A stretch of DNA of 62,431 nt from assembly GCA_011959285.1 (NCBI GenBank), contig BLLW01000016.1, forward strand, positions 1 to 62,431, given 5' to 3'. A program made the position numbers and the translations under genes. Below are positions 1-62,431 of this stretch, piece by piece (positions within the stretch are counted from its first letter, which is position 1; every line of letters begins with the position of its first letter). This DNA comes from Lachnospiraceae bacterium (GTDB lineage: Bacteria; Bacillota; Clostridia; Lachnospirales; Lachnospiraceae). The notes under the pieces were generated by a model. That model did not search any database and was not told where the DNA came from. It saw nothing but the letters and a program-made list of their open reading frames with translations.

Positions 1-64
1 AATCAATTAATGATTAGCCTCCTACTCGATTAAGAATTAAGAAGGGATTGCGAAGCGATGCGTA

Positions 65-494
65 TTATTTGACAGCGTTTTCTGCAAACTGTGTGGTAAC
101 CAGGTCTTGATAAGGAACACGCTTTGGCAGTTCGCCTGCTTCTTCCAGAATATTCTGAAGCAGGGTGAAGGATTCCTCCTCAAAAATCAGATCTTCCTTC
201 CAGGTGTCCTGCTCATAGTAACGGGTGATGATGGTGGTGAGAGTCTCTAAGTCTGTCTCCTCGAATTGTGGCTGGATGACCTTGGCAATCTCCTCTGGGG
301 TGTGGGATGCCACATAATTCATTCCCTTTTGAAGGGCGTTGGTGAAGGACTGGATGACCTCAGGGTTGGCTTCAATGTAGCTTTGCTTTGCTGAAAAAGC
401 AGTGTAGGGAACGTAGCCGGAGTCTTCCCCGAGGGAAGCAACCACGTAGCCGTCGCCTTTGGCTTCAAGAGAGGTGGCGTGGGGTTCGAATTCT
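65..494 (-). pseudogene. 3' part of interrupted NMT1/SsuA-like ABC substrate-binding protein gene
   Basis: This is the C-terminal portion of a periplasmic-binding-type lipoprotein of the NMT1/SsuA/ThiY family, which captures small nitrogen, sulfur or thiamine-precursor solutes for an ABC importer. Reading leftwards from the element boundary the frame runs TVEFEPHATSLEAKGDGYVV and on to a stop at 65-67, the usual end of lobe 1 and the hinge of this family. The first in-frame ATG is not reached until 445, so the fragment has no plausible start of its own. The matching N-terminal part lies at 19451-20088 on the same strand. Joining the two (638 + 430 nt) gives one 1,068-nt frame of 355 residues, a normal length for the family. 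The gene is split by insertion, not decayed. Confidence 0.9.
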
Positions 495-518
495 ACTGTG
501 AAGATGTTTTACTACTCC
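491..518. other. attL: left attachment junction of the tail element
   Basis: Host sequence ends and element sequence begins at the shared tetranucleotide CTAC (493-496), which also occurs at the right junction (19449-19452). Just inside the element, 505-518 reads TGTTTTACTACTCC. This is the exact reverse complement of 19429-19442 at the other end. When the two element ends are joined these arms lie 9 bases either side of the dinucleotide AC (GT on the host gene strand), as expected for an attP of a large serine recombinase. The integrase stop codon (512-514) lies inside this arm. Confidence 0.8.
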
Positions 519-1882
519 AATTTTGTGATAAAATTAAAGCCGCTGATCTTGTGGGTTTCTTTGTCTATCTGGACATCCCTTATGGTACTTTTCCAGAAAG
601 CCTGCTTATGGGCTTTATCCAGCGTAAGATATAATTCCTGCCAGTTGCCGCTGAAAGCGTCCAGAAGGTCTTTGTAGAGCTCCATGGGCACACAGTTGCG
701 GTCACGGGTGTATTCGGAAAGTTTCTTATCTAAGATTTCGTATTGTTCATCATAATAGGCTTCCGTGATCCGTCCTTTCTGGAAGAGAAGATTGAGGCGG
801 TTCATTTCCCTGCGGACTGTTTCCGACTGATCCGGTTTCTGGGCTTTCTGCTTCCTGAACTCGATATCCGCCATTTCCCTTTCAAGACGGGCGGACACAT
901 GGGTCAGCATATATTCTTCAATCTTATATTCCGTAAAGTGGGCGCAGCTGTGCCGATTAAATTTGTTTCCGCAGCGGTACTTCACATAGATGCTCTCGCC
1001 GCCGTTTTTCAGCTTCTGTTTCTTGCGGTAGCCGGTGTAATTATTACCGCACCACGGGCACTTGATCAGGGAACTGAATATATATGGCTCATAGTTCCCG
1101 GTAGTGTAGACCTTGCTCACGGCAATCTGCCGGATTTTATTAAACTGCTCAAGGGATATGTACGGTTCGCAGTAATTCAGATTGCTGCCATCCTTGCCGG
1201 CATAGGTCTCATTCTTAAAGAAACGGTCTACCTGATTGTCAGAAGGGGCTGCGTCGCCGTATCTGCCATTTAAGTATTTGATGGTGGAACGGATGGAATA
1301 GCAGGAGAAATAGTGCTGGTAGGCATCCTCCACAATGTGGGAGACGGCTTCATCCTTGATCAGGCGATTGTCCCTTACCTTGTAGCCGTAGCAGGCGCAC
1401 CGTCCGCTGGTCACTTCCCCGATGGAACGCTTATAATCCAGAACCGCCTTGATACGCTCTGACGTGCGGTCACATTCCGCCTGATTGACGGAGAGCATGA
1501 TGTTGATGACCATCTGCCCGTTGGCGGTGGAAGAGTCATAGTTTTCAAATATGGTCTTCCAGTAACAGTTATGCGCTTTGAGGATTTCTTCTGTGATGTT
1601 GTAGTCCTTGATGTTGCGGAACCAGCGGTCCAGCTTGGTGACCAGGATCATATCAATCTTGTCTTTCTTTACGTCTTCTAAGAGCCGGAGAAGGTCCTTG
1701 CGGTGCTTCATGGGCTTTCGGGCGGAAATGCCTTCGTCGGCATAATAGCCTACAATTGTGTAGTCGTTTGCCTGCGCGAACTCCGTGAGCGCTTTCCGCT
1801 GGGCAGGGAGGGAAAGACCGTTCAGATTCTGTTCTTCTGTGCTGACACGGATGTAGATGGCACAGCGTAACACTTTTCCCAT
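512..1882 (-). CDS. Large serine recombinase (integrase of the tail element)
   Basis: This protein catalyses integration and excision by 2-bp staggered cuts through a 5'-phosphoserine link. The 456-residue protein starts at the ATG preceded by AGGAGG. A longer frame extends upstream but has no ribosome site. The resolvase domain holds the nucleophile in YIRVST (Ser14) and the DRWFRN arginines (about 85-90). The Recombinase domain follows (about 150-250), then a zinc ribbon with CPWC (275-278) and Cys304/Cys313, then a coiled-coil C-terminal region. This architecture is standard for large serine integrases of about 450-550 residues. The stop codon lies within the attP arm, as is common for such integrases. 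It probably uses its own promoter, since a terminator separates it from the repressor operon upstream. Confidence 0.95.
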   Translation of the reverse strand: MGKVLRCAIYIRVSTEEQNLNGLSLPAQRKALTEFAQANDYTIVGYYADEGISARKPMKHRKDLLRLLEDVKKDKIDMILVTKLDRWFRNIKDYNITEEILKAHNCYWKTIFENYDSSTANGQMVINIMLSVNQAECDRTSERIKAVLDYKRSIGEVTSGRCACYGYKVRDNRLIKDEAVSHIVEDAYQHYFSCYSIRSTIKYLNGRYGDAAPSDNQVDRFFKNETYAGKDGSNLNYCEPYISLEQFNKIRQIAVSKVYTTGNYEPYIFSSLIKCPWCGNNYTGYRKKQKLKNGGESIYVKYRCGNKFNRHSCAHFTEYKIEEYMLTHVSARLEREMADIEFRKQKAQKPDQSETVRREMNRLNLLFQKGRITEAYYDEQYEILDKKLSEYTRDRNCVPMELYKDLLDAFSGNWQELYLTLDKAHKQAFWKSTIRDVQIDKETHKISGFNFITKLE

Positions 1883-1954
1883 AACATCATCCTCCTTGTG
1901 TATATCATATCTGGTTTTGGGTATAAAAATGCTGATGTTCTTAAAAGATGCTTT

Positions 1955-2001
1955 GCAGTAAAAAGAACCCCCGGAAGTATTCGCCGTACTTTCGGGGGTT
2001 C
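1955..2001 (-). terminator. Rho-independent terminator after the repressor operon
   Basis: An almost perfect 15-bp stem (1965-1979 with 1987-2001, GC-rich, seven-base loop) is followed on the minus strand by a T-run (1956-1964). It lies downstream of the Uma2-like gene and upstream of the integrase, so it separates the leftward immunity operon from integrase transcription. Confidence 0.8.
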
Positions 2002-2122
2002 GTTCTCTTTGTGTCACATATGCTGCAACCCTATCTTCTTTTGCCTGCTGGAATTATAGCATATGCGGATATGGTTTACAATATTCTTTCGAGAGCAAAT
2101 AATCAAAGGAATCAAATTATTG

Positions 2123-2665
2123 CTATAGTAATTCAGAAATACAGACATTTAGGTCTTCATAAATGCATACAGGGATTGAGTCGTCAAAGCTATATTGGTT
2201 TGATGCCTGCTCATGTTCAAAATCAAAGACATTTACAGTGCGTGTCTTTGGGTTTACGATCCAGTATTCTCTGACGCCTGAAGACCGGTACTTAAAAAGT
2301 TTTAGCCCATAGTCTCTTTGTGCGTCAGAGGGGGATATTATTTCAATAATCCAGTCAGGCGCACCGCTGCATCCTTTGTCGGTCAGCTTATGCTTGTCGC
2401 ATATCACGGAAACATCCGGTTCAATGTAATTTCGGTCATCCTCATTCAAAAAAACTGCGAATGGGGCAGGATATACTTCACAATCGCCGTGTTTTGCATC
2501 AATGTAGTTCCCGATAATTTTAGTGAACTGGGAAACTAATTTTTGGTGGATTCGGGATGGCGGCGCCATCATATACATTTGTCCGTCAATCAGTTCAGCC
2601 CTTTGTCCATCAGGAAGGGCGTAGATATCTTCGATGGTATGAGATTTTTCTTGGTGCAGTGCCAT
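2123..2665 (-). CDS. Uma2-family (DUF820) restriction-endonuclease-like protein
   Basis: This 180-residue protein has the compact PD-(D/E)xK fold of the Uma2/DUF820 family. Features seen are the N-terminal YALPDGQRAELIDGQMYMM block with the family ExxxG pattern, PDVSVIC (the catalytic Asp strand), PDWIIEIISPS with the ExxSPS motif, then KLFKYRSSGVREYWIVNP. The start is preceded by AAGGAGG. It is the last gene of the leftward repressor operon. The cellular role of Uma2 proteins is not established, and nuclease activity is inferred from the fold. It could be cargo of the element or help in its excision or exclusion. It shows no frameshift or truncation. Confidence 0.88.
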   Translation of the reverse strand: MALHQEKSHTIEDIYALPDGQRAELIDGQMYMMAPPSRIHQKLVSQFTKIIGNYIDAKHGDCEVYPAPFAVFLNEDDRNYIEPDVSVICDKHKLTDKGCSGAPDWIIEIISPSDAQRDYGLKLFKYRSSGVREYWIVNPKTRTVNVFDFEHEQASNQYSFDDSIPVCIYEDLNVCISELL

Positions 2666-2707
2666 AGGACCTCCTTTCAGTTTTGGTTGTAGTATTGGGT
2701 TTTTATA

Positions 2708-2923
2708 TTAAATATTATGTGCCTCTGTTTCTATTTCTTGGACATCCTCTTTTTCAAAATCATGTTGCTTGATATGCGTTAACGCATGGTAATAAGACTT
2801 AAGTCGTTTTTCTTGTGATAGTTTCGCATTTAGAAATATCGTATAACTATCATCAGCATTTTTAACTAGTTGTTCTGGAATTTTAGTATCCATATCTAGA
2901 AGTCGTACATTAATTTCTTCCAT
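2708..2923 (-). CDS. Small ImmA/IrrE-like protein with degenerate metal motif
   Basis: This 71-residue protein resembles the short ImmA-type proteins next to phage and ICE repressors. The pattern is NADDSYTIFLNAKLS, then YYHALTHI, DFEKEDV and a final IETEAH. In active ImmA/IrrE proteases the helix reads HExxH. Here it reads HALTH, so the catalytic Glu is replaced. ImmA proteases cleave XRE-type repressors to induce the element, so a non-catalytic version might only bind the repressor, or the short family may act otherwise. It sits 51 bp downstream of the XRE gene and 42 bp upstream of the Uma2 gene, consistent with one operon. Confidence 0.6.
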   Translation of the reverse strand: MEEINVRLLDMDTKIPEQLVKNADDSYTIFLNAKLSQEKRLKSYYHALTHIKQHDFEKEDVQEIETEAHNI

Positions 2924-2974
2924 TGTGAATCACCTCTTTTTTATAATAACAAATCATATGTACGTTAAAACGGA

Positions 2975-3367
2975 CTATAAATGAGTTCCGTTTTCTTGAT
3001 TGTATAAATTTTTCATAAATTCCATATGGGCTTTGAATCTTTCCGGCGGCATATTGCGTTTCATATCAAAAAGGGAGCGCATATCTTCATCGTCAAACAT
3101 TTCTTGGGCAAGTTTAGCAGTTTCTTCGTTGAGATAGTAGGCAGCATGCGGACTTGACATAGCTTTATCTGTTCTGCCTAAGAGATAGTCTGTATCTACA
3201 TGAAAGAAATCTGCAATTATTTCAAGGGTTTCAAAATCAGGTTCTCTAGCTCCGGTCTCATACATACCAATTCTGCTTCTGGAAATCCCAAGAATGTCAG
3301 CAAGTTCAGCCTGTGTATATCCGCTTGATAAACGTAGTTTTTTAAAAACGGTTTGAAAATCTCCCAT
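2975..3367 (-). CDS. XRE-family (Cro/CI-type) repressor of the element
   Basis: This is a 130-residue DNA-binding protein. An N-terminal helix-turn-helix (about residues 5-60) has the typical LRLSSGYTQAELADILGISRSRIGMYETGAREPDFETLE pattern (shown in parts: TQAELADILGIS, RSRIGMYETG), followed by FFHVDTDYLLGRTD. The C-terminal half is a likely dimerisation region. The start chosen follows GGAGGTAATAGTT. It is transcribed leftwards from the operator region and most likely represses both its own operon and the rightward operon. Its binding sites are probably the four GTCAC-N5-GTGAY palindromes between 3393 and 3550. Confidence 0.9.
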   Translation of the reverse strand: MGDFQTVFKKLRLSSGYTQAELADILGISRSRIGMYETGAREPDFETLEIIADFFHVDTDYLLGRTDKAMSSPHAAYYLNEETAKLAQEMFDDEDMRSLFDMKRNMPPERFKAHMEFMKNLYNQENGTHL

Positions 3368-3392
3368 AACTATTACCTCCATATACATAGAA

Positions 3393-3550
3393 TATCACGA
3401 AAGGTGATAAAAGTAAAATGATTTTGTCACGTTTTGTGATTGACAAAAGAAATGTGGAGGTGTATCATATGCGTGTCACATATAGTGACAATAATTAAGC
3501 GCTTATACATAAATATATGATTTTTACTCATAAAAGTCACATAATGAGAC
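3393..3550. promoter_or_regulatory. Four-operator immunity switch region
   Basis: Four related palindromes with the same 5-nt spacer are present: TATCAC-N5-GTGATA (3393-3409), GTCAC-N5-GTGAT (3426-3440), GTCAC-N5-GTGAC (3475-3489) and GTCAC-N5-GAGAC (3536-3550). They surround a rightward promoter at 3440-3468. The stretch 3368-3650 holds no gene other than these sites and the promoter. The layout matches a lambda-like or ICE-like repressor switch for the adjacent XRE protein. Confidence 0.8.
3440..3468 (+). promoter_or_regulatory. Rightward early promoter
   Basis: A consensus -35 TTGACA (3440-3445) and a -10 TATCAT (3463-3468) are separated by 17 bp. The -35 abuts operator 2 and the -10 lies just before operator 3, so repressor bound at either site should block it. 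It would drive the small protein gene and the sigma-like activator. Confidence 0.7.
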
Positions 3551-3650
3551 AAGTGTAAAGAAAAAAAGAAGATTCATACAGAGTTGTGACAGTCATTGGA
3601 AAGATGTACAAACAGCCAATCATAGTATTTTACAGAGAGGTGGTGTTTGC

Positions 3651-3797
3651 ATGTCGGAATTTGATATGGAAGTAACAGATGAACGCTTTGAGTATATGAA
3701 GAATCTTCTTGTAAGACTGTATGCCGATCAAATTGGAATGGAAGTTCAAAATATCAGAGTCAGACCTGTAAATGAAACAAAAGAGGAACCGGTATGA
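3651..3797 (+). CDS. Small protein of unknown function, first gene of the rightward operon
   Basis: This is a 48-residue acidic protein starting MSEFDMEVTDERFEYMKNLL and ending ETKEEPV. An AGAGAGGTGGTG ribosome site lies just upstream, and 21 bp separate it from the sigma-like gene. I do not recognise a family. Position and size resemble short regulatory peptides of prophage early operons. Small phage proteins of this type are often Cro-like or excisionase-like, but no helix-turn-helix is evident here. Confidence 0.6.
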   Translation: MSEFDMEVTDERFEYMKNLLVRLYADQIGMEVQNIRVRPVNETKEEPV

Positions 3798-3818
3798 GCC
3801 GGTTAGAAAGGACAAGCA

Positions 3819-4265
3819 ATGAAAGATAAGCGTGAAGAAAATAAACTGGAAGGACATGAGCAGCCTACAGAAATAGAACTTAAAAAGGAATACTTAAGAG
3901 AATATGAGAAGGCGGTCCGCCAGATGGAGCGCAGCGAACTTAAAATGCAGGAGATACGTTTAAACAAAATATGTCCCTCTGTAATCATTGACGGAATGCC
4001 TCATGCATCAAATCATAAAGACTTATCAGGGTACGCTGCGCTGATTGATCAGGAAGAAAAAAGATATATGGAATATAGATATCAGAGAATCAAAAAGTGC
4101 AAGGAGATAACAGACAGAATAGAACTGCTTGAGGATGAAGACGAAAAGGATATTCTGATGTATAGATACATAAGACTCATGAAATGGGAGGATATCTGTA
4201 TGAAGATAGGACTTAGCTGGAAGCAGGCGCATAGAATACATACAAGGGCGCTGGCAAATTTTTAG
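3819..4265 (+). CDS. Sigma-70 region 4-like late transcription activator (DUF1492/ArpU/RinA/Xpf class)
   Basis: This 148-residue protein is charged and helical at the N-terminus. Its C-terminal helix-turn-helix resembles sigma factor region 4: LMYRYIRLMKWEDICMKIG, then LSWKQAHRIHTRAL (about residues 112-145). Proteins of this kind (DUF1492, ArpU, RinA, and Xpf in PBSX) switch on late structural genes of phages and phage-tail particles. It sits immediately before the tail operon and downstream of the repressed early promoter, so repressor loss should lead first to this protein and then to tail genes. A weak GAAAGGAC ribosome site precedes the ATG. Confidence 0.8.
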   Translation: MKDKREENKLEGHEQPTEIELKKEYLREYEKAVRQMERSELKMQEIRLNKICPSVIIDGMPHASNHKDLSGYAALIDQEEKRYMEYRYQRIKKCKEITDRIELLEDEDEKDILMYRYIRLMKWEDICMKIGLSWKQAHRIHTRALANF

Positions 4266-4290
4266 CAAAACCAATTAAAAAAATGAAAGA

Positions 4291-4325
4291 TGACATAGAA
4301 TGACACACAAGACCTATGATATAGT
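4291..4325 (+). promoter_or_regulatory. Candidate late promoter of the tail operon
   Basis: Two copies of TGACA (4291-4295 and 4301-4305) precede TATGATATAG (4315-4324) in an AT-rich gap between the sigma-like activator and the tail genes. The 18-bp distance from the first TGACA to TATGAT is suitable for a promoter. Placement just after the activator gene fits the target of that protein. This is inference from position and motif only. Confidence 0.4.
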
Positions 4326-4373
4326 GTAATCAGTTAAAAAAGAGATAACCCAATATTCCTCTAAGATATTTTG

Positions 4374-4407
4374 AAAATACCTGGTCATGTATATGGCTGG
4401 GTATTTT
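4374..4407 (+). terminator. Strong hairpin before the tail operon (terminator or antitermination site)
   Basis: A 15-bp stem including G-T pairs (4374-4388 with 4393-4407, 4-base loop) begins with AAAA and ends in TTTTT. The T-run is partly within the stem, so it may terminate early transcripts, or act as a late antitermination or processing site. It lies between the candidate late promoter and the first tail gene. Confidence 0.5.
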
Positions 4408-4527
4408 TATATGCATAATTGCAAAGAGGTAACTTGGGGAAATCTGAAGGGAGGCGAAAAAAATGGGATAGAATACAGGGCGCAGGTATATAGGAATGGA
4501 AAAGTACGTAAGGAGGTGTATGGATGA
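4387..4527 (+). CDS. Possible small protein, translationally coupled to tail terminator gene
   Basis: This frame of 46 codons ends in ATGA, which overlaps the start of the next tail gene, an arrangement typical of coupled phage genes. The longest version would start inside the 4374-4407 hairpin, so ATG at 4411 (38 residues, MHNCKEVTWGNLKGGEKNG) is a more likely start. Neither has a good ribosome site. No family is recognised. It may be a remnant or a leader peptide. Confidence 0.3.
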   Translation: MYMAGYFYMHNCKEVTWGNLKGGEKNGIEYRAQVYRNGKVRKEVYG

Positions 4528-4985
4528 TAGGTGAGATTGTGGATGCAGTAGGTCTTGCCCTGAAGGAAGCATTTGGGAATAATTATAAGGTTTATACGGA
4601 AGAAACAGGGAAGGGTATGGATGCCCCCTGTTTTTTTGTTTTTTGCAGCGCCCCGAGAAATACCCGTATTTCCAACCAAAAGTATTTCCGGTCAAATACC
4701 TTCTGCATCCAGTATATTCCATCTACGGTAAATATCCGGGCAGAATGCAACGAGGTAATCGAGCGTCTGTTTGAGTGTCTGGAGTATATCAAGGTGGACT
4801 CTTTTTTACTCAGAGGAAGGAAGATGGAATCGGAGATCAAGGATGGCGTTTTGTATTTCTTTCTTAACTATGACTTTTTTGTTTATAAGAAAGAAGAAAC
4901 GGAAGCTATGGGAACGCTTACAAGGAGCATTGAAGTGAAAGGACAGGTGAATGATGGCTGTAAAGAAAAAAACTGCGGTGAATGA
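4524..4985 (+). CDS. Tail terminator-like protein (DUF6838-type)
   Basis: This 153-residue protein starts at the ATG following AAGGAGGTGT. The pattern (start IGEIVDAVGLALKEAF, YKVYTEE, a PCFFVF strand, then YIPSTVNIRAECNEV and ERLFECLEYIKV) matches the phage tail terminator/completion proteins of Firmicute myophages. These cap the sheath and tube. Its position, first before the sheath gene, matches that role. In a headless particle this protein would form the top of the tail. Function is inferred from family resemblance and position. Confidence 0.65.
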   Translation: MIGEIVDAVGLALKEAFGNNYKVYTEETGKGMDAPCFFVFCSAPRNTRISNQKYFRSNTFCIQYIPSTVNIRAECNEVIERLFECLEYIKVDSFLLRGRKMESEIKDGVLYFFLNYDFFVYKKEETEAMGTLTRSIEVKGQVNDGCKEKNCGE

Positions 4986-5148
4986 AGAAAGGAAGGAAGA
5001 ACTGTTTACTCTTGAACAACTGATTGCCGCAGAAAAGTTCGGCAATAGGAAGGACATGTTAAAGGCAATTCTTTCTGATAGGGAAGAGTATACAATCAGT
5101 GAAGTTGAAAAAAGAATTGAAAAATTTATGAAAGGAAAGGTGAAGTAA
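4951..5148 (+). CDS. Small tail-operon protein of unknown function
   Basis: This 65-residue, highly charged helical protein (TLEQLIAAEKFGNRKDML, then YTISEVEKRIEKFMKGK) overlaps the previous gene by 35 nt. It has a GGACAGGTGA ribosome site and ends 1 nt before the sheath start. Small proteins of this form lie directly upstream of sheath genes in PBSX-like operons. The repeated xEKFGNRKDML-like segment suggests a short coiled coil. No function is assigned. Confidence 0.65.
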   Translation: MMAVKKKTAVNEERKEELFTLEQLIAAEKFGNRKDMLKAILSDREEYTISEVEKRIEKFMKGKVK

Positions 5149-5149
5149 A

Positions 5150-6451
5150 ATGGCATTAGGAGGAGGCACGTTCAGCGTGCAGAACAAGACAATCCCGGGA
5201 GCATATATCAATTTTGTTTCAGCGGCTTCCGCGGATATATCCTTATCAGGAAGGGGGATTGCAACAATGCCCCTTAATCTGGAATGGGGAGAGGAAGGCA
5301 AGGTCATAGAGGTGACCAGTGAGGACTTTAAAACCAACAGTCAGAAAATTTTTGGATATCATTATACACATCCGAAAATGAAGGGGCTGCGTGATTTGTT
5401 CAGAAATGTAGAGCTATTATATGCCTACAGACTCAACGGCGGTGGCATAAAGGCAGGAAATACATATGCCGAAGCAGTCTGCAGTGGTACCAGAGGAAAT
5501 GACCTGAAAATCATTATTCATAAGAATGTAGATGATGATACGTTGTTTGATGTGAAGACCATGCTTGATACGATGCTGGTGGACGAGCAGACTGTAAAGA
5601 CAGCAGCAGAGCTGCACACCAATGGATATGTGGCGTTCAAGGCAGACGCCGAACTTGCAGCGACAGCAGCGACGCCGCTTACTGGGGGGACAAACGGTGA
5701 GGCAGATGGTGCTTCTCACCAGGAGTATCTGGATAAGATCGAAGGCTATCGATTTAATGCCTTAGGCGTGGAAACGACAGAAGATACGGTTAAATCCTTA
5801 TATGCCGCCTTTACGGAGAGAATGCGCGAGGAGATGGGAGTCAAGTTCCAGACGGTACTGTATCAGAAGGCTGCTGATTATTATGGCGTTGTCAATGTGG
5901 CAAATAAAGCCGCAGATGGCGGCGAGGCGTCTTTGGTCTATTGGGTGACGGGAGTTATTGCAGGCTGCCAGGTAAACAAATCGAATCAGAACAGAATCTA
6001 TGACGGTGAGTTCAAGGTTGAGACGGAAGCAACCCAGTCTGAGCTGGCAAATGCGTTGAAGGAAGGAAAATTTATCTTCCATAGGGTAGGGAGCGCAGTG
6101 CGTGTGCTTGCAGATATCAACAGTATGGTGACACAGACACAGGATAAGGGACCGGTCTTTAAGGAGAACCAGACCGTCAGGGTGATCGATCAGATTGCAA
6201 ATGATATAGCAGTACTGTTTAATACCAAGTATCTTGGGGTCGTGCCTAACGACAATGCAGGAAGAGTGTCACTTTGGTCTGATATTGTGCAGCATCATAA
6301 AAAGCTGAGCGATATCCGCGCGATTGAAGACTTTGAGGATACGGATATCACAGTGTCCCAGGGTGATTCCAAGAAAGCGGTGGTGGTATCAGATGCGGTT
6401 ACTGTTGTGAATGCTATGGACAAATTGTATATGACCGTGACAGTGTCATAA
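5150..6451 (+). CDS. Contractile tail sheath protein (XkdK-like)
   Basis: This is the 433-residue sheath subunit, whose contraction drives the tube through the target envelope. Family marks are the N-terminal GGGTFSVQNKTIPGAYINFV, IATMPLNLEWG, the loop TPLTGGTNGEADGA (about 178-191), ESTTEDTVKSLYAAF-like block and the conserved C-terminal part (PVFKENQTVRVIDQIANDI and QGDSKKAVVV). Length is normal for XkdK/YqbK-type sheaths. A sheath plus tube without head genes is the defining pair of an R-type tailocin. AAAGGTGAAG precedes the ATG. Confidence 0.95.
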   Translation: MALGGGTFSVQNKTIPGAYINFVSAASADISLSGRGIATMPLNLEWGEEGKVIEVTSEDFKTNSQKIFGYHYTHPKMKGLRDLFRNVELLYAYRLNGGGIKAGNTYAEAVCSGTRGNDLKIIIHKNVDDDTLFDVKTMLDTMLVDEQTVKTAAELHTNGYVAFKADAELAATAATPLTGGTNGEADGASHQEYLDKIEGYRFNALGVETTEDTVKSLYAAFTERMREEMGVKFQTVLYQKAADYYGVVNVANKAADGGEASLVYWVTGVIAGCQVNKSNQNRIYDGEFKVETEATQSELANALKEGKFIFHRVGSAVRVLADINSMVTQTQDKGPVFKENQTVRVIDQIANDIAVLFNTKYLGVVPNDNAGRVSLWSDIVQHHKKLSDIRAIEDFEDTDITVSQGDSKKAVVVSDAVTVVNAMDKLYMTVTVS

Positions 6452-6467
6452 GGAGGGAGAATAAATT

Positions 6468-6950
6468 ATGTTGAGAAATGTTACGATGAATGCCAGCGAT
6501 ACCTTGAGTGCAGCGCTGGCAGAGTGCTATGCGACGATTAACGGAAGACGCTACAATTTCATGCAGGCAATTAATCTGGAGGCAAAATTTGACAAGACAA
6601 AGGTTAAGGTGCCTATCTTAGGAAAGACAGGAAAAGGAAACAAAGCAACCGGGTGGAGCGGTAGCGGAAGCGCCAAGTTCCACTTTAACACCAGTGTGTT
6701 CAGGCAGATGATGCTGGAATATAAGAATACGGGAAGAGATACCTATTTTGAGATGCAGATCACCAATGAGGATCCGACTACTGTCGTGGGAAGGCAGACA
6801 ATCGTTCTTATGGGATGCAATATTGACGGAGGCATTCTGGCTAAATTTGATGCCGATGGGGATTATCTGGAGGAAGAAATGAATTTCACTTTTGAAGACT
6901 TCTCCATGCCGGAGTCTTTTGCAGCAATGAACGGGTTTGTAACAAATTAA
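6468..6950 (+). CDS. Tail tube protein (XkdM-like)
   Basis: This 160-residue tube subunit forms the rigid inner cylinder that crosses the target membrane on contraction. The sequence has the XkdM pattern: ATINGRRYNFMQAINLEAK, the KVPILGKTGKGNKATGW loop, GSGSAKFHFNTSVFR, then PTTVVGRQTIVLMGCNIDGG and a final FTFEDFSMPESF. It follows the sheath by 16 nt and has a good AAGGAGGG ribosome site. Length is usual for the family. Confidence 0.93.
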   Translation: MLRNVTMNASDTLSAALAECYATINGRRYNFMQAINLEAKFDKTKVKVPILGKTGKGNKATGWSGSGSAKFHFNTSVFRQMMLEYKNTGRDTYFEMQITNEDPTTVVGRQTIVLMGCNIDGGILAKFDADGDYLEEEMNFTFEDFSMPESFAAMNGFVTN

Positions 6951-7021
6951 TATTAACGGTAAACAAAGGCGAAGGGCTGACGGTGTCAGCCCTTTTGCAT
7001 GGATAGAAAAGGAGAATTAAA

Positions 7022-7453
7022 ATGTCAAAATTTTCAAAGTTTATGAAAGCAAATAAGGCAGTAAAGGAAAATGAAAAATATGCAGCGACAAGTTCCCTGC
7101 GTGACGAGGCAGGCAAACCATTGCTATGGGAAATCCGGCATATTTCTTCAAAGGAAAATGAAGATATAAGGGAAAGCTGCATGATGGAAGTGCAGGTAAC
7201 CGGAAAGCCGGGCGTTTATCGGCAGAAATTTAAGACCAATGAATACATCAGAAAGTTGGTGACGGAATCAGTAGCCTATCCGGATCTGTATGACGCAGAA
7301 CTTCAGGATTCCTATGGTGTAAAGACACCGGAAGACCTTCTCATGGCGATGGTAGACGATCCGGGAGAATACAGCGAATTTGTTGCGTATGTGCAGAGGT
7401 TCCAAGGATTTGATGTTTCCTTTAGCGATAAGGTGGATGAGGCAAAAAACTGA
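7022..7453 (+). CDS. Tail assembly chaperone, short form (XkdN-like)
   Basis: This 143-residue zero-frame product is the short tail assembly chaperone, which coats the tape measure protein during tube assembly. It has the XkdN-like N-terminus SKFSKFMKANKAV, LWEIRHISSKENEDIRESC, and ends FSDKVDEAKN. Directly at its stop codon lies an AAAAAAC slippery heptamer (7444-7450) in the correct phase for -1 frameshifting. A fraction of ribosomes should therefore make a 206-residue long form. Ribosome site AAAGGAG. Confidence 0.9.
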   Translation: MSKFSKFMKANKAVKENEKYAATSSLRDEAGKPLLWEIRHISSKENEDIRESCMMEVQVTGKPGVYRQKFKTNEYIRKLVTESVAYPDLYDAELQDSYGVKTPEDLLMAMVDDPGEYSEFVAYVQRFQGFDVSFSDKVDEAKN

Positions 7454-7641
7454 TTGACGAGGGCGACTGGGAGGCGAATTTCGCATACTACGCCCTCATA
7501 AAACTTCACATCCTGCCATCTGTTTTTCTGGAAATGGATGAGCAGGAAAAGGCGTTTGTGGTGGCAGCAATTGAGACAAAGTGTAAGAGTGATAAAAAGG
7601 AAAAGCAAAGGATAGATGGATTGAAAGCAGGAAGGAGGTAG
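7444..7641 (+). CDS. -1 frameshift extension of the tail assembly chaperone (XkdN long form)
   Basis: From the A AAA AAC heptamer (7444-7450) the -1 frame stays open to a TAG at 7639-7641. It encodes LIDEGDWEANFAYYALIKL, HILPSVFLEMDEQEKAFVV and AAIETKCKSDKKEKQ. That segment is the well-known C-terminal domain of long-form chaperones in PBSX-like and Clostridial tail operons. The extension has no usable start of its own, so it is made as a fusion of 143 + 63 residues. The pattern is equivalent to gpG/gpGT of lambda. Confidence 0.85.
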   Translation, partial: KKLIDEGDWEANFAYYALIKLHILPSVFLEMDEQEKAFVVAAIETKCKSDKKEKQRIDGLKAGRR

Positions 7642-7646
7642 ATAGT

Positions 7647-9815
7647 GTGGCATCCATTATGACGAGTATTGATTTTCAGGAGAGATTCAACTCAGTCGTT
7701 TATGAAATGATTTATGCAGCAGAATTGAATACAACTGCTATCTATAATATGCGTGAGGCTGTAGGGATGGATATTGATACAGGCGCCCTGGAAGGGGCAA
7801 AAGAACAGCTTGACCAGGCAGCGGTGGCAGCAAGACAGCTGGATGCCATTTTGAGGGAACAGGATGGATTCAATGAGCCAGTTTGGATTCCGGTGAAATG
7901 GGAGGCAGATGATTTGCCGGTATTTGCGCAAAAGGCAGTAAACCAATCGCAGGGGAAGGATAGAAAGACTACGGAACAGGAACAGACACATGCCAGTCAA
8001 TGGATGAAGACGGTAAGTAAAATAGCCGGAAAATTTATCAATATGCAGGAGATTATGAATGCGATTGATATTTCGGATCAGCTGGCATCCTCGAAAGTAA
8101 AACTGGACTTAATGAATGATGGCATGCGGACCACGGAGGAGCTGCAGAATTTAATTTTTGTGGCGGCAGAAAGATCGAGAGGGTCTTATCTGGACATGAC
8201 AAATTCCGTAGCCAAGCTTGGAACGCTTGCCAAAGGTACTTTCAATTCTACGGAAGAGGTGGTTGCTTTTTCGGAACAGTTGAATAAACAATTTATCCTT
8301 TCCGGCGCTTCTACGGCTGAAATGCGGGATGTAACGTCTCAGCTGGCAAAGGCGCTTGCATCAGGGACGCTCACGGGAACGGAACTGAACAGTATTTATG
8401 AAAAAACGCCTGTCGTTATTTCGTCTATTGCAGATTATATGAATGTGCCGGTAGAAAAGATAGGAAAATTGGCATCAGAAGGACAGATTACAGCTGATGT
8501 CGTGAAGAATGCAATGTTTGCAGCAGCAGGTGAAACGAATGCCAAGTTTGAGGGGATACCGAAGACATTTGAGCAGATTGGGCAGTCTATTCAGAATCAA
8601 GTAATTGTGACGTTTGAGCCGGTTTTTACTAGGTTAAATGAGCTGGCAAACAGTGAAGCGTTTCAGCAAATGGCAAATCGATTCATACAGGCGCTTGGAG
8701 TAGTGGCAGGCGTTACGGTTTATATTTTGGAGCTGCTTGTATCTGTGGCTGGATTCGTGGCAGACCATTGGGCAGTTTTAGGTCCTGTCATTGCAGGCGT
8801 GGCGGCAGAATTGGCAGTCTATTATGGATGGCAGATGGCGGTAAAAGCAATTGAGGCAGTCAATAATGGCCTCCACCTTGCGATGGGAGCTGCTTTGATG
8901 CTGAAAGCGGCAGTAATGGGAGCTTTGAATAAAGAAACGGCGGCGCAAATTGCAGCGCAGCTGGAACTGAATGCCGCCATGTATGCTTGTCCTGTGATGT
9001 GGATCATTATGCTGATTCTGGCATTGATTGCGGTGATTGCTGTGTTGATTGTGCATATGAACCGTTTTGGAGATGAGTCTACTACGGCAATCCAGAAAGT
9101 GTGCGGGACTTTTGCAGTAGCCGCTGCTTTTATAGGTAATTTATTTATTTCACTGGTAAATTTCATTATTGATGATTTTGCCCTTTTATGGAATTATATA
9201 GCGTTGTTCGCAAATTTTCTTGCAAATGTTTTTACAGACCCAATAGGAGCGGCTGCAAGGCTGTTTGTAGGATTTATTGACCTTGCGCTTGCAGGACTTG
9301 AAGGTCTGGCATCTGGAATTGATATGCTTTTTGGCACGAACCTTGCTGAATCTGTGGCTGGATGGCGGACGGGGCTTGACAGCTGGGTAACAGATAAATT
9401 TGGCGAGGGCGAGGTAGTCATGGAAAAAATGGATGCCAGAGACTACTATATTCAGGGATTCGATTATGAAGATGCGTGGAATAAAGGTACAAAGTTAGGC
9501 GGGCAGATAGAAGGCGTTTCCAGTATCCCTGACTTGAATCAGTATGACGACTTTGACTATAGCAATTATTTGTCTGATATTCTGGACAGTACAGAAGAGA
9601 TTGAAAATGGATTGGAAGTCTCTGAGGAAGATTTGAAATTCATGAGGGATATTGCGGAACAGGAGGCAGTCAACAGATTTACTACGGCGGCGATTACGAT
9701 TGAGCAGACGAACCATAACAGCGTTTCAGGTGCAATGGATTTAGACGGCGTAATAACGGGGCTGACAGATGCCGTGAGTGAGGCGGCAGATATCATTACG
9801 GAAGGAGTGCATTGA
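7647..9815 (+). CDS. Tape measure protein (XkdO-like)
   Basis: This 722-residue protein sets tail length and is threaded inside the tube. The start is GTG after GGAGGTAGATA. Residues about 60-330 match the tape measure N-terminal domain, with ASSKVKLDLMNDGMRT, TSQLAKALASGTLTG and IYEKTPVVISSIADYM. Several hydrophobic segments follow (about 355-385, 445-472, 490-515), and the acidic C-terminus is predicted to be released into the target membrane. At roughly 1.5 angstrom per residue the tail would be near 0.1 micrometre, typical of PBSX or R-type particles. This estimate is only a rule of thumb. Confidence 0.93.
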   Translation: MASIMTSIDFQERFNSVVYEMIYAAELNTTAIYNMREAVGMDIDTGALEGAKEQLDQAAVAARQLDAILREQDGFNEPVWIPVKWEADDLPVFAQKAVNQSQGKDRKTTEQEQTHASQWMKTVSKIAGKFINMQEIMNAIDISDQLASSKVKLDLMNDGMRTTEELQNLIFVAAERSRGSYLDMTNSVAKLGTLAKGTFNSTEEVVAFSEQLNKQFILSGASTAEMRDVTSQLAKALASGTLTGTELNSIYEKTPVVISSIADYMNVPVEKIGKLASEGQITADVVKNAMFAAAGETNAKFEGIPKTFEQIGQSIQNQVIVTFEPVFTRLNELANSEAFQQMANRFIQALGVVAGVTVYILELLVSVAGFVADHWAVLGPVIAGVAAELAVYYGWQMAVKAIEAVNNGLHLAMGAALMLKAAVMGALNKETAAQIAAQLELNAAMYACPVMWIIMLILALIAVIAVLIVHMNRFGDESTTAIQKVCGTFAVAAAFIGNLFISLVNFIIDDFALLWNYIALFANFLANVFTDPIGAAARLFVGFIDLALAGLEGLASGIDMLFGTNLAESVAGWRTGLDSWVTDKFGEGEVVMEKMDARDYYIQGFDYEDAWNKGTKLGGQIEGVSSIPDLNQYDDFDYSNYLSDILDSTEEIENGLEVSEEDLKFMRDIAEQEAVNRFTTAAITIEQTNHNSVSGAMDLDGVITGLTDAVSEAADIITEGVH

Positions 9816-9816
9816 G

Positions 9817-10524
9817 ATGACGGGATACGATTTTTATCTGGATAAATGTCTGCTGCCCATTGCGCCGGGCAGACTGCAGTTAAGCATCAAAAATGAGAAT
9901 AAGACAATTAAATTGATGAATGAAGGGCAGGTGAACCTGCTCAAGACGGCAGGGCTGACAGATATTGAATTTGAATGTATCATTCCGCAGATAGAATATC
10001 CGTTTGCAGTCTACACGTCAGGGTTTTGCGGTGCAGAATATTATCTTGCATATTTTGAGCGTCTTAAGACGCGGCAGAGACCGTTTCAGTTCATCGTGAC
10101 GCGGAGGATGCCTGATGGTGGGGCGCTGTTTGGGACAAACATGAAAGTATCTATGGAGGATTACCGTATTACCGAGAATGCGGAAGAGGGGTTTGATTTG
10201 TCCGTTAAGATTAATTTGAAACAGTACAGGGAATATGGGACGAAGAGTGTTTCAATAAAGGGAGCTGTTGCAAATACTGCTGGAACTAATACGATTTCCT
10301 ACACTGTAAACGTGGAGCAGACAAGGTCACGGGAAAGCGCGCCAGACATCGGCAAAATGCGAAATTATAAGGTCCATAGGAAAAATGATACCCTGTTCAA
10401 CATTGCGAAAGAAACCTATGGAGATGGCAGCAAATATTCATTGCTCAGCATTGCAAACAAGGATACGGTTAATGATCCTTTCAATATTGAGCAGGGGACG
10501 GTTTTAAAAATACCGGCAGTATGA
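9817..10524 (+). CDS. LysM-containing tail protein (XkdP/YqbP-like)
   Basis: This 235-residue protein links tube and baseplate in contractile tails. The start follows AAGGAGTGC. A longer frame begins inside the tape measure gene without a ribosome site. The N-terminal part (LDKCLLPIAPGRLQLSIKN, then IPQIEYPF) is the XkdP domain. The last 50 residues form a LysM domain (YKVHRKNDTLFNIAKETYG through FNIEQGTVLKIPAV) that binds peptidoglycan. It is the homologue of gp53/XkdP-type proteins. Order tape measure, LysM, hub is conserved with PBSX. Confidence 0.9.
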   Translation: MTGYDFYLDKCLLPIAPGRLQLSIKNENKTIKLMNEGQVNLLKTAGLTDIEFECIIPQIEYPFAVYTSGFCGAEYYLAYFERLKTRQRPFQFIVTRRMPDGGALFGTNMKVSMEDYRITENAEEGFDLSVKINLKQYREYGTKSVSIKGAVANTAGTNTISYTVNVEQTRSRESAPDIGKMRNYKVHRKNDTLFNIAKETYGDGSKYSLLSIANKDTVNDPFNIEQGTVLKIPAV

Positions 10525-10539
10525 GGGGGTGATTATATC

Positions 10540-11526
10540 ATGAAAGTGGAGATTTATATTGCAGGGGAAAGCGGCGGGGAGCTTTATATCCCGGCGGTGG
10601 AGGATGGTGTGGAATGGTCAACAGAACGGTGGGGTGTGCCGGGAAAACTCACTTTTAAAGTGCTTGCGGATCGTTTTTTGGATTTTTCAGAAGGTTCAGC
10701 AGTGCAGTTGCGGTTAGATGGAGCAAAAGTTTTCTTTGGTTTTGTGTTTACACAAAAGAGAGATAAGGAAAATCGGATATCTGTTACCGCATATGATCAG
10801 CTTAGGTATCTCAAAAATAAGGATACCTATATGTATGAGAATCGGACGGCATCAGAAGTGATAAGGATGATCGCGGCAGATTTTGCATTGAATGCCGGAG
10901 AAATTGTAGATACCGGTTATGTGATTGCCGAAAGATCGGAGGTGGATACATCACTGTTCGATATCATTCAGAATGCGCTGGATCTCACTTTGGTGAATAC
11001 GAGGCAGATGTTTGTTCTATATGATGATTTTGGAAGCCTTACCGTGAAAAATATAGCAGACATGTATGTCCAAAATACCAATGGAACTTATCTGATGATT
11101 GATGAGTGTACCGGAGAAAATTTTGAATATACCTCCTCCATTGACAGTAACACTTATAACAAAATCAAACTGTACCGTGACGATGCGGGAGAGGGGAAAA
11201 GGCAGGTTTACGGAATTATGCAGGATGGCGTAAATATCAATAGATGGGGTGTCCTGCAGTATTGCGATACGGTCTCGGAGGGAGAAAACGGGGAAGCAAA
11301 GGCAAAGGCGCTTTTGTCTCTTTATAATAAGAAAACCAGAAACCTAAGAATTACAAATGCATTTGGAGATATAAGGGTAAGGGCTGGAAGCCTGCTGGTG
11401 GTAAATCTGAATCTGGGTGATAGAAAGGTGGAAAATTTTATGCTTGTAGAAAAGGTGAAGCATACGTTTAGAAATGGGGAACATTTCATGGATTTGACAT
11501 TGAGAGGAGGGGAGTTTGTTGTCTGA
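10540..11526 (+). CDS. Tail hub / phage late control D-like protein (XkdQ-like)
   Basis: This 328-residue baseplate hub protein is the gpD/XkdQ equivalent of T4 gp27. Visible features are the beta-rich start EIYIAGESGGELYIPAVEDG, QLRLDGAKVFFGFVFTQKRD, YLKNKDTYMYENRTASEVI and the C-terminal VRAGSLLVVNLNLGDRK with TFRNGEHFMDLTLRGG. Its C-terminus overlaps the next gene by 11 nt. It joins the tube to the central spike and wedges. Length is typical. Confidence 0.9.
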   Translation: MKVEIYIAGESGGELYIPAVEDGVEWSTERWGVPGKLTFKVLADRFLDFSEGSAVQLRLDGAKVFFGFVFTQKRDKENRISVTAYDQLRYLKNKDTYMYENRTASEVIRMIAADFALNAGEIVDTGYVIAERSEVDTSLFDIIQNALDLTLVNTRQMFVLYDDFGSLTVKNIADMYVQNTNGTYLMIDECTGENFEYTSSIDSNTYNKIKLYRDDAGEGKRQVYGIMQDGVNINRWGVLQYCDTVSEGENGEAKAKALLSLYNKKTRNLRITNAFGDIRVRAGSLLVVNLNLGDRKVENFMLVEKVKHTFRNGEHFMDLTLRGGEFVV

Positions 11527-11971
11527 TGCAGCGGAATTATTAAAAGTAATAAAGCAAAGTGCACTGGAGGCGGTGGACGCATCTAAACCGGTGAGATTTT
11601 TCTTTGGAGAGGTAATACATGCAGATCCATTGCAGATCAATGTGGAACAGAAGATGCAGTTGGGGCGGTCACGTCTGGTTCTTTCCAGGAACGTGACAGA
11701 CTATGAGACGGAAATCACAGTGGATACCAATACGGAGCAGGCGTTGGATGATCACAGGCATGCATTTGCTTTTACTACAGAGGGAGCAGGAGAGCCTTTA
11801 CATGTGCACGGCATTTCAGGAAGTACGGAGCCTGTGGGGCTTGCGCATACGCATGAAATAAAAAGGAGGATGAAGGTCACCGTGCATAACAGGTTGGCGG
11901 CAGGTGATAAGGTCATCCTTCTTCAGAATAAGGGCGGGCAGCAATACTTGGTGCTGGACAGGATAGGATAA
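11516..11971 (+). CDS. DUF2577 baseplate protein (XkdR-like)
   Basis: This 151-residue protein matches the DUF2577 family, which carries an OB-fold typical of spike and hub parts. It has FFGEVIHADPLQINVEQKM, a central HAFAFTTEGAGEP segment and AGDKVILLQNKGGQQYLVLD. The start is TTG at 11516 or 11519, overlapping the hub gene with GAGGAGGGG as ribosome site. The histidine-rich stretch (HRH, HVHG, HTHE, about residues 80-115) may bind a metal ion at the puncturing tip, as seen in other spike proteins. That last point is inference. Confidence 0.85.
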   Translation: MLSDAAELLKVIKQSALEAVDASKPVRFFFGEVIHADPLQINVEQKMQLGRSRLVLSRNVTDYETEITVDTNTEQALDDHRHAFAFTTEGAGEPLHVHGISGSTEPVGLAHTHEIKRRMKVTVHNRLAAGDKVILLQNKGGQQYLVLDRIG

Positions 11972-11972
11972 G

Positions 11973-12377
11973 ATGATACCGAAAAGCGCCAACCTGCCAG
12001 GGCAGGATTTTGTAATTGAAGAACAGCCAACCTATACTTATAAAATGGACCCTGAAAGCGGTTTGATCAGGGGATATGTAGACGGTATCGAGGCGATGGA
12101 GCAGGCGGTATATAAAATTCTCTCCACAGAACGATACCGCTATCTTATTTATTCATGGAATTACGGAATCGAATTGGAAGACTTGTTTGGACAGCCGGTG
12201 TCTTATGCATGTCCAGAACTGGAACGGCGTATTAGGGAAGCGCTGATTTGGGATGGGCGGATAGAAGAAGTGGGAGATTTTAAGTTCGATACATCCGTAA
12301 AGGGAATTGTACATGTGTACTTTACCGCGCACACCATTTTGGGTGATATAAAAGCAGATAAGGAGGTGAGAATCTGA
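11973..12377 (+). CDS. DUF2634 baseplate wedge protein (XkdS-like, gp25-like)
   Basis: This 134-residue protein is a DUF2634/gp25-like wedge component. Key features are the TYKMDPESGLIRGYVDGIEAM start, the segment ILSTERYRYLIYSWNYGIELEDLFG, and LERRIREALIWDGRIEEV. The EPR-like core found in gp25 proteins, needed to start sheath polymerisation, corresponds to the YGIELEDLFG region. It begins 1 nt after the DUF2577 stop and its stop overlaps the baseplate J start. Confidence 0.9.
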   Translation: MIPKSANLPGQDFVIEEQPTYTYKMDPESGLIRGYVDGIEAMEQAVYKILSTERYRYLIYSWNYGIELEDLFGQPVSYACPELERRIREALIWDGRIEEVGDFKFDTSVKGIVHVYFTAHTILGDIKADKEVRI

Positions 12378-13576
12378 TGTTTGAAGAACTTACATATGAG
12401 GTGCTTTTAAAGAGAATGCTGGGACGAGTATCAAATAAATATGACAAACGGGAAGGTTCTGTAATCTGGGACACGCATTCCCCTACGGCAATAGAACTTA
12501 AGAATCTGTATATTGCGTTGGATTCTATTGTTCAGGAAGCTTATGGTGATACGGCAACAAGGGAATTTCTGATTATGCGGTGCAAGGAGAGGGGAATCGT
12601 GCCGTATCCCGCAACGCATGCCGTATTGAAAGGCGAGTTCCTGCCGGATCATATTGATGTGACAGGAAAGCGATTTAACATTGGGCAGATTAATTATCTG
12701 GTCACAGACAGACTGCCGGAAGGCGGCTGCAAAGTGCAGTGTGAGGCAGCAGGTGAAGAGGGAAATCGATATTTAGGGACTATGACGCCTATTGAATATA
12801 TAAATGGGCTTGTGTCTGCGGAACTTACGGAACTTCTGATTCCGGGGGAGGATGAAGAAGGCACAGAGGAATTGCGGCAAAGATATTTTTCTTCTTTTGA
12901 TGTAAAGGCATTTGGCGGCAATGTAAAAGATTATCTGGAAAAGACGAATGCCATTCCAGGAGTGGGATGCACGAAGGTGACGAGAGTTTGGAATGGAGAT
13001 ATCCGACCGGCAGAAATGATCCCCCCCATGGAAGTAGAAACGTGGTATGGAAGCGCATCAGAATCATTGCCGGATTCGGTAAAGGAGTGGTTCACAGCTG
13101 TATATACGGCGGCAAAGGAAAAGAAACTGACGACAGGCGGCAGTGTCCTTCTGACCATTCTTAACTCTGCGTTCGATACCGCAAGCCAGGAGTTGGTTGA
13201 GACTGTGCAGAAAGCGATGGACCCCGAAGCGTACGGAGGGGAGGGGTACGGGCTTGCACCCATTGGTCATCTGGTCTCGGTAAAAAGCGCAGAAGGAGTG
13301 CAGATCACCGTAAAAATTAAGATAACCTTTGATCATGGCTATAACTGGACCAAATCGAGGAGCGCCATAGAAGATGCAATTAACGGCTATTTTTCAGAAC
13401 TCAGGCGGGAATGGGCAGATACAACTGCACTGGTGGTAAGAATCAGCCAGATTGAAACACGGATATTGGGGATTAAGGGAATTGTCGATGTGGAAGACAC
13501 CATGTTAAATGATCACGCCGAAAATTTGATTCTGGGAGCATTTGAGGTGCCTGTGTTTGGGGGTGTTTCAGAATGA
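12377..13576 (+). CDS. Baseplate J-like wedge protein (XkdT-like)
   Basis: This 399-residue wedge protein is the gp6/baseplate J equivalent. Marks are SVIWDTHSPTAIELKNLYI, the VPYPATHAVLKGEF region, GEEGNRYLGTM, EDEEGTEELRQRYF (EGxxxLRxR motif), and NAIPGVGCTKVTRVWNG. It starts on the stop of the DUF2634 gene and overlaps the next gene by 4 nt. It completes the baseplate ring that triggers sheath contraction. Confidence 0.93.
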   Translation: MFEELTYEVLLKRMLGRVSNKYDKREGSVIWDTHSPTAIELKNLYIALDSIVQEAYGDTATREFLIMRCKERGIVPYPATHAVLKGEFLPDHIDVTGKRFNIGQINYLVTDRLPEGGCKVQCEAAGEEGNRYLGTMTPIEYINGLVSAELTELLIPGEDEEGTEELRQRYFSSFDVKAFGGNVKDYLEKTNAIPGVGCTKVTRVWNGDIRPAEMIPPMEVETWYGSASESLPDSVKEWFTAVYTAAKEKKLTTGGSVLLTILNSAFDTASQELVETVQKAMDPEAYGGEGYGLAPIGHLVSVKSAEGVQITVKIKITFDHGYNWTKSRSAIEDAINGYFSELRREWADTTALVVRISQIETRILGIKGIVDVEDTMLNDHAENLILGAFEVPVFGGVSE

Positions 13577-14214
13577 ATAGACAAGTGGATCTGCTTTCCT
13601 ATCTGCCTCCTTTTCTACAAGAGTTTAAGGAGAACAGGGAGACGCTGAACGCAGAAAACCCAGAGTTTATTCTCGTGTGGAATGGAGCGGACAGGGTACT
13701 TAAAAATGAGTTCATAGAAACAGCCGATGAATATGGAATATCCCGGTTTGAACAGATTTTAAAGATATCGCCCTTAAAGACGGATACGCTGGAAATACGC
13801 CGCAGACGTGTGATGCTCCGCTGGCTTGACAGGATTCCCTATACACTTAGGGCTTTTTTAGAAAGACTTTCTGAGATATGCAAAGGCAGTGACTTTTCAG
13901 TGGTGAAAGAGTACTTAAAGTACAAGATAAGTATTACTGCCGATTTGGAGGAAGCAGGACAGACAGAGGAATTGGACAGGTTGATTGAGGAGATGATGCC
14001 CTGCAATATGGTGGTGATATCTGCCAACAAGATTCCCTGCGGCGCAGGAGAAAGCCTGTACACAGCAGGAACAGTCTGCTACGTGGAGCATATTGAAATC
14101 ATGGATGATGGCGTGCCGTCTGAGATTGCAAACTGTGAGGCTGCCTGCATCGCCTACGCAGCAGGCGCGGTAAGCCATATGGAACATATAGAAATTACAG
14201 AGGAAACAAGATAG
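13573..14214 (+). CDS. DUF2313 (YmfQ/XkdU-like) tail protein
   Basis: This 213-residue protein is the gpI/XkdU counterpart connecting the baseplate wedge to the fibres. It starts QVDLLSYLPPFLQEFKENRE, with RRRRVMLRWLDRIPYTLRAF in the middle. The C-terminal part carries two related segments (YTAGTVCYVEHIEIMDDG and YAAGAVSHMEHIEITEET), an internal repeat that appears to be a small extra beta unit not usual in the short family members. It overlaps the baseplate J gene by ATGA. Confidence 0.88.
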   Translation: MNRQVDLLSYLPPFLQEFKENRETLNAENPEFILVWNGADRVLKNEFIETADEYGISRFEQILKISPLKTDTLEIRRRRVMLRWLDRIPYTLRAFLERLSEICKGSDFSVVKEYLKYKISITADLEEAGQTEELDRLIEEMMPCNMVVISANKIPCGAGESLYTAGTVCYVEHIEIMDDGVPSEIANCEAACIAYAAGAVSHMEHIEITEETR

Positions 14215-14225
14215 GAGGAAAAGAA

Positions 14226-15473
14226 ATGGCAATATTTTCAAAACTAGTTACAACACAAAACGGGCGTGCGTTGATTGCACGGATGCTTGCAGCGGAAGAG
14301 AAGATTGTGTTTACAAAGGTACGTTCATCGGACACGGAATATACGCTGGAAGAACTGGAAAATCTGGAGGAACTTACGGGTATTAAACAGACCAACAGTG
14401 TTTCCAAGGTATCGCGCACAAATCCGGTTTCGGTAAAGGTAGAAACGGTATTTACAAACACAGAACTTACGGAAGGGTATCCTATGCGTACGGTTGCGTT
14501 GTATGCACAGGATGGTGACGGAGAGATTCTGTATGCAGCGGCAGTGGAAACTTCAGGAAATTGCTACATGCCCGCATTTGGGGGCACTACAGTCTCAGGC
14601 GCCTATATCCAGCTGGTCACTACGGTGAGCAATGCGGAAAATGTGACCCTTGAGGTGGATAACTCGGTGTTTGCCACTATAGGGGATATCAGGGATTTGC
14701 AGGAACAGATTGATTCTGTCAGTGGACTAGTGGGAGGAATGGCAGCGGCGATTAATACGAATGCGGAGAAGCTGGGACTAATGGAAAGAATTGGTTCTGA
14801 AGTATATCTACTTTACGCAAATGGCGGTGCAGAGTGTACAAATTCTCATGGTAAAAAATTATATTCAAATACGAGAAAGAACCTTCCTAATTTGAATAGT
14901 GTGACCTATTACCTGTATGTTTTAACTGGAAATGTAACACTTACAGGTCTGGGAAAAAGGAATGATATATATGAAGGTTTTGTTCGGGTTACGCTTGGGA
15001 TTGGATCATCGGTACGTTTTTCTCAAGACGTACCGATATGTAGAGGGGTTCCTGGGGAATATATATCAGCTCCAGTGAATATAGTGGCAGCAGAGGGACC
15101 ACCATTTGGCGAAGATGGGGAAATCAGCGTTTATGCACATCCTATATTATGCAAGCAAGATGAAAATAAGGAGCCGTATTTTGTGGAAGATGAAACTTTT
15201 CACATTTCCGTCGGTACGACTCTTTATATATATAAGTTAGGTGGTGTGCTTGCAAGCGTGCAAGGATCTGGAACTGTGCAGGGGGGCGGAACTTTGGGAA
15301 ATGATAATTATAATCTGCTAAAGAACAAGCCGTCTATCAATAACGTGACCCTGCAAGGAAATCTGACCACAGAACAATTAGGGATTGAGGTGGGTTCTGG
15401 CGTAACGGAAGAGATTACCTATGAAAAGGCACTGGCAATATTGAACGGAGAAGAGGAGGTATCAGAATCATGA
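14226..15473 (+). CDS. Tail collar/fibre protein with fibre-attachment domain
   Basis: This 415-residue fibre protein starts MAIFSKLVTTQNGRALIARM, the N-terminal domain of Gram-positive phage tail-collar fibres that dock on the baseplate. Residues about 1-150 form the attachment part, followed by a short coiled coil (about 160-185), then a beta-rich variable region and a glycine-rich stretch. The C-terminal NLLKNKPSINNVTLQGNLT motif is common in fibre stems. The stop overlaps the next gene. It probably carries or supports the receptor-binding proteins encoded downstream. Confidence 0.85.
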   Translation: MAIFSKLVTTQNGRALIARMLAAEEKIVFTKVRSSDTEYTLEELENLEELTGIKQTNSVSKVSRTNPVSVKVETVFTNTELTEGYPMRTVALYAQDGDGEILYAAAVETSGNCYMPAFGGTTVSGAYIQLVTTVSNAENVTLEVDNSVFATIGDIRDLQEQIDSVSGLVGGMAAAINTNAEKLGLMERIGSEVYLLYANGGAECTNSHGKKLYSNTRKNLPNLNSVTYYLYVLTGNVTLTGLGKRNDIYEGFVRVTLGIGSSVRFSQDVPICRGVPGEYISAPVNIVAAEGPPFGEDGEISVYAHPILCKQDENKEPYFVEDETFHISVGTTLYIYKLGGVLASVQGSGTVQGGGTLGNDNYNLLKNKPSINNVTLQGNLTTEQLGIEVGSGVTEEITYEKALAILNGEEEVSES

Positions 15474-16075
15474 TAGGTGATATTTTGAGAGCAATAAAGG
15501 ACTGGTGTACTGGAAGGTTCCAGCCTAAAGGGGACTATCTGACAGAAGTGCCGGAAACTTACGTGACTGCGTCCAGCTTAAATGAATCCTACTTAGGAGG
15601 TATAAGATTTGGCAGGGATGCGGATGGTAATCCTGGCTACTATAAGCATGATGAAGAGGCAGGTGCTGATACAGTAATCCCTTTTAATATTGGCAGTGAA
15701 GATGGGATTAAAGAAATTGATATTATATTCGGCGGCAACTCTTCAAGCAGCAGTAATGCTTCATCGGTGTCAAATTATTTTGGCACTTCTGCTTTGACTA
15801 ATAAAGAATATAAAAATTTATTAGCATTAGGCATCTATACAAGAGCAAATAGTTCTTACAATACGCCTGCCAATATGCTTGTAACAGACCAAAATAAAAT
15901 TGCAGAATCTATCGGGCAAAGCAGCTTGTCACTAGGTTCTTTTTTGATGGCAGGTTATCAATTGCTTGGAAGGACGGAACAGGGAAAACCGTTGCGATTT
16001 TATGTAAATACACAAATAACAAATCCAAATAGTAATTCTAAAAATTTGTATTTTGTATTACTAGGATTGAATTAG
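15470..16075 (+). CDS. Short fibre / receptor-binding protein candidate 1
   Basis: This 201-residue protein begins with an anchor segment (ILRAIKDWCTGRFQPKGDYLTEVPE) that is shared almost exactly with the next gene. The downstream part (YLGGIRFGRDADGNPGYYKHDEEAG, a serine-rich loop SSSSNASSVS and a beta-rich C-terminus) is unrelated to that gene. The ATGA overlap with the collar gene makes coupled translation likely. Receptor binding is inferred from position and the anchor-plus-variable layout. Confidence 0.65.
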   Translation: MIGDILRAIKDWCTGRFQPKGDYLTEVPETYVTASSLNESYLGGIRFGRDADGNPGYYKHDEEAGADTVIPFNIGSEDGIKEIDIIFGGNSSSSSNASSVSNYFGTSALTNKEYKNLLALGIYTRANSSYNTPANMLVTDQNKIAESIGQSSLSLGSFLMAGYQLLGRTEQGKPLRFYVNTQITNPNSNSKNLYFVLLGLN

Positions 16076-16161
16076 AGGATAAAAATAAGTCGGATGCCTA
16101 TTGCATAGTGCTTGAGACAGATAATTGTAAATAAGGAATAAAAGGAACAAGGAGTAGAAGC

Positions 16162-17052
16162 ATGAAAAGTGATGTTTTAAAAGCAATAAAAGATTGGGGA
16201 ATCGGAAAATTCCAGCCTAAGGGAAACTATTTGACAGAAATACCAGCATCTATTGCTGATTTTAATCCCCATAACTACTTTTCATTTAGCGGAGGAAAAG
16301 AGATTCAATCTGGCGGAGATTTAGATCATATGACCGAAATCGGAAATTACTATTGCGCTCTTAACAGTACTGTGAGCACTCTTTTAAACTGTCCGGTTTC
16401 AAGGGCATTCATAATGAAGATTTTTAAAGGAACTGGAAACTTATATCTGACGCAAATGATTCGCTGTTACAATGGGGAAATTGTATATCGATATCAAAAT
16501 ATAAACAATCAATGGCAGGCATGGGAGCATTTATATGAACCGATGAAAGCAGCAGATGCAAGTACCGCAGGAAAAGAAGGTCTTGTGCCGGCACCAGATG
16601 CAGGAAAGCAAAACGCCTATTTACGAGGAGACGGCACATGGGTTACACCATCAATAACATTGGCAGGAACAGTGGAAGGCATACCGTTAGACCAGACCAT
16701 GGGAAAACAGCTTAAGGATGCGCTTGATTTGCAAAATACTAATATAAACATTCGCTTTGGTAATTACCTTGAGAAAAGCTATATCTTTGGCGGAAGGACA
16801 TACGCAAGCCGTAATCAGGATCAGCCTAGATTGGCGGGCAGGTTTATTAGTTTACCTCCTCAATGGGCAAACACTGACGTCAATAATTACTTCGTGTCGG
16901 TGTCGATTCAAGGCGAAGCTGATACGATACTAGATTATTTTACGCAGAAAATCACAGGTGGCTTTAACGTATTTTTTCGCTACAGGGATGGTCACAATTT
17001 TGAAGAACAATATGCTGTATGGTTTGATTACACAGTGTTGATCAATCATTGA
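16162..17052 (+). CDS. Fibre / receptor-binding protein candidate 2 with pyocin-knob-like domain
   Basis: This 296-residue protein has the same anchor (VLKAIKDWGIGKFQPKGNYLTEIPA) as the preceding gene. Residues about 45-130 resemble the pyocin knob/tail-fibre head domain, with IGNYYCALNSTVSTL, LTQMIRCYNGEIVYRYQN and NNQWQAWEHLYEP. A typical fibre linker follows (AYLRGDGTWVTPS) and then a distinct beta-rich C-terminal domain. It has its own AAGGAG ribosome site after an 86-bp gap. It is the most likely determinant of killing spectrum. Confidence 0.75.
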   Translation: MKSDVLKAIKDWGIGKFQPKGNYLTEIPASIADFNPHNYFSFSGGKEIQSGGDLDHMTEIGNYYCALNSTVSTLLNCPVSRAFIMKIFKGTGNLYLTQMIRCYNGEIVYRYQNINNQWQAWEHLYEPMKAADASTAGKEGLVPAPDAGKQNAYLRGDGTWVTPSITLAGTVEGIPLDQTMGKQLKDALDLQNTNINIRFGNYLEKSYIFGGRTYASRNQDQPRLAGRFISLPPQWANTDVNNYFVSVSIQGEADTILDYFTQKITGGFNVFFRYRDGHNFEEQYAVWFDYTVLINH

Positions 17053-17145
17053 TCCAGGCACTCTGTAAAAAATGCCATAACTGTAAACAGGAGCTGAAAG
17101 GCTCTTATTTTTATACCCTGAAAAGGGAGAAAGAGAGGAAAAACA

Positions 17146-17535
17146 ATGAGTACAACAAAATTAGTGCTGGCAGACAGCACACAGATCGAACTGCAGGGAG
17201 GCGCTGCACTGGGCTATATGAAAGCCCAGTATGCAGACAAGGATGCGATGGTCGCGGACTGGAATAAGATCACCCCGGAGAACCTTGGAACTGTCCAGAT
17301 CATGACAGACGGCACCGTGACTGGGAACTATGAAGACTTAATCCTTGAATCAGAGACCTCCACACTGCAGCCGGACGGCTCCGTGGACACCGTATGGAAC
17401 ATCAGGGAAAAGACGGAACTGGAGAAGCTGCAGGAAGAGATCGCACAGATCAGGGAGGGGCAGGATATCCAGGACGGCGCCATAGCCGACCTCGGGGAAG
17501 CTGTGAACACCCTTGCGGAAGGAGGGGAGGCGTGA
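17146..17535 (+). CDS. Small tail-associated protein with C-terminal coiled coil
   Basis: This 129-residue protein begins STTKLVLADSTQIELQGGA, followed by a beta-rich part and a C-terminal coiled coil (EKLQEEIAQIREGQDIQDGAI). The type is common in prophages of Lachnospiraceae between fibre and holin genes, and is probably a fibre tip or a fibre-associated protein. Ribosome site AGAGAGG. Its base composition is more GC-rich than that of the fibre genes, as is also true of the lysis genes that follow, hinting at a modular origin. Confidence 0.6.
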   Translation: MSTTKLVLADSTQIELQGGAALGYMKAQYADKDAMVADWNKITPENLGTVQIMTDGTVTGNYEDLILESETSTLQPDGSVDTVWNIREKTELEKLQEEIAQIREGQDIQDGAIADLGEAVNTLAEGGEA

Positions 17536-17642
17536 TGGGAAGATTCTACGGTACAAAGATAAGGAACGGTGAGATGGCAATTGATGCCGTGCCGAAGCTG
17601 TGGAAGAAAGCCACTGAAAAGTGGCTGCAGGAAAATCCATAA
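17535..17642 (+). CDS. XkdX/CD1375-like short peptide
   Basis: This 35-residue peptide (MGRFYGTKIRNGEMAIDAV, then PKLWKKATEKWL) starts at an ATG overlapping the previous stop codon, after GGAGGGGAGG. It has the pattern of the very short CD1375/XkdX-like proteins found just before holin genes. It belongs in the operon by coupling and spacing. Function is unknown. Confidence 0.65.
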   Translation: MGRFYGTKIRNGEMAIDAVPKLWKKATEKWLQENP

Positions 17643-17675
17643 GGTTGCCGAATCTGGGAAAGGAGGTACGGACCA

Positions 17676-17948
17676 ATGCCAGATAACAGCTTTGAAAGGG
17701 AAGTATTAGACCGTCTGATCAAGATAGAAGCAAAACTTGAGAGCTGGGACAACAGCAAGAAGCAGATTTATGACAACCAGCGTGAGATTATCCATCTGCA
17801 TGAACAGACGGAACAGCAGCAGAGGGACATCGACGAACTCCGGGACCGCAACCGGTGGATGGGGCGGACCACAGCCGGCGCTGCCATATCGGCGGCGGTA
17901 TCTGCAGTCATAGCGGCAGCGCTTGCCATACTGCAGGCAGCAGGCTGA
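17676..17948 (+). CDS. XhlA-like haemolysin/holin accessory protein
   Basis: This 90-residue protein has a long charged coiled coil (VLDRLIKIEAKLESWDN through QQQRDIDELRDRNRWM) and one C-terminal membrane helix (about 66-88, alanine-rich). That layout is the XhlA family, which in PBSX works with a holin in cell lysis. The start has AAGGAGGT upstream. It precedes a second holin-type gene. Confidence 0.82.
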   Translation: MPDNSFEREVLDRLIKIEAKLESWDNSKKQIYDNQREIIHLHEQTEQQQRDIDELRDRNRWMGRTTAGAAISAAVSAVIAAALAILQAAG

Positions 17949-18002
17949 AACATAGCAGGGTATCAATAAAAATCATCAATATAGAAAAGGAGAAAAAACA
18001 TT

Positions 18003-18209
18003 ATGAAGAACAGAGAGTATTGGGTCAGATGGGCAAAAGCGGCAGGTATGAGGGCAGCAAAGACGGTAGCGCAGACAGCAGTCGCCACGATCGGGACGGC
18101 AGCGGTGATAGGAGAAGTGAACTGGATGGCAGTGGGGTCGGCAGCCGCGCTTGCAGGGGTACTCAGCGTGCTCACATCAGTTGCAGGTCTTCCGGAAGTG
18201 GAGGGGTGA
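18003..18209 (+). CDS. Holin (phage r1t/LL-H type)
   Basis: This 68-residue protein has two hydrophobic helices (about 18-38 and 43-62), the NWMAVGSAAALAGVLSVLTS motif and the N-terminal REYWVRWAKAAGMRAAKT of the r1t-type holins. It would form membrane lesions that let the lysin reach the wall. It is preceded by AAAGGAG and followed 4 nt later by the lysin gene. Confidence 0.85.
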   Translation: MKNREYWVRWAKAAGMRAAKTVAQTAVATIGTAAVIGEVNWMAVGSAAALAGVLSVLTSVAGLPEVEG

Positions 18210-18213
18210 TATC

Positions 18214-19416
18214 ATGGTAGTGGGAATAAACTGCGGTCACACAAAGAGCGGCGCCGGTTATGGCGCCGTGGGCATCATCAAGGAATCAGAGCATACAAGG
18301 CTGGTAGGACAGGCTCTTATGAGCCTGCTCCGGTCAGCCGGCGTCACGGTAGTGGACTGTACCATAGACCAGGCAGACACCCGGAACGAATACCTCGCTG
18401 CCGCAGTAGCTCTGGCAAACCGGCAGGAACTGGACTGGTTCATCAGCATCCATTTCAACGCATCCGGAGAGCATAAAGGGCACGGCACAGAGGTCTTTAC
18501 TTACGAGGGCAGGCAGTATCAGGATGCCTTGGACGTATGCGCCAACCTGTCGGAACTTGGATTTACTAACCGTGGGGTGAAAGCCGGTACCGGCTTGTAT
18601 GTAATCAGGAAGACAAAAGCGAAATCCATGCTGATAGAAGTCTGCTTCTGCGACAATCAGCAGGATATAGACACGTATCAGGCGGCAGGCGGAGCGGAAG
18701 GGATTGCAAAGGCAATCTACAAGGGAATCTATCATCCTGTGGTACTTCCGTCTGTACAGACGCCGTCAGAGGACCATAATCCTACAAGGGAAGAGTTCCA
18801 TGCCTTTGTAGGCGGTATCGCCCGCAGGGACTGGCAGGACCATCATATCATGCTGCCCAGCGTGGTCATAGCACAAGCCAGTATAGAAAGCGCGATAGGA
18901 ACATCAGAGCTTGCACAGAATGCCAACGCACTATTCGGAATCAAGCTCAATGGCTGGACTGGCAGGAGCTATGTAAAGGACGCCACAGAACAGAACCCGG
19001 ACGGAAGCTACCGAGTGGATCAGAATGCACTGTGGAGGGCATATGACAGCTGGGAGCAGTCCATCCTTGACCACAATGCGTATATCGCTACGAGGAGTAC
19101 GGACGGCGGCAGGACCTTGCGGTATGGACCCGTAATCGGATGCGGTAACCATATCCTTGCATGCCAGTACCTGCAGCAGTGCGGATATGCCACATCCCAG
19201 ACCTATGCGGAGACATTAATCAATTATATTGAGAGATACAGTCTGCACCAGTATGATGAATTTGAACCGGAGCAGATCGCCCCGGAGGGATTCTTGTGGA
19301 TCGTGCAGGCAGGGGCATACAAGAGCCTTAACAATGCAAAGAAGCTGCAGCGTAGTCTTGAAAAACAGGGAGTCATTTCTTTAATCAATGCATACAGAAC
19401 TGAATCCCCAGAGTAA
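18214..19416 (+). CDS. Endolysin: amidase_3 plus glucosaminidase plus partial SPOR domain
   Basis: This 400-residue lysin releases the particles from the producer. The start at GGTGATATC-ATG is preferred over a longer frame running into the holin gene. Domain 1 (about 1-180) is a zinc N-acetylmuramoyl-L-alanine amidase, with GINCGHTKSG, ISIHFNASGEHKGHG and MLIEVCFCDN. Domain 2 (about 205-345) is a glucosaminidase-like domain, with IAQASIESAIGTSELAQNA and NALFGIKLNGWTGRS. The tail (about 355-395) begins like a SPOR repeat (WIVQAGAYKSLNNAKKL) but stops after about 40 residues, which is short for that domain. The gene ends 13 nt before the attR-side inverted arm. Confidence 0.9.
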   Translation: MVVGINCGHTKSGAGYGAVGIIKESEHTRLVGQALMSLLRSAGVTVVDCTIDQADTRNEYLAAAVALANRQELDWFISIHFNASGEHKGHGTEVFTYEGRQYQDALDVCANLSELGFTNRGVKAGTGLYVIRKTKAKSMLIEVCFCDNQQDIDTYQAAGGAEGIAKAIYKGIYHPVVLPSVQTPSEDHNPTREEFHAFVGGIARRDWQDHHIMLPSVVIAQASIESAIGTSELAQNANALFGIKLNGWTGRSYVKDATEQNPDGSYRVDQNALWRAYDSWEQSILDHNAYIATRSTDGGRTLRYGPVIGCGNHILACQYLQQCGYATSQTYAETLINYIERYSLHQYDEFEPEQIAPEGFLWIVQAGAYKSLNNAKKLQRSLEKQGVISLINAYRTESPE

Positions 19417-19428
19417 TCTTTCCTTAAA

Positions 19429-19456
19429 GGAGTAGTAAAACAACTACACTACAGTA
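19429..19456. other. attR: right attachment junction of the tail element
   Basis: GGAGTAGTAAAACA (19429-19442) is the inverted copy of the arm at 505-518. The shared CTAC follows at 19449-19452, after which the host gene resumes. Joined to attL the two arms are symmetric about AC (19451-19452, equal to 495-496). The host frame continues ACT-GT across the crossover and resumes A-GAA on the other side. Confidence 0.8.
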
Positions 19457-20088
19457 AAATCCCCCTGCCCTCCAGAAAACGCCGCAGCGGTAGAGCCGAA
19501 ATCAATACTCTGGTCAATATTCAAATCCGCCTTAGGGTCAATTCCATTCTTTTTCAGGATAAATTCAAATACCATCTCAGGCATACCTCCTGCCCGACCT
19601 CCCAGTACATCAGTCCCTTTCAGCATATCCCAGCTGAAATTCTCAACCGGCGTACGTGAAACAAGGAAATTCCCGGCGCGCTGTGTCAGCTGCGCAAAGT
19701 TAACAACATAATCCTGAGTGTCGCCTGCATAAGTATAAATAGTAGACTCGCTTCCCATAAAGCCGATGTCAGCTTCATCCGTAAGGACGGCGGTCATGGT
19801 CTTGTCAGCGCCAAATCCAGTGACCAGAGTAAGGTCGATGCCTTCCTCTTTAAAGTACCCTTCCTCTATGGCTACATACATAGGGGCATAAAAGATGGAA
19901 TGGGCAACTTCATTCAAGGTGACTTCCTTTGCAGAGGAACCTGAACCAGGGGAAGAGACACCGGCATCCTTCTTTCCGCAGCCGGCTAATGTGCCACTCA
20001 CGAGAAGCACGGTAAGTATAAGCGCAGCCGATTTTTTGAGGAAGCGGGACGAACGGTGCATGTGACTATTACATGGTATTTTTTTCAT
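19444..20088 (-). pseudogene. 5' part of interrupted NMT1/SsuA-like ABC substrate-binding lipoprotein gene
   Basis: This is the N-terminal part of the gene split by the tail element. The start ATG follows GGAGGTCATT. It encodes a lipoprotein signal with lipobox LAGC, a spacer rich in Gly and Ser, then NEVAHSIFYAPMYVAIEEG, VTGFGADKTMTAVL and the FGSTAAAFSGGQGDFTV end. After the crossover, translation enters element DNA and stops at once (TAG at 19444-19446). In the present state a truncated lipoprotein of about 214 residues might be made, but it lacks the second lobe and would not bind solute. The ABC ATPase and permease are probably to the left of the window. Confidence 0.9.
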
Positions 20089-20167
20089 AATGACCTCCAT
20101 TTTTGATTTGAGCTGCCAATTATTAAGACAGCGGCAGTTGATGATTTATCGTATGCGATAGCAAAGC

Positions 20168-20195
20168 GAAGTTGCCTGTCTGCCAACTTCTTTTT
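20168..20195 (+). terminator. Short rightward terminator between divergent genes
   Basis: A 7-bp stem GAAGTTG/CAACTTC (20168-20174 with 20184-20190) is followed by TTTTT. It points rightwards and precedes the promoter of the SPFH gene, so it probably stops transcription coming from the element or antisense to the binding-protein gene. Confidence 0.5.
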
Positions 20196-20196
20196 C

Positions 20197-20225
20197 TAGA
20201 CAACAAATGACAAAACCTATATAAT
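20197..20225 (+). promoter_or_regulatory. Promoter of the SPFH/zinc-ribbon gene cluster
   Basis: A -35 TAGACA (20197-20202) and a perfect -10 TATAAT (20220-20225) with a 17-bp spacer lie 44 bp before the SPFH gene. Confidence 0.7.
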
Positions 20226-20268
20226 AGAAACAATAGGGAGTTACCCGGGAATAAAGGAGGACAAGTAA

Positions 20269-21639
20269 ATGGGCTTGATTAGGGCAATTACTGCTGCAGC
20301 TGGCGGTGTAATGGCAGATCAGTGGAGAGAGTATTTCTACTGTGATTCGCTGGATGCAGATATATTGGTTACAAAGGGCAGGAAACGTTCAAGCGGAAGA
20401 GGCACTGGAAATAATAAAGGAGAGGACAATATTATCTCCAATGGATCAGTGGTGGCAATCAATGAAGGACAATGTATGATTATTGTGGATCAGGGAAAGG
20501 TGGTTGAATTTTGCGCGGAGGCGGGGGAATTCACTTATGACGCATCCTCTGAACCCAGTTTGCTATACGGGAGTCTAGGGGAGAACATCAAAAAAACTTT
20601 TGCCACGGTAGGCAAGCGTTTTACTTTTGGCGGTAATACAGCGAAAGACCAGAGGGTTTACTTCTTCAATACCAAAGAAATTTTGGGAAATAAATATGGG
20701 ACAGCCAATCCGGTTCCATTTCGCGTAGTGGACGAAAATATTGGTCTTGATATTGATATTTCTCTTAGATGTAATGGAGAATATTCCTATAAGATTACAG
20801 ATCCCCTTTTATTCTACACAAATGTGTGCGGCAATGTGACACAGGATTATGAGAGAAGCGAAATTGACAGTCAGCTAAAGACAGAGCTTATGACAGCTTT
20901 GCAGCCTGCTTTTGCAAAGATTTCAGCGATGGGAATCCGCTACAGTGCTGTTCCGGCACACACGGCGGAACTGGCGGATGCATTAAATGAAGTCCTTTCT
21001 GCAAAATGGGCAGAGCTTCGCGGAATAGAAATCGTATCCTTCGGCGTCAATGCCATGAAAGCATCTGCTGAAGATGAAGCGATGATTAAAGAGCTGCAAA
21101 AGAGCGCCGTGCTGCGCAATCCCAATATGGCGGCAGCAACTTTGGTTGGTGCACAGGCTGAGGCTATGAAAGCGGCTGCATCCAACACTTCAACAGGACC
21201 TATGATGGCATTTGCCGGAATGAATATGGCAAATCAGGCAGGGGGAATGAATGCACAGCAATTATTCCAGATGGGGCAGCAGGCAGCGCCTACCCCGGCA
21301 CCAGCACCGGCGGCTCCGGTACCGCCCCCAGCGCCTGCACCGGAAGCAGCGCCTGCAAAGCAGGGATGGACCTGTGCCTGCGGCAAGAGTGGCAATACAG
21401 GCAAATTCTGTTCAGAATGCGGAGCACCCATGCCAGCGCCGAAGCAGGAAGGGTGGACCTGTTCCTGTGGGGCGGTGAACAAAGGTAAATTCTGTTCCGA
21501 GTGCGGTGCAAAGAAGCCGGCAGGAGAACTTCTTTACAAATGTGATAAATGCGGATGGGAGCCGGAAGATCCTGCGAAACCGCCTAAGTTCTGTCCGGAA
21601 TGTGGAGATCCTTTCGATGAAAGGGATATCCAACATTAG
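20269..21639 (+). CDS. SPFH-domain protein with C-terminal zinc ribbons (YdjI-like)
   Basis: This 456-residue cytosolic or membrane-associated protein of the SPFH (band 7-like) family, YdjI type, is thought to assemble at the membrane and act in envelope-stress scaffolding. The SPFH domain spans about residues 20-290. A Pro/Ala-rich linker (about 345-375) follows, and then three Cys4 zinc ribbons: WTCACGK with FCSECG, WTCSCGA with FCSECG, and YKCDKCG with FCPECG. Start after AAAGGAGGACAAG. It heads a cluster with two further zinc-ribbon proteins, one of which is broken. Bacillus ydjI lies in an operon with similar partners. Confidence 0.85.
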   Translation: MGLIRAITAAAGGVMADQWREYFYCDSLDADILVTKGRKRSSGRGTGNNKGEDNIISNGSVVAINEGQCMIIVDQGKVVEFCAEAGEFTYDASSEPSLLYGSLGENIKKTFATVGKRFTFGGNTAKDQRVYFFNTKEILGNKYGTANPVPFRVVDENIGLDIDISLRCNGEYSYKITDPLLFYTNVCGNVTQDYERSEIDSQLKTELMTALQPAFAKISAMGIRYSAVPAHTAELADALNEVLSAKWAELRGIEIVSFGVNAMKASAEDEAMIKELQKSAVLRNPNMAAATLVGAQAEAMKAAASNTSTGPMMAFAGMNMANQAGGMNAQQLFQMGQQAAPTPAPAPAAPVPPPAPAPEAAPAKQGWTCACGKSGNTGKFCSECGAPMPAPKQEGWTCSCGAVNKGKFCSECGAKKPAGELLYKCDKCGWEPEDPAKPPKFCPECGDPFDERDIQH

Positions 21640-21692
21640 AAATGAGTTTACTTAGAGCGGAGGAAAGATGAGCGGGGGTGAGGTCGACTTAG

Positions 21693-22290
21693 ATGCCAGG
21701 ATGGCTTAGCTGTCCGTACTGTGGGCATACGGAAGTAATTCTGGCAAACGACCAGCAAAGATTGATGGCGGAAGAGTTACCATTAGACAGCGCAGAAAAG
21801 ATAGAGAACTTTGACTGGGGAATGGAGACAAAGATTGTGCTTTGTAAGGCATGCGGTGCAGAATCGGTGTATGATGCATTAGAGCTTGCATCGGTATGCC
21901 CTTTTTGCGGTTCTAATCAGGTCATGGAAGCATCTGATCAAAATGCATAGCACCGGGCGGCATCCACTTTGTTTCGAGTATGGATTAAAAAGAAGTGGTT
22001 CTGTCCAAATCTTGCAAAGGAAAGTGCAAAGGCTGGAGCCATATCATACTGCAGAAAATAAAACTTACAAACCGGAATATCTTGCAGGATTTGCGCCAGA
22101 ACGCTATAGATTGGGAATCAACAATGCATGGGAACTAACTATACCTATAAAGGTAAAAGTTTATCAGTTTATGGTAAATGGACAGAACGGAAAGGTGGCA
22201 GGAGGAACGCCTATCTCAAAACCCAAGGTGATTATTGCAATAGCGGTCGTTCTTTTAATGGCGGCACTGTTTTTGTGGATGCTCAAATGA
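21693..22290 (+). pseudogene. Decayed TFIIB-type zinc-ribbon membrane protein gene
   Basis: The first part (85 codons) encodes an intact double zinc ribbon (SCPYCGHTEVI, LCKACGAES, CPFCGSNQV) and then meets a stop at 21948. Beyond it, alternating frames still read STLFRVWIKKKWFCPNLAK, TYKPEYLAGFAPERY and YQFMVNGQNGKVAGG, ending in one membrane helix. These are pieces of the TFIIB-type zinc-ribbon protein (usually about 350-400 residues) that accompanies SPFH proteins. The central part is deleted and at least two frameshifts are present. The first 85 residues could still be made as a free zinc-ribbon peptide. Confidence 0.75.
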
Positions 22291-22371
22291 TATGCAATGG
22301 TCCGACTTTTAATATCATCATTGAGATGATTTAGGAATATCGATCATATTTTAGGAAGGAAAGAATTGTTT

Positions 22372-23139
22372 ATGAGTGCAGCCATGATAGGAATTATTGT
22401 AATATTGGTCCTTGTTTTGATTGTAATTGGTTGTGTGGCATACGGCATTATGAGAGTGAAAAATGCAGTTGAGGATTTTTCAAGGGATGCTTTTTGTACG
22501 CCGGATATCAGAGAAGGGTTTAAGCAGGTGGAAGAAGAGTATGCCTCTACGCCGAAATCCGTCTCAGCGATGACTAGCCTGTATCTTCCAAAAATCAAGC
22601 GGGATTTTCCTGAATTTCAGTATGATGAGATGAAGGTCAGAGCGGAAAATGTACTGACTTCTTATCTGATAGCTGTGGACAGAATGAATAAAGGAGATTT
22701 GACTGAAGGAAACAAGGAGCTTTCAGACAAGCTGGAAATGCAGATTGAAATGCTGAAAGCAGCGGGGCAAAGAGAGCATTATAAAAACATAGAGATACAT
22801 CGGACGGAAATTGCCGATTATAAAAAGAGAAATGGGCGGTGTATCATCACATTCCAGACGGCGCTGCAATATTTCCACATGTTAGAGGATGAAACAGGAA
22901 AATTACTTGAGGGAAGCGGGGAAATGCTTACCCAGTCAAGATACAATACAGATGTTATTTATATACAGGACAGGGAGAAAGTGGAAGATGAGAGAGACTT
23001 ATCTCTTGGAATCAACTGTCCTAACTGCGGCGCGCCCATAGGGGGGATTGGGAGCAAAGTCTGCGAATACTGCGGTACACCGATTGTAGAGTTGAATATC
23101 TATGCATGGAGTTTTTGCAATGTTACGGAAGCAAAATAA
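22372..23139 (+). CDS. Tim44-like membrane protein with C-terminal zinc ribbon
   Basis: This 255-residue protein has one N-terminal membrane helix (about 3-27), then a Tim44-like alpha/beta domain (about 60-190, with PKIKRDFPEFQYDEMKV, NVLTSYLIAVD and GRCIITFQTALQYFHM). It ends in a Cys4 zinc ribbon (CPNCGAPI, VCEYCGTPI). ATG at 22372 was chosen over TTG two codons upstream. It completes the SPFH/zinc-ribbon cluster and probably cooperates with the SPFH protein at the membrane. The exact role is unknown. Confidence 0.75.
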   Translation: MSAAMIGIIVILVLVLIVIGCVAYGIMRVKNAVEDFSRDAFCTPDIREGFKQVEEEYASTPKSVSAMTSLYLPKIKRDFPEFQYDEMKVRAENVLTSYLIAVDRMNKGDLTEGNKELSDKLEMQIEMLKAAGQREHYKNIEIHRTEIADYKKRNGRCIITFQTALQYFHMLEDETGKLLEGSGEMLTQSRYNTDVIYIQDREKVEDERDLSLGINCPNCGAPIGGIGSKVCEYCGTPIVELNIYAWSFCNVTEAK

Positions 23140-23160
23140 AAAATGGCGGGAGTTTGATAT

Positions 23161-25452
23161 ATGAGTATTTATGATACCTTAAATGAACAGCAGAAAAAGG
23201 GCGTCTTTACCACGGAGGGTCCCGTCCTTTTGCTTGCGGGAGCCGGATCGGGGAAGACTCGTGTGCTTACCCACAGGATTGCTTACCTGATAGAGGAACT
23301 GGGGGTAAGTCCTTGGAACATCATGGCAATCACCTTCACCAATAAGGCGGCAGGAGAAATGAAAGAAAGGGTGGAAAATCTAATCGAAATGGGAGCAGAA
23401 AGCATCTGGGTTACCACCTTCCATTCCAGCTGTGTGAGGATTCTGCGCCGCTACGCAGACCGCTTGGGATATGATAACAGTTTCACCATCTATGATACAG
23501 ATGATCAAAAAACGGTGATGAAGGATGTATGCAAGCGTCTTCAGATCGATACCAAGATGTTGAAAGAAAGATCCATTCTTTCTGCAATCTCTTCCGCCAA
23601 GGACGAACTGATTTCTCCGGAGGAGTATGAGCTGAAGGCGATGGGGGATTTCAGAAAGCAGAAGATCGCACAGGCATACAAGGAATACCAGATGGCGCTA
23701 AAAAAGAATAATGCCATGGATTTTGATGATTTGATTGTAAAGACGGTGGAACTTTTTAAAGCGGACAGTGAAGTGCTGGGAAGTTATCAGAAACGTTTCA
23801 AGTATATCATGGTGGATGAGTATCAAGACACCAACACCGCACAGTTTGAACTGATCAGGCTTCTAGCGGATGCAAACCGCAATCTGTGTGTGGTAGGGGA
23901 TGATGATCAGTCTATTTATAAGTTTAGAGGCGCTAATATCAGGAATATTCTTGATTTTGAACAGGTATACCCTGAAGCGGAGGTGATTCGTCTTGAGCAG
24001 AATTACCGCTCTACGCAAAATGTGCTGGATGCTGCTAACGCTGTGATTCGTAATAATAAAGGAAGAAAGAGCAAGACGCTTTGGACGGATAAGGGAGAGG
24101 GAAATAGGCTCCATTTTAGACAGTTTGACAATGCTTACGAGGAGGCAGAGTTCATTGCAGACGATGTGGCGAGGAAAAAGAGAGAGGCAGCGGCAGACTA
24201 CGGAGACTGTGCAGTGCTCTATAGGACCAACGCCCAGGCAAGAATTTTGGAGGAACGTTTTATTATAGAAGGAATACCCTATGATGTGGTGGGCGGAACC
24301 AATTTCTATGCCAGAAGAGAAATCAAGGACCTGCTTGCCTATCTGAAAACAATTGATAACGGGCGTGATGATTTGGCAGTGAAGCGCATTATCAACATTC
24401 CAAAGCGGGGAATCGGCGCGGCAACGATCGCTAAAGTACAGGATTATGCTGATATGCGGGAAATCAGTTTTTATGATGCCCTTCGTCAGGCGGATGAGAT
24501 TATGAGTATAGGGAAGAGTGCGGCGAAGTTAAGACCTTTTGTAACCATGATACAATCCTTTAGAAGTAAGCTGGAGTTTTACGGATTAGAAGACTTAATA
24601 AAAGATGTTATTGAAACTACCGGATATGTGGCAGAGCTGGAAGCATCCGATGAGGAAGATGCAGAAAACCGGATTGAGAATATTGATGAATTGATCAGCA
24701 AAATCGTTGCTTTTGAGGAGGTGCACGATCAGCCGACTTTGGGAGAATTTCTGGAGGAAGTTGCGCTGGTGGCAGACATAGATCGTGTGGAAAATGACAG
24801 CAACAGAGTTCTTCTTATGACGCTGCACAGCGCCAAAGGGTTGGAATTTCCCCATGTCTATCTGGCTGGCATGGAAGACGGGATTTTTCCAAGCTACATG
24901 ACGATTACCTCAGATGATCCCGATGAAATCGAAGAAGAACGCAGGCTCGCCTATGTGGGTATGACAAGGGCAAAGGAGGATTTGACCCTTTGCTATGCCA
25001 AAATGCGTATGGTGCGCGGCGAAACGCAGATGAACGCAGTGAGTCGGTTCGTGAAAGAGATTCCGGAAGAGCTGATGGATAACCGTCCTCCCGTGCCCCG
25101 GTTTCATCCTATGGATGTGCCGTCTTCAAAATTTACACCTGTGGAAGGTCAGGCATATAAATATAAACCGACAGCCACGTTAATGCCTAAGCGGACGGCG
25201 GCGGAGAATAAGCCGTTCATTGCCAGCGGAATCGGTTCCTTAAATGCGCCAGGCATAAATAAAGGAGTAGGAGCCGTTACCGGTGGAAAGCCTGATTACG
25301 ATGCGGGCGACAGGGTAAAGCATGTAAAGTATGGCGAGGGCACGGTTACAGATTTAGAGCCCGGTCCAAGAGACTACAAAGTAACCGTGGATTTTGACGA
25401 TGCCGGTCAAAAGATCATGTATGCGGCTTTTGCGCGTCTTATAAAAATATGA
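23161..25452 (+). CDS. pcrA: ATP-dependent DNA helicase PcrA/UvrD
   Basis: This 763-residue superfamily 1A 3'-5' helicase acts in nucleotide excision repair, replication fork handling and clearance of RecA. Motif I is LAGAGSGKTRVL (about 27-38), with motif Ia TFTNKAAGEM, motif II VDEYQDTN, motif III GDDDQSIYKFRGA, motif IV LEQNYRS, motif V TLHSAKGLEF and motif VI EERRLAYVGMTRAKEDL. A C-terminal Tudor-like domain (GDRVKHVKYGEGTV) that binds RNA polymerase is present. Length is typical of Firmicute PcrA. It stands in its own unit with a short 5' gap from the zinc-ribbon gene. Confidence 0.97.
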   Translation: MSIYDTLNEQQKKGVFTTEGPVLLLAGAGSGKTRVLTHRIAYLIEELGVSPWNIMAITFTNKAAGEMKERVENLIEMGAESIWVTTFHSSCVRILRRYADRLGYDNSFTIYDTDDQKTVMKDVCKRLQIDTKMLKERSILSAISSAKDELISPEEYELKAMGDFRKQKIAQAYKEYQMALKKNNAMDFDDLIVKTVELFKADSEVLGSYQKRFKYIMVDEYQDTNTAQFELIRLLADANRNLCVVGDDDQSIYKFRGANIRNILDFEQVYPEAEVIRLEQNYRSTQNVLDAANAVIRNNKGRKSKTLWTDKGEGNRLHFRQFDNAYEEAEFIADDVARKKREAAADYGDCAVLYRTNAQARILEERFIIEGIPYDVVGGTNFYARREIKDLLAYLKTIDNGRDDLAVKRIINIPKRGIGAATIAKVQDYADMREISFYDALRQADEIMSIGKSAAKLRPFVTMIQSFRSKLEFYGLEDLIKDVIETTGYVAELEASDEEDAENRIENIDELISKIVAFEEVHDQPTLGEFLEEVALVADIDRVENDSNRVLLMTLHSAKGLEFPHVYLAGMEDGIFPSYMTITSDDPDEIEEERRLAYVGMTRAKEDLTLCYAKMRMVRGETQMNAVSRFVKEIPEELMDNRPPVPRFHPMDVPSSKFTPVEGQAYKYKPTATLMPKRTAAENKPFIASGIGSLNAPGINKGVGAVTGGKPDYDAGDRVKHVKYGEGTVTDLEPGPRDYKVTVDFDDAGQKIMYAAFARLIKI

Positions 25453-25607
25453 AATGGAATAAATTAAAAAAAATGTAAAGTTTTTCAAAATCCTGTAGTA
25501 AAAATCAGCGGTAAATGTTATATTATTAAACAAGAGGGAAATAATAATCCAAAAAGCATTTTAAGAATGGAATGAATGAAAGACATAAAAGAAAGGGAGG
25601 CTACACC

Positions 25608-25925
25608 ATGAACACTTGGAATAAAATTGAGGAATTGATGGAATTTGTTAAGACCCACGATATCAAGGAGTTGAAGGATTATTGGAACCACAGAGAAGAA
25701 AAGAGAAACAATACTCTTTTGTGGGTACTTGCAATTATAGGAGCTGTGGCAGCTGTAGCGGCGATTGCTTACGCAGTATATCGTTATATGACACCGGATT
25801 ATCTGGAAGATTTTGAAGATGATTTTGATGATGACTTCGAGGATGATTTCTTTGAGGACGAAGAAGACGAAGAAGAAAAGATTCAGGTATCGAACGCAGC
25901 AACAGAGGATGATTTTGCAGAATAA
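25608..25925 (+). CDS. Small single-pass membrane protein with acidic tail
   Basis: This 105-residue protein has a helical N-terminus (IEELMEFVKTHDIKEL), one membrane helix (about 36-58) and a very acidic cytosolic or outer tail with repeated DDFxDDFEDD blocks. The start follows AAAGGGAGGC; the ATG at 25572 has no ribosome site. I do not recognise a function. A strong terminator follows, so it forms its own transcript. Confidence 0.65.
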   Translation: MNTWNKIEELMEFVKTHDIKELKDYWNHREEKRNNTLLWVLAIIGAVAAVAAIAYAVYRYMTPDYLEDFEDDFDDDFEDDFFEDEEDEEEKIQVSNAATEDDFAE

Positions 25926-25947
25926 TGGATAGATGATCTGAAAATGC

Positions 25948-25977
25948 GGGATGTACAGAAGTGTACATCCCATTTTT
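25948..25977 (+). terminator. Rho-independent terminator after the acidic membrane protein
   Basis: A perfect 10-bp stem (25948-25957 with 25962-25971, loop GAAG) is followed by TTTTT. Confidence 0.9.
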
Positions 25978-26042
25978 AGGTTTCAATATTCGTCAGCGCG
26001 TTCGGCAGATAAATGCAGAATAAAAGGAACAGGAGCAGGCAG

Positions 26043-27560
26043 ATGAAAAAGGGAGAGGTGCTTACAGGAATCGTTGACAGAGTGGATTTTCCAAACAAAG
26101 GCGTTGTGATTACACAAGAGGGAAGCTGCATTGTGAAAAATGTTCTGCCGGGGCAGAAGATAACTTTTGCTGTGCAGAAAAAAAGAAATGGGAGAGCGGA
26201 GGGAAGGCTTCTTACGGTGGAAGAAAATGCGCCGACGCAGATTGAGAGCCCATGTCCCCATTTTGGTTCATGCGGCGGCTGTATTTATTTGTCGCTGCCT
26301 TATGATGAACAGCTTAAAATTAAGGAGACGCAGGTAAGAAAGCTTCTTGAAGGTGCACTCTCAGGTCAGAGTGAAGAGTGGATTTTTGAGGGAATCAAAG
26401 AAAGTCCGGCACAGACCGGGTATCGAAATAAGATGGAGTTTTCTTTTGGAGATGAATATAAAGATGGACCGTTGTCTCTGGGCATGCACAAGCGAGGCGG
26501 CTTTTATGACATTGTTACGGTAAAGGATTGCCAGATTGTGGATGAAGATTATAGGAAGATTCTGGCGTTTACCAGAGATTATTTTGATGGATGCAGCTTT
26601 TATCACAGATTGAGGCATACAGGATATCTGCGTCATCTCTTGGTACGAAAAGCGTATCGGACTGGAGAAATCCTCATTGCACTGGTGACAACCTCCCATA
26701 TGGATGGTGAAAAGGGCGGTGTAGATGCAGAAAATAAGGAAAAATTTGATTTAGAAAGATGGAAGAAACAAATATTAAATCTGGATTTAAAAGGTAAAAT
26801 AACGGGCGTTTTGCATGTGGTAAATGATTCTGTGGCAGATGTGGTACAGAGTGACCGCACAGATGTTTTGTATGGTCAGGACTTTTTTTATGAAGAGTTA
26901 CTTGGATTGAAGTTTAAGATTTCCACGTTTTCTTTTTTCCAGACCAATTCGCTGGGAGCGGAAGTGCTGTATGAGACGGCAAGAGAATACATTGGTGATT
27001 TGACTGCTTCGTGCGAAGGACAAAAACCTGACAAGCTGGTCTTTGATCTGTACAGCGGAACGGGGACCATTGCGCAGCTTATGGCTCCTGTAGCCAAAAA
27101 GGTAATCGGTGTTGAGATCGTGGAGGAGGCAGTTGAGGCAGCAAAGAGAAATGCGGAGCTAAATGGTTTACATAACTGTGAATTCATTGCCGGGGATGTG
27201 CTGAAGGTTCTGAATGAAATTGAAGAAAAGCCGGACATGATTGTATTAGACCCGCCAAGGGACGGGGTTCATCCTAAGGCACTTAAAAAGATCATCGCGT
27301 ATGGTGTCAATCAATTGGTATATATTTCATGTAAGCCTACCAGCCTCGCCAGAGACCTTGAGGTATTTTTGGAAAATGGGTATGTGGTGAAGAAGGCGGT
27401 GGCGGTAGATCAGTTTCCTTGGACTGCTAACGTGGAAACATGTGTCCTTTTGTCACGTAAAAAATCAAGGGGTAAATCTACTAAAATTGAGATAGAAATT
27501 GACCTAAGTGAAGCAGACAGGCGAGAATACATCGGAACAGCAACCTATCAGGAAATTTGA
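26043..27560 (+). CDS. rlmD: 23S rRNA (uracil-C5) methyltransferase RlmD/RlmCD
   Basis: This 505-residue enzyme makes 5-methyluridine in 23S rRNA using SAM. It has an N-terminal TRAM domain (GEVLTGIVDRVDFPNKGVV), an Fe-S cluster motif CPHFGSCGGC (about 79-88), the SAM fold (FDLYSGTGTIAQLM, IGVEIVEEAVEAAKRN), LDPPRDGVH and the catalytic-Cys motif YISCKPTSLARDL. The start follows AGGAGCAGGC. The final residues (GTATYQEI) would normally lead into a C-terminal module known in Lachnospiraceae relatives, but an in-frame TGA ends the gene here. The methyltransferase part is complete. Confidence 0.93.
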   Translation: MKKGEVLTGIVDRVDFPNKGVVITQEGSCIVKNVLPGQKITFAVQKKRNGRAEGRLLTVEENAPTQIESPCPHFGSCGGCIYLSLPYDEQLKIKETQVRKLLEGALSGQSEEWIFEGIKESPAQTGYRNKMEFSFGDEYKDGPLSLGMHKRGGFYDIVTVKDCQIVDEDYRKILAFTRDYFDGCSFYHRLRHTGYLRHLLVRKAYRTGEILIALVTTSHMDGEKGGVDAENKEKFDLERWKKQILNLDLKGKITGVLHVVNDSVADVVQSDRTDVLYGQDFFYEELLGLKFKISTFSFFQTNSLGAEVLYETAREYIGDLTASCEGQKPDKLVFDLYSGTGTIAQLMAPVAKKVIGVEIVEEAVEAAKRNAELNGLHNCEFIAGDVLKVLNEIEEKPDMIVLDPPRDGVHPKALKKIIAYGVNQLVYISCKPTSLARDLEVFLENGYVVKKAVAVDQFPWTANVETCVLLSRKKSRGKSTKIEIEIDLSEADRREYIGTATYQEI

Positions 27561-27689
27561 AATTATGTGTGGGAGCATTACCAGACGAAAGTTTCTCACT
27601 TGTATATATCACAAATTAAGAAGAAATGTGGATTAGATGTAGGGGAAAATTTCAATAAGCCCAAGACAGAGATAAGAACTATAAAATAA
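27561..27689 (+). pseudogene. C-terminal module of RlmD cut off by an in-frame TGA
   Basis: Directly after the rlmD stop the same frame stays open for 42 codons: NYVWEHYQTKVSHLYISQI, then KKKCGLDVGENFNKPKTE. This matches the small C-terminal module carried by RlmD and similar proteins in related Clostridia. There, the position of the TGA is normally a sense codon, so a nonsense mutation or stop readthrough explains the split. The module itself is also short at its end. Confidence 0.65.
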
Positions 27690-27691
27690 CA

Positions 27692-27725
27692 GAACTCCTT
27701 AGAAAATCTAGGGAGTTCATTTTTA
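27692..27725. terminator. Terminator after rlmD
   Basis: A 12-bp stem with one G-T pair (27692-27703 with 27708-27719, loop AAAA) is followed by ATTTTT. It has runs of T or A on both sides, so it could also serve the minus-strand IS fragment. From here to 27828 nothing else is recognised. Confidence 0.85.
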
Positions 27726-27828
27726 ACAAAGTTCAATTATTTTTAATGTTGGGAAAGTTTTTCCTGCATTCATATGACCTTTAAGCATATAGTTATGTTG
27801 TTCATTGTATTTATCTGAACAGATCATT

Positions 27829-28083
27829 TCAATAGGTGTGTTTGTAATAATTGACAGGCACATAGTTTGTTGTCCGCTTGAATTTCTTAGGATATAAGAT
27901 ATCGTACAACCCGTCATCTGTCATATCCTGAATGTCATCCCAAGTCATGCCTTGCTGTCTGCAAAGTTCCTTAATTTCAGAAACTGTGTTTCTTGAGCAT
28001 CCAAGTATTGCCGCCGTCTCCCTTTCGCTTAGATTTTTGTTTAGAAGCTCCATCACGCTTCTGGGTTTCGTCTTTTTGTACAT
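27829..28083 (-). pseudogene. IS21-family IstA transposase, N-terminal fragment
   Basis: This 84-residue frame matches the start of IS21-type IstA. It has KKTKPRSVMELLNKNLSER, the first helix-turn-helix (ETAAILGCSRNTVSEI), then WDDIQDMTDDGLYDILYPKK. IstA is normally about 400-500 residues, with a DDE core and followed by IstB, both missing here. Three terminal-type repeats lie just upstream (28121-28194). It is a truncated insertion sequence remnant. Confidence 0.75.
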
Positions 28084-28120
28084 AATAAAAGACCTCCTAT
28101 AGATTTATTAAAAGTTGTGG

Positions 28121-28194
28121 TGGCTCTCAAGCATTAGAATACCAAAATCAAATGGCTCTCAAGCGATAAAACGGTGGCTCCGAAGCGTTAGAAT
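28121..28194. repeat. Three near-identical IS21-type terminal repeats
   Basis: Three direct copies of TGGCTCTCAAGCGTTAGAAT-like sequence lie at 28121-28140, 28153-28172 and 28175-28194 (the third reads TGGCTCCGAAGCGTTAGAAT). IS21 elements carry multiple short end repeats next to istA, so this is probably the left end of the element whose transposase fragment lies at 27829-28083. Confidence 0.65.
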
Positions 28195-28318
28195 ATTCAC
28201 TCGCAGGAAATAAAACCGATAAATCTGAAAAATGAAGATATTTTACAAGACGCAGGAAAAAATAAGAGGTAAAATGGCTTTTGACAAAATTCAAAAATTG
28301 AATTTGGAGGTAATCCAC

Positions 28319-29161
28319 ATGAAGAAAGAAGTAAGGACAGTGGTATATGATGATGAATTGAGGATGGAGGCATACCGATTTGAGGGGATTGTGCAGCCTT
28401 TTCCAAGCCATTTCCATGAGCATTATGTCATTGGGTTTGTGGAGAAAGGGGAGCGAGTGCTTTCCTGCCGTGACAGGGAATATGCCATAGAGGAAGGAAG
28501 CATCGTGCTTTTCAATCCGGGTGACAGCCATGCCTGCGTACAGAGTGATGAAGGGACGTTTGATTACCGGGGCTTTAACATTTCAAAGGAGGTCATGCTC
28601 GATCTGGCAGAGGAAGTCACGGGGAAACGGGAGCTTCCGAGATTTTCAAAGAATGTTATCTGCGATGAGGAGATAGCCTGTCACCTGCGCCCACTGCATG
28701 AGATGGTCATGAAAGGAACGGGGGAGTTTAAGAAAGAGGAAACCCTGCTGTTCCTGCTTTCGTACTTAATTCAGAATTATGGGAAGCCATTTGAAAGCTG
28801 CATCCTGGAATGCAGGCAGGAGATTGAAAAAGCCTGTGAATACATGACAGCGCATTTTACGGAGCGCATCTATTTAGATCAGATATGCCGCCACGCCGGG
28901 CTTAGCAAATCAACGCTGTTGCGGATCTTTACAAAAGAAAAAGGAGTCACGCCGTACCGTTACCTTGAAACAGTCCGTATCAATGAGGCAAAAAAGCTGT
29001 TATCGGAAGGTGTACCGCCCGTGAAGGCAGCAATCAGGACGGGATTTTCAGACCAGAGCCATTTTACAAATTATTTTAATCAGTTCATAGGGCTTGCGCC
29101 GGGTACTTACCGTGAAATATTCTCGGAAAAAGACGGGGACGGTGGTCAGCATGGGGAATAG
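28319..29161 (+). CDS. AraC-family regulator with cupin sensor domain
   Basis: This 280-residue transcription regulator starts at the ATG after TTGGAGGTAAT. The N-terminal cupin (FPSHFHEHYVIGFVEKGER, GSIVLFNPGDSHAC) senses a ligand. The C-terminal double helix-turn-helix holds HAGLSKSTLLRIFTKEKG and IRTGFSDQSHFTNYFNQF. Its stop overlaps the start of the EamA exporter gene. It therefore probably controls that exporter. Base composition is more GC-rich than the flanks, as expected of acquired DNA beside an IS remnant. Confidence 0.88.
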   Translation: MKKEVRTVVYDDELRMEAYRFEGIVQPFPSHFHEHYVIGFVEKGERVLSCRDREYAIEEGSIVLFNPGDSHACVQSDEGTFDYRGFNISKEVMLDLAEEVTGKRELPRFSKNVICDEEIACHLRPLHEMVMKGTGEFKKEETLLFLLSYLIQNYGKPFESCILECRQEIEKACEYMTAHFTERIYLDQICRHAGLSKSTLLRIFTKEKGVTPYRYLETVRINEAKKLLSEGVPPVKAAIRTGFSDQSHFTNYFNQFIGLAPGTYREIFSEKDGDGGQHGE

Positions 29162-30050
29162 GAGATCAGCCGGGCATCTGGCGGCGCTGTTCACCATCAT
29201 CATATGGGGGACGACATTCATATCCACCAAAGTCCTGCTTACGGATTTTAAGCCGGTGGAAATACTGTTTTTCCGCTTTGTTATGGGATTTGCAGCATTG
29301 CTTCTTGCCTGTCCGCACCGTATGAAAGGCGTGGGGCGCAGGCAGGAGCTGACTTTTGTGCTGGCGGGACTGTGCGGGATATGCTTATATTATCTGTTGG
29401 AGAATATCGCGCTTACATATACGATGGCGTCTAACGTGGGAGTCATCATCTCGGTTGCGCCGTTTTTTACGGCAATCTTGTCACGCTTGTTCCTGAAATC
29501 GGAAGGGAAACTAAGAGCGAATTTTTTCATAGGCTTTGTAGTGGCGATGGCAGGTGTTGCACTGATCAGCTTTAACGGCTCTAAACTGGAACTGAACCCG
29601 ATGGGGGATTTGCTGGCAGTCCTTGCGGCTTTTGTGTGGGCGTGCTATTCCATACTGACAAGGAAGATCAGCAGTTTCGGTTACCCGGTCATCCTCACCA
29701 CACGAAGGACGTTCTTTTACGGCATTTTGTTCATGGTTCCGACATTGTTCCTTTTCGATTTTGAAATGGGACTGGAACGGTTTGCGGATGTGACGCATCT
29801 GCTGAATATCCTGTACCTTGGGCTGGGGGCTTCCGCACTCTGCTTTGTGACATGGAACCTCGCGGTAAAGGTGCTTGGTGCGGTTAAGACCAGCGTTTAT
29901 ATTTACATGGTTCCTGTCATAACGGTTGTGACCTCCGTGCTGGTGCTGAAGGAGCCGGTGACATGGGTTTCCATTATGGGGACGGTTCTGGCGGTTGCGG
30001 GGCTTTTCCTTTCTGAATATAACGGGAAGGGGAGTGGGAACAGTGAATGA
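29151..30050 (+). CDS. EamA/DMT-family transporter
   Basis: This 299-residue ten-helix drug/metabolite transporter consists of two EamA repeats (about 8-140 and 155-290). It begins HLAALFTIIIWGTTFISTK and contains LENIALTYTMASNVGVI and FVWACYSILTRKIS. The start at 29151 lies inside the AraC gene end, giving translational coupling; the farther upstream start has no ribosome site. Substrate is unknown (amino acids, nucleosides or toxic metabolites are usual). Control by the coupled AraC regulator is inferred. Confidence 0.88.
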   Translation: MGNRRSAGHLAALFTIIIWGTTFISTKVLLTDFKPVEILFFRFVMGFAALLLACPHRMKGVGRRQELTFVLAGLCGICLYYLLENIALTYTMASNVGVIISVAPFFTAILSRLFLKSEGKLRANFFIGFVVAMAGVALISFNGSKLELNPMGDLLAVLAAFVWACYSILTRKISSFGYPVILTTRRTFFYGILFMVPTLFLFDFEMGLERFADVTHLLNILYLGLGASALCFVTWNLAVKVLGAVKTSVYIYMVPVITVVTSVLVLKEPVTWVSIMGTVLAVAGLFLSEYNGKGSGNSE

Positions 30051-30361
30051 GTCTGCGATAAGGACGGAGGAGCAGATCATCAGCCTGTTCTCCGAAAGGG
30101 AAATTTTAGTCTGTCGGGGATGGGTGCTGTTGGGCGGTAATTATGCTGAACTGGCAGAAAAGAGCATCAGAGAACAGATTGTTGAAAGGCAAAATGCAGG
30201 AGAAATATTTTTCACAGCCGAGGAAGGAAGGGGCAGGGATTACGGAAGATGTGAAGTTCTACATCAATGGGAATAACCGCCTGGTCATCGTTTTTGAGAA
30301 ATATGAAATTGCACCCGGTTCATCGGGAGAAATTGAATTTGAAATTGTAGGAGGAAAGTAA
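30043..30361 (+). pseudogene. Frameshifted fragment of a DUF3298/RsiV-like protein
   Basis: One frame reads SIREQIVERQNAGEIFFTAEEG and then breaks. The next frame continues ITEDVKFYINGNNRLVIVFEKYEI with a final IEFEI. This is the C-terminal end of DUF3298/RsiV-type extracytoplasmic sensor domains. The start overlaps the end of the EamA gene (GTG at 30043). The frame break near 30230 and the loss of most of the gene mark it as a remnant. Confidence 0.6.
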
Positions 30362-30362
30362 A

Positions 30363-30644
30363 ATGAGAAAGAAAATGAAAAGTGTGGTTGCTATGGTTCT
30401 GAGTTTTGCTCTGACAGGAGCAGTTTTGGCGGGGTGCGGCGAAAGCCGGCAGCCCCGTCAGGATACGTAGCAGAGTATCCCTACAAATATATTGGAGGAA
30501 ACACAGCAGAATCCGGCTGCAGAAGAGACAGAGACAGCGGAAAAACCGACACAGACAGCAGGAGGATGTGAGGATAACTTTGCAGTTGACTTTTTGAAGC
30601 TTGACGCAGATGGGGTACTGGCAACCAACGGAATTAATCATTAA
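30363..30644 (+). pseudogene. Lipoprotein gene remnant with in-frame stop
   Basis: A start after AGGAGGAAAGTAAA encodes a lipoprotein signal (MKSVVAMVLSFALTGAVLAGC), but a TAG follows at residue 36. Beyond it the same frame continues for about 57 codons with a Glu/Thr/Pro-rich linker (NILEETQQNPAAEETETAEK) and ends at 30642-30644. It looks like a lipoprotein that lost its main domain. No family is assigned. Confidence 0.55.
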
Positions 30645-30646
30645 TC

Positions 30647-31087
30647 CTAAATGCCTTCCGCCGCATCACCAAAATCTTCTTCGCCATTTGGCGGAATCCG
30701 AAACAACCCAGTCATTTCCCTGCCGTCTTCCAGCACGCTGTTTAAATCTGCCTCCGACAGTTCTGCATCATCAGCCCTAAGACACAATTCCACAGCGATT
30801 CCTGCGTTGACGCCATAAATAACATAAATATTTTCATATTCCTGAGAAACTGTAACTGATGCATTAAAAGGGCTGCCACTTAACAAATCACACAATATGA
30901 TAATCTGTTGACACTGCTTTTCAAAAAGGGAAGTAATGGCAGCCTGAAGATTGTCTTTCAAAAGTTCCACACAATCGCCCGGGAAGTCAACGGCAAGGAC
31001 ATGGTCTGATTCACCTGCAAGAAGTGAGACCGCGCTGAGCATGCCGCTGGCAAAGACGCCGTGTCCTGTAAAAATAATACCTGTCAT
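30647..31087 (-). CDS. PTS enzyme IIA, mannose/fructose/sorbose family
   Basis: This 146-residue cytosolic phosphocarrier takes phosphate from HPr and passes it to IIB. The active-site His is His9 in IIFTGHGVFASGM. The fold continues with VDFPGD and IIILCDLLSGSPFNA. It is the last gene of the leftward PTS operon, 103 bp after the IID gene, with a stable hairpin in the gap. Sugar specificity cannot be told from it. Confidence 0.92.
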   Translation of the reverse strand: MTGIIFTGHGVFASGMLSAVSLLAGESDHVLAVDFPGDCVELLKDNLQAAITSLFEKQCQQIIILCDLLSGSPFNASVTVSQEYENIYVIYGVNAGIAVELCLRADDAELSEADLNSVLEDGREMTGLFRIPPNGEEDFGDAAEGI

Positions 31088-31140
31088 GATGTAAATTCCT
31101 TTCTATCTATACTCAAAATGATCTGCTTATTTTAAGGGGG

Positions 31141-31173
31141 AGGCAGGAGCGTGGATGAAGAATGCTCCTGCCT
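31141..31173. other. Intercistronic hairpin within the PTS operon
   Basis: A perfect 10-bp stem AGGCAGGAGC/GCTCCTGCCT (31141-31150 with 31164-31173) lies between the IID and IIA genes. No T-run follows on either strand, so it more likely protects or separates segments of the operon mRNA than acts as a full terminator. Confidence 0.6.
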
Positions 31174-31190
31174 TCATAAAATAGGATTAT

Positions 31191-31988
31191 TTAGAAAATA
31201 CCAAAGAAAGAACCAATCACACAAAGAACAATGGTAATCGCAATCAGTACAGTCGGCGATTTCTTTTTGGACCTGATCAGATAAAAGATGAACAGGGTAT
31301 ACAACATGGGAAGCAGGTTAGGCATGATAGAGTCGAATACGTCAGCCTGCAGATTCACCACTGCATCGCCGGAGCTGATGGTCAAGGTAGTGTTCAAGGT
31401 AACGTAAGAAGCAATCAAACCTCCGATAACGGTCATGCCTAAGATGCCTGCGGCACGTGTGATCTTATCTCCGATATCGCCGATTTTGTCCAAGATTCCT
31501 ACGCCCAGCTTATATCCCATATGCAAAAAGCCGAACCGAATGGCAAATCCAAGCAGGTTAAAGGCAAGGAAAAAGAAGATTGGTCCAAATACATTTCCGC
31601 TCATGGCGAAGGAAATGCCGATGCCGGCAAGAATGGGAATCGCGGTGAACCAGACGAGAGAGTCGCCCAGACCGGCAAGCGGTCCCATAAGCGCCACCTT
31701 AATTCCATTGATTAATTCTGTTTTCTCTTTTCGCTCTTCCATGGCGGCACAGATCCCCATGATCAGTGTGATTGCATAGGAGTGAGAGTTCATAAAGGTG
31801 AGGTGATTCAGTTCCCGCGCCTTCTTTTCTTCTTCGTCATCGGCGTAAACTTTGTCGATGACGGGCTTCATGGAATAAGTAAATCCGGTTGCCTGCATTC
31901 TTTCATAGTTAAAAGTGGTATTAAGAAGAATAGAGCGAAAGCCTACTTTATTTAAATCTTTTTTGGTTAAAGTTGTATTAGATTCCAT
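31191..31988 (-). CDS. PTS enzyme IID, mannose/fructose/sorbose family
   Basis: This 265-residue membrane subunit forms the sugar channel with IIC. Typical segments are LNTTFNYERMQATGF, MNSHSYAITLIMGICAAMEER, ALMGPLAGLGDSLVWFT and a C-terminal helix bundle. It overlaps the IIC gene by 11 nt, so the two are translationally coupled. Confidence 0.93.
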   Translation of the reverse strand: MESNTTLTKKDLNKVGFRSILLNTTFNYERMQATGFTYSMKPVIDKVYADDEEEKKARELNHLTFMNSHSYAITLIMGICAAMEERKEKTELINGIKVALMGPLAGLGDSLVWFTAIPILAGIGISFAMSGNVFGPIFFFLAFNLLGFAIRFGFLHMGYKLGVGILDKIGDIGDKITRAAGILGMTVIGGLIASYVTLNTTLTISSGDAVVNLQADVFDSIMPNLLPMLYTLFIFYLIRSKKKSPTVLIAITIVLCVIGSFFGIF

Positions 31989-32757
31989 CCGTATAATCCT
32001 CGCTTTCTGTAGTGGTATTGAGCACAGCTGCTTTTTTGCTGGAAATCATATAGTCGTAGACTGCAATGCATACGCCGATCACTGCAAGGGGCAGAATCGG
32101 AAGTGATAAGTAGGTTACTAAGATAAAGCCCATTGCAAGGAAGATAATGTAATCCTTCTTAAACATGGTGTTGAGCAGGATCGCAAATCCAATTGCAGGC
32201 ATCAGTCCGCCAGCGACGGAAAGACCGTTGATCAGCCAGTCAGGAAGAATGTTGACAATGAACTCGGCTTTATCAATACCAAGCCAGATCGGAAGAAAGG
32301 CTACAATGGCATAACAGAAAAAGATTACAATGGAAGCTTTTAATTGTATCAAATCAAATTTTTTGGGTTTTCCCTGCTGGATGTATTTAGTAGCAGAATT
32401 GTTGAAATAAGAAAATCCCGTGTACATTAAGATGACGATTCCCTGCATCAGAACGGCAAAGGGAACACCGAAGCCGATGGCAACGTCAGCGCCTTTTCCG
32501 CTGGCGATACCAAAAACGACGCCAATCACGGTGCCGATTACCATGTTAGGGGGGACAGCGCCTCCGATTGGCATCAGTCCCATCCACATCATTTCAAATG
32601 TGGCGCCGATGATCAGACCTGTCTTTATATCGCCCATGACAAGACCGATGATCGTTCCTAAGATAAGGGGACGGTAGGTCTGAAATACTTCCATATAACA
32701 GTCGATTCCGACCAGTCCGGTGATGATTGTGATAATAATGATTTGTGCAAATGACAT
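31978..32757 (-). CDS. PTS enzyme IIC, mannose/fructose/sorbose family
   Basis: This is the 259-residue membrane channel subunit. It begins FAQIIIITIITGLVGIDCY and contains GLMPIGGAVPPNMVIGTVIG, usual for the family. It lies 20 bp downstream of IIB. Together with IIB, IID and IIA this gives a complete permease that phosphorylates its sugar on entry. Confidence 0.93.
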   Translation of the reverse strand: MSFAQIIIITIITGLVGIDCYMEVFQTYRPLILGTIIGLVMGDIKTGLIIGATFEMMWMGLMPIGGAVPPNMVIGTVIGVVFGIASGKGADVAIGFGVPFAVLMQGIVILMYTGFSYFNNSATKYIQQGKPKKFDLIQLKASIVIFFCYAIVAFLPIWLGIDKAEFIVNILPDWLINGLSVAGGLMPAIGFAILLNTMFKKDYIIFLAMGFILVTYLSLPILPLAVIGVCIAVYDYMISSKKAAVLNTTTESEDYTDGI

Positions 32758-32777
32758 TTGTTTTCGCCCTCCTGGTG

Positions 32778-33257
32778 TTATAGAAGCGCCGCCATATTTA
32801 TAGAATGATCTTTAGGAAGCATTCTATACTCTACGGTCACGCCTTTGTCAATAAGTTCTTTCATTGCTGCAATTTCTTCTGCATCTGCATATACAGTTCT
32901 CTGTAGTTTTTTCTTGCCTTCATCATCATGCATATTGCCGATATTGACGGTTGTAATAGGAACATTTCCTGCAACCAGCTTTGCCACCTGAATAGGGGTG
33001 CGGCAGATAATTGCAATTTTTTGTGAAGGACTTGCTTTATAAATAATGTCGATGGTTTTTTGTATGGTGAAGAATCTGATCTGCATATTGCCGGCAGCAA
33101 GTTTTAATAAAGTCTGCTGCATGGAATCTTCTGCAACCGCATCATCCGCAACAATACAAAGGTTCGCATTATATGTTTTCAGCCAGTTCGTGGCAACTTG
33201 ACCGTGAATCAGACGGTTGTCCACTCTTGTTAAAACAATGTTAGGTACATTTCCCAT
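32778..33257 (-). CDS. PTS enzyme IIB, mannose/fructose/sorbose family
   Basis: This 159-residue cytosolic phosphocarrier passes phosphate to the sugar. The active-site His is His18 in DNRLIHGQVATNW. It is the first gene of the leftward operon, preceded by AAGGAGGGTTA. Mannose-family PTS genes next to a SIS-domain gene are known in fructoselysine/glucoselysine (gfr) and N-acetylgalactosamine (aga) systems, which suggests an amino sugar or Amadori product as substrate. Confidence 0.92.
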   Translation of the reverse strand: MGNVPNIVLTRVDNRLIHGQVATNWLKTYNANLCIVADDAVAEDSMQQTLLKLAAGNMQIRFFTIQKTIDIIYKASPSQKIAIICRTPIQVAKLVAGNVPITTVNIGNMHDDEGKKKLQRTVYADAEEIAAMKELIDKGVTVEYRMLPKDHSINMAALL

Positions 33258-33282
33258 ATTGATAGTAACCCTCCTTTAATTA

Positions 33283-33421
33283 ATCATGACGTCCGTATCT
33301 CTTAAAAAGAAAATATCACACAATAAGCAAAGTGTCAATAAATAATTAGAAAAGTAAATTTATAATTGTACATATTGACAAAACCAAATATGCATTGTAT
33401 GATTTAAACATCATGACGTCC
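33283..33421. promoter_or_regulatory. Divergent promoters with duplicated operator between PTS and SIS genes
   Basis: The 12-mer ATCATGACGTCC occurs twice, at 33283-33294 and 33410-33421, each just downstream of one of two divergent promoters. The rightward promoter is TTGACA (33375-33380), 17 bp, TATGAT (33398-33403). The leftward one is TTGACA (complement of 33333-33338) with TATTTT (complement of 33310-33315), also 17 bp. The GntR-type regulator encoded nearby probably binds both sites. The gap 33258-33445 otherwise holds no gene. Confidence 0.75.
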
Positions 33422-33445
33422 TAATCAAATAAAAGGAGCATAACT

Positions 33446-34579
33446 ATGGCAGAGAAAAAATTATTAATGGATGAGTATGTGCAGGAAGCGCCGGCGCAGG
33501 CATTAAAAAACATTGAAAACTCTTATGAACTGACGAAGCCCATGGTGGACATGTATATAGAAGGAAACTATGCATCTGTCTGCATCGTGGCTTCCGGATC
33601 GAGCGGAAACGGTACAGAAGCGGCGATAGACTTCATGAGAAGATACATGGGTGCTTCGGTGGAGCTGATGCCGCCTTTTACCTTCACCCACTATAATTAT
33701 GACTTGGTCAAAGATGATTTTGTGGTGGTGGTATCTCAAAGCGGCATCAGCACCAACAGCATCGATGCGCTTAAGAAGTTAAAGGAGTTGGGGAAGCCTG
33801 CAATCGGAATCACTGCAAACCTTGAAAATGATTTTAAGGATTATGCAGACGTTGAGATTGATTATGGTGTTGTGGAGGAGAAAGAGCCTTATGTAACAAA
33901 AGGAGTGACGCTGCTTGCATTGTTTTTCATGCTGTTTGCCTTAGAAACAGGAAAACGGACGGGATATTTATCAGAAGAGAAGTATGATGCAAAGAAGCAG
34001 CAGCTTAAGGAGGCATTTACCGCTTATGAAAAGGTGCTTGCCGCTGTGCCTGATTTTATTCAAGCCCATATTAAGGAATTAAGCTCTTTGCAGAAGACCT
34101 TTTTGTGTGCAGCGGGCGGTGCATACGGCGCTGTATGCGAGGGAGCGCTCAAAGCAAGCGAACTTATGAAGATTCTTGCTGTTCCATTGGAGACGGAGGA
34201 GTACATTCATGGATATAATCTGCAGCTTGTGCCTGAACATACGGTGTTCTTCCTCGATACAGATGCAGGAACTTCAAAGAGAGTGAGGGACATTTACCGT
34301 GCTACCCGCAAGGTGACGGACAGAGCATATATGCTCACTTGTTTTGATGGTCTTACACAGGACGGAAATGTATTAACGATAGAGACAAACGCAGAACAGT
34401 CGGTGTCTTCAATTTACTGCTTGCCATTTTTCCAAATGATAGTATATACTATTACTGTATATTTAGATTGTCTGGAACAGCACCCCCTATTAAAGGAATT
34501 TAATTCGGTAGTTTCCTCTAAATCTGATAAATATGCGAAAGATTATATTCGAAGATTGAACTGTGAATTTGAGCAGTAG
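33446..34579 (+). CDS. SIS-domain sugar isomerase/deglycase (FrlB/AgaS/GfrF-like)
   Basis: This 377-residue protein has two SIS domains (about 30-165 and 200-345) of the type found in GlmS, FrlB and AgaS. Seen are IVASGSSGNGTEAAIDF, VVVVSQSGISTNSIDAL, and CAAGGAYGAVCEGALKASE with LETEEYIHG. It would act on the phosphorylated sugar delivered by the divergent PTS, either by splitting an Amadori product (fructosamine deglycase) or by deaminating/isomerising an amino-sugar phosphate. The choice between these cannot be made by sequence inspection. Confidence 0.8.
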   Translation: MAEKKLLMDEYVQEAPAQALKNIENSYELTKPMVDMYIEGNYASVCIVASGSSGNGTEAAIDFMRRYMGASVELMPPFTFTHYNYDLVKDDFVVVVSQSGISTNSIDALKKLKELGKPAIGITANLENDFKDYADVEIDYGVVEEKEPYVTKGVTLLALFFMLFALETGKRTGYLSEEKYDAKKQQLKEAFTAYEKVLAAVPDFIQAHIKELSSLQKTFLCAAGGAYGAVCEGALKASELMKILAVPLETEEYIHGYNLQLVPEHTVFFLDTDAGTSKRVRDIYRATRKVTDRAYMLTCFDGLTQDGNVLTIETNAEQSVSSIYCLPFFQMIVYTITVYLDCLEQHPLLKEFNSVVSSKSDKYAKDYIRRLNCEFEQ

Positions 34580-34599
34580 GAAAAATCTGGGGAGAAACT

Positions 34600-35316
34600 A
34601 TGTTGGGAAAGATACCGCTATACCAACAGCTGATCGAGGAACTTGTAAAATACATTTCGGACGAGAAGCTGCTTCCAGGGGATCAGATTATAACAGAACC
34701 TGAAATTAGCAGGAAATATGGGGTGAGCAGGGCAACTGTGCGCCAGGCGATTCAGGAACTGGTGAATGCAGGTGTGCTCGTCAAACTTCATGGAAAGGGT
34801 ACCTTTATCGCAGAACCTAAGGTGAAGATGAACGTCACCACCTTTGGCAGCTTTAGCACTATGGCGAAAGAGCAGGGATTTCATCCGTCAACCAAGATAC
34901 TGTGCTTTCAGGAAATCATGGAACCTACGGATAAGGTGCGGAAGAGACTTTTGCTCGGGGCAGGAGAAAGTGTGATTTACCTAAACCGCCTAAGATACTT
35001 GGACGGAAACCCGGCTCTTATAGAGAAGACCTATCTCCCACAGCGATTGTTCCCTCATTTTGATTTACTAAAGGTTGAAAAATCCGGATTATATAATTTC
35101 TTTAAGGAATGCGGAATAGAAAGCCTGAAAGGCTCAGAGCGATTTACTGCATGCATCCCTACGGAGGAAGAAAAAAAGGCGCTTGAGATATTGGATTCCG
35201 ATCCCTGCATCAGGGTGCGTAGAATTATGAATGACAGGGAGATGCCGGTTGAATATACGGTCTGCATTTTCAAAAACAAGACGCTGCAGTTTGAATCGGA
35301 AATTGAAGTCAAATAA
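34600..35316 (+). CDS. GntR-family (HutC subfamily) regulator of the PTS/SIS locus
   Basis: This 238-residue regulator has an N-terminal winged helix (IPLYQQLIEELVKYI, LPGDQIITEPEISRKYG, VSRATVRQAIQELVNAG) and a C-terminal UTRA sensor domain (MAKEQGFHPSTKIL, YLNRLRYLDGNPALIEKTYL). It lies 20 bp after the SIS gene and is probably co-transcribed. Likely target is the repeated ATCATGACGTCC in the divergent promoter region; the ligand would be the phosphorylated substrate. Confidence 0.88.
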   Translation: MLGKIPLYQQLIEELVKYISDEKLLPGDQIITEPEISRKYGVSRATVRQAIQELVNAGVLVKLHGKGTFIAEPKVKMNVTTFGSFSTMAKEQGFHPSTKILCFQEIMEPTDKVRKRLLLGAGESVIYLNRLRYLDGNPALIEKTYLPQRLFPHFDLLKVEKSGLYNFFKECGIESLKGSERFTACIPTEEEKKALEILDSDPCIRVRRIMNDREMPVEYTVCIFKNKTLQFESEIEVK

Positions 35317-35327
35317 GATTGTTTTTC

Positions 35328-35353
35328 AGGGCAGGCGGCGCGCTTGCCCTTTT
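35328..35353 (+). terminator. Terminator after the GntR gene
   Basis: A GC-rich stem AGGGCA/TGCCCT (35328-35333 with 35345-35350), with further inner pairs, is followed by TTTT. Confidence 0.75.
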
Positions 35354-35491
35354 GCGTTGAACGGTTACGCCGCCGCCTTATATATGCTGTTTATGGATAG
35401 CAAAATGAGAAGGAATATGATAAAATACAAAAGTGTATTTTTCTGCGGGGAGCAGGAGAACAACGGAAAGATTAAGGTGGAGGTAATGACC

Positions 35492-36115
35492 ATGAACAAA
35501 AAAGTTATAGGCATGATTTTATTAACCGCATTGCTGACTGCATGCGGAGCAGCAAAGGAAAATGGAGGGGAAAATAGCGGCGCTGCTTTGGATGCAGGCA
35601 GCACAGAGGTTTCGGAGGAGACTAAGGCATCAGATGATGCCATGGTATCAGCAGAAGCAGAAGGCACTGTCAAGGTATGGGGGCAGATGCCTTCCTTTAC
35701 GGCAAAGGATCTGGAGGGAAATACTGTCACGGAGGACATCTTCGCCCAAAAGGATCTTACGGTGGTGAATATCTGGGGGACTTTTTGCCCTCCCTGTATA
35801 GAGGAGATGCCGGAGCTTGGCGCGTGGGCGGAGGAAATGCCGGATAATGTGCAGATGATAGGGCTTATCATTGATATTGCAGGTGAGGATGACAAGGAGC
35901 ACCACGATATGGCGGTTACGATTACAGAAAGGGCAGGAGCTGCTTTCACGCAGGTTATTGCAAACAATGATTTTGCAGATATTTTGCAGGAGGTGGTGGG
36001 GGTACCCACTACGCTGTTTGTGGATAAGGAAGGCAACCTTGTGGGGGAACCTGTGGTAGGCGCTTATGTGGACGGTTATAAGCAGTTTGTGGAGGAATAC
36101 TTAAGTGGGCAGTAA
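35492..36115 (+). CDS. TlpA-like thioredoxin-fold lipoprotein
   Basis: This 207-residue extracytoplasmic thiol-redox lipoprotein was given the second of two nearby ATG starts because the GGTGGAGG site lies 8 nt before it. A lipobox LTAC is followed by a Gly/Ser/Glu-rich linker and a thioredoxin domain with the active site WGTFCPPCIEEMP, then VGVPTTLFVDKEGN containing the cis-Pro. It is followed by the CXXC peptide and the 4Fe-4S membrane protein, forming a likely electron transfer unit that supplies reductant across the membrane. Confidence 0.9.
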   Translation: MNKKVIGMILLTALLTACGAAKENGGENSGAALDAGSTEVSEETKASDDAMVSAEAEGTVKVWGQMPSFTAKDLEGNTVTEDIFAQKDLTVVNIWGTFCPPCIEEMPELGAWAEEMPDNVQMIGLIIDIAGEDDKEHHDMAVTITERAGAAFTQVIANNDFADILQEVVGVPTTLFVDKEGNLVGEPVVGAYVDGYKQFVEEYLSGQ

Positions 36116-36251
36116 AAAGAAAAAGGTGGTAAGCGGAATCACTTTGGCGATGGCCTGTGCGTTCATTTGGTACGGGGCAGCAAGGGGAGAGGCAGCCGTG
36201 GTTTTGAATAAGGCAGTCAATATATGTCTGGAATGTATTGGATTGGGGTGA
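36105..36251 (+). CDS. CD1871A-family CXXC motif peptide
   Basis: This 48-residue protein starts at GTG overlapping the TlpA stop region. It has one membrane helix (about 8-26) and ends NICLECIGLG with the CXXC motif typical of the CD1871A family. The family occurs between TlpA-like and NapH-like genes in Clostridia, exactly as seen here, and probably carries thiol electrons between those two partners. It is short enough to be missed by automatic gene finding. Confidence 0.85.
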   Translation: MGSKKKKVVSGITLAMACAFIWYGAARGEAAVVLNKAVNICLECIGLG

Positions 36252-36257
36252 GTCGTA

Positions 36258-37103
36258 ATGAGCTTAAATATTTCTGTCAAGAGAAAACTATTCCAGGTGA
36301 TCGCCTTTGGCTATTCCAATGTGCACTTGCTGAATTTTAAAGGTGGGAAGATCTATGAAGGAAAATGGAAACAGTTCTGTAATCCGGGCTTAAACTGCTA
36401 TTCCTGCCCGGCGGCAAGTCTTGCTTGTCCTATCGGGGCGCTGCAGGCGGTGAACGGCTCCATGAATTTCCAATTCAGTTTTTATGTGGTTGGCTTTTTG
36501 CTGGCAGCAGGTGTGCTGCTTGGGAGATTCGTCTGCGGATGGCTGTGTCCTTTCGGGCTGCTGCAGGAACTGATTCACAAGATACCCGCGCCTAAGTTTA
36601 AGCTAAAGAAAGGTTTTTTATACATAAAGTATGTAATTCTGATTATATTTGTGCTGATTCTTCCGGTGGTGGCAACCAATTACATGGGAATGGGGAAACC
36701 GGCTTTTTGCCAGTATATCTGTCCGGCAGGGATGCTGGAGGGAGGAATTCCGCTGCTTCTTACACATCAGGAGTTAAGACAGACCATAGGAGCTTTATTT
36801 TATCTTAAAATGGCTGTGCTGATCGTTACGCTGGGGGGCTGTGTTCTGGTTTACCGCTTTTTCTGCCGGACCATCTGCCCGCTGGGAGCGATATACGGTT
36901 TGATGAATAAGATTAGTCTATATCGTCTGGAGATAGACAAGAATCAATGTGTGAACTGTGGAAAATGTGCAAAAGTCTGCAAGATGGAAGTAGATCCCGT
37001 AAAGATGCCTGATTCCCCGGAGTGCATCCGGTGCGGCGCCTGTGCCAAGTCCTGTCCGAAGGGTGCAATCTGCATGGGATTTACCCACAAATTGTCAGAA
37101 TAA
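36258..37103 (+). CDS. NapH/MauN-like 4Fe-4S membrane protein
   Basis: This 281-residue integral membrane ferredoxin-type protein contains CYSCPAASLACPIG, CGWLCPFGLLQE, CQYICPAGM and CRTICPLGAIYG between four hydrophobic segments, then a classical two-cluster ferredoxin end (CVNCGKCAKVC and CIRCGACAKSCPKGA). It is thought to move electrons from cytosolic ferredoxin across the membrane. Its position 6 bp after the CXXC peptide supports function with TlpA. Length is normal. Confidence 0.88.
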   Translation: MSLNISVKRKLFQVIAFGYSNVHLLNFKGGKIYEGKWKQFCNPGLNCYSCPAASLACPIGALQAVNGSMNFQFSFYVVGFLLAAGVLLGRFVCGWLCPFGLLQELIHKIPAPKFKLKKGFLYIKYVILIIFVLILPVVATNYMGMGKPAFCQYICPAGMLEGGIPLLLTHQELRQTIGALFYLKMAVLIVTLGGCVLVYRFFCRTICPLGAIYGLMNKISLYRLEIDKNQCVNCGKCAKVCKMEVDPVKMPDSPECIRCGACAKSCPKGAICMGFTHKLSE

Positions 37104-37180
37104 TGATTGCACATCCCGCATTGTTTTGGTAAAATTAACTATAATGTAAAATGATACGAAAAAAAACGGAGGGAAGCAAT

Positions 37181-37438
37181 ATGAAATCATTCAATTACAC
37201 AATTACAGATCCCGTAGGGATTCATGCAAGACCGGCAGGACTGCTTGTGAAAGAGGCAAAGCTGTATGATGCATCTATCATGATTACCAAAGATGGTAAG
37301 GGTGCCGATGCCAAAAAGCTCATGGCACTGATGAGCCTAGGCGTGAAACAGGGCGATACCGTGACCGTGTCTGTAGAAGGCGGAGACGAAGGAACTGTAG
37401 CAGCGAAGATGGAAGACTTTTTCAAAAAGAATTTATAA
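37181..37438 (+). CDS. ptsH: Phosphocarrier HPr (Ser46 replaced by Lys)
   Basis: This 85-residue general PTS phosphocarrier has active-site His15 in GIHARPAGLL. Start after ACGGAGGGAAGC. In Firmicute HPr, position 46 is a Ser phosphorylated by HPr kinase for CcpA-dependent repression. Here the helix reads DAKKLMALMSLG, so residue 46 is Lys. Phosphate transfer should work, but this copy cannot be regulated at Ser46. It lies 24 bp upstream of enzyme I and would feed the mannose-family PTS. Confidence 0.93.
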   Translation: MKSFNYTITDPVGIHARPAGLLVKEAKLYDASIMITKDGKGADAKKLMALMSLGVKQGDTVTVSVEGGDEGTVAAKMEDFFKKNL

Positions 37439-37462
37439 TTTTATTTTGACAGGAGGACAACT

Positions 37463-39076
37463 GTGGAAGAGCGGAGCGGTAAAAAAATATTTGGCGGCAT
37501 AGCCATAGGAAAGATCAAGCTTTATGGCAAGGCGGAAAATAAGGTGGTGCGTACCAAAATTGAGGATGCGGATGCCGAAATCAAACGATATGAAGAGGCA
37601 AAGGCAAAGGCAATCGAACAGCTTGGTCAGTTGTATGAAAAGGCGCTTGTGGAGGTCGGTGAGGCGAATGCAGAGATCTTCAATGTGCATTCCATGATGC
37701 TAGAGGATGATGATTATAATGAATCTGTCCATAACATCATTTCCACGCAGAACGTAAATGCGGAGTATGCGGCGGCGGTCACTGGAGATAATTTCGCGGA
37801 AATGTTTGCCAATATGGAGGATGAGTATTTTAAGGCGCGGAGCGCAGATGTAAAGGATATTACAGAGCGCGTGGTCACGATTTTGTGTGGCGGGACGGAA
37901 GACAGTGATATCGGTGATGAACCGGTGATTATTGTGGCAGAAGATCTTGCGCCCAGTGAGACGGTCCAGATGGACAAGAGCAAGCTTTTGGCATTTGTCA
38001 CAAGGCTCGGGTCTGCAAATTCTCATACTGCGATTCTTGCAAGAACAATGGGGATTCCTGCTCTAATCGGTGTAGACAGGGAGGAGAGCTGGAACGGAAA
38101 GATTGGTGTTGTGGACGGATATGAGGGCAAACTCATCATCGATCCGGAAATGCCCGTATTGGAGGCATATTTTAAGAAAAAGGAAGCAGATGATGAGCAA
38201 AAGCAGCTGCTTCTTACCTTAAAAGGAAAAGAGAACGTAACAAAGTCGGGACAAAAGATTAATCTGTATGCCAATATCGGCAATCCAGGCGATTTAGCTT
38301 CCGTCATAGAAAACGATGCAGGCGGCATTGGTTTGTTCCGCAGCGAATTTCTGTATCTTGAATCAGAAGATTATCCCACGGAGGAAGAGCAGTTCCAAGC
38401 ATACCGCAAAGTGGTAGAGACAATGGGCGGAAAGAAAGTCATCATCCGTACCTTGGATATCGGCGCTGATAAGCAGGTAGATTATTTTGAATTGGACAAA
38501 GAAGACAATCCGGCACTGGGCTATCGGGCAATCCGTATCTGCCTGACCAGACCTGAGATTTTCCGCACACAGCTGCGTGCCTTGTTTCGTGCAAGCGCAT
38601 ATGGCAATCTGGCGATTATGTATCCAATGATCATATCGGTGGATGAGGTGCGCAGAATCAAGAAGATATCTAAATCCGTGAAAGAAGAACTGCTTGCGGA
38701 AGGCGTTTCAGTTGGCGAAGTGGAAGAAGGAATTATGATCGAGACTCCAGCGGCAGCGCTTATGAGCGATGAACTTGCCAAAGAGGTGGATTTCTTCAGT
38801 ATTGGAACCAATGACCTGACACAGTACACATTGGCGATTGACCGACAGAATGCAAAGCTGGATGCTTTTTATGATGCACATCATCCTGCTGTGCTGCGTT
38901 TTATCCAGATGGTTTGCGACAATGCACATAAAGCGGGAATCTGGGCAGGAATCTGCGGGGAACTTGGAGCGGATTTAGCGCTCACAGAAACCTTCTTAAA
39001 AATGGGACTTGATGAATTATCCGTTTCACCGGGATGCATTCTCCCCGTAAGGAAGGCAGTCAGAGATACACAGTAA
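37463..39076 (+). CDS. ptsI: PTS enzyme I (phosphoenolpyruvate-protein phosphotransferase)
   Basis: This 537-residue enzyme transfers phosphate from phosphoenolpyruvate to HPr. The active-site His is in GSANSHTAILARTMGIP (about residue 190). The PEP-binding barrel contains IGLFRSEFLYLES, TLDIGADKQV, GYRAIRICL, FSIGTNDLTQYTLAIDRQN and the Cys of GICGELGAD. The start is GTG after GGAGGACAACT. It is slightly shorter than the usual 570 residues but no motif is missing. Confidence 0.96.
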   Translation: MEERSGKKIFGGIAIGKIKLYGKAENKVVRTKIEDADAEIKRYEEAKAKAIEQLGQLYEKALVEVGEANAEIFNVHSMMLEDDDYNESVHNIISTQNVNAEYAAAVTGDNFAEMFANMEDEYFKARSADVKDITERVVTILCGGTEDSDIGDEPVIIVAEDLAPSETVQMDKSKLLAFVTRLGSANSHTAILARTMGIPALIGVDREESWNGKIGVVDGYEGKLIIDPEMPVLEAYFKKKEADDEQKQLLLTLKGKENVTKSGQKINLYANIGNPGDLASVIENDAGGIGLFRSEFLYLESEDYPTEEEQFQAYRKVVETMGGKKVIIRTLDIGADKQVDYFELDKEDNPALGYRAIRICLTRPEIFRTQLRALFRASAYGNLAIMYPMIISVDEVRRIKKISKSVKEELLAEGVSVGEVEEGIMIETPAAALMSDELAKEVDFFSIGTNDLTQYTLAIDRQNAKLDAFYDAHHPAVLRFIQMVCDNAHKAGIWAGICGELGADLALTETFLKMGLDELSVSPGCILPVRKAVRDTQ

Positions 39077-39087
39077 GATCTCATAAG

Positions 39088-39131
39088 AAACTGCAAAAAT
39101 GGCACATCCAAGTCCATTTTTGCAGTTTTAC
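39088..39131 (+). terminator. Terminator after ptsI
   Basis: A perfect 15-bp stem (39088-39102 with 39114-39128) has an A-rich left arm and a right arm ending in TTTT. It closes the ptsHI unit. A second GC-rich hairpin (39141-39165) follows directly and may be a repeated extragenic palindrome. Confidence 0.85.
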
Positions 39132-39187
39132 TTAACATAAGGATGCCTCGCGAAGTGAGGCGTCCGTTGTTTGCAGGAGGAGGACCT

Positions 39188-40372
39188 ATGGGAGAGGCAA
39201 GGAATAATGAGGACTTAACAGTGCGCTATGCATTCATCCAATGCTTTTTCTGGATGATGTACGGAGGGGCGATTGGATTCGTCAGTCTGTATCTGCTGGA
39301 TTGCGGATTTTCCAACACACAGATTGGGATGCTGATAGCGGCAGCAGGATTTTTTTCGGCCATTTTGCAGCCAGTGATAGCAGGGTATGCGGATAAAGAA
39401 AAAAGTCCCTCATTAAAAATCCTGCTGATTTTATTTCTTATCATACAGGTGGCGCTGAGTCTATTGCTTCTGGCGGCGTTTCATAAGTCGGTCTTTCTAA
39501 CCGGAGGAGTGTATGCCTTGTCGCTGATGATTATGCAGATGCTGATACCTCTAGTGAACGCGCTTGGAATGGAGAGCATTAACCAGAAGAAAAAGCTGAA
39601 TTTCGGCGTGGCACGGGGAACAGGTTCTCTGGGGTATGCTTTAGTAGTATATGTGGTCGGCATTGTAGCGGGAAAGGCAGGTGCGGTGGCGATACCGGCT
39701 GCGCTGCTTTTGGTATCAGCCTTGCTTCTTGCTGGACTTTTCTTTTTTCCTTTCCAGAAAACGTCTCGGCACGTCTCGGAAGCGCCTCAGAAAGAGAAAG
39801 GAAATCCGTTTCTCTTTTTCAAAAAATATCCCAGATTTTGTGTGACCCTTACCGGCTGTGTTCTTGTGTATATTAGTCATGTCCTCCTTAACAGCTTTAC
39901 CTTCCAGATTGTTCAGGAAAAGGGCGGTACAAGCGCAGAGATGGGGACAGCGATGGCAATGGCATCTTTATTTGAGCTCCCTACCATGTTTTTGTTTGCA
40001 TTTATGTTGAAGAAAGTGCGATGCGATATCTGGTTCCGCATTTCCGGCATTTTCTTTTTCTTAAAGACGCTTGGCACCTTGCTGGCGCCGAATATTCTTT
40101 CGTTTTATGCCGTACAGGTATTTCAGATGCTGGGCTGGGCGTTGATTACGGTTTCTTCCGTTTACTATGTGAATGCGATTATGGAAAAGCAGGATGCCAT
40201 TAAGGGGCAGGCATATATGACCATGACCTATACCTTGGGAAGCGTGGCAGGGGCACTGATCGGCGGCGCTTTGATTGATGGCATGGGCGTTGTCAGTATG
40301 CTTATCTTTGCTACGGTTTCTGCGGCAGCAGGCATGGGAATCATGCTGTTTATGGCGCAGAGGGCAAAGTAA
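39188..40372 (+). CDS. MFS transporter (MFS_1-like, LacY/NPC-type)
   Basis: This 394-residue, 12-helix transporter starts at the ATG after GGAGGAGGACC. Typical segments are IGFVSLYLLDCGFSNTQIG, GVARGTGSLGYALVVYVVG, and YMTMTYTLGSVAGALIGGAL. It resembles sugar/nucleoside symporters of the LacY-like MFS_1 group. Its position just before an AraC regulator, galK and galT suggests galactose or galactoside uptake, but specificity is inferred from neighbours only. Confidence 0.82.
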   Translation: MGEARNNEDLTVRYAFIQCFFWMMYGGAIGFVSLYLLDCGFSNTQIGMLIAAAGFFSAILQPVIAGYADKEKSPSLKILLILFLIIQVALSLLLLAAFHKSVFLTGGVYALSLMIMQMLIPLVNALGMESINQKKKLNFGVARGTGSLGYALVVYVVGIVAGKAGAVAIPAALLLVSALLLAGLFFFPFQKTSRHVSEAPQKEKGNPFLFFKKYPRFCVTLTGCVLVYISHVLLNSFTFQIVQEKGGTSAEMGTAMAMASLFELPTMFLFAFMLKKVRCDIWFRISGIFFFLKTLGTLLAPNILSFYAVQVFQMLGWALITVSSVYYVNAIMEKQDAIKGQAYMTMTYTLGSVAGALIGGALIDGMGVVSMLIFATVSAAAGMGIMLFMAQRAK

Positions 40373-40409
40373 GGAGTTTACCGATAAAAGTGCAGGGGGA
40401 GGAAACAGG

Positions 40410-41312
40410 GTGGAAAAAGCATATAAGCTGGAGTTTACCAAGGGAAAGGATGGGGGGCTTTCTGTGAACTGCTGCGGTCTGTCAAGGACGGAACCGTTGC
40501 ACAGCTTTGGACCGGCGATCAAGCCTCATTATCTGATTCATTTTGTACTGAGCGGAAAAGGCAGATTTTCTATTGGGGGTAAGGAATATCCCTTGGAACA
40601 GGGATATGGGTTTCTGATACCGCCGGAAGAGCTTTCTTTTTATCAGGCAGATGAAAAGGACCCATGGACTTATATCTGGGTAGGATTTGAAGGGGCGCTT
40701 GCGGCGGATTTGGTCAGTTCTATGGGACTTTCTATCACAAACCCTGTTTTTCGGTCTGAAAAGGAAGAAGAATTGTATCAGGCAGTGAAGGATATGATGG
40801 AGCACAATACCTTCGGGGTGGCAAATGATTTAAGGAGGAACGGACAACTTCATTTATTTTTGTCGCTGATTGCGGAAGAGGGAACGATAGAGGAAACGAA
40901 AGGAACCGGCAGGGCGGATCATTATGTCATGCGGGCGGTGGAGTTTATTCAAAGTAATTATTGCAACCCCATCAAAGTGACAGATGTGGCGGACTATGTG
41001 TGTATTAACAGAAGTTACCTTTATACCCTTTTTCACAATGCTACAGGGATGTCGCCGCAGCAGTTTCTGACGGTTTTCCGCATCACAAAAGCAACGGAGC
41101 TTTTACAGCTGACTTCGCTTTCTGTAGAAAGTATTGCTTTATCCTGCGGATACACAGACCCCATTGTCTTTAGTAAATCATTCAGGCAGATAAAGAAGAT
41201 GTCGCCTTCTGCTTATCGCAAAGAAATGCAGAAAGGAGAAACGAGAAGAAATAAGGAATACTTAAAGCAGGTGGAGGATTTTATCAGTCAGATAAATCAG
41301 CTAAATGGTTAA
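40410..41312 (+). CDS. AraC-family regulator of the galactose genes
   Basis: This 300-residue regulator starts at GTG after GGGGGAGGAAACA. It has an N-terminal cupin (HYLIHFVLSGKGRFSIGG, GYGFLIPPEELSFYQ) and a C-terminal double helix-turn-helix (VADYVCINRSYLYTLFHNA, SIALSCGYTDPIVFSKSF). It resembles the AraC-type sugar regulators of Lachnospiraceae. Position between the transporter and galK suggests galactose-responsive control of this cluster. Confidence 0.87.
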   Translation: MEKAYKLEFTKGKDGGLSVNCCGLSRTEPLHSFGPAIKPHYLIHFVLSGKGRFSIGGKEYPLEQGYGFLIPPEELSFYQADEKDPWTYIWVGFEGALAADLVSSMGLSITNPVFRSEKEEELYQAVKDMMEHNTFGVANDLRRNGQLHLFLSLIAEEGTIEETKGTGRADHYVMRAVEFIQSNYCNPIKVTDVADYVCINRSYLYTLFHNATGMSPQQFLTVFRITKATELLQLTSLSVESIALSCGYTDPIVFSKSFRQIKKMSPSAYRKEMQKGETRRNKEYLKQVEDFISQINQLNG

Positions 41313-41415
41313 CATTTTGACAAGTTTATACAACAATCTGATATGGCGGTCCAGAGGCTGTTTTTTTATAATAAAGAAAAAGGACGGGAATATCATTATG
41401 GAGGTAAATGGTCAG

Positions 41416-42579
41416 ATGAAAGAGATTGTATTAAAGAAGTTTGAAGAGGTATTTGGGGATGTACAGGGAGTCAAGGTGTTCTTTGCACCGGGGCGGGTGA
41501 ACCTGATAGGAGAACATACGGACTATAACGGTGGTCATGTGTTTCCCTGCGCGCTTACCATCGGGACTTATGCGGCGGCAAGGGTAAGGGAAGACGGCAT
41601 GCTCCGTTTTTACTCCATGAATTTTGAGTCCTTAGGGGTGATCGAGTCCAGTATTGAAGACCTTAAGCCGAATGCGGAGGCTGGCTGGACCAACTATCCC
41701 AAAGGGGTTATGTGGGCATTTGGAGAGAAAGGATTTCCGGTTCCCAAGGGAATGGATATCCTGCTGAATGGAAATATTCCCAATGGCTCGGGGCTGTCTT
41801 CGTCCGCATCGGTGGAAGTGGTGACGGGAGCGATTTTAAGGGACTTCTTTGGGTTTGATGTGAGTAATCAGGATCTGGCGCTCATCGGGCAGTATTCCGA
41901 GAATAAGTTTAACGGCGTCAACTGCGGTATCATGGACCAGTTTGCCATTGCCATGGGGAAAAAGGATCATGCCATCTTTTTGGACACAGCGGACTTGTCT
42001 TACACCTATGCCCCTGTGAAGCTGGAAGGCGCCAAAATCGTTATTGCCTGCAGTAACAAGAAAAGAGGGCTGGGAGATTCTAAATACAATGAGAGAAGGT
42101 CGGAGTGCGAGACGGCGCTTGGCGAGCTCCAAAAGGTAGTGGATATTAAGAGTCTGGGCGAGTTGACGGAAGAGGGATTTGAAGAATATAAAGCTGCAAT
42201 CAAAGATGAAGTGCGGGTAAGAAGGGCAAAGCATGCAGTCTATGAAAACCAGAGAACGCTGAAGGCGGTTGCAGCGTTAAAGGAGAATGATATTGCTTTG
42301 TTCGGTCAGTTGATGAATGTTTCTCATGTTTCTTTGCGGGATGATTATGAGGTGACGGGAATTGAGCTGGATACGTTGGTGGAGGAAGCCTGGAAGGTAG
42401 AAGGCGTGATTGGTTCAAGGATGACCGGGGCTGGCTTTGGCGGCTGCACGGTCAGCATTGTAAAAGAAGATGCCATTGATTGCTTTGTAAAACAGGTAGG
42501 GGAAGCATATCAGGCGAAGATCGGTTATGGAGCAGATTTTTATGTAGTGGAAATCGGCGGCGGGCCGGCGGTTCTTTAA
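41416..42579 (+). CDS. galK: Galactokinase
   Basis: This enzyme phosphorylates galactose at C1 with ATP, the first Leloir step. It holds the GHMP kinase signature GRVNLIGEHTDYNGG, the ATP loop IPNGSGLSSSASVEV, the catalytic Asp/Arg region GVNCGIMDQFAIAMGK, and GSRMTGAGFGGCTVS near the end. I chose the ATG at 41416 (387 residues) because it has GGAGG 11 nt upstream and matches the usual family start; an ATG at 41398 is also possible. Next gene is galT, 37 bp downstream. Confidence 0.95.
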   Translation: MKEIVLKKFEEVFGDVQGVKVFFAPGRVNLIGEHTDYNGGHVFPCALTIGTYAAARVREDGMLRFYSMNFESLGVIESSIEDLKPNAEAGWTNYPKGVMWAFGEKGFPVPKGMDILLNGNIPNGSGLSSSASVEVVTGAILRDFFGFDVSNQDLALIGQYSENKFNGVNCGIMDQFAIAMGKKDHAIFLDTADLSYTYAPVKLEGAKIVIACSNKKRGLGDSKYNERRSECETALGELQKVVDIKSLGELTEEGFEEYKAAIKDEVRVRRAKHAVYENQRTLKAVAALKENDIALFGQLMNVSHVSLRDDYEVTGIELDTLVEEAWKVEGVIGSRMTGAGFGGCTVSIVKEDAIDCFVKQVGEAYQAKIGYGADFYVVEIGGGPAVL

Positions 42580-42616
42580 GCCCATCGGTGAAGATAGAAG
42601 AAAGAAGGTATATGTG

Positions 42617-44116
42617 ATGATCCAGGAAGAAATCAGAAAACTGACGGCTTATGGCATCCTGACCGGACTGGTGCCAGAGGAAGATGAAATTTATACCGTA
42701 AACAGTCTTCTCGCCTTATTCGGGGAAGATGCGATAGAGGACGCGGGGGAACCGGTGCAGGTCTGTGAGACAGACTTAGAGGGAATCCTGCAAAAAATGT
42801 TGGATTATGCCTATGAAGCAGGCATGATGGAAGAAAATACGGTGGCATACAGGGATTTAATGGATACAAAGATTATGAGCACCCTGCTTCCAAGACCAAG
42901 CGAGGTAATCCGCAGGTTTTATGAGCTTTATAGGGAAAGCCCGCAAAAGGCAACTGATGATTATTATAAGTTCAGCTGTGACTCAGATTATATCCGTAGG
43001 TACAGAATCAAAAAGGACATGAAATGGACGACGCCTACAGAATATGGCGATCTTGACATCACGATTAATCTGTCCAAGCCGGAAAAGGATCCCAAAGCCA
43101 TTGCAGCGGCAAAGACAGCCAAGGTTTCCGGGTATCCCAAATGCCTGCTCTGCAGGGAAAATGAAGGGTATGCAGGACGCCTGAATCATCCTGCCAGGCA
43201 GAATCACCGCATCATTCCTGTGACCATCCAGAAGGAACAGTGGGGATTTCAGTATTCTCCTTATGTTTATTACAATGAGCACTGTATTGTATTTAACGGA
43301 AAACATGTGCCCATGAAGATAGAACATAATACTTTCTGTAAACTGTTCGACTTTGTAAAGCAGTTCCCCCATTATTTTGTGGGTTCTAATGCGGATCTGC
43401 CGATTGTGGGCGGTTCTATTTTGAGTCATGATCATTTTCAGGGTGGGCATTATGAATTTGCCATGGCAAAAGCGCCTGTGGAGAAAACCTTCCATGTAGA
43501 AGCATTTGCGGATGTGGAAGCGGGAATCGTGAAATGGCCAATGTCGGTTATTCGGCTGACTGGTACAGATACGGACAGAATCATTGCATTGGCAGATGGG
43601 ATCTTGAACAAATGGAGAGCATATACGGATGAAGACGCTTTCATCTTTGCAAAGACGGATGGGGAGGCACACAATACCATCACTCCCATAGCCAGAAAGC
43701 GAAATGACAAGTATGAGCTTGACTTGGTGCTTCGGAATAATATTACCACTAAGGAGCATCCTCTTGGGGTCTATCATCCCCATGCTGAGCTTCATCATAT
43801 CAAGAAAGAAAACATCGGGCTGATCGAGGTGATGGGGCTTGCCGTTCTCCCTGCCAGATTGAAACAGGAAATGGAAGCGCTTAAGGAAGCAATTCTTGCA
43901 GGCAGAGATTTAAGAAGTGATGAAGTGCTTGCGAAACATGCAGACTGGGCGGAGAAATTTGCTGAAAAATATGATAGAATAGACAGGTCTAATATTGACG
44001 AGATTGTAGAAAAGGAAATTGGTCTTGTGTTCATGCAGGTGCTATCTGATGCCGGTGTTTTCAAAAGGACGGCGCAGGGGCAGGAAGCCTTTGAACGGTT
44101 TATAAGGACCTTATGA
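42617..44116 (+). CDS. galT: UDP-glucose-hexose-1-phosphate uridylyltransferase, type 2
   Basis: This enzyme of about 499 residues is the Firmicute type-2 GalT, which swaps UMP between UDP-glucose and galactose 1-phosphate. Evidence includes KCLLCRENEGYAGRLNHPA, the catalytic HDHFQGGHYEF region with its His-x-His, and the long helical C-terminus. Start is ATG after AGAAGGTATATGTG; a GTG lies directly before. It is followed 7 nt later by the MATE gene and shares the galactose operon. Confidence 0.93.
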   Translation: MIQEEIRKLTAYGILTGLVPEEDEIYTVNSLLALFGEDAIEDAGEPVQVCETDLEGILQKMLDYAYEAGMMEENTVAYRDLMDTKIMSTLLPRPSEVIRRFYELYRESPQKATDDYYKFSCDSDYIRRYRIKKDMKWTTPTEYGDLDITINLSKPEKDPKAIAAAKTAKVSGYPKCLLCRENEGYAGRLNHPARQNHRIIPVTIQKEQWGFQYSPYVYYNEHCIVFNGKHVPMKIEHNTFCKLFDFVKQFPHYFVGSNADLPIVGGSILSHDHFQGGHYEFAMAKAPVEKTFHVEAFADVEAGIVKWPMSVIRLTGTDTDRIIALADGILNKWRAYTDEDAFIFAKTDGEAHNTITPIARKRNDKYELDLVLRNNITTKEHPLGVYHPHAELHHIKKENIGLIEVMGLAVLPARLKQEMEALKEAILAGRDLRSDEVLAKHADWAEKFAEKYDRIDRSNIDEIVEKEIGLVFMQVLSDAGVFKRTAQGQEAFERFIRTL

Positions 44117-44123
44117 TGTTGTT

Positions 44124-45458
44124 ATGAAAAAGGATTTAACACAGGGAAATGTAACTGGGACCATGCTTTTATTTGCTGGTCCCATGATTTTGGGAAATTT
44201 GCTTCAGCAGTGTTATAATATAGCAGACACATTAATCGTCGGCAGATGCTTAGGGGCTTCGGCGCTGGCAGCGGTGGGAAGCGCCTATACGCTTATGACT
44301 TTTCTGACTTCCATTATTATTGGGTTATGTATGGGGAGCGGAGCGGTTATTTCTATTTATTATGGGAAAAGGGAGATGGAGAAGATGAAAAAGAGTGTCT
44401 TTGCCTCCTTTTTCTTTATTTCTTTCGTTACAATTTTGCTGACTGTGTTGGTCTTTGCTGCCATTCATCCGATTCTTCACGTTCTGCAGGTGCCCGAAAA
44501 TATTTATGGGTTGATGTATGAATATGTTTGGGTTGTTTTTTTTGGCATTGTTTTTGTCTTCTTTTATAATTATTTTGCATTTCTTCTTCGAGCGCTTGGA
44601 AATTCAATGATTCCTTTGTGTTTTTTGGGTGTGGCGGCAGTCCTCAATATTTTTCTTGATATTTTATTCGTGGTTAACTTTCATATGGGAGTTGGTGGAG
44701 CTGCGTTTGCGACGGTGTTGTCACAGGCGGTATCGGGAGTGGGGATCGGTATTTACACGTGGGTAAAAGAACCGGAGCTGCACCCTCAAAAAGGAGCGCT
44801 CTTTCCGGATAAGAAGACAGTTTCGGAGGTAGTCCATAATTCTGTTGCTGCATGCGTACAGCAATCGGTAATGAATTTTGGAATATTGATGATACAGGGG
44901 CTTGTGAACAGCTTTGGAACGGTAGTGATGGCAGCATTTGCAGCGGCAGTGAAGATTGATTCTTTTGCCTATATGCCTGCCCAGGAGTTTGGAAATGCAT
45001 TTTCCCTGTTTATTTCCCAGAACTACGGGGCAGGAGCAAAAGTGCGCGTAAGGGATGGAATGAAAAAGGCAGCAGTCGTCTCGATGGGCTTTTGCAGCGT
45101 TATCTCTGTGGGCATTTTTGTGCTGGCGCCCAGACTGATGGGGATCTTTATTCAGGCAGGGGAAGTGCAGATTATTCAGGCGGGGGTAGAATATCTGCGC
45201 ATAGAAGGGGTATTTTACTGCGGAATAGGACTATTGTTCTTGTTATATGGATTTTATAGAGGGGTGGGAAAATCGGAGATGTCTTTGGTACTTACAGTCC
45301 TGTCTCTTGGAACTAGAGTACTGCTTGCCTATCTGCTGGCGCCTTTGCCGCAGATCGGCGTTTTAGGAATCTGGTGGGCGATACCAATCGGCTGGTTTAT
45401 TGCGGATACAGCGGGAATCCTGTGTTTAAAAAGGGTAAAAGAGATAAATACTTTATAA
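44124..45458 (+). CDS. MATE-family efflux transporter
   Basis: This 444-residue, twelve-helix Na+/H+-coupled multidrug exporter has two MatE repeats. It begins LTQGNVTGTMLLFAGPMIL with the QQCYNIADTLIVGRCLGASALAAVG segment typical of the group (shown in parts), and has YMPAQEFGNAFSLFISQNYG in the second half. It follows galT by 7 nt, so it is co-transcribed, though its role in galactose metabolism is not evident. Substrate unknown. Confidence 0.9.
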   Translation: MKKDLTQGNVTGTMLLFAGPMILGNLLQQCYNIADTLIVGRCLGASALAAVGSAYTLMTFLTSIIIGLCMGSGAVISIYYGKREMEKMKKSVFASFFFISFVTILLTVLVFAAIHPILHVLQVPENIYGLMYEYVWVVFFGIVFVFFYNYFAFLLRALGNSMIPLCFLGVAAVLNIFLDILFVVNFHMGVGGAAFATVLSQAVSGVGIGIYTWVKEPELHPQKGALFPDKKTVSEVVHNSVAACVQQSVMNFGILMIQGLVNSFGTVVMAAFAAAVKIDSFAYMPAQEFGNAFSLFISQNYGAGAKVRVRDGMKKAAVVSMGFCSVISVGIFVLAPRLMGIFIQAGEVQIIQAGVEYLRIEGVFYCGIGLLFLLYGFYRGVGKSEMSLVLTVLSLGTRVLLAYLLAPLPQIGVLGIWWAIPIGWFIADTAGILCLKRVKEINTL

Positions 45459-45554
45459 AAGATTGTCATAATTTGTTGAATTAACTTCTTTTCTGTGCTA
45501 AATTCACTAGTAACGGAATTTCCAAAAAATGGAAAAACAGATGCGGGTGAATTT

Positions 45555-46889
45555 ATGATGATAAGAAAATATTTGGAACAAAATGTATATGAAGCATTAC
45601 AAGAGCGGCTGCACTTCCTGTTTCAGGAGTTTGAGAATATTTACGTCTCTTTTTCCGGGGGAAAAGACAGCGGTCTTTTGTTGAATATGGTTCTTGATTT
45701 TCAGAAGAAATATTATCCCCAAAGGAAAATTGGCGTCTTCCATCAGGATTTTGAGGCACAGTATACGGTAACGACAGAATATGTGGAGAGAACCTTTGAA
45801 AGGATCAAAGCGGAAGTGGAACCGTACTGGGTGTGCCTTCCGATGGCGACGCGCACAGCCCTAAGCAGTTATGAGATGTACTGGTATCCATGGGACGACA
45901 CCAAAAAAGAACTCTGGGTCAGGAAGATGCCGGATAAGGAATATGTAATCAATATGGAGAATAATCCGATTACGACCTATAGGTACCGCATGCATCAGGA
46001 AGATTTGGCAAGACAATTTGGGCGCTGGTACAGAAAGTCCCATGAGAATAAAAAAACCGTCTGCCTGCTTGGAATGCGGGCGGATGAATCCCTGCAGCGG
46101 TATTACGGTTTCCTGCATAAGAAATATGGGTATGAAGGCGAATGCTGGATTACGAAACAATTTAAAGATGTCTGGTGCGCTTCGCCTCTTTATGACTGGT
46201 CTTCAAAAGATGTCTGGCATGCAAATTATCTTTTCCAATACGATTACAATGAATTATACGATCTTTATCATATGGCAGGATTGAAGATTTCTCAGATGCG
46301 GGTAGCGTCGCCTTTTAATGATTATTCAAAAGATGCCTTGAATCTGTACCGGATCATCGATCCGGAAATATGGGTTAAGCTGGTAGGCAGGGTGCAAGGG
46401 GCAAATTTTACGAATATTTATGGCAGGACAAAGGCAATGGGATATCGCAGCATCACACTGCCTGAAGGACACACATGGAAGTCCTATACCTTATTTTTGC
46501 TTGATACGCTGCCGGCAAGGCTGCGCAACAATTATGTAAAAAAGTTTAAGACGTCAATAGAATTTTGGCATACCACAGGAGGTGGGTTGGACGAAGAGAC
46601 AATTCATGAATTAGAAAACCATGGGTATCAGATTCGGCGCAACGGTGTTTCAAACTATACTTTGAGCAAAAAGACGCGGGTTGTTTTCCTAGGGAGAATC
46701 CCTGATGACACGGACGACATTAAAACCACAAGAGATATTCCAAGTTGGAAGCGTATGTGTTTCTGTATTTTAAAAAATGACCATTTATGCAAGTTCATGG
46801 GCTTTGGCATGAGCAGGCAGCAGCAGAAGAAAGTTGACCTTATCAGATTGAAATACAAAAGCTTAGAGGAGGTAGAATATGGAGTATAA
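45555..46889 (+). CDS. IbrA-like PAPS-reductase-fold protein (DUF3440)
   Basis: This 444-residue protein has an N-terminal adenine nucleotide alpha-hydrolase fold with the PP-loop YVSFSGGKDSGLLLNM (about 30-45), MRADESLQRYYGFLH, a middle block CASPLYDWSSKDVWHANYL and a DUF3440-type C-terminal part (IDPEIWVKLVGRVQGANF, SWKRMCFCILKND). The family (IbrA) is annotated as a phosphoadenosine phosphosulfate reductase-like regulator. The same fold occurs in DndC/SspD-type DNA sulfur modification. The start was set at ATG after a weak GGGTGAATT site. It overlaps the IbrB-like gene by 11 nt. Confidence 0.85.
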   Translation: MMIRKYLEQNVYEALQERLHFLFQEFENIYVSFSGGKDSGLLLNMVLDFQKKYYPQRKIGVFHQDFEAQYTVTTEYVERTFERIKAEVEPYWVCLPMATRTALSSYEMYWYPWDDTKKELWVRKMPDKEYVINMENNPITTYRYRMHQEDLARQFGRWYRKSHENKKTVCLLGMRADESLQRYYGFLHKKYGYEGECWITKQFKDVWCASPLYDWSSKDVWHANYLFQYDYNELYDLYHMAGLKISQMRVASPFNDYSKDALNLYRIIDPEIWVKLVGRVQGANFTNIYGRTKAMGYRSITLPEGHTWKSYTLFLLDTLPARLRNNYVKKFKTSIEFWHTTGGGLDEETIHELENHGYQIRRNGVSNYTLSKKTRVVFLGRIPDDTDDIKTTRDIPSWKRMCFCILKNDHLCKFMGFGMSRQQQKKVDLIRLKYKSLEEVEYGV

Positions 46890-47409
46890 AAGTCCTGCTT
46901 ACGATGTGATTGCTGTTCCTATTGAAAAGATTAAACCTAATACCTACAATCCTAATGCAGTGGCGCCGCCGGAGATGAAGCTTCTTTATGAAAGTATTAA
47001 AGAAGATGGATATACAATGCCGATTGTTTGTTATTACAATCATGAGAAGGATCTTTATGTGATTGTTGACGGTTTTCACCGCTATAGAATCATGATGGAG
47101 CACCGGGATATCTATGAGAGAGAGAAAGGGCTTCTTCCGGTTTCGGTCATCAAAAAATCAATCGATAAGAGGATGGCAAGCACTGTGCGGCATAATCGGG
47201 CAAGAGGAAGTCACAACGTAGATCTCATGAGTAACATTGTGAAAGAATTAAACGAGCTGGGACGCTCTGACGCATGGATATGCAAGCATCTTGGTATGGA
47301 CAGGGATGAAGTGCTGCGATTGAAGCAGATTACAGGGCTGACTGCCTTATTTAAGGATGTGAAATTCGGTCAGGCATGGCGTCCGGAAAAGGAAGAAGAG
47401 TTATGTTAA
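46879..47409 (+). CDS. IbrB-like ParB/Srx-fold protein
   Basis: This 176-residue protein has a ParB N-terminal fold: [17 protein letters not shown], then [16 protein letters not shown], with conserved [19 protein letters not shown] and a helix-turn-helix-like end ([21 protein letters not shown]). It pairs with the IbrA-like protein and its start overlaps that gene. ParB-fold proteins of this type can bind or hydrolyse nucleotides and can bind DNA. IbrA-IbrB pairs are known but their chemistry is not defined. The next gene, nfo, starts inside its last codons. Confidence 0.85.
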
Positions 47410-48242
47410 CCATAGGAACCCATATGTCCATAGCCGGCGGCATTGCAAAAGCAGCAGAAAACGTGGTGTCCATGAAGGCAAATACCATGCAGATATTCAG
47501 CCGGAATCCAAGGGGATCTGGTTATAAGACATATAGCCGGCAGGAAACGGACGCCTTTTTGAAAATAAGAAGCGCTAATCAGTTTGGTCCCCTGCTGGCG
47601 CATGCCCCTTACACTATGAATCTTGCCAGCGAAAAAGAAGAAGTCTATACATTTGCCTGTATGGTGATCAGAGAAGATATTGCCAGAATGGACGCGCTTG
47701 GAATGGAAATGCTCGTATTTCATCCGGGAAGCCATACCGGCATCGGCACAGAGAAGGGCATCGAGAATATCATTGCAGGTCTTAATCAGGCGATTACGGG
47801 ACAGGAGCAAATCACCGTGCTTTTGGAAACAATGTCTGGAAAAGGAACGGAAATAGGAGCAAGTTTCGAGGAACTAAAGGCAATCAGGGACGGGGTAAAA
47901 CATCCGGAGAGAATCGGAATCTGTCTGGACACCTGTCATGTGTTTGCGGCGGGGTATGATATTGTTCACGATCTGGACGGCGTCCTTGAAGAATTTGACC
48001 GCGTACTGGGACTGGAACTGTTACGCGCGATTCATTTTAACGACAGTATGATGCCTTTTGCTTCCCATAAAGATCGTCATGCCACGATTGGAGACGGCAT
48101 GATCGGTTCTGATGCGCTTATCAGAATCATACAGCACCCGATGCTTAAAGAACTGCCGTTTTATCTTGAGACGCCCTTGGATGATGTGGGGCACAAACAG
48201 GAGATTCAAAACATACGGGAAAAAATAGGGGAAATAAGATAA
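47403..48242 (+). CDS. nfo: Endonuclease IV (deoxyribonuclease IV)
   Basis: This 279-residue AP endonuclease of base-excision repair cuts 5' to abasic sites. All zinc motifs are seen: [73 protein letters not shown] (in parts) and FYLETPLDD. Start ATG overlaps the ibrB-like stop codon (ATGTTAA) and has GGAAGAAGAG upstream. Its place after the IbrA/IbrB pair makes it part of a DNA-processing operon. Confidence 0.96.
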
Positions 48243-48243
48243 C

Positions 48244-49101
48244 ATGGTTAAGATTAAGAAAGATTATTTTTCTATAGGCCAGATCTGTGATTCAGGTCAG
48301 TGCTTCCGGCTTGAAAAGCTTGTAGAAAAAGAAGTCGGGGGAGAAGAGAAGGAAAGATATGCGTTGACGGCGCTTGGAAAATATCTGGAGATAGAGCAGG
48401 CAGCGGATGAAATTTCTTTTTTTTGTACGCAGGAAGAATTTGATCAGATTTGGAAAAATTATTTTGATCTGGAGGAAGACTATTGCAAGATCATAAGGCT
48501 TATAGATAAAGAAGACAGCTATCTTGTAGAAGCAGCCGCTTACGGAAGTGGAATCAGGATACTTAGGCAGGACTTATGGGAAATGATCATTTCTTTTATT
48601 GTTTCCCAGCAGAACAATATCAAACGCATTCGAAAATGCATCCACCTTCTTTGCAGCAGGTACGGCGAAGAAAAACAGACATTATCGGGCATTCGATATT
48701 ATGATTTCCCAAGACCGGACGCGCTTGCACAAGCTCCGCTGAAAGAACTGTATGACTGTAATCTGGGCTATCGCAGCCGTTATATTCACAATGCTGCTGC
48801 AAGTATCTGTGCAGGAGAGGTAAATCTTGAAGCGTTAAAAACAATGGATTATGAAAAGGCAAAAGAAGAACTCTTAAAGCTGTGCGGGGTGGGGGTTAAG
48901 GTGGCGGAGTGCATTTGTCTGTTTGGGCTTCATAAGACAGAGGCGTTCCCGATAGATACCCATATCAATAGAGTGCTTTGCCGGCAGTATCCTGATGGAT
49001 TCCCTTTTGAAAAATACAGAGGATACGAAGGAACTCTGCAGCAATACATATTTTACTATGATTTGATGCAAAAATATAAGAAAGAGGAGAATGAAAGATG
49101 A
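48244..49101 (+). CDS. 8-oxoguanine DNA glycosylase (OGG1/AlkA type)
   Basis: This 285-residue HhH-GPD DNA glycosylase/lyase has an OGG N-terminal domain (IGQICDSGQCFRLEK with the family GQCFRW-like segment) and the helix-hairpin-helix LCGVGVKVAECICLFGL. The catalytic Lys is in VGVKVAEC and the Asp in FPIDTHINRVL. It removes oxidised guanine and leaves an abasic site for the endonuclease IV encoded 1 nt upstream. Overlap with the next gene is ATGA. Confidence 0.92.
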   Translation: MVKIKKDYFSIGQICDSGQCFRLEKLVEKEVGGEEKERYALTALGKYLEIEQAADEISFFCTQEEFDQIWKNYFDLEEDYCKIIRLIDKEDSYLVEAAAYGSGIRILRQDLWEMIISFIVSQQNNIKRIRKCIHLLCSRYGEEKQTLSGIRYYDFPRPDALAQAPLKELYDCNLGYRSRYIHNAAASICAGEVNLEALKTMDYEKAKEELLKLCGVGVKVAECICLFGLHKTEAFPIDTHINRVLCRQYPDGFPFEKYRGYEGTLQQYIFYYDLMQKYKKEENER

Positions 49102-49451
49102 AACCATTGGTACTTGTTTATAGGAAATGCAGCACTTGCCAGAAGGCATTAAAATGGCTGGAGGAAAATCATATCGCATATGAGGAAAGACCAATCAAGG
49201 AGGAAAATCCTACAGAAGAGGAATTAAAGGAATGGTACAAAAGAAGCGGTCTGCCCTTAAAGCGTTTTTTCAACACCAGCGGAAATTTATACAAAGAACT
49301 AAAGCTTAAGGACAGGCTGGCAGATATGACGGAAGAAGAACAGCTCCGCCTGCTTGCAACAGACGGCATGCTGGTGAAACGTCCGCTTCTGGTAACGCAG
49401 GATTATATTTGCCCCGGCTTTAAAGAGGAACAGTGGAAGGAACATATTTGA
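49098..49451 (+). CDS. ArsC/Spx-family thioredoxin-fold protein
   Basis: This 117-residue protein of the arsenate reductase/Spx family carries the CXXC motif at VYRKCSTCQKALKWLEEN (about 11-14). It continues HIAYEERPIKEENPT and the LPLKRFFNTSGNLYKEL segment usual in YffB/MgsR-like members. Both cysteines are present, so it could reduce a substrate or sense oxidants. It is the last gene of the coupled repair operon, overlapping the glycosylase by 4 nt. Confidence 0.85.
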   Translation: MKPLVLVYRKCSTCQKALKWLEENHIAYEERPIKEENPTEEELKEWYKRSGLPLKRFFNTSGNLYKELKLKDRLADMTEEEQLRLLATDGMLVKRPLLVTQDYICPGFKEEQWKEHI

Positions 49452-49571
49452 CTTATGAAATTTAAGTCATTATAATGGTATGATAAAAGGGGCGCTACAG
49501 GAAGAAAGGTCGTTTTGCATATGTAAGAGCGCTGGGGAATGGTGCAAATAGTCTGGAAAGAAGGAATGAAA

Positions 49572-50675
49572 ATGACGAAAATTGATATTGTATCAGGTTT
49601 TTTAGGAGCAGGAAAAACTACATTGATTAAGAAACTGCTTGCAGAGGCACTTGGCGATACCAAGGTGGTTCTGATTGAAAATGAGTTTGGAGAGATTGGT
49701 ATTGACGGAGGGTTTTTAAAGGAAGCCGGTATTGAAATCAAGGAGATGAACTCCGGCTGCATCTGCTGTTCGCTGGTGGGAGACTTCGGCACTTCATTGA
49801 AGGAAGTCATGAAAACGTATACGCCAGAAAGGATTTTGATTGAACCCTCAGGTGTAGGAAAGCTTTCTGATGTCATGAAGGCAGTACAGGACGTAATCGA
49901 TACAAAGGAAGTAGTATTGAACAGTGCAGTTGCCGTGGTGGATGCTGCCAAATGCAAGATATATATTAAGAACTTCGGGGAATTTTTTATTAATCAGATT
50001 GCCCATGCAGGAACCATTATCTTGAGCCGTACAGGCAATATTTCAGAAGATAAACTGGACAAGTGTATAGAACTGATCAGAGAACATAACGGACAGGCGA
50101 CCATTATCACAACGCCTTGGGAGGAACTGGACGGAAAGGATATTCTACTTACCATCGAAGGCGCAAAGGATCTGGAGGCAGAAATGATGGCAGAACTGGA
50201 GGCGCACAGAAATAGAGAAGAAGAACATGAGCATCACCACCATCATCATGAAGAAGGATGCGGTCATGAACACCATCATGAAGAAGCGTGCGGTCATGAA
50301 CATCATCACCATGAAGAGGGATGTGCACATGAGCATCATCATGAGCATGGACCGGACTGTACCTGTGGGTGCCATGATCATGAGCATCATCATCATGCGG
50401 ATGAAGTATTTACTAGCTGGGGAATGGAGACTCCATCGGCGTATAGCAAAGAGGATATCGAGCATATTTTGGAAGCGCTGGAGGATGAAAAAGAGTACGG
50501 TTTTGTGCTGCGGGCAAAAGGAATGGTTCCCGGAAGGGAAGGTGGATGGGTATATTTTGATTATGTGCCCGGTGAGAGCAATGTGCGTGAGGGAAAACCG
50601 GACGTAACCGGCAAATTCTGTGTAATTGGTTCAAAGCTAAGAGAAGACAAGCTGAAATCACTTTTTGTAAATTAG
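49572..50675 (+). CDS. CobW/ZNG-type GTPase with His-rich metal loop
   Basis: This 367-residue G3E GTPase probably handles zinc or another metal. It has Walker A GFLGAGKTTLIKK, the IENEFGEIGIDGG block, the metal-binding CICC in NSGCICCSLVGDFG, and IEPSGVGKLSDV. A remarkable His/Glu/Cys-rich insert spans about residues 220-280, with repeats of HEHHHH and EEGCGHEH. The C-terminal CobW domain (FVLRAKGMVPGREGGWVYFD) is complete. Start at ATG after GAAGGAATGAAA. The next gene is a diverged relative; metal-responsive control (for example by Zur) is possible but no box was confirmed. Confidence 0.92.
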   Translation: MTKIDIVSGFLGAGKTTLIKKLLAEALGDTKVVLIENEFGEIGIDGGFLKEAGIEIKEMNSGCICCSLVGDFGTSLKEVMKTYTPERILIEPSGVGKLSDVMKAVQDVIDTKEVVLNSAVAVVDAAKCKIYIKNFGEFFINQIAHAGTIILSRTGNISEDKLDKCIELIREHNGQATIITTPWEELDGKDILLTIEGAKDLEAEMMAELEAHRNREEEHEHHHHHHEEGCGHEHHHEEACGHEHHHHEEGCAHEHHHEHGPDCTCGCHDHEHHHHADEVFTSWGMETPSAYSKEDIEHILEALEDEKEYGFVLRAKGMVPGREGGWVYFDYVPGESNVREGKPDVTGKFCVIGSKLREDKLKSLFVN

Positions 50676-50697
50676 AAAGATAGAAAGAAGGATTGAA

Positions 50698-51627
50698 ATG
50701 AAACCAGTTTATATGATAAATGGTTTTCTTGAAAGTGGAAAGACAGGATTTATCTGCTATACCTTGGAGCAGCCCTACTTTCAGATAAATGGAAGGACAC
50801 TTTTGATTGTCTGCGAAGAGGGGGAAGAGGAGTATGATGAAAAGCTTTTGAAAAAGAGCCGTACGGATCTCGTAAGGATTGAGGACGAGGAGGATTTTAC
50901 GACTGCTCATCTGATTGAGCTGGAAAAGAAGTATAAGCCGGAACGTATCATCATCGAATATAATGGCATGTGGAATTTTAAAAATATGAAGCTGCCGTTT
51001 CACTGGTCCATTGAACAGCAGATTACGATGATCGATGCATCCACCTTTCCCATGTATTTTACCAACATGAAATCTTTGCTTGCGGAAATGCTGCGGAAAT
51101 CAGAGATGATTATTTTCAATCGCTGTGATGGTATAGAGGATTTAAGCATTTATAAAAGGAACGTGAAGGCGATTAACCAGCAGGCTGACATCATTTTTGA
51201 GGATGAGGAAGGAGAAGTGAACCAGATTTTTGAAGATGATCTTCCTTATAATTTGGATGATTCTGTGATTGAATTGAACAATGAGGGGTATGGAATCTGG
51301 TACCTGGATAGTTTGGAGAACTTGGAACGATACATCGGAAAGACGATCCGATTCACTGCTATGGTATTAAAGCCGACAGATTTTCCGAAAGGATACTTTG
51401 TGCCGGGGCGTATGGCAATGACCTGTTGTGCGGAGGATATGGCATTTTTGGGATTTGCCTGCGAATATGATAAGGCACATGAACTTACGGATAAGCAATG
51501 GGTGCAGGTGACAGCGCAGGTGACGAAGGAATACTTTGCAGATTACGGCGGCGAAGGACCGGTTCTCAAAGCGGCTTCGGTTGAACAGACAAAACCTCCT
51601 AAGGAGGAAATTATCAGTTTTATGTAA
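50698..51627 (+). CDS. CobW-like GTPase fused to a DUF1980/TIGR03943-type domain
   Basis: This 309-residue protein starts with a P-loop (MINGFLESGKTGFICYT, about 6-20), but the CXCC metal motif of the G3E family is missing; the equivalent segment reads IIIEYNGMWNF. The C-terminal third (IGKTIRFTAMVLKP, FVPGRMAMTCCAEDMAFLG, WVQVTAQVTKEYF) resembles the DUF1980/TIGR03943 domain, otherwise found as a separate protein next to a membrane permease. The fusion, together with the His-rich GTPase 22 bp upstream, points to metal insertion or delivery. The metal is not identified. Confidence 0.8.
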   Translation: MKPVYMINGFLESGKTGFICYTLEQPYFQINGRTLLIVCEEGEEEYDEKLLKKSRTDLVRIEDEEDFTTAHLIELEKKYKPERIIIEYNGMWNFKNMKLPFHWSIEQQITMIDASTFPMYFTNMKSLLAEMLRKSEMIIFNRCDGIEDLSIYKRNVKAINQQADIIFEDEEGEVNQIFEDDLPYNLDDSVIELNNEGYGIWYLDSLENLERYIGKTIRFTAMVLKPTDFPKGYFVPGRMAMTCCAEDMAFLGFACEYDKAHELTDKQWVQVTAQVTKEYFADYGGEGPVLKAASVEQTKPPKEEIISFM

Positions 51628-51659
51628 AATATTAAGGAAAAGATGAGAGGGAGTTTCTT

Positions 51660-52574
51660 ATGTATCACTATTCATCAATTCAGTGGCTGTTCTTCTTTTA
51701 TTTTTATTGCTTTTTCGGTTGGATTTTTGAGTCCACTTTTGTGTCGCTTAAAAGTAAGAAATTTGTAAACCGAGGGTTTATGCGGGGACCTTTTCTGCCG
51801 ATTTACGGAAGCGGAGCAATTATGATGCTGGTCGTATCCATGCCCTTTCAGGATAATATTTTTCTGACCTATATAGCAGGCTGTATTGGCGCTACCGCAT
51901 TGGAGCTGGTGACGGGAGTGACGATGGAAGCGCTGTTTAAGGTAAGATATTGGGATTATTCTAATCAGAAGTTCAACTATAAGGGGCATATCTGTCTTTC
52001 ATCAACGATTGCATGGGGGTTTTTAACGATCCTGATGACGGAGATCGTCCATAGGGGCGTTGAAAAAGTTATATTTATAATTCCATATACGGCAGTAGCG
52101 GTCATAACGGTGATTCTGACGGTGTATATTATCGTTGATTTTACGCTTTCATTCAAGGCTGCTATGGATCTGAGGGATATTCTGGTTGGACTGGAAAAGG
52201 CAAAAGAAGAAATGGAGCGTATCCAGAAGCGGCTTGATGTCATTATCGCCGTGGTCAATGATGAGCGCGCGGCTCGCAGACAGGAGAAGAGCATGCGTGC
52301 CGATGAACTGATGGAAAGCATCGAACTGAAGCTGGGGGCTCTCAAAGAACGTATTAAGATCTATCCAGCGGAATTTGTAGATGAAGTACGGGATGAAATC
52401 GTTGAATTGACTGGTAAGTATATGTTTGAAAAGGAGCACAGGCTTCAATTCAGAAGCCTTAAAGACTTTTATCAGAGGGCGCTTCTAAAGGGTAACCCTA
52501 CGATGCATTCTAAATATTTTGGAGAGGCTTTAGAGGAATTGAAAAAAGCAGTGAATGAGATAAAGAAAAAATGA
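51660..52574 (+). CDS. CmpB-like putative ABC-transporter type IV membrane protein
   Basis: This 304-residue protein has an N-terminal membrane region with about four helices (to about residue 165) and a cytosolic coiled coil with Lys/Glu-rich helices. The start YHYSSIQWLFFFYFYCFFGW with FVNRGFMRGPFLPIYGSGA and the YWDYSNQKFNYKGHICL segment are the signature of PF06541 (CmpB-like, ABC type IV permease). It lies 32 bp after the CobW-like fusion gene, so it may share a transcript and be the membrane partner of those GTPases. Function is not established for this family. Confidence 0.85.
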   Translation: MYHYSSIQWLFFFYFYCFFGWIFESTFVSLKSKKFVNRGFMRGPFLPIYGSGAIMMLVVSMPFQDNIFLTYIAGCIGATALELVTGVTMEALFKVRYWDYSNQKFNYKGHICLSSTIAWGFLTILMTEIVHRGVEKVIFIIPYTAVAVITVILTVYIIVDFTLSFKAAMDLRDILVGLEKAKEEMERIQKRLDVIIAVVNDERAARRQEKSMRADELMESIELKLGALKERIKIYPAEFVDEVRDEIVELTGKYMFEKEHRLQFRSLKDFYQRALLKGNPTMHSKYFGEALEELKKAVNEIKKK

Positions 52575-52633
52575 AAATAGGTATTGACTTATGAGGCGTG
52601 AGGTGGTATTATATCATTCGTGGCGTGAGTCAA

Positions 52634-52718
52634 GCGGAAGTGTCGGAACTGGCAGACGAGCAAGACTAAGGATCTTGTGAGCATTGCGCTCGTGTGGGTT
52701 CAAGTCCCATCTTCCGCA
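52634..52718 (+). tRNA. tRNA-Leu (anticodon AAG)
   Basis: An 85-nt type II tRNA. Acceptor GCGGAAG pairs with CTTCCGC (52711-52717), with A as discriminator. The anticodon stem CAAGA/TCTTG encloses loop CTAAGGA, giving anticodon AAG. A long variable arm (TGAGC...GCTCG) marks it as Leu, and the T-arm has GGGTTCAAGTCCC. No CCA is encoded. It reads CUU codons. Confidence 0.93.
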
Positions 52719-52723
52719 GTCAG

Positions 52724-52761
52724 AAAAAGGAAACCTTGAGATGAATGAGGTTTCCTTTTTT
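52724..52761. terminator. Terminator after tRNA-Leu
   Basis: A perfect 12-bp stem AAAAAGGAAACC/GGTTTCCTTTTT (52724-52735 with 52749-52760). The symmetrical A/T runs make it usable in both directions, also ending the leftward TA operon. Confidence 0.88.
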
Positions 52762-52780
52762 AATGCATATCTATAATCGA

Positions 52781-53062
52781 CTATTCATCAAATAAATCCG
52801 CATGTGTGCCTGTGTCAATCAATGTCAATGTTAATATATCATCTTCTATCAAATATATTAATAACCAATCTGGCTGAATATGACATTCTCGATACCCTTT
52901 ATAGTTTCCACTAAGCGCATGGTCTCTATTTTTTGGTTCCAAAGGAATTTTGTGTAGTAATCGTTCTACAATATCCTCCAATAAAGAAATATTTAATCCC
53001 CACTTTTTAGCAATCTTCAATCCTCTTTTAAATTTTCCGGTAAGGATTAACTCGTATTTCAT
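52781..53062 (-). CDS. YafQ/RelE-type mRNA interferase toxin
   Basis: This 93-residue type II toxin cleaves ribosome-bound mRNA. It starts MKYELILTGKFKRGLKIAKK and has LLEDIVERLLHKIPLEP, the NYKGYRECHIQPDWLLIY core and LIDTGTHADLF with the C-terminal His of YafQ. It overlaps the antitoxin gene by 4 nt, as is normal for such pairs. AT-rich compared with the neighbourhood. Confidence 0.93.
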   Translation of the reverse strand: MKYELILTGKFKRGLKIAKKWGLNISLLEDIVERLLHKIPLEPKNRDHALSGNYKGYRECHIQPDWLLIYLIEDDILTLTLIDTGTHADLFDE

Positions 53063-53331
53063 AAATCAATGTCCTCCAGCGCCTCCGCAAAACTGCAGTA
53101 TCTCTTTGTTTTAGGATCTCTACTGATTTGTTTTGCTTCTTCCATAGCCTCTATCACCTCCTGCTTATATTTAGGAAGTTCCACACTGAAAGGAAGTCCG
53201 CCGCGCATAATCGCCTGTCTCAAAAACATATTTACAGCACTGGACATGTCAATTCCAAGTTGATTAAACAATTCTACTGCTTGCTTTTTCACATCTTCTT
53301 CTATTCTTATTTGTGTTTGCACAGTTGCCAT
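53059..53331 (-). CDS. RelB/DinJ-family antitoxin
   Basis: This 90-residue antitoxin has a ribbon-helix-helix N-terminus: ATVQTQIRIEEDVKKQA, FNQLGIDMSSAVNMFLRQ and MRGGLPFSV, followed by a C-terminal toxin-wrapping segment. It is upstream of the toxin with start after AAGAAGGTGAAC. The pair is autoregulated through the promoter at 53358-53386. Confidence 0.93.
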   Translation of the reverse strand: MATVQTQIRIEEDVKKQAVELFNQLGIDMSSAVNMFLRQAIMRGGLPFSVELPKYKQEVIEAMEEAKQISRDPKTKRYCSFAEALEDIDL

Positions 53332-53357
53332 AAGTTCACCTTCTTTCTTTTATGATC

Positions 53358-53386
53358 ATTGTATATCATTTCGTTTACATTGTCAA
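53358..53386 (-). promoter_or_regulatory. Promoter of the RelB/YafQ-type toxin-antitoxin operon
   Basis: Reading leftwards, TTGACA (complement of 53381-53386) and TACAAT (complement of 53358-53363) are separated by exactly 17 bp, upstream of the antitoxin gene. The -35 overlaps the stop codon of the next gene on the same strand. Confidence 0.8.
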
Positions 53387-53958
53387 TCAATCATTCCATT
53401 AACATATCGTTCCCATACTTGCGGCAATTTTTCTTTTATGAAAGAAGCATAAGAGCATTCCGAGGTTTCTATCATATGCTTTTCCTCTAAATATTCGACA
53501 CAGCATGAATACCACCATTCCAACTGTTGCTCTGATTTATCTTCAAAATGACTCACTTTCATTTTTCCCTGCTTCACATATTCCATAAATAAAGCATATG
53601 CATTTTCTACCTTGGTACACTTCATTACTTCAATAGGTTCTGTCGCCAATCTTGCGCATGGAATATTTTTGAATGGAATGATTTGATTTTCTTCTGCAAG
53701 GACTTCATAGATATATCCGCTGACGCCTTCCGAAACTTCTTTCAGCGCATTCGGGTACAGTTCGTGATAGACAGGTATATTACTGCCGCCTTCAAAACCA
53801 TAAGGGAACCAATAATAGGGCCTTTCTACCGCATTGCATAAATAGAAGGCGGCAACCACATCGATTGTAGTCATATATACATAAGGTCGGTCATGATCAG
53901 CCTGATTTGGTCTTAACACTTTAATATTTGCAATATTGCTTCCATGATACAGTACCAT
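53383..53958 (-). CDS. Protein of unknown function with ART-like start
   Basis: This 191-residue protein begins VLYHGSNIANIKVLRPNQ, DRPYVYMTTIDVVAAFYL. That start resembles ADP-ribosyltransferase-fold (DUF3990-like) proteins, which share LYHGS and a following strand with T or S. It has no signal peptide or membrane segment, several Trp/Cys residues (EWWYSCCVEYLEEK) and a GYIYEVL strand. I do not recognise a confirmed function. A role as toxin or modifier is possible given the neighbouring TA module, but this is only suggestive. Confidence 0.55.
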   Translation of the reverse strand: MVLYHGSNIANIKVLRPNQADHDRPYVYMTTIDVVAAFYLCNAVERPYYWFPYGFEGGSNIPVYHELYPNALKEVSEGVSGYIYEVLAEENQIIPFKNIPCARLATEPIEVMKCTKVENAYALFMEYVKQGKMKVSHFEDKSEQQLEWWYSCCVEYLEEKHMIETSECSYASFIKEKLPQVWERYVNGMID

Positions 53959-54038
53959 AATGCCCCCAAGTTTCTGCTTATCTTATTGCATGATTGCACT
54001 TGGTCTTTCTTAATAAAGAGTGGATAAATAGAAAATGT

Positions 54039-54080
54039 AATAACCTTGACATAGCGTTGTCGAGGTTATTGTAGTATAAT
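54039..54080 (+). promoter_or_regulatory. MerR-type operator/promoter without its regulator gene
   Basis: The palindrome ATAACCTTGACA/TGTCGAGGTTAT (one mismatch, 6-nt loop, centred near 54055) overlaps a TTGACA and is followed by TATAAT (54075-54080). This arrangement is typical of autoregulated MerR-family genes. Downstream only a 5-codon frame (ATG at about 54087) remains, so the regulator seems to be deleted. The rest of 53959-54239 holds no gene. Confidence 0.55.
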
Positions 54081-54239
54081 CAAGCTATGAAGGTGATGAA
54101 TTGAAGGGAAATAATTGACCATACGATTTTCTTATGTCATTCGGAAACAAAGCAACAATAATTCGACCTAATTCTATTTGTCAAATATTAATAACCAAAC
54201 ATGAGGCTGCAAGAGAGCATTATAAAGGAGAATAAAGAT

Positions 54240-54833
54240 ATGAACATTAAAAAAGAACTTGAAACGAAAGTAGGTATAGCAAACGGCATTCATCTAAACA
54301 GCATTGACATTGACCCGCTTACGATTAAGGCAATTATGATAAACGAAGTAGTTCCTGCTGACCCCTTGCAGGATTTTTATGGAATCCCCGACGCTGATTA
54401 TCTGAAAACAACTATTCCTCTTTTGCAAGGGGCGGGTACGGCGGTTACTTCCATGCAAGACATATTGCAACTGGGTATCTATATCACAAATGCCGTAAAA
54501 ATTCCAAAGACAGACTATACCATTGATAAAAGCAGTATTGAAAACAGTTTGCCTTATTTAGAAGCAGAGCTTTCTTTATTTCCCAATATAAAGGTTATTA
54601 TGCTTATGGGGGATGTTGCAAAGAAAGCATTTAACATGATTGCGAAAGAGTCAACAAAGAAAAATGTTATTCCCGCCGTTTCCACCTATAAATTGCGGAA
54701 TAGTGAAATCTATTATAAGGGTATTCGGGTAATGCCGTCATACATAATGACTGGAAGAAACATCTTGATTGAAAAGTCAAAAGTAACAATGGCAACCGAG
54801 GACATTGCAACTATGTTGGAAATAATTAAGTAA
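54240..54833 (+). CDS. Uracil-DNA-glycosylase-family protein
   Basis: This 197-residue protein starts at the ATG after AAAGGAGAATAAAG. Family features are IMINEVVPADPLQDFYG, LLQGAGTAVTSMQDILQLG, YITNAVKIPKTDY and VIMLMGDVAKKAF, with a C-terminal MPSYIMTGRNI in place of the HPS motif. The UDG superfamily removes uracil from DNA, but the altered motifs mean activity cannot be assumed. Its neighbours form an accessory islet next to tRNA-Leu. Confidence 0.75.
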   Translation: MNIKKELETKVGIANGIHLNSIDIDPLTIKAIMINEVVPADPLQDFYGIPDADYLKTTIPLLQGAGTAVTSMQDILQLGIYITNAVKIPKTDYTIDKSSIENSLPYLEAELSLFPNIKVIMLMGDVAKKAFNMIAKESTKKNVIPAVSTYKLRNSEIYYKGIRVMPSYIMTGRNILIEKSKVTMATEDIATMLEIIK

Positions 54834-54883
54834 AACTCTTATATATGAATGTTGCGTGAAATTTTGGTAGATGGAGGAGCATT

Positions 54884-55351
54884 ATGAATTTAAATTATAG
54901 GAAAGCAACTATAGAGGACTTAGAAGCACTGGTAAGAACAAGAATAGAGGTTTTGCGGGCTGCCAATAAGCTAGGGGCAGATGCAGACATGTCGGAGGTT
55001 TTTAGATATTCCCAGCTTTATTATCAGAATGCGCTGTCGGATGGAACGCATACGGCATACCTCGTATTTGATGGAAGCAGATTCGTTGGGGCAGGAGCGG
55101 TAAGCTATTTTCAAGTCATGCCTACCTATCATAACCCCAGCGGAAACAAAGCATATATTATGAACATGTACACACATCCCGATTATAGAAGAAAAGGGAT
55201 TGCGTATAGGACGCTGGAACTGTTGGTAGAGGATATAAAATCAAGGGAAATTACATCGATTTCCCTCGAAGCAACAGACATGGGACGCCCCTTATACGAG
55301 AAATTCGGCTTTACGAAAATGAAGGATGAAATGGAACTTGTTTTGTCATGA
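54884..55351 (+). CDS. GNAT-family N-acetyltransferase
   Basis: This 155-residue acetyltransferase starts NLNYRKATIEDLEALVRTRI. The acetyl-CoA loop is in IMNMYTHPDYRRKGIAYRTLELL, followed by ISLEATDMGRPLYEKFGFTK. Substrate unknown. Ribosome site ATGGAGGAG. Its 3' end overlaps the end of the convergent hemerythrin gene by 6 nt. Confidence 0.88.
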   Translation: MNLNYRKATIEDLEALVRTRIEVLRAANKLGADADMSEVFRYSQLYYQNALSDGTHTAYLVFDGSRFVGAGAVSYFQVMPTYHNPSGNKAYIMNMYTHPDYRRKGIAYRTLELLVEDIKSREITSISLEATDMGRPLYEKFGFTKMKDEMELVLS

Positions 55352-56158
55352 TACCGGCGTTCCGATTTTTTTGTCGCTGTTTAAAATATGGTTGATCAGC
55401 CAGTCGGTGAGAAATTCCAGAATTTCTTCCAAGGTTTCCTGCTGATGCCCTTCGATCTGCTGAAAGTCCATTTCTTCCAGCCGTGCAACAAAGGCGTCGT
55501 GGGCGCGCTGCTGTGCGGCAAGTCCTTCATATTGAATGCTCTGCATATATTTTTCTTCATCTGCAAAGTGGAATTTTGTATAGTTTTTTAACTCCTCCAG
55601 CAGATAAACGATTTCGTCATATTTGTCAGCGATAAATTCATCATGGATGATACGGTGGACTTCTCCTATAATACGGAATAATTCTTTGTGCTCATCGTCA
55701 ATTAAGCCGATTCCGGTCAGGTACTCGTTTGTGAAGACCGGAACTTTTTTCCCAGTGTCTGCAGGAGGCATCTTACCGATCATCAGATCGCAGCCGATAA
55801 TGTGCCGGTAAAGCCAAGTGATAAGATACTTTAAAAGATCGTCCAGAAAGCGTGTCTGATCGCTGCCGGAAAGCAGGATGTCTGCCTCGTTTATTTTGTC
55901 GCAGAAGACGGCATGCTGGTGCCTTTGCAGTTCCAGCTCAGGATGATGGATACGTTCCATATAAGCTTCCTCATGCTGAAAATGTTCTTTGGCATATTGC
56001 TTTAAACGTTCAATCAATTCATATATATGGTCGTATCGGTCGCTCTTGGCGTCGTCACCTAACAGAGCGTGAATTTCGTTTATGATTTCAAAAAGTCTTT
56101 CATGTTCGCTGTCGATTTCGGGCACGCCCAGCAGACAGTCATCCGTAAAAAGATACAT
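55346..56158 (-). CDS. Tandem (double-domain) bacteriohemerythrin
   Basis: This 270-residue protein has two hemerythrin domains, each binding a di-iron centre for O2 or iron handling. Domain 1 has DSEHERLFEIINEIH, HFQHEEAYMERIHHPE and RHQHAVF. Domain 2 has DDEHKELFRIIGEVH and HFADEEKYMQSI. The start after GGGAGGAATCGAAC is favoured over upstream ATGs. In an anaerobe it may serve oxygen sensing or scavenging. Single-domain proteins are more usual, so duplication in one chain is notable. Confidence 0.9.
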   Translation of the reverse strand: MYLFTDDCLLGVPEIDSEHERLFEIINEIHALLGDDAKSDRYDHIYELIERLKQYAKEHFQHEEAYMERIHHPELELQRHQHAVFCDKINEADILLSGSDQTRFLDDLLKYLITWLYRHIIGCDLMIGKMPPADTGKKVPVFTNEYLTGIGLIDDEHKELFRIIGEVHRIIHDEFIADKYDEIVYLLEELKNYTKFHFADEEKYMQSIQYEGLAAQQRAHDAFVARLEEMDFQQIEGHQQETLEEILEFLTDWLINHILNSDKKIGTPVS

Positions 56159-56190
56159 GTTCGATTCCTCCCAATTATCCATGATATTTA

Positions 56191-56232
56191 TTGTACCATA
56201 TCTTCGCAGACCTGCAAAGATATGGTACAATG
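56191..56232. promoter_or_regulatory. Fully overlapping divergent promoters in an inverted repeat
   Basis: The interval is an inverted repeat with arms ATTGTACCATATCTT and AAGATATGGTACAAT. Rightward: TTCGCA (56204-56209), 17 bp, TACAAT (56227-56232). Leftward: TTTGCA (complement of 56214-56219), 17 bp, TACAAT (complement of 56191-56196). The -35 regions lie inside each other's spacer, so polymerase can occupy only one direction at a time. They serve the hemerythrin and DUF885 genes. Confidence 0.65.
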
Positions 56233-56270
56233 AATATTACGAAACGATATTGCCAAGGAGGAATTTTTAA

Positions 56271-58070
56271 ATGGAGAATGAAACGAAAAAGCGGCCCAGT
56301 GCATGGATGGCGGTCATAATTGCAGTTGTAGCGATTTGTCTGACAATATGTGGAGTTATGGCGATTATTGGAATCCTCATAGATAATAGGCAGGATGATC
56401 CGGAAGCCTTTGACGCTTGTATGGATGAAATGTTTAAAGAACTGGTAGTGCAGAATACTATAAATCTCCACTATACCCTTGCGTACCCGGAGAATTACGG
56501 GATTACGGACTATCCGGTCACGCTGGGGGATGTTTCTGTTGAGAATCTGCAAAGAAGTGCGGACGAACTGAAGGAAATGGAGGAGGTGATCCATTCCTTT
56601 TATGAAGCAGATCTTTCACCGGAGCAGGAGCTTACATATACGATATTGATGGATTACATAGAGACGGAGAAGTCGGTGGCGCATTTGGAATTTTATGACG
56701 AGCTTTTAGAGCCGACTTACGGATACCAGGCGGAATTGCCGATTATTCTTGCGGAATATACATTTCGAAAAGAGCAGGATATCGAGGACTATCTGACGTT
56801 GCTTTCGCAGATGGATGAATATTACGCACAGATTATTGCGTATGAAGAGAAAAAGGCAGAAGCGGGGCTGTTTATGTCTGACGATGCGGCAGATATGGTT
56901 ATCGAGCAGTGTGAGGAATTTATTCAGGAGCCTGAAAATAATTACATGATCGAGGTCTTTAATGACAAGATCGATTCTTTTGAAGGACTCTCCGAGGAGG
57001 AAAGAGAAGAATATAAGGAAAGACATGATGAGATTGTCACTACCGAGGTGGTGGATGCTTATCAGACCTTGATTGACGGTATGCGCGCGCTTAAGGGAAG
57101 CGGCACAAATGAACTTGGGCTGTGCTACTATGAATACGGAAAGGAATACTATGAATATCTCATCCACTCTGAGGTGGGTGTGGACGACTCCGTGAAAAGA
57201 TTAGAGAAAAAGATAGAACGATATATAAACGATTTCATGCAGGATCTATATGATGTTGCGATAGAGTCTTCGGAAGTGTATGAGGAAATCATGAATTTTT
57301 CTTTACCGGATATGGAACCTGAGGAAGGGCTGCAGAATCTGTTAATTAAGATGGAAGAGGATTTCCCCGAGCCGCCGCAGGTAGATTTTGCAGTCAAGTA
57401 TGTGCATCCGTCTATGCAGGATTATCTTAGCCCGGCCTTCTATCTCACCACGCCTATCGATGACATAAAAAATAATTCTATTTATATCAATGAAAAATAC
57501 ACGAAAAACGGCGCAGAAGGTGGAGGGGAACTTTATACTACGCTGGCGCACGAAGGTTATCCTGGACACTTGTATCAGAATGCCTATACCGTGTCTTGTG
57601 ATCTTCCGCTAATTCGCAATCTGATTTCCTACAAGGGTTATACAGAAGGATGGGCTACCTATGTAGAATTTGAATATGGATACCCATATGCAGCGGAAGG
57701 CCACAGCGAAGCGGCGGTAGATCTTTATGCGAGAAATTCTGCGGTATCACTGGCACTTTACGCTTATATCGATTTGGGAATACACTATGAAGGATGGGAC
57801 AAGGAAGACGTGAAGGAAGTCTTAAGCATGTTCATGGATGTAGATCAAGAGACGCTTGATGGGGTATATGAAGCGGTTCTTTATGATCCCGCAGGTTATT
57901 TGAGTTATTTTGCCGGATATCTGGAATTCCTTGAATTGCGTGAGGAGGCAATGGAGGAACTGGGAGAGGATTTTGATATAAAGGAATTTCATGATTTTAT
58001 CTTAAGAACAGGTCCAGCCCCTTTTTATATTATAGAATCCCGCATGGGAATGTGGATAGCGGAGCAGTAA
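56271..58070 (+). CDS. DUF885-family metallopeptidase-like membrane protein
   Basis: This 599-residue protein has one N-terminal membrane helix (about 12-38), then a large extracellular DUF885 domain. The zinc motif is LAHEGYPGHLYQN (about 423-435), with downstream YTEGWATYVEFEYG. These are the hallmark of the DUF885 group (PF05960), related to M32-type peptidases. Active residues are in place. Length is typical. The start has CAAGGAGG upstream. The substrate is not known. Confidence 0.88.
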   Translation: MENETKKRPSAWMAVIIAVVAICLTICGVMAIIGILIDNRQDDPEAFDACMDEMFKELVVQNTINLHYTLAYPENYGITDYPVTLGDVSVENLQRSADELKEMEEVIHSFYEADLSPEQELTYTILMDYIETEKSVAHLEFYDELLEPTYGYQAELPIILAEYTFRKEQDIEDYLTLLSQMDEYYAQIIAYEEKKAEAGLFMSDDAADMVIEQCEEFIQEPENNYMIEVFNDKIDSFEGLSEEEREEYKERHDEIVTTEVVDAYQTLIDGMRALKGSGTNELGLCYYEYGKEYYEYLIHSEVGVDDSVKRLEKKIERYINDFMQDLYDVAIESSEVYEEIMNFSLPDMEPEEGLQNLLIKMEEDFPEPPQVDFAVKYVHPSMQDYLSPAFYLTTPIDDIKNNSIYINEKYTKNGAEGGGELYTTLAHEGYPGHLYQNAYTVSCDLPLIRNLISYKGYTEGWATYVEFEYGYPYAAEGHSEAAVDLYARNSAVSLALYAYIDLGIHYEGWDKEDVKEVLSMFMDVDQETLDGVYEAVLYDPAGYLSYFAGYLEFLELREEAMEELGEDFDIKEFHDFILRTGPAPFYIIESRMGMWIAEQ

Positions 58071-58072
58071 TC

Positions 58073-59584
58073 TTATTTTCGGATGACATCCTTTAAAATA
58101 TAAATCAAATTGCGAAATTCTGCGCTTCGGTGAAAAATCAGCAAAAAGAATAGGTTGGGGACCGTAAGGCACAGAAGGATACGTGTGCCCATCAGCGCAA
58201 GCGGCGGCAGGTCAAAGGGAAGGCAGCACAGGAAAGTCAAGGCAAAACTGAAAACGCCTGCTGAAAGATATTTGATGTTTTTCAGCCAGAAGGACTTTGG
58301 GGATTTTTGAAAGCCGTAGCGGAACAGAACGCGGACTTCTATCCAGAGAGAAGTAGAAAGCATACTGATTAAAGTTCCCGCAAAAATACCGCTGATGCCC
58401 CAAAAATGTACGAGAAGAATGGAGAGAATTAAGTTTATGAGAGACTCTGCAACGGGGCAGTATCGATCCTGGTAAAGGATTCCCAATGCTTCTTTGAAGG
58501 TGACTGTAACCATGCGCACGCCTGCAACAAAAAAATTGGCAGCAATCAGTAAAACGGCGGGAAGCGGAAAAAGAAACGCATCGCCCCAAACGAAAGAAAT
58601 AAATGGATTGACTAATAAAAAGAAGCTGGTCGTGCAGAAGGTATAAAACCAGAACCCTGCAAAATACAGCAGATGAAACAAAGAATAAGTTTCTTCTTTG
58701 GTCTTGGACGCATAATAGTTTCCGACGCCGGAATTGAGCGAGGAAAACAAAGGATTGATAACAGATTTAAAAAAAGTCACCAACAGGGTATAGCAGCTGT
58801 TTTTGGAAACCGCGGTAAGACCCAGAAAGATGCTGATCAGCAGATTGTCTGTGGAATTTGCAACGGTGCTCCCAATACGGTGATAGAACATGGCATATAC
58901 ATTCTTAAAGATGGACCTCTTTTCATCTGGGGAAAGCGTGGGACGTTTCTTGGAATTTAGGAATGAATATGCCTTTTTTGCTTTATAAGAAAGGAGGAGG
59001 TTAGTGCATAAGGTAAAAGGCAGCTGAATCAATACATAAAGGGTAAAGCTATGTAGCGTAACCAAAAGAATAATCTGGACAATGGTCCTTATGATATGGA
59101 GCAGGTTGGAGTAGAAATCGGTGATATACATCTTTTGGTCGGCAAGAAACAGTGACTGCCGGGAGGTAAAGGTATAGGAAAGCACAGTGTTCGCCAGATA
59201 AAGCAGATAGAATATGGATAATCCGGGCAGGTCAGGGCAATCCTTTATGATGTAGGGCAGAAACGGTGTGACCGCGCCTCCGATGACACCCATCAGTAGG
59301 GCGACGATGCCGTATACTTTTCTATAGAAGTTTGTAAGAGCAAGAAGTTTTTCTTTGTCATTTTGCACGATAGGGACATACATGCTGTAGACGAGAACTG
59401 TGCCGAAACCAAGTTCCGACAGACAAAGGACGGTGAGAATATTCGTAAAAAGTCCCGTGACGCCTACGTATTCCATGGAAAGCGTATGGATGAGCACGGT
59501 ACGCGCGACAAATTCGGTAAGGTAGCACAGAATCTTAGTTACCAGTATGACAATACTATTTTTTATAAATAACTTTGTACGCAT
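58073..59584 (-). CDS. Polysaccharide flippase (Wzx/MOP superfamily)
   Basis: This 503-residue membrane transporter with about 12-14 helices starts RTKLFIKNSIVILVTKILCY after GGGGGCTGATTTC. It belongs to the polysaccharide export (MOP/Wzx) family, which moves lipid-linked glycan units across the membrane. Features are EFVARTVLIHTLSMEYVGV, GLFTNILTVLCLSELGFGT and the ANSTDNLLISIFLGL segment. It lies beside glycosyltransferase genes on the other strand, so a role in the same surface glycan is likely. Confidence 0.85.
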   Translation of the reverse strand: MRTKLFIKNSIVILVTKILCYLTEFVARTVLIHTLSMEYVGVTGLFTNILTVLCLSELGFGTVLVYSMYVPIVQNDKEKLLALTNFYRKVYGIVALLMGVIGGAVTPFLPYIIKDCPDLPGLSIFYLLYLANTVLSYTFTSRQSLFLADQKMYITDFYSNLLHIIRTIVQIILLVTLHSFTLYVLIQLPFTLCTNLLLSYKAKKAYSFLNSKKRPTLSPDEKRSIFKNVYAMFYHRIGSTVANSTDNLLISIFLGLTAVSKNSCYTLLVTFFKSVINPLFSSLNSGVGNYYASKTKEETYSLFHLLYFAGFWFYTFCTTSFFLLVNPFISFVWGDAFLFPLPAVLLIAANFFVAGVRMVTVTFKEALGILYQDRYCPVAESLINLILSILLVHFWGISGIFAGTLISMLSTSLWIEVRVLFRYGFQKSPKSFWLKNIKYLSAGVFSFALTFLCCLPFDLPPLALMGTRILLCLTVPNLFFLLIFHRSAEFRNLIYILKDVIRK

Positions 59585-59676
59585 GAAATCAGCCCCCAGC
59601 ACGTTATTCTATTAATATCATAGCAGGATTCCTAAATATATCAAGTGACGAAAAATGAAAGAGGATATTTTGCTTT

Positions 59677-59714
59677 AAAAATCCCATTACTATGTAAAGA
59701 GTGATGGGATTTTT
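59677..59714. terminator. Bidirectional terminator hairpin
   Basis: A 14-bp stem with A-rich and T-rich ends (59677-59690 with 59701-59714, including one G-T pair). It separates the flippase promoter region from the resolvase gene and could end transcripts from either direction. Confidence 0.7.
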
Positions 59715-59774
59715 GTTACAATGAGCTGCGCGCGAGGCGCGGAAACGTTTGGATAGAGAAAGGAATGGCATAAT

Positions 59775-60374
59775 ATGGAAAAATTAAAAATGTATGGTTA
59801 TATCAGAGTATCAACAAGGGAACAAAATGAGGACCGACAAAGAATTGCGCTGCGCGATATGGGGGTGCCTGACAACAGGATCTTTATGGATAAGCTTTCG
59901 GGAAAGGATTTTGAAAGACCCCAGTATAAGCGATTGCTCAGGAAGCTGGATGATAATTCCGTTTTATATATAAAATCTATCGATCGCCTTGGAAGAAATT
60001 ACGCGGATTTGAATGAGCAGTGGAGAATCATAACAAAAGAAAAAAGAGCGGATATTGTGGTGATCGATATGCCGATTCTGGACACCAGAAGGGAAAAAAA
60101 TCTGCTTGGAACATTTATCAGTGATATTGTCTTAGCGCTTCTTAGTTATGTTGCAGAAAATGAGCGTATCAATATCCGGCAGAGACAGGCGGAGGGCATT
60201 GCGGCGGCGAAAGCGAGAGGGGTTAAATTCGGGAGACCGTCCGTACCGCTGCCAGAGAATTTTGACGAAGTGTATGGAGCGTGGAAAGCAAAAAAAATAA
60301 CGCTTCAACAGGCGGCTCAAATATGCAATTTGGCAAAAAGTACCTTTTTTGATAAAGCAAAGCAGTTAGAGTAG
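59775..60374 (+). CDS. Small serine recombinase (resolvase/invertase family)
   Basis: This 199-residue protein has an N-terminal resolvase catalytic domain with the nucleophilic Ser in YGYIRVSTREQN, IDRLGRNYADLNEQW carrying catalytic arginines, and ENERINIRQRQAEGIAAAK in the long linker helix. The C-terminal helix-turn-helix reads ITLQQAAQICNLAKSTFFDKA. It resembles Hin/Pin-type invertases and Tn3 resolvases of Lachnospiraceae. Its place before a glycosyltransferase cluster hints at phase variation, but no inverted repeat pair was found nearby. Confidence 0.9.
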   Translation: MEKLKMYGYIRVSTREQNEDRQRIALRDMGVPDNRIFMDKLSGKDFERPQYKRLLRKLDDNSVLYIKSIDRLGRNYADLNEQWRIITKEKRADIVVIDMPILDTRREKNLLGTFISDIVLALLSYVAENERINIRQRQAEGIAAAKARGVKFGRPSVPLPENFDEVYGAWKAKKITLQQAAQICNLAKSTFFDKAKQLE

Positions 60375-60612
60375 TAATATTACTTATAAGTCCGGAATAG
60401 TGTACTTTATCGGAAAAATCTTTTAAGTTTCCTTTTTGTAGATTTTTGTCAAATATTTTCTTGTAAAATATTTTTTTTGTAGTAAAATGATAGTGTTACA
60501 TATCAAAATTATAGGTACGGAAAAGTACAGTTTTACAACCTACAAATTCCGCATGTATTCTTTCCAAGTGACTTACGACTGCATAGTATAGAGATGAGGG
60601 AGGAATTTAGGT

Positions 60613-61713
60613 ATGGACAGAGAAAAATTTCGCATTGCTTTTTTTATTGGAAATATGGAAAGCTCCGGGGGAACGGAGAGGGTGCTTTCTGTAATTGCTA
60701 ATGGGCTGTCGGAGAGAGGGCATCATGTTTACATTATGAGCCTTAAGGGAAAAGGCAGCGTTTTCTTCCCGGTATCGGATGCAATCAAGTTTTACTGGCT
60801 TGAAAAAGAGGTTCCCAAAGCAGGCATCATAAAGAAAATTCAATCACTTGCGGTCTTTTTGAATCACGAGAACATAGATTTTCTAGTCGATGTAGATATT
60901 ATTCTTTGTTTCTATTCTTTGTTTCTGAAAAGGTTTACGCCGCAAGTGCACTGGATTTCCTGGGAACATTTCAATTTTTATTATCATTTCAAAAAAAATC
61001 AGTTTCTCCGCAGTATTGCAAGAAGGCTGGTCGGACGTTATTCGGAATGTCTGATCGTCTTGTCGGAAGAAGACAAAGCATATTATAAAGAAAGGCTGAA
61101 TTTAAGGTGCAGGATTATTCGTATCTACAATCCCAACCCCTATGAGGATAAGGCGCCTAAGCAGGAAGGAGAGCCGATCATCTTTGCCGCCGGAAGGCTG
61201 ACGAGGGTGAAGGGATTCGATCTCCTCATAAAGAGCTGGAAGCTGCTTGAGGATAGATATCCGGAGTGGAAGGTGCTGGTCGCAGGTGAAGGGGCAGACA
61301 GAAAAAAACTGGAAAAAGAAATAGAAACGTCAGGAATCAGACGTTTCTTTCTGGTTGGGAATACAGACCGGATCGAGGAGTATTACAAAAAAGCGGAGCT
61401 ATTTGTCCTGCCTTCACGGGATGAGGGATTTGGCATGGTTCTGCTGGAAGCAATGGCTTTTTCACTTCCGGCAGTGGGTTATTCCTGCAAGGCAGGACCT
61501 AGAGAAATTATAGAAGACGGAGAAAATGGCTTTTTGGTCGTGCCGGGTGAAATAGAGACGTTTGCCCGCAAGATGGAGAGTCTTATGCAGGATGAGCATA
61601 AGCGCAGAAAGATGGGGGAAAAGGCAAGAAAATCTACAAGGCGATTTTGCAGGGAACAGATTTTAGACGAGTGGGACCAGTTATTACAAGACATGATAAG
61701 CAGGCAGGAGTGA
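60613..61713 (+). CDS. Glycosyltransferase family 4
   Basis: This 366-residue GT-B glycosyltransferase starts DREKFRIAFFIGNMESSGG after GGGAGGAATTTAG. It holds the GT4 motifs IIFAAGRLTRVKGFDLLIKS, VAGEGADRKKLEKEI, LFVLPSRDEGFGMVLLEAMA (with the catalytic E-x7-E) and a C-terminal helix. It probably adds a sugar in a surface polysaccharide. The 238-bp region before it is AT-rich and may hold a promoter, but no clear consensus is seen. Confidence 0.93.
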   Translation: MDREKFRIAFFIGNMESSGGTERVLSVIANGLSERGHHVYIMSLKGKGSVFFPVSDAIKFYWLEKEVPKAGIIKKIQSLAVFLNHENIDFLVDVDIILCFYSLFLKRFTPQVHWISWEHFNFYYHFKKNQFLRSIARRLVGRYSECLIVLSEEDKAYYKERLNLRCRIIRIYNPNPYEDKAPKQEGEPIIFAAGRLTRVKGFDLLIKSWKLLEDRYPEWKVLVAGEGADRKKLEKEIETSGIRRFFLVGNTDRIEEYYKKAELFVLPSRDEGFGMVLLEAMAFSLPAVGYSCKAGPREIIEDGENGFLVVPGEIETFARKMESLMQDEHKRRKMGEKARKSTRRFCREQILDEWDQLLQDMISRQE

Positions 61714-61719
61714 AGGAAA

Positions 61720-62412
61720 ATGAATATTCTGGTGACGGTAGACAGCAATTATGTATGCCCCTTAAAAGTAATGTTGACTTCTTTCTTTCGGTTTCATGAT
61801 AAGGAGAATACGATTTATCTGTTATACAGCAATGTAAAAGAAATAGAGCTTGGAGAGCTGCGGCAGTTGATTGAAAGGAATGGGAGCCGTTTCTGCCCTG
61901 TCAGAGTGGAGGAAAGCATTCTGTCGGGCGTGCCGGTAATCGGGTATTTTACAAAGGAAATGTATTATCGGCTTTTGTCAGGGATGATTTTTACAAAAGA
62001 AAAAAGGATGCTCTATTTAGACCCGGATATTTTGATAAGGGGTTCGCTTTTGCCCTTGTATGAGACGCCGCTTGAGGGAAATGTGATGGCGGGAATCGGG
62101 GATATTTCTGTGAATACAATCTTGTCTGACCACAAGACGAAATTGGGATTTGGGCAGGAGGAGCAGTATATTAATTCAGGCGTACTATTATTTGATCTGG
62201 ATGAAATGCGGAAATGTTCCATTTTAGAGGATATTAAGCGCGTGGTAGAAGAAAAGGGCGAGCTTCTTAAATACCCGGATCAGGACATCATCAATCTTCT
62301 TTTTAGGGAAAAGATTAAGGTGGTGGAAAGAAAATACAATTATAACACCGGCTATGGAAGCATTGCCGGTATGTTCTATAATAGGAAATTCCTCCTGCCG
62401 GAGGAATCTTGA
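61720..62412 (+). CDS. Glycosyltransferase family 8, apparently truncated at its C-terminus
   Basis: This 230-residue GT-A protein starts NILVTVDSNYVCPLKVMLTS, with YLDPDILIRGSLLPLY (the DxD metal motif) and EQYINSGVLLFDLDEMRK, typical of GT8. Normal members reach 270-320 residues and end with a conserved HFAG-type motif that is absent. The frame closes after FLLPEES right at an 8-bp hairpin (62388-62395 with 62400-62407), near the window end. A truncation, insertion boundary or assembly edge may be involved. Confidence 0.75.
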   Translation: MNILVTVDSNYVCPLKVMLTSFFRFHDKENTIYLLYSNVKEIELGELRQLIERNGSRFCPVRVEESILSGVPVIGYFTKEMYYRLLSGMIFTKEKRMLYLDPDILIRGSLLPLYETPLEGNVMAGIGDISVNTILSDHKTKLGFGQEEQYINSGVLLFDLDEMRKCSILEDIKRVVEEKGELLKYPDQDIINLLFREKIKVVERKYNYNTGYGSIAGMFYNRKFLLPEES

Positions 62413-62431
62413 ATTAAAATAGCCCGCCGGA

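Follow-up and report, generated by a model that had tools for sequence, protein, structure and literature searches.

The window, a 62,431-nucleotide stretch of a Lachnospiraceae gut bacterium (contig BLLW01000016.1), carries an element of 18,956 bp (497-19452) that interrupts the gene for an ABC-transporter binding protein (SBP). An earlier, sequence-only reading had placed the borders at 495-19450, correct within 2 bp. We scanned 24 chosen element ORFs against Pfam and 10 of those 24 against PHROGs; the ORF scan covered non-overlapping frames of at least 60 aa, plus one 48-aa ORF. The features, in window coordinates, are as follows.

65..445, minus strand: SBP gene, 3′ part; in frame with 19444-20100 once the host flanks are joined
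493..518, no strand: attL, core CTAC (493-496) plus element arm (497-518), from sequence
512..1882, minus strand: large serine integrase, about 456 aa (PF00239, PF07508, PF13408; TP901-1 integrase domain match)
2123..2665, minus strand: Uma2-family protein, putative nuclease, accessory gene (PF05685, 4e-35)
2708..2923, minus strand: ImmA/IrrE-like protein, 71 aa, HALTH instead of HExxH (PF06114, weak, below cut-off)
2975..3388, minus strand: Cro/CI-type HTH repressor (PF01381)
3651..3797, plus strand: 48-aa protein linked to the integrase family, candidate recombination directionality factor (inferred)
3819..4265, plus strand: ArpU/sigma-like late activator (PF07374, phrog_36, phrog_248)
4290..4408, plus strand: promoter-like block (4290-4331) and terminator-like hairpin (4376-4408), conserved in the G020/G008 alignment, named by eye
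4524..4985, plus strand: tail terminator (PF20765)
5150..6451, plus strand: tail sheath (PF04984, PF17482; solved sheath relatives 3hxl, 3lml)
6468..6950, plus strand: tail tube (PF09393; PBSX XkdM 2guj)
7022..7453, plus strand: tail assembly chaperone, XkdN-like (PF08890)
7647..9815, plus strand: tape measure protein, 722 aa (PF20155, phrog_1068)
9814..13576, plus strand: LysM (9814), YqbQ-like (10540), DUF2577 (11516), gp25-like sheath initiator (11973), baseplate J (12377)
13573..17535, plus strand: gp48-like (13573), fibre (14226), fibre-like by place (15470 and 16162), small protein (17146)
17676..19416, plus strand: lysis genes, XhlA-like (17676-17948), holin (18003-18209), amidase/glucosaminidase (likely start ATG 18214)
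19429..19452, no strand: attR, element arm (19429-19448) plus core CTAC (19449-19452), from sequence
19444..20100, minus strand: SBP gene, 5′ part (PF09084); the host portion starts at 19453

The contractile tail module is complete, the element has its own lysis genes, and the tail and lysis frames are open. By its predicted anatomy it is an R-type tailocin. Pfam returned no match for four of the 24 ORFs, and the genes at 15470, 16162 and 17146 have none. The Uma2 gene also lies near the integrase in five other elements. The altered ImmA active site is no peculiarity of tailocins, as the phage contigs L124 and L142 share the His-Ala form.

No head, terminase, portal, packaging or replication family was matched among the scanned ORFs (24 with Pfam, 10 also with PHROGs); the element does not qualify as a complete temperate phage, which would have head, terminase, portal and replication genes. 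The 24 ORFs also lacked a match to any packaging determinant or helper-redirecting family, the marks of a phage satellite, and to relaxase or conjugation genes in Pfam, the marks of a conjugative or mobilizable element. As a control, head proteins of the related G008 phage used as queries recovered heads in sister phages. The cognate TerL of that phage had no match in the window's own genome (G000); it matched five of the 37 genus genomes, at full length in G008 only (the positive control), in pieces in G034 (67% and 46%) and weakly in G020, G004 and G018 (28-32%).

Element borders and the interrupted host gene

The core CTAC stands at both element ends (493-496 and 19449-19452), next to inverted arms, TGTTTTACTACTCC (505-518) and GGAGTAGTAAAACA (19429-19442). 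Joining the host flanks without the element restores a single SBP frame of 359 aa, assigned by Pfam to the NMT1/THI5-like SBPs (PF09084), and the 3′ part (65..445) is 99% identical to the intact SBP of genome G035. The nearest host relative shows exactly this site without the element; in G035 the empty site reads GAATTCTACAGTAAAATCC. Resolvase, recombinase and zinc-ribbon domains, inverted att arms, a short core and a precise empty site together identify a large serine integrase element. The sequence-only reading had described clean att junctions flanking a headless contractile tail with an intact large serine integrase, and both descriptions hold: the first by the cores, arms and restored frame, the second by the Pfam and PHROGs matches and by an integrase dN/dS of 0.066 (below).

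Empty-site relatives, which that reading had proposed looking for, are common. In 23 of the 37 genus genomes the SBP gene runs uninterrupted through the insertion place; blastn over the seam showed this for 22 of them, and adjoining halves for G028. The blastn search covered 29 of the 37, and the remaining eight, the window's own excepted, were judged from another search.

Full sister phages and a second headless carrier

A prophage in G008 occupies the same SBP site, with 87% identity to the window element in the sheath and 92% in the integrase, and carries TerS, TerL, portal and capsid genes between the activator and the tail terminator. This head module follows the promoter-like/hairpin block that lies at 4290..4408 in the window. 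A further full phage, IMG/VR 3300010163_003583, has 83% sheath and 80% integrase identity. Both phages share the integrase kind and tail order of the window element, and G008 also shares the late promoter/hairpin block and SBP site; unlike the window element, both possess head, packaging and early genes and a tape measure of 855-873 aa. The window element corresponds to such a phage from which the head and early modules are missing. Integrase and sheath identities covary over 10 element pairs (Spearman 0.95; the pairs are not independent). At the same site, L011/G007 is a remnant with fragments of such a full phage. Two stops flagged in the G008 tail-terminator stretch lie past the end of the G008 gene.

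The window element also lacks one gene that separates tube from chaperone, and about 150 aa of tape measure, both present in the closest phages; its tape measure has 722 aa, against 855-882 aa in four close phages. The short form is confined to the window's clade and is not a general mark of headless loci, as lengths range over 717-885 aa in nine headless loci and 713-915 aa in nine phages.

The same headless element is found at the same SBP site, with a shared junction layout, in a second species (G020). The G020 copy gave no match to the Uma2 and XhlA genes. In the tail tree the window, G020 and the metagenome contig L013 form a 100/99 clade adjoining the G008 phage, the headless form thus being common to two host species and one metagenome contig. 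Between window and G020, dN/dS was 0.004-0.28 for 21 of 22 element genes and 0.29 for fib3; the fibre (14226) and 16162 genes gave the highest values between the two tailocins. The integrase had a dN/dS of 0.066 and an intact frame in both species. These ratios indicate that the tail was kept by selection after head loss. A stop flagged in the G020 amidase stretch lies before the likely amidase start.

The heads were not lost in a fresh deletion, since another species has the same headless element and its tail genes and integrase are strongly constrained by purifying selection. The sequence-only reading had noted that a full-length relative whose head genes were simply deleted in this strain would count against it: there are indeed full-length phages that share this integrase and tail, one of them at the same site, but the loss is not private to the strain. 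Its suggestion of recent mobility did not survive the comparison of carriers. Median dS was 0.66 for the element (20 genes) and 0.82 for the host (22 genes; p=0.003), having left out the integrase and fib3 from 22 element genes and two of 24 host genes (no match; poor paralogue). In this one carrier pair, element divergence is not well below that of the host. Divergence between the copies nearly equals that between their hosts, which points to long residence, with no sign of recent spread; the slightly lower element value would also allow transfer after the hosts split. Integrase dS (0.315) is half that of the tail, so the integrase may have been replaced by recombination.

In the host tree the empty-site genome G035 is nested in the tailocin clade (the program dropped G033 and G036), a topology that fits two gains equally well as one gain and one loss. 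The shared SBP site is no proof of vertical descent, as this integrase family sat at the SBP gene in every case where the host side could be seen (10 of 11 and nine of nine loci). L013 matches the window at 98.9% identity over 8.7 kb, but close to the end of this contig the integrase changes sequence within the catalytic domain, and its second half has no close match in the 37 genus genomes (best 43-44%). We set aside retargeting by an integrase domain swap, as a chimeric assembly would be indistinguishable from a real swap.

The integrase, its 48-aa partner and the tail family

The 48-aa ORF is present in all 12 distinct elements with an integrase of at least 68% identity and enough element-side sequence, and in none of 80 loci of at least 8 kb without the integrase. 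At integrases of 46-58% identity it is clear in one of eight loci of at least 8 kb (L200) and weak in the shorter L199. The protein had no family annotation above cut-off; its linkage with the integrase makes it a candidate excision factor. A joined attP with the expected arms lies at 1716-1762 of the phage contig L008 (77% integrase), showing that phages of this integrase occur with a joined site. A looser pattern found it at this one of 202 loci and nowhere in IMG/VR or the 37 genus genomes; our first pattern, which found none in the same three sets, was too strict and missed L008. No joined attP of the tailocin itself was seen in these sets. The SBP-targeting integrase serves cargos from phages down to islets of ~2.5-4 kb, which have an open integrase frame and little else and occupy this gene in three further genera. 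We dropped the idea that the integrase of islet L200 is broken: a stop was flagged, yet the frame is open across the 444-residue match. Integrase, att arms and 48-aa protein together look like a kept excision cassette, with which the element can probably still leave.

A 40-locus tree of this Lachnospiraceae tail family places at least seven changes of the headless state on well-supported branches. Of 45 loci submitted, L020, L022 and L129 (short contigs, some head genes) and L126 and L130 (no upstream sequence) did not enter; those never submitted include L016, L125, L131, L138-L140 and more distant family matches. A large serine recombinase adjoins six of the 14 headless rows (four lineages), so integrase-bearing tailocins recur; three headless loci besides the window's carry one. 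The tyrosine recombinase of G416, which sits between the fibre and amidase genes, was not counted as a boundary integrase.

Origin of the element and known systems

We think it likely that the window element is a domesticated R-type tailocin, derived from a temperate contractile-tail phage of Lachnospiraceae, whose integrase is directed to one fixed SBP site. The ancestor would have shed its early/replication and head/packaging modules before, or somewhat after, the hosts of the window and G020 separated. We infer that the repressor keeps the element silent and that induction, assumed to follow DNA damage, would express a short early operon encoding the 48-aa protein and the ArpU-like activator; the activator would switch on the tail and lysis genes, and cell lysis would free tails able to kill relatives that bear a suitable receptor. 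Excision, with the 48-aa protein as its putative factor, would restore the SBP gene. Inheritance would be mainly vertical, with occasional precise loss or transfer via general routes. More speculatively, and with rather low odds of holding in full, Lachnospiraceae could harbour a recurrent type of integrase-bearing tailocin: phage tails repeatedly stripped of heads, which retain a functioning cassette of integrase, excision factor and att sites and cross strains as 'killing islands' by borrowed transfer, on a serine-integrase platform at one SBP gene that also bears phages and bare islets.

A functional tailocin might instead be locked in place, its excision unused and its integrase kept merely by border position, through the 'deletion shielding' proposed in PMC7744054, or by recombination with same-site phages. 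The low integrase dS relative to the tail (0.315 vs 0.66) and the lack of a joined attP of the window element favour this, as do eight other headless genomes of the tail family in which the search turned up no integrase at the boundary (contig ends limit G206 and G399). We nevertheless find it doubtful, if possible, given an integrase intact in both species at low dN/dS, two intact att arms, a retained 48-aa partner and an empty site nested within the carrier clade. That head genes were deleted from a dying prophage whose remainder decays without function is highly improbable: full prophages of the same kind and the phage-fragment remnant in L011/G007 would suit it, but not open tail and lysis frames, strong purifying selection across two species or a headless form shared by both and a metagenome contig.

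A closely related full phage from this genus, inserted at this attachment site, together with the kept integrase, would suit an element that makes its own tails, borrows heads and packaging from a G008-type helper and is transduced in particles. Terminase, connector and packaging genes were not found, however, the cognate TerL is absent from the window's genome, and the absence of the gene separating tube from chaperone and of ~150 aa of tape measure better fits a free tail, making such a satellite very unlikely indeed. Excision could also serve to switch the SBP gene on again, as exact frame restoration and the islets that persist in this gene in three further genera might suggest; with that gene uninterrupted in 23 of 37 genus genomes, and no sign of regulated excision seen (sequence could not show one), we consider this very unlikely.

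The domesticated tailocin is not a free-standing new class, since its tail and integrase also occur together in full phages. New here are the at least seven headless-state changes, the three other headless loci with serine recombinases, the shared SBP platform and the linked 48-aa protein. The family brings together phages and headless derivatives, with the same attachment site in the same genus and several separate headless lineages, which makes the prophage-to-tailocin transition directly testable, as well as the puzzle of integrase persistence in cut-down prophages raised in PMC7744054. For a serine integrase aimed at one fixed gene, the 48-aa protein offers a concrete excision-factor candidate.

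Diffocin of Clostridioides difficile and PBSX of Bacillus subtilis are, like the window element, Gram-positive contractile tails. Both loci are fixed. The word 'integrase' is absent from the diffocin paper (PMC4453579). The window tube matches PBSX XkdM and its sheath matches diffocin CD1363 weakly (1e-8), yet the tail is far nearer phage phiC2 (sheath 59%), and the element was therefore probably domesticated independently of both. According to one review, no Gram-positive R-type tailocins other than diffocins are widely recognised, and capsid genes appear conserved in the Gram-positive group (PMC10538166). The R-type tailocin prophages of solvent-producing clostridia it describes are also clostridial, with a contractile tail, a resolvase-type integrase and, in a number of strains, insertion in a host ABC transporter gene; they retain capsid genes and span about 40 kb, unlike the window element, which has no head module (PMC10538166). 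Rhizoviticin of Allorhizobium vitis likewise records a prophage-to-tailocin transition with head loss and full sister prophages, but has an F-type tail, a mere remnant of an integrase and, as reported, no identified att repeats (PMC10811719).

The closest precedent is BceTMilo of Burkholderia cenocepacia, a headless tailocin of about 23 kb with Int and a putative Xis (PMC5411513), already in print, and the suggestion of a wholly undescribed class is accordingly not borne out. It differs in its P2-like tail, Burkholderia host and tyrosine integrase, and its particles, killing and RecA-dependent induction have been demonstrated (PMC5411513). As in the window element, there is a repressor, a late activator, a contractile tail, lysis genes and an integrase, and BceTMilo too has a full sister phage, KL3, and a breakpoint at the border of the head and tail modules (PMC5411513).

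Borders and gene content of the element

The ABC-transporter binding-protein (SBP) gene (NMT1/THI5-like, PF09084) at the start of the window is split in two, with an element of 18,956 bp between its halves. Joining the host flanks yields a single open frame of 359 aa, and the empty site in G035, the closest host relative, reads GAATTCTACAGTAAAATCC. Together with the cores and arms listed here, these confirm the precise att junctions proposed in the sequence-only reading.

Junction features of the element, as read from the sequence (window coordinates)
493-496 and 19449-19452: core CTAC, at both junctions
505-518 and 19429-19442: inverted arms

The minus strand carries, in order, the integrase, a Uma2-family gene, an ImmA-like gene and the repressor. 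The plus strand opens with a 48-aa ORF (3651-3797), an ArpU-like activator, tail terminator, sheath, tube, chaperone and tape measure, and continues with hub and baseplate genes, fibres, XhlA, holin and amidase. Family searches of 24 chosen element ORFs gave zero matches to head, packaging or replication families, so the earlier description of a contractile tail with lysis genes, regulators and a serine integrase but no head genes holds. By its anatomy, the element is an R-type tailocin derived from a known kind of phage. The sheath is 59% identical to that of phage phiC2 and matches diffocin weakly, and PBSX XkdM is a match for the tube. Towards the window's right end (59775-60374) lies another serine recombinase, a short one of 199 aa with a resolvase domain.

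Kinship with full phages and age of the headless form

The sheath is present in four of the 37 genus genomes: the window's own, G020 (93%), G008 (87%) and G018 (53%). G020, a second species, has the same headless element at the same site, spread over two contigs. G008 has a full prophage whose tail is as in the window and whose right end is likewise at the SBP gene; its integrase (92% identity to the window's) is on a separate contig, adjoining the other SBP half (locus L003, equal in length to contig C49 of G008). Between activator and tail terminator this prophage carries TerS, TerL, portal, minor head, scaffold, capsid and connector genes, named from protein reading and position. A 35.4 kb IMG/VR contig holds head genes, tail (sheath 83%) and integrase (80%) together. 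The related full-length prophage envisaged earlier therefore exists, but head loss is not confined to this one strain, since G020 is headless too.

A promoter-like block and hairpin 3′ of the activator are common to the window, G020 and the G008 phage, followed by the head module in the phage and by the tail terminator in the two tailocins. In the closest phages (G008, L014, L015, L017-L019) a gene separates tube from chaperone; both tailocins lack it, and their tape measure is ~150 aa shorter. In L088 (14412-15123) this intervening gene looks, by eye, membrane-protein-like. A near-identical tailocin on metagenome contig L013 (IMG/VR 3300006138_000067) has an integrase whose sequence changes within the catalytic domain, close to the end of the contig (1-414), reflecting either a real swap or an assembly chimera.

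A family search found a sheath match in 38 of 397 genomes; loci were fetched from 18 of the 37 matching genomes besides the window, plus genus and IMG/VR loci. The tree of sheath, tube and chaperone has 40 rows: 14 headless, one headless with early genes and 25 phages. Rows were called phage when one or more head-side genes like those of G008 lay just upstream of the tail, and headless if tblastn gave no head genes and upstream ORFs led to regulators, then host genes, integrase or contig end; the headless calls for L094, L095, L013, L143 and L021 are constrained by contig ends. The window groups with L013 and G020 in a clade (support 100/99) nested in phages. The headless label requires nine changes on the tree, at least seven of them on starred branches, and a single change occurs in 0% of 200 bootstrap trees. 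We infer that the direction of change is loss of heads. In L132 (1-7498), the tail directly follows early genes of a phage (replication-associated, PcfJ-like) and no head genes intervene; this locus may be an intermediate stage in the loss of heads. Two tailocins of different branches (L093 7993-9125; L101 17833-18944) both lie near an rdgB-like and phosphodiesterase-like gene pair (named by eye).

Between the window and G020, dN/dS is 0.004-0.28 in 21 of 22 element genes (integrase, 0.066) and 0.29 in the divergent fibre-like gene fib3. The 20 element genes compared have a median dS of 0.66, against 0.82 for 22 host genes nearby (p = 0.003). Taken together, these values place the headless tail under selection since about the split of the two hosts; transfer somewhat after that split is possible. 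There is no evidence of recent spread, and the recent mobility suggested earlier is not supported. The selection signature points to an element that is old and functional, and it is probably still excisable. Integrase dS (0.315) is below that of the rest of the element, which may reflect replacement by recombination. The host tree (three flanking genes, 15 rows) places ((window, G035), G020) beside (G008, G010), with empty sites in G035 and G010; by counting, one old gain with precise loss and two gains account for this equally well.

The integrase platform and its candidate excision factor

Headless tails with an adjoining large serine recombinase occur in the window clade, L143, L021 and L133. 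The L143 enzyme is of the window's kind (71%; sheath 64%), and those of L021 and L133 differ from it. No boundary integrase of resolvase or tyrosine type was found at eight other headless genomes (G206 and G399 constrained by contig ends). One tailocin without a boundary integrase (G416; L110 3461-4444) has a gene for a tyrosine recombinase placed between its fibre and amidase genes, possibly for fibre switching. Across five elements, integrase and sheath identity correlate (Spearman 0.95; 10 pairs, not independent), so integrase and tail most likely came to the tailocin together.

Ten of 11 integrase relatives in genome contigs adjoin the same SBP gene. In the eleventh (L008, a MAG contig; integrase 77%), the integrase is followed by a joined attP (1716-1762) and then phage lysis and tail genes, a layout suggestive of a phage genome in free or circular form. 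A family sample (E up to 1e-100) gave integrases of 46-59% identity in nine other genomes from eight genera, and all nine loci fetched are at this SBP gene. Cargo ranges from phage to small islets in three other genera.

Islets with an open SBP-targeting integrase frame
L202, 62-4117: ~4 kb, integrase and Uma2-like genes
L197, 16990-19787: ~2.8 kb, little beyond the integrase
L200, 17268-19791: ~2.5 kb, little beyond the integrase; a second, 40%-identical integrase directly outside

Among the 37 genus genomes, the SBP site is empty in 23 (22 by blastn, G028 by adjoining halves) and filled in five (G000, the window's own, G020, G008, G007 and G031); eight have the gene cut at a second place, and G013 has no close orthologue. 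Three insertions at this second place, near SBP residue 170 (L171 in G002, L172 in G014, L175 in G001), involve a different family of serine recombinases (about 624-634 aa) and different cargo, including a 13-kb metabolic-looking gene set in G014. A Uma2-family gene adjoins or lies near the SBP-targeting integrase in six elements of differing cargo: the window (2123-2665), L006, L012, L194, L199 and L202.

Elements with this kind of integrase repeatedly carry the 48-aa ORF. Among loci of at least 8 kb, it occurs in 12 of the 15 rows whose integrase is at least 68% identical (two contigs counted twice), in one of eight with 46-58% (L200) and in none of 80 without such an integrase. The three misses (L003, L007, L008) have just 279, 1631 and 348 bases on the integrase's early-gene side; once the window and L143 are included, all 12 distinct elements for which enough sequence exists carry it. 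Because the profile was made from search hits among the loci then in the set, misses and zeros are more informative than scores. No family matches the ORF above cut-off; the best Pfam hit, DUF7602, falls short of it. Small proteins such as SprB and TP901-1 Orf7 act as directionality factors for serine integrases, and the 48-aa protein is a candidate excision factor.

Comparison with known systems

Three features stand above the ordinary: the many separate headless lineages that a single tail family contains, the repeated presence of serine integrases next to headless tails, and an integrase platform that comes with a candidate excision factor. Among the matches listed from open PMC papers, none describes a Lachnospiraceae headless tailocin with a serine integrase. 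Clostridial tailocin prophages with a resolvase, some of them inserted in an ABC transporter gene, retain capsid genes (PMC10538166), and incomplete prophages are enriched in tail-fibre and integrase genes, for which satellites or border shielding are proposed as reasons (PMC7744054). The nearest precedent is BceTMilo, which is likewise headless, carries Int and a putative Xis, and has a full sister phage (PMC5411513).
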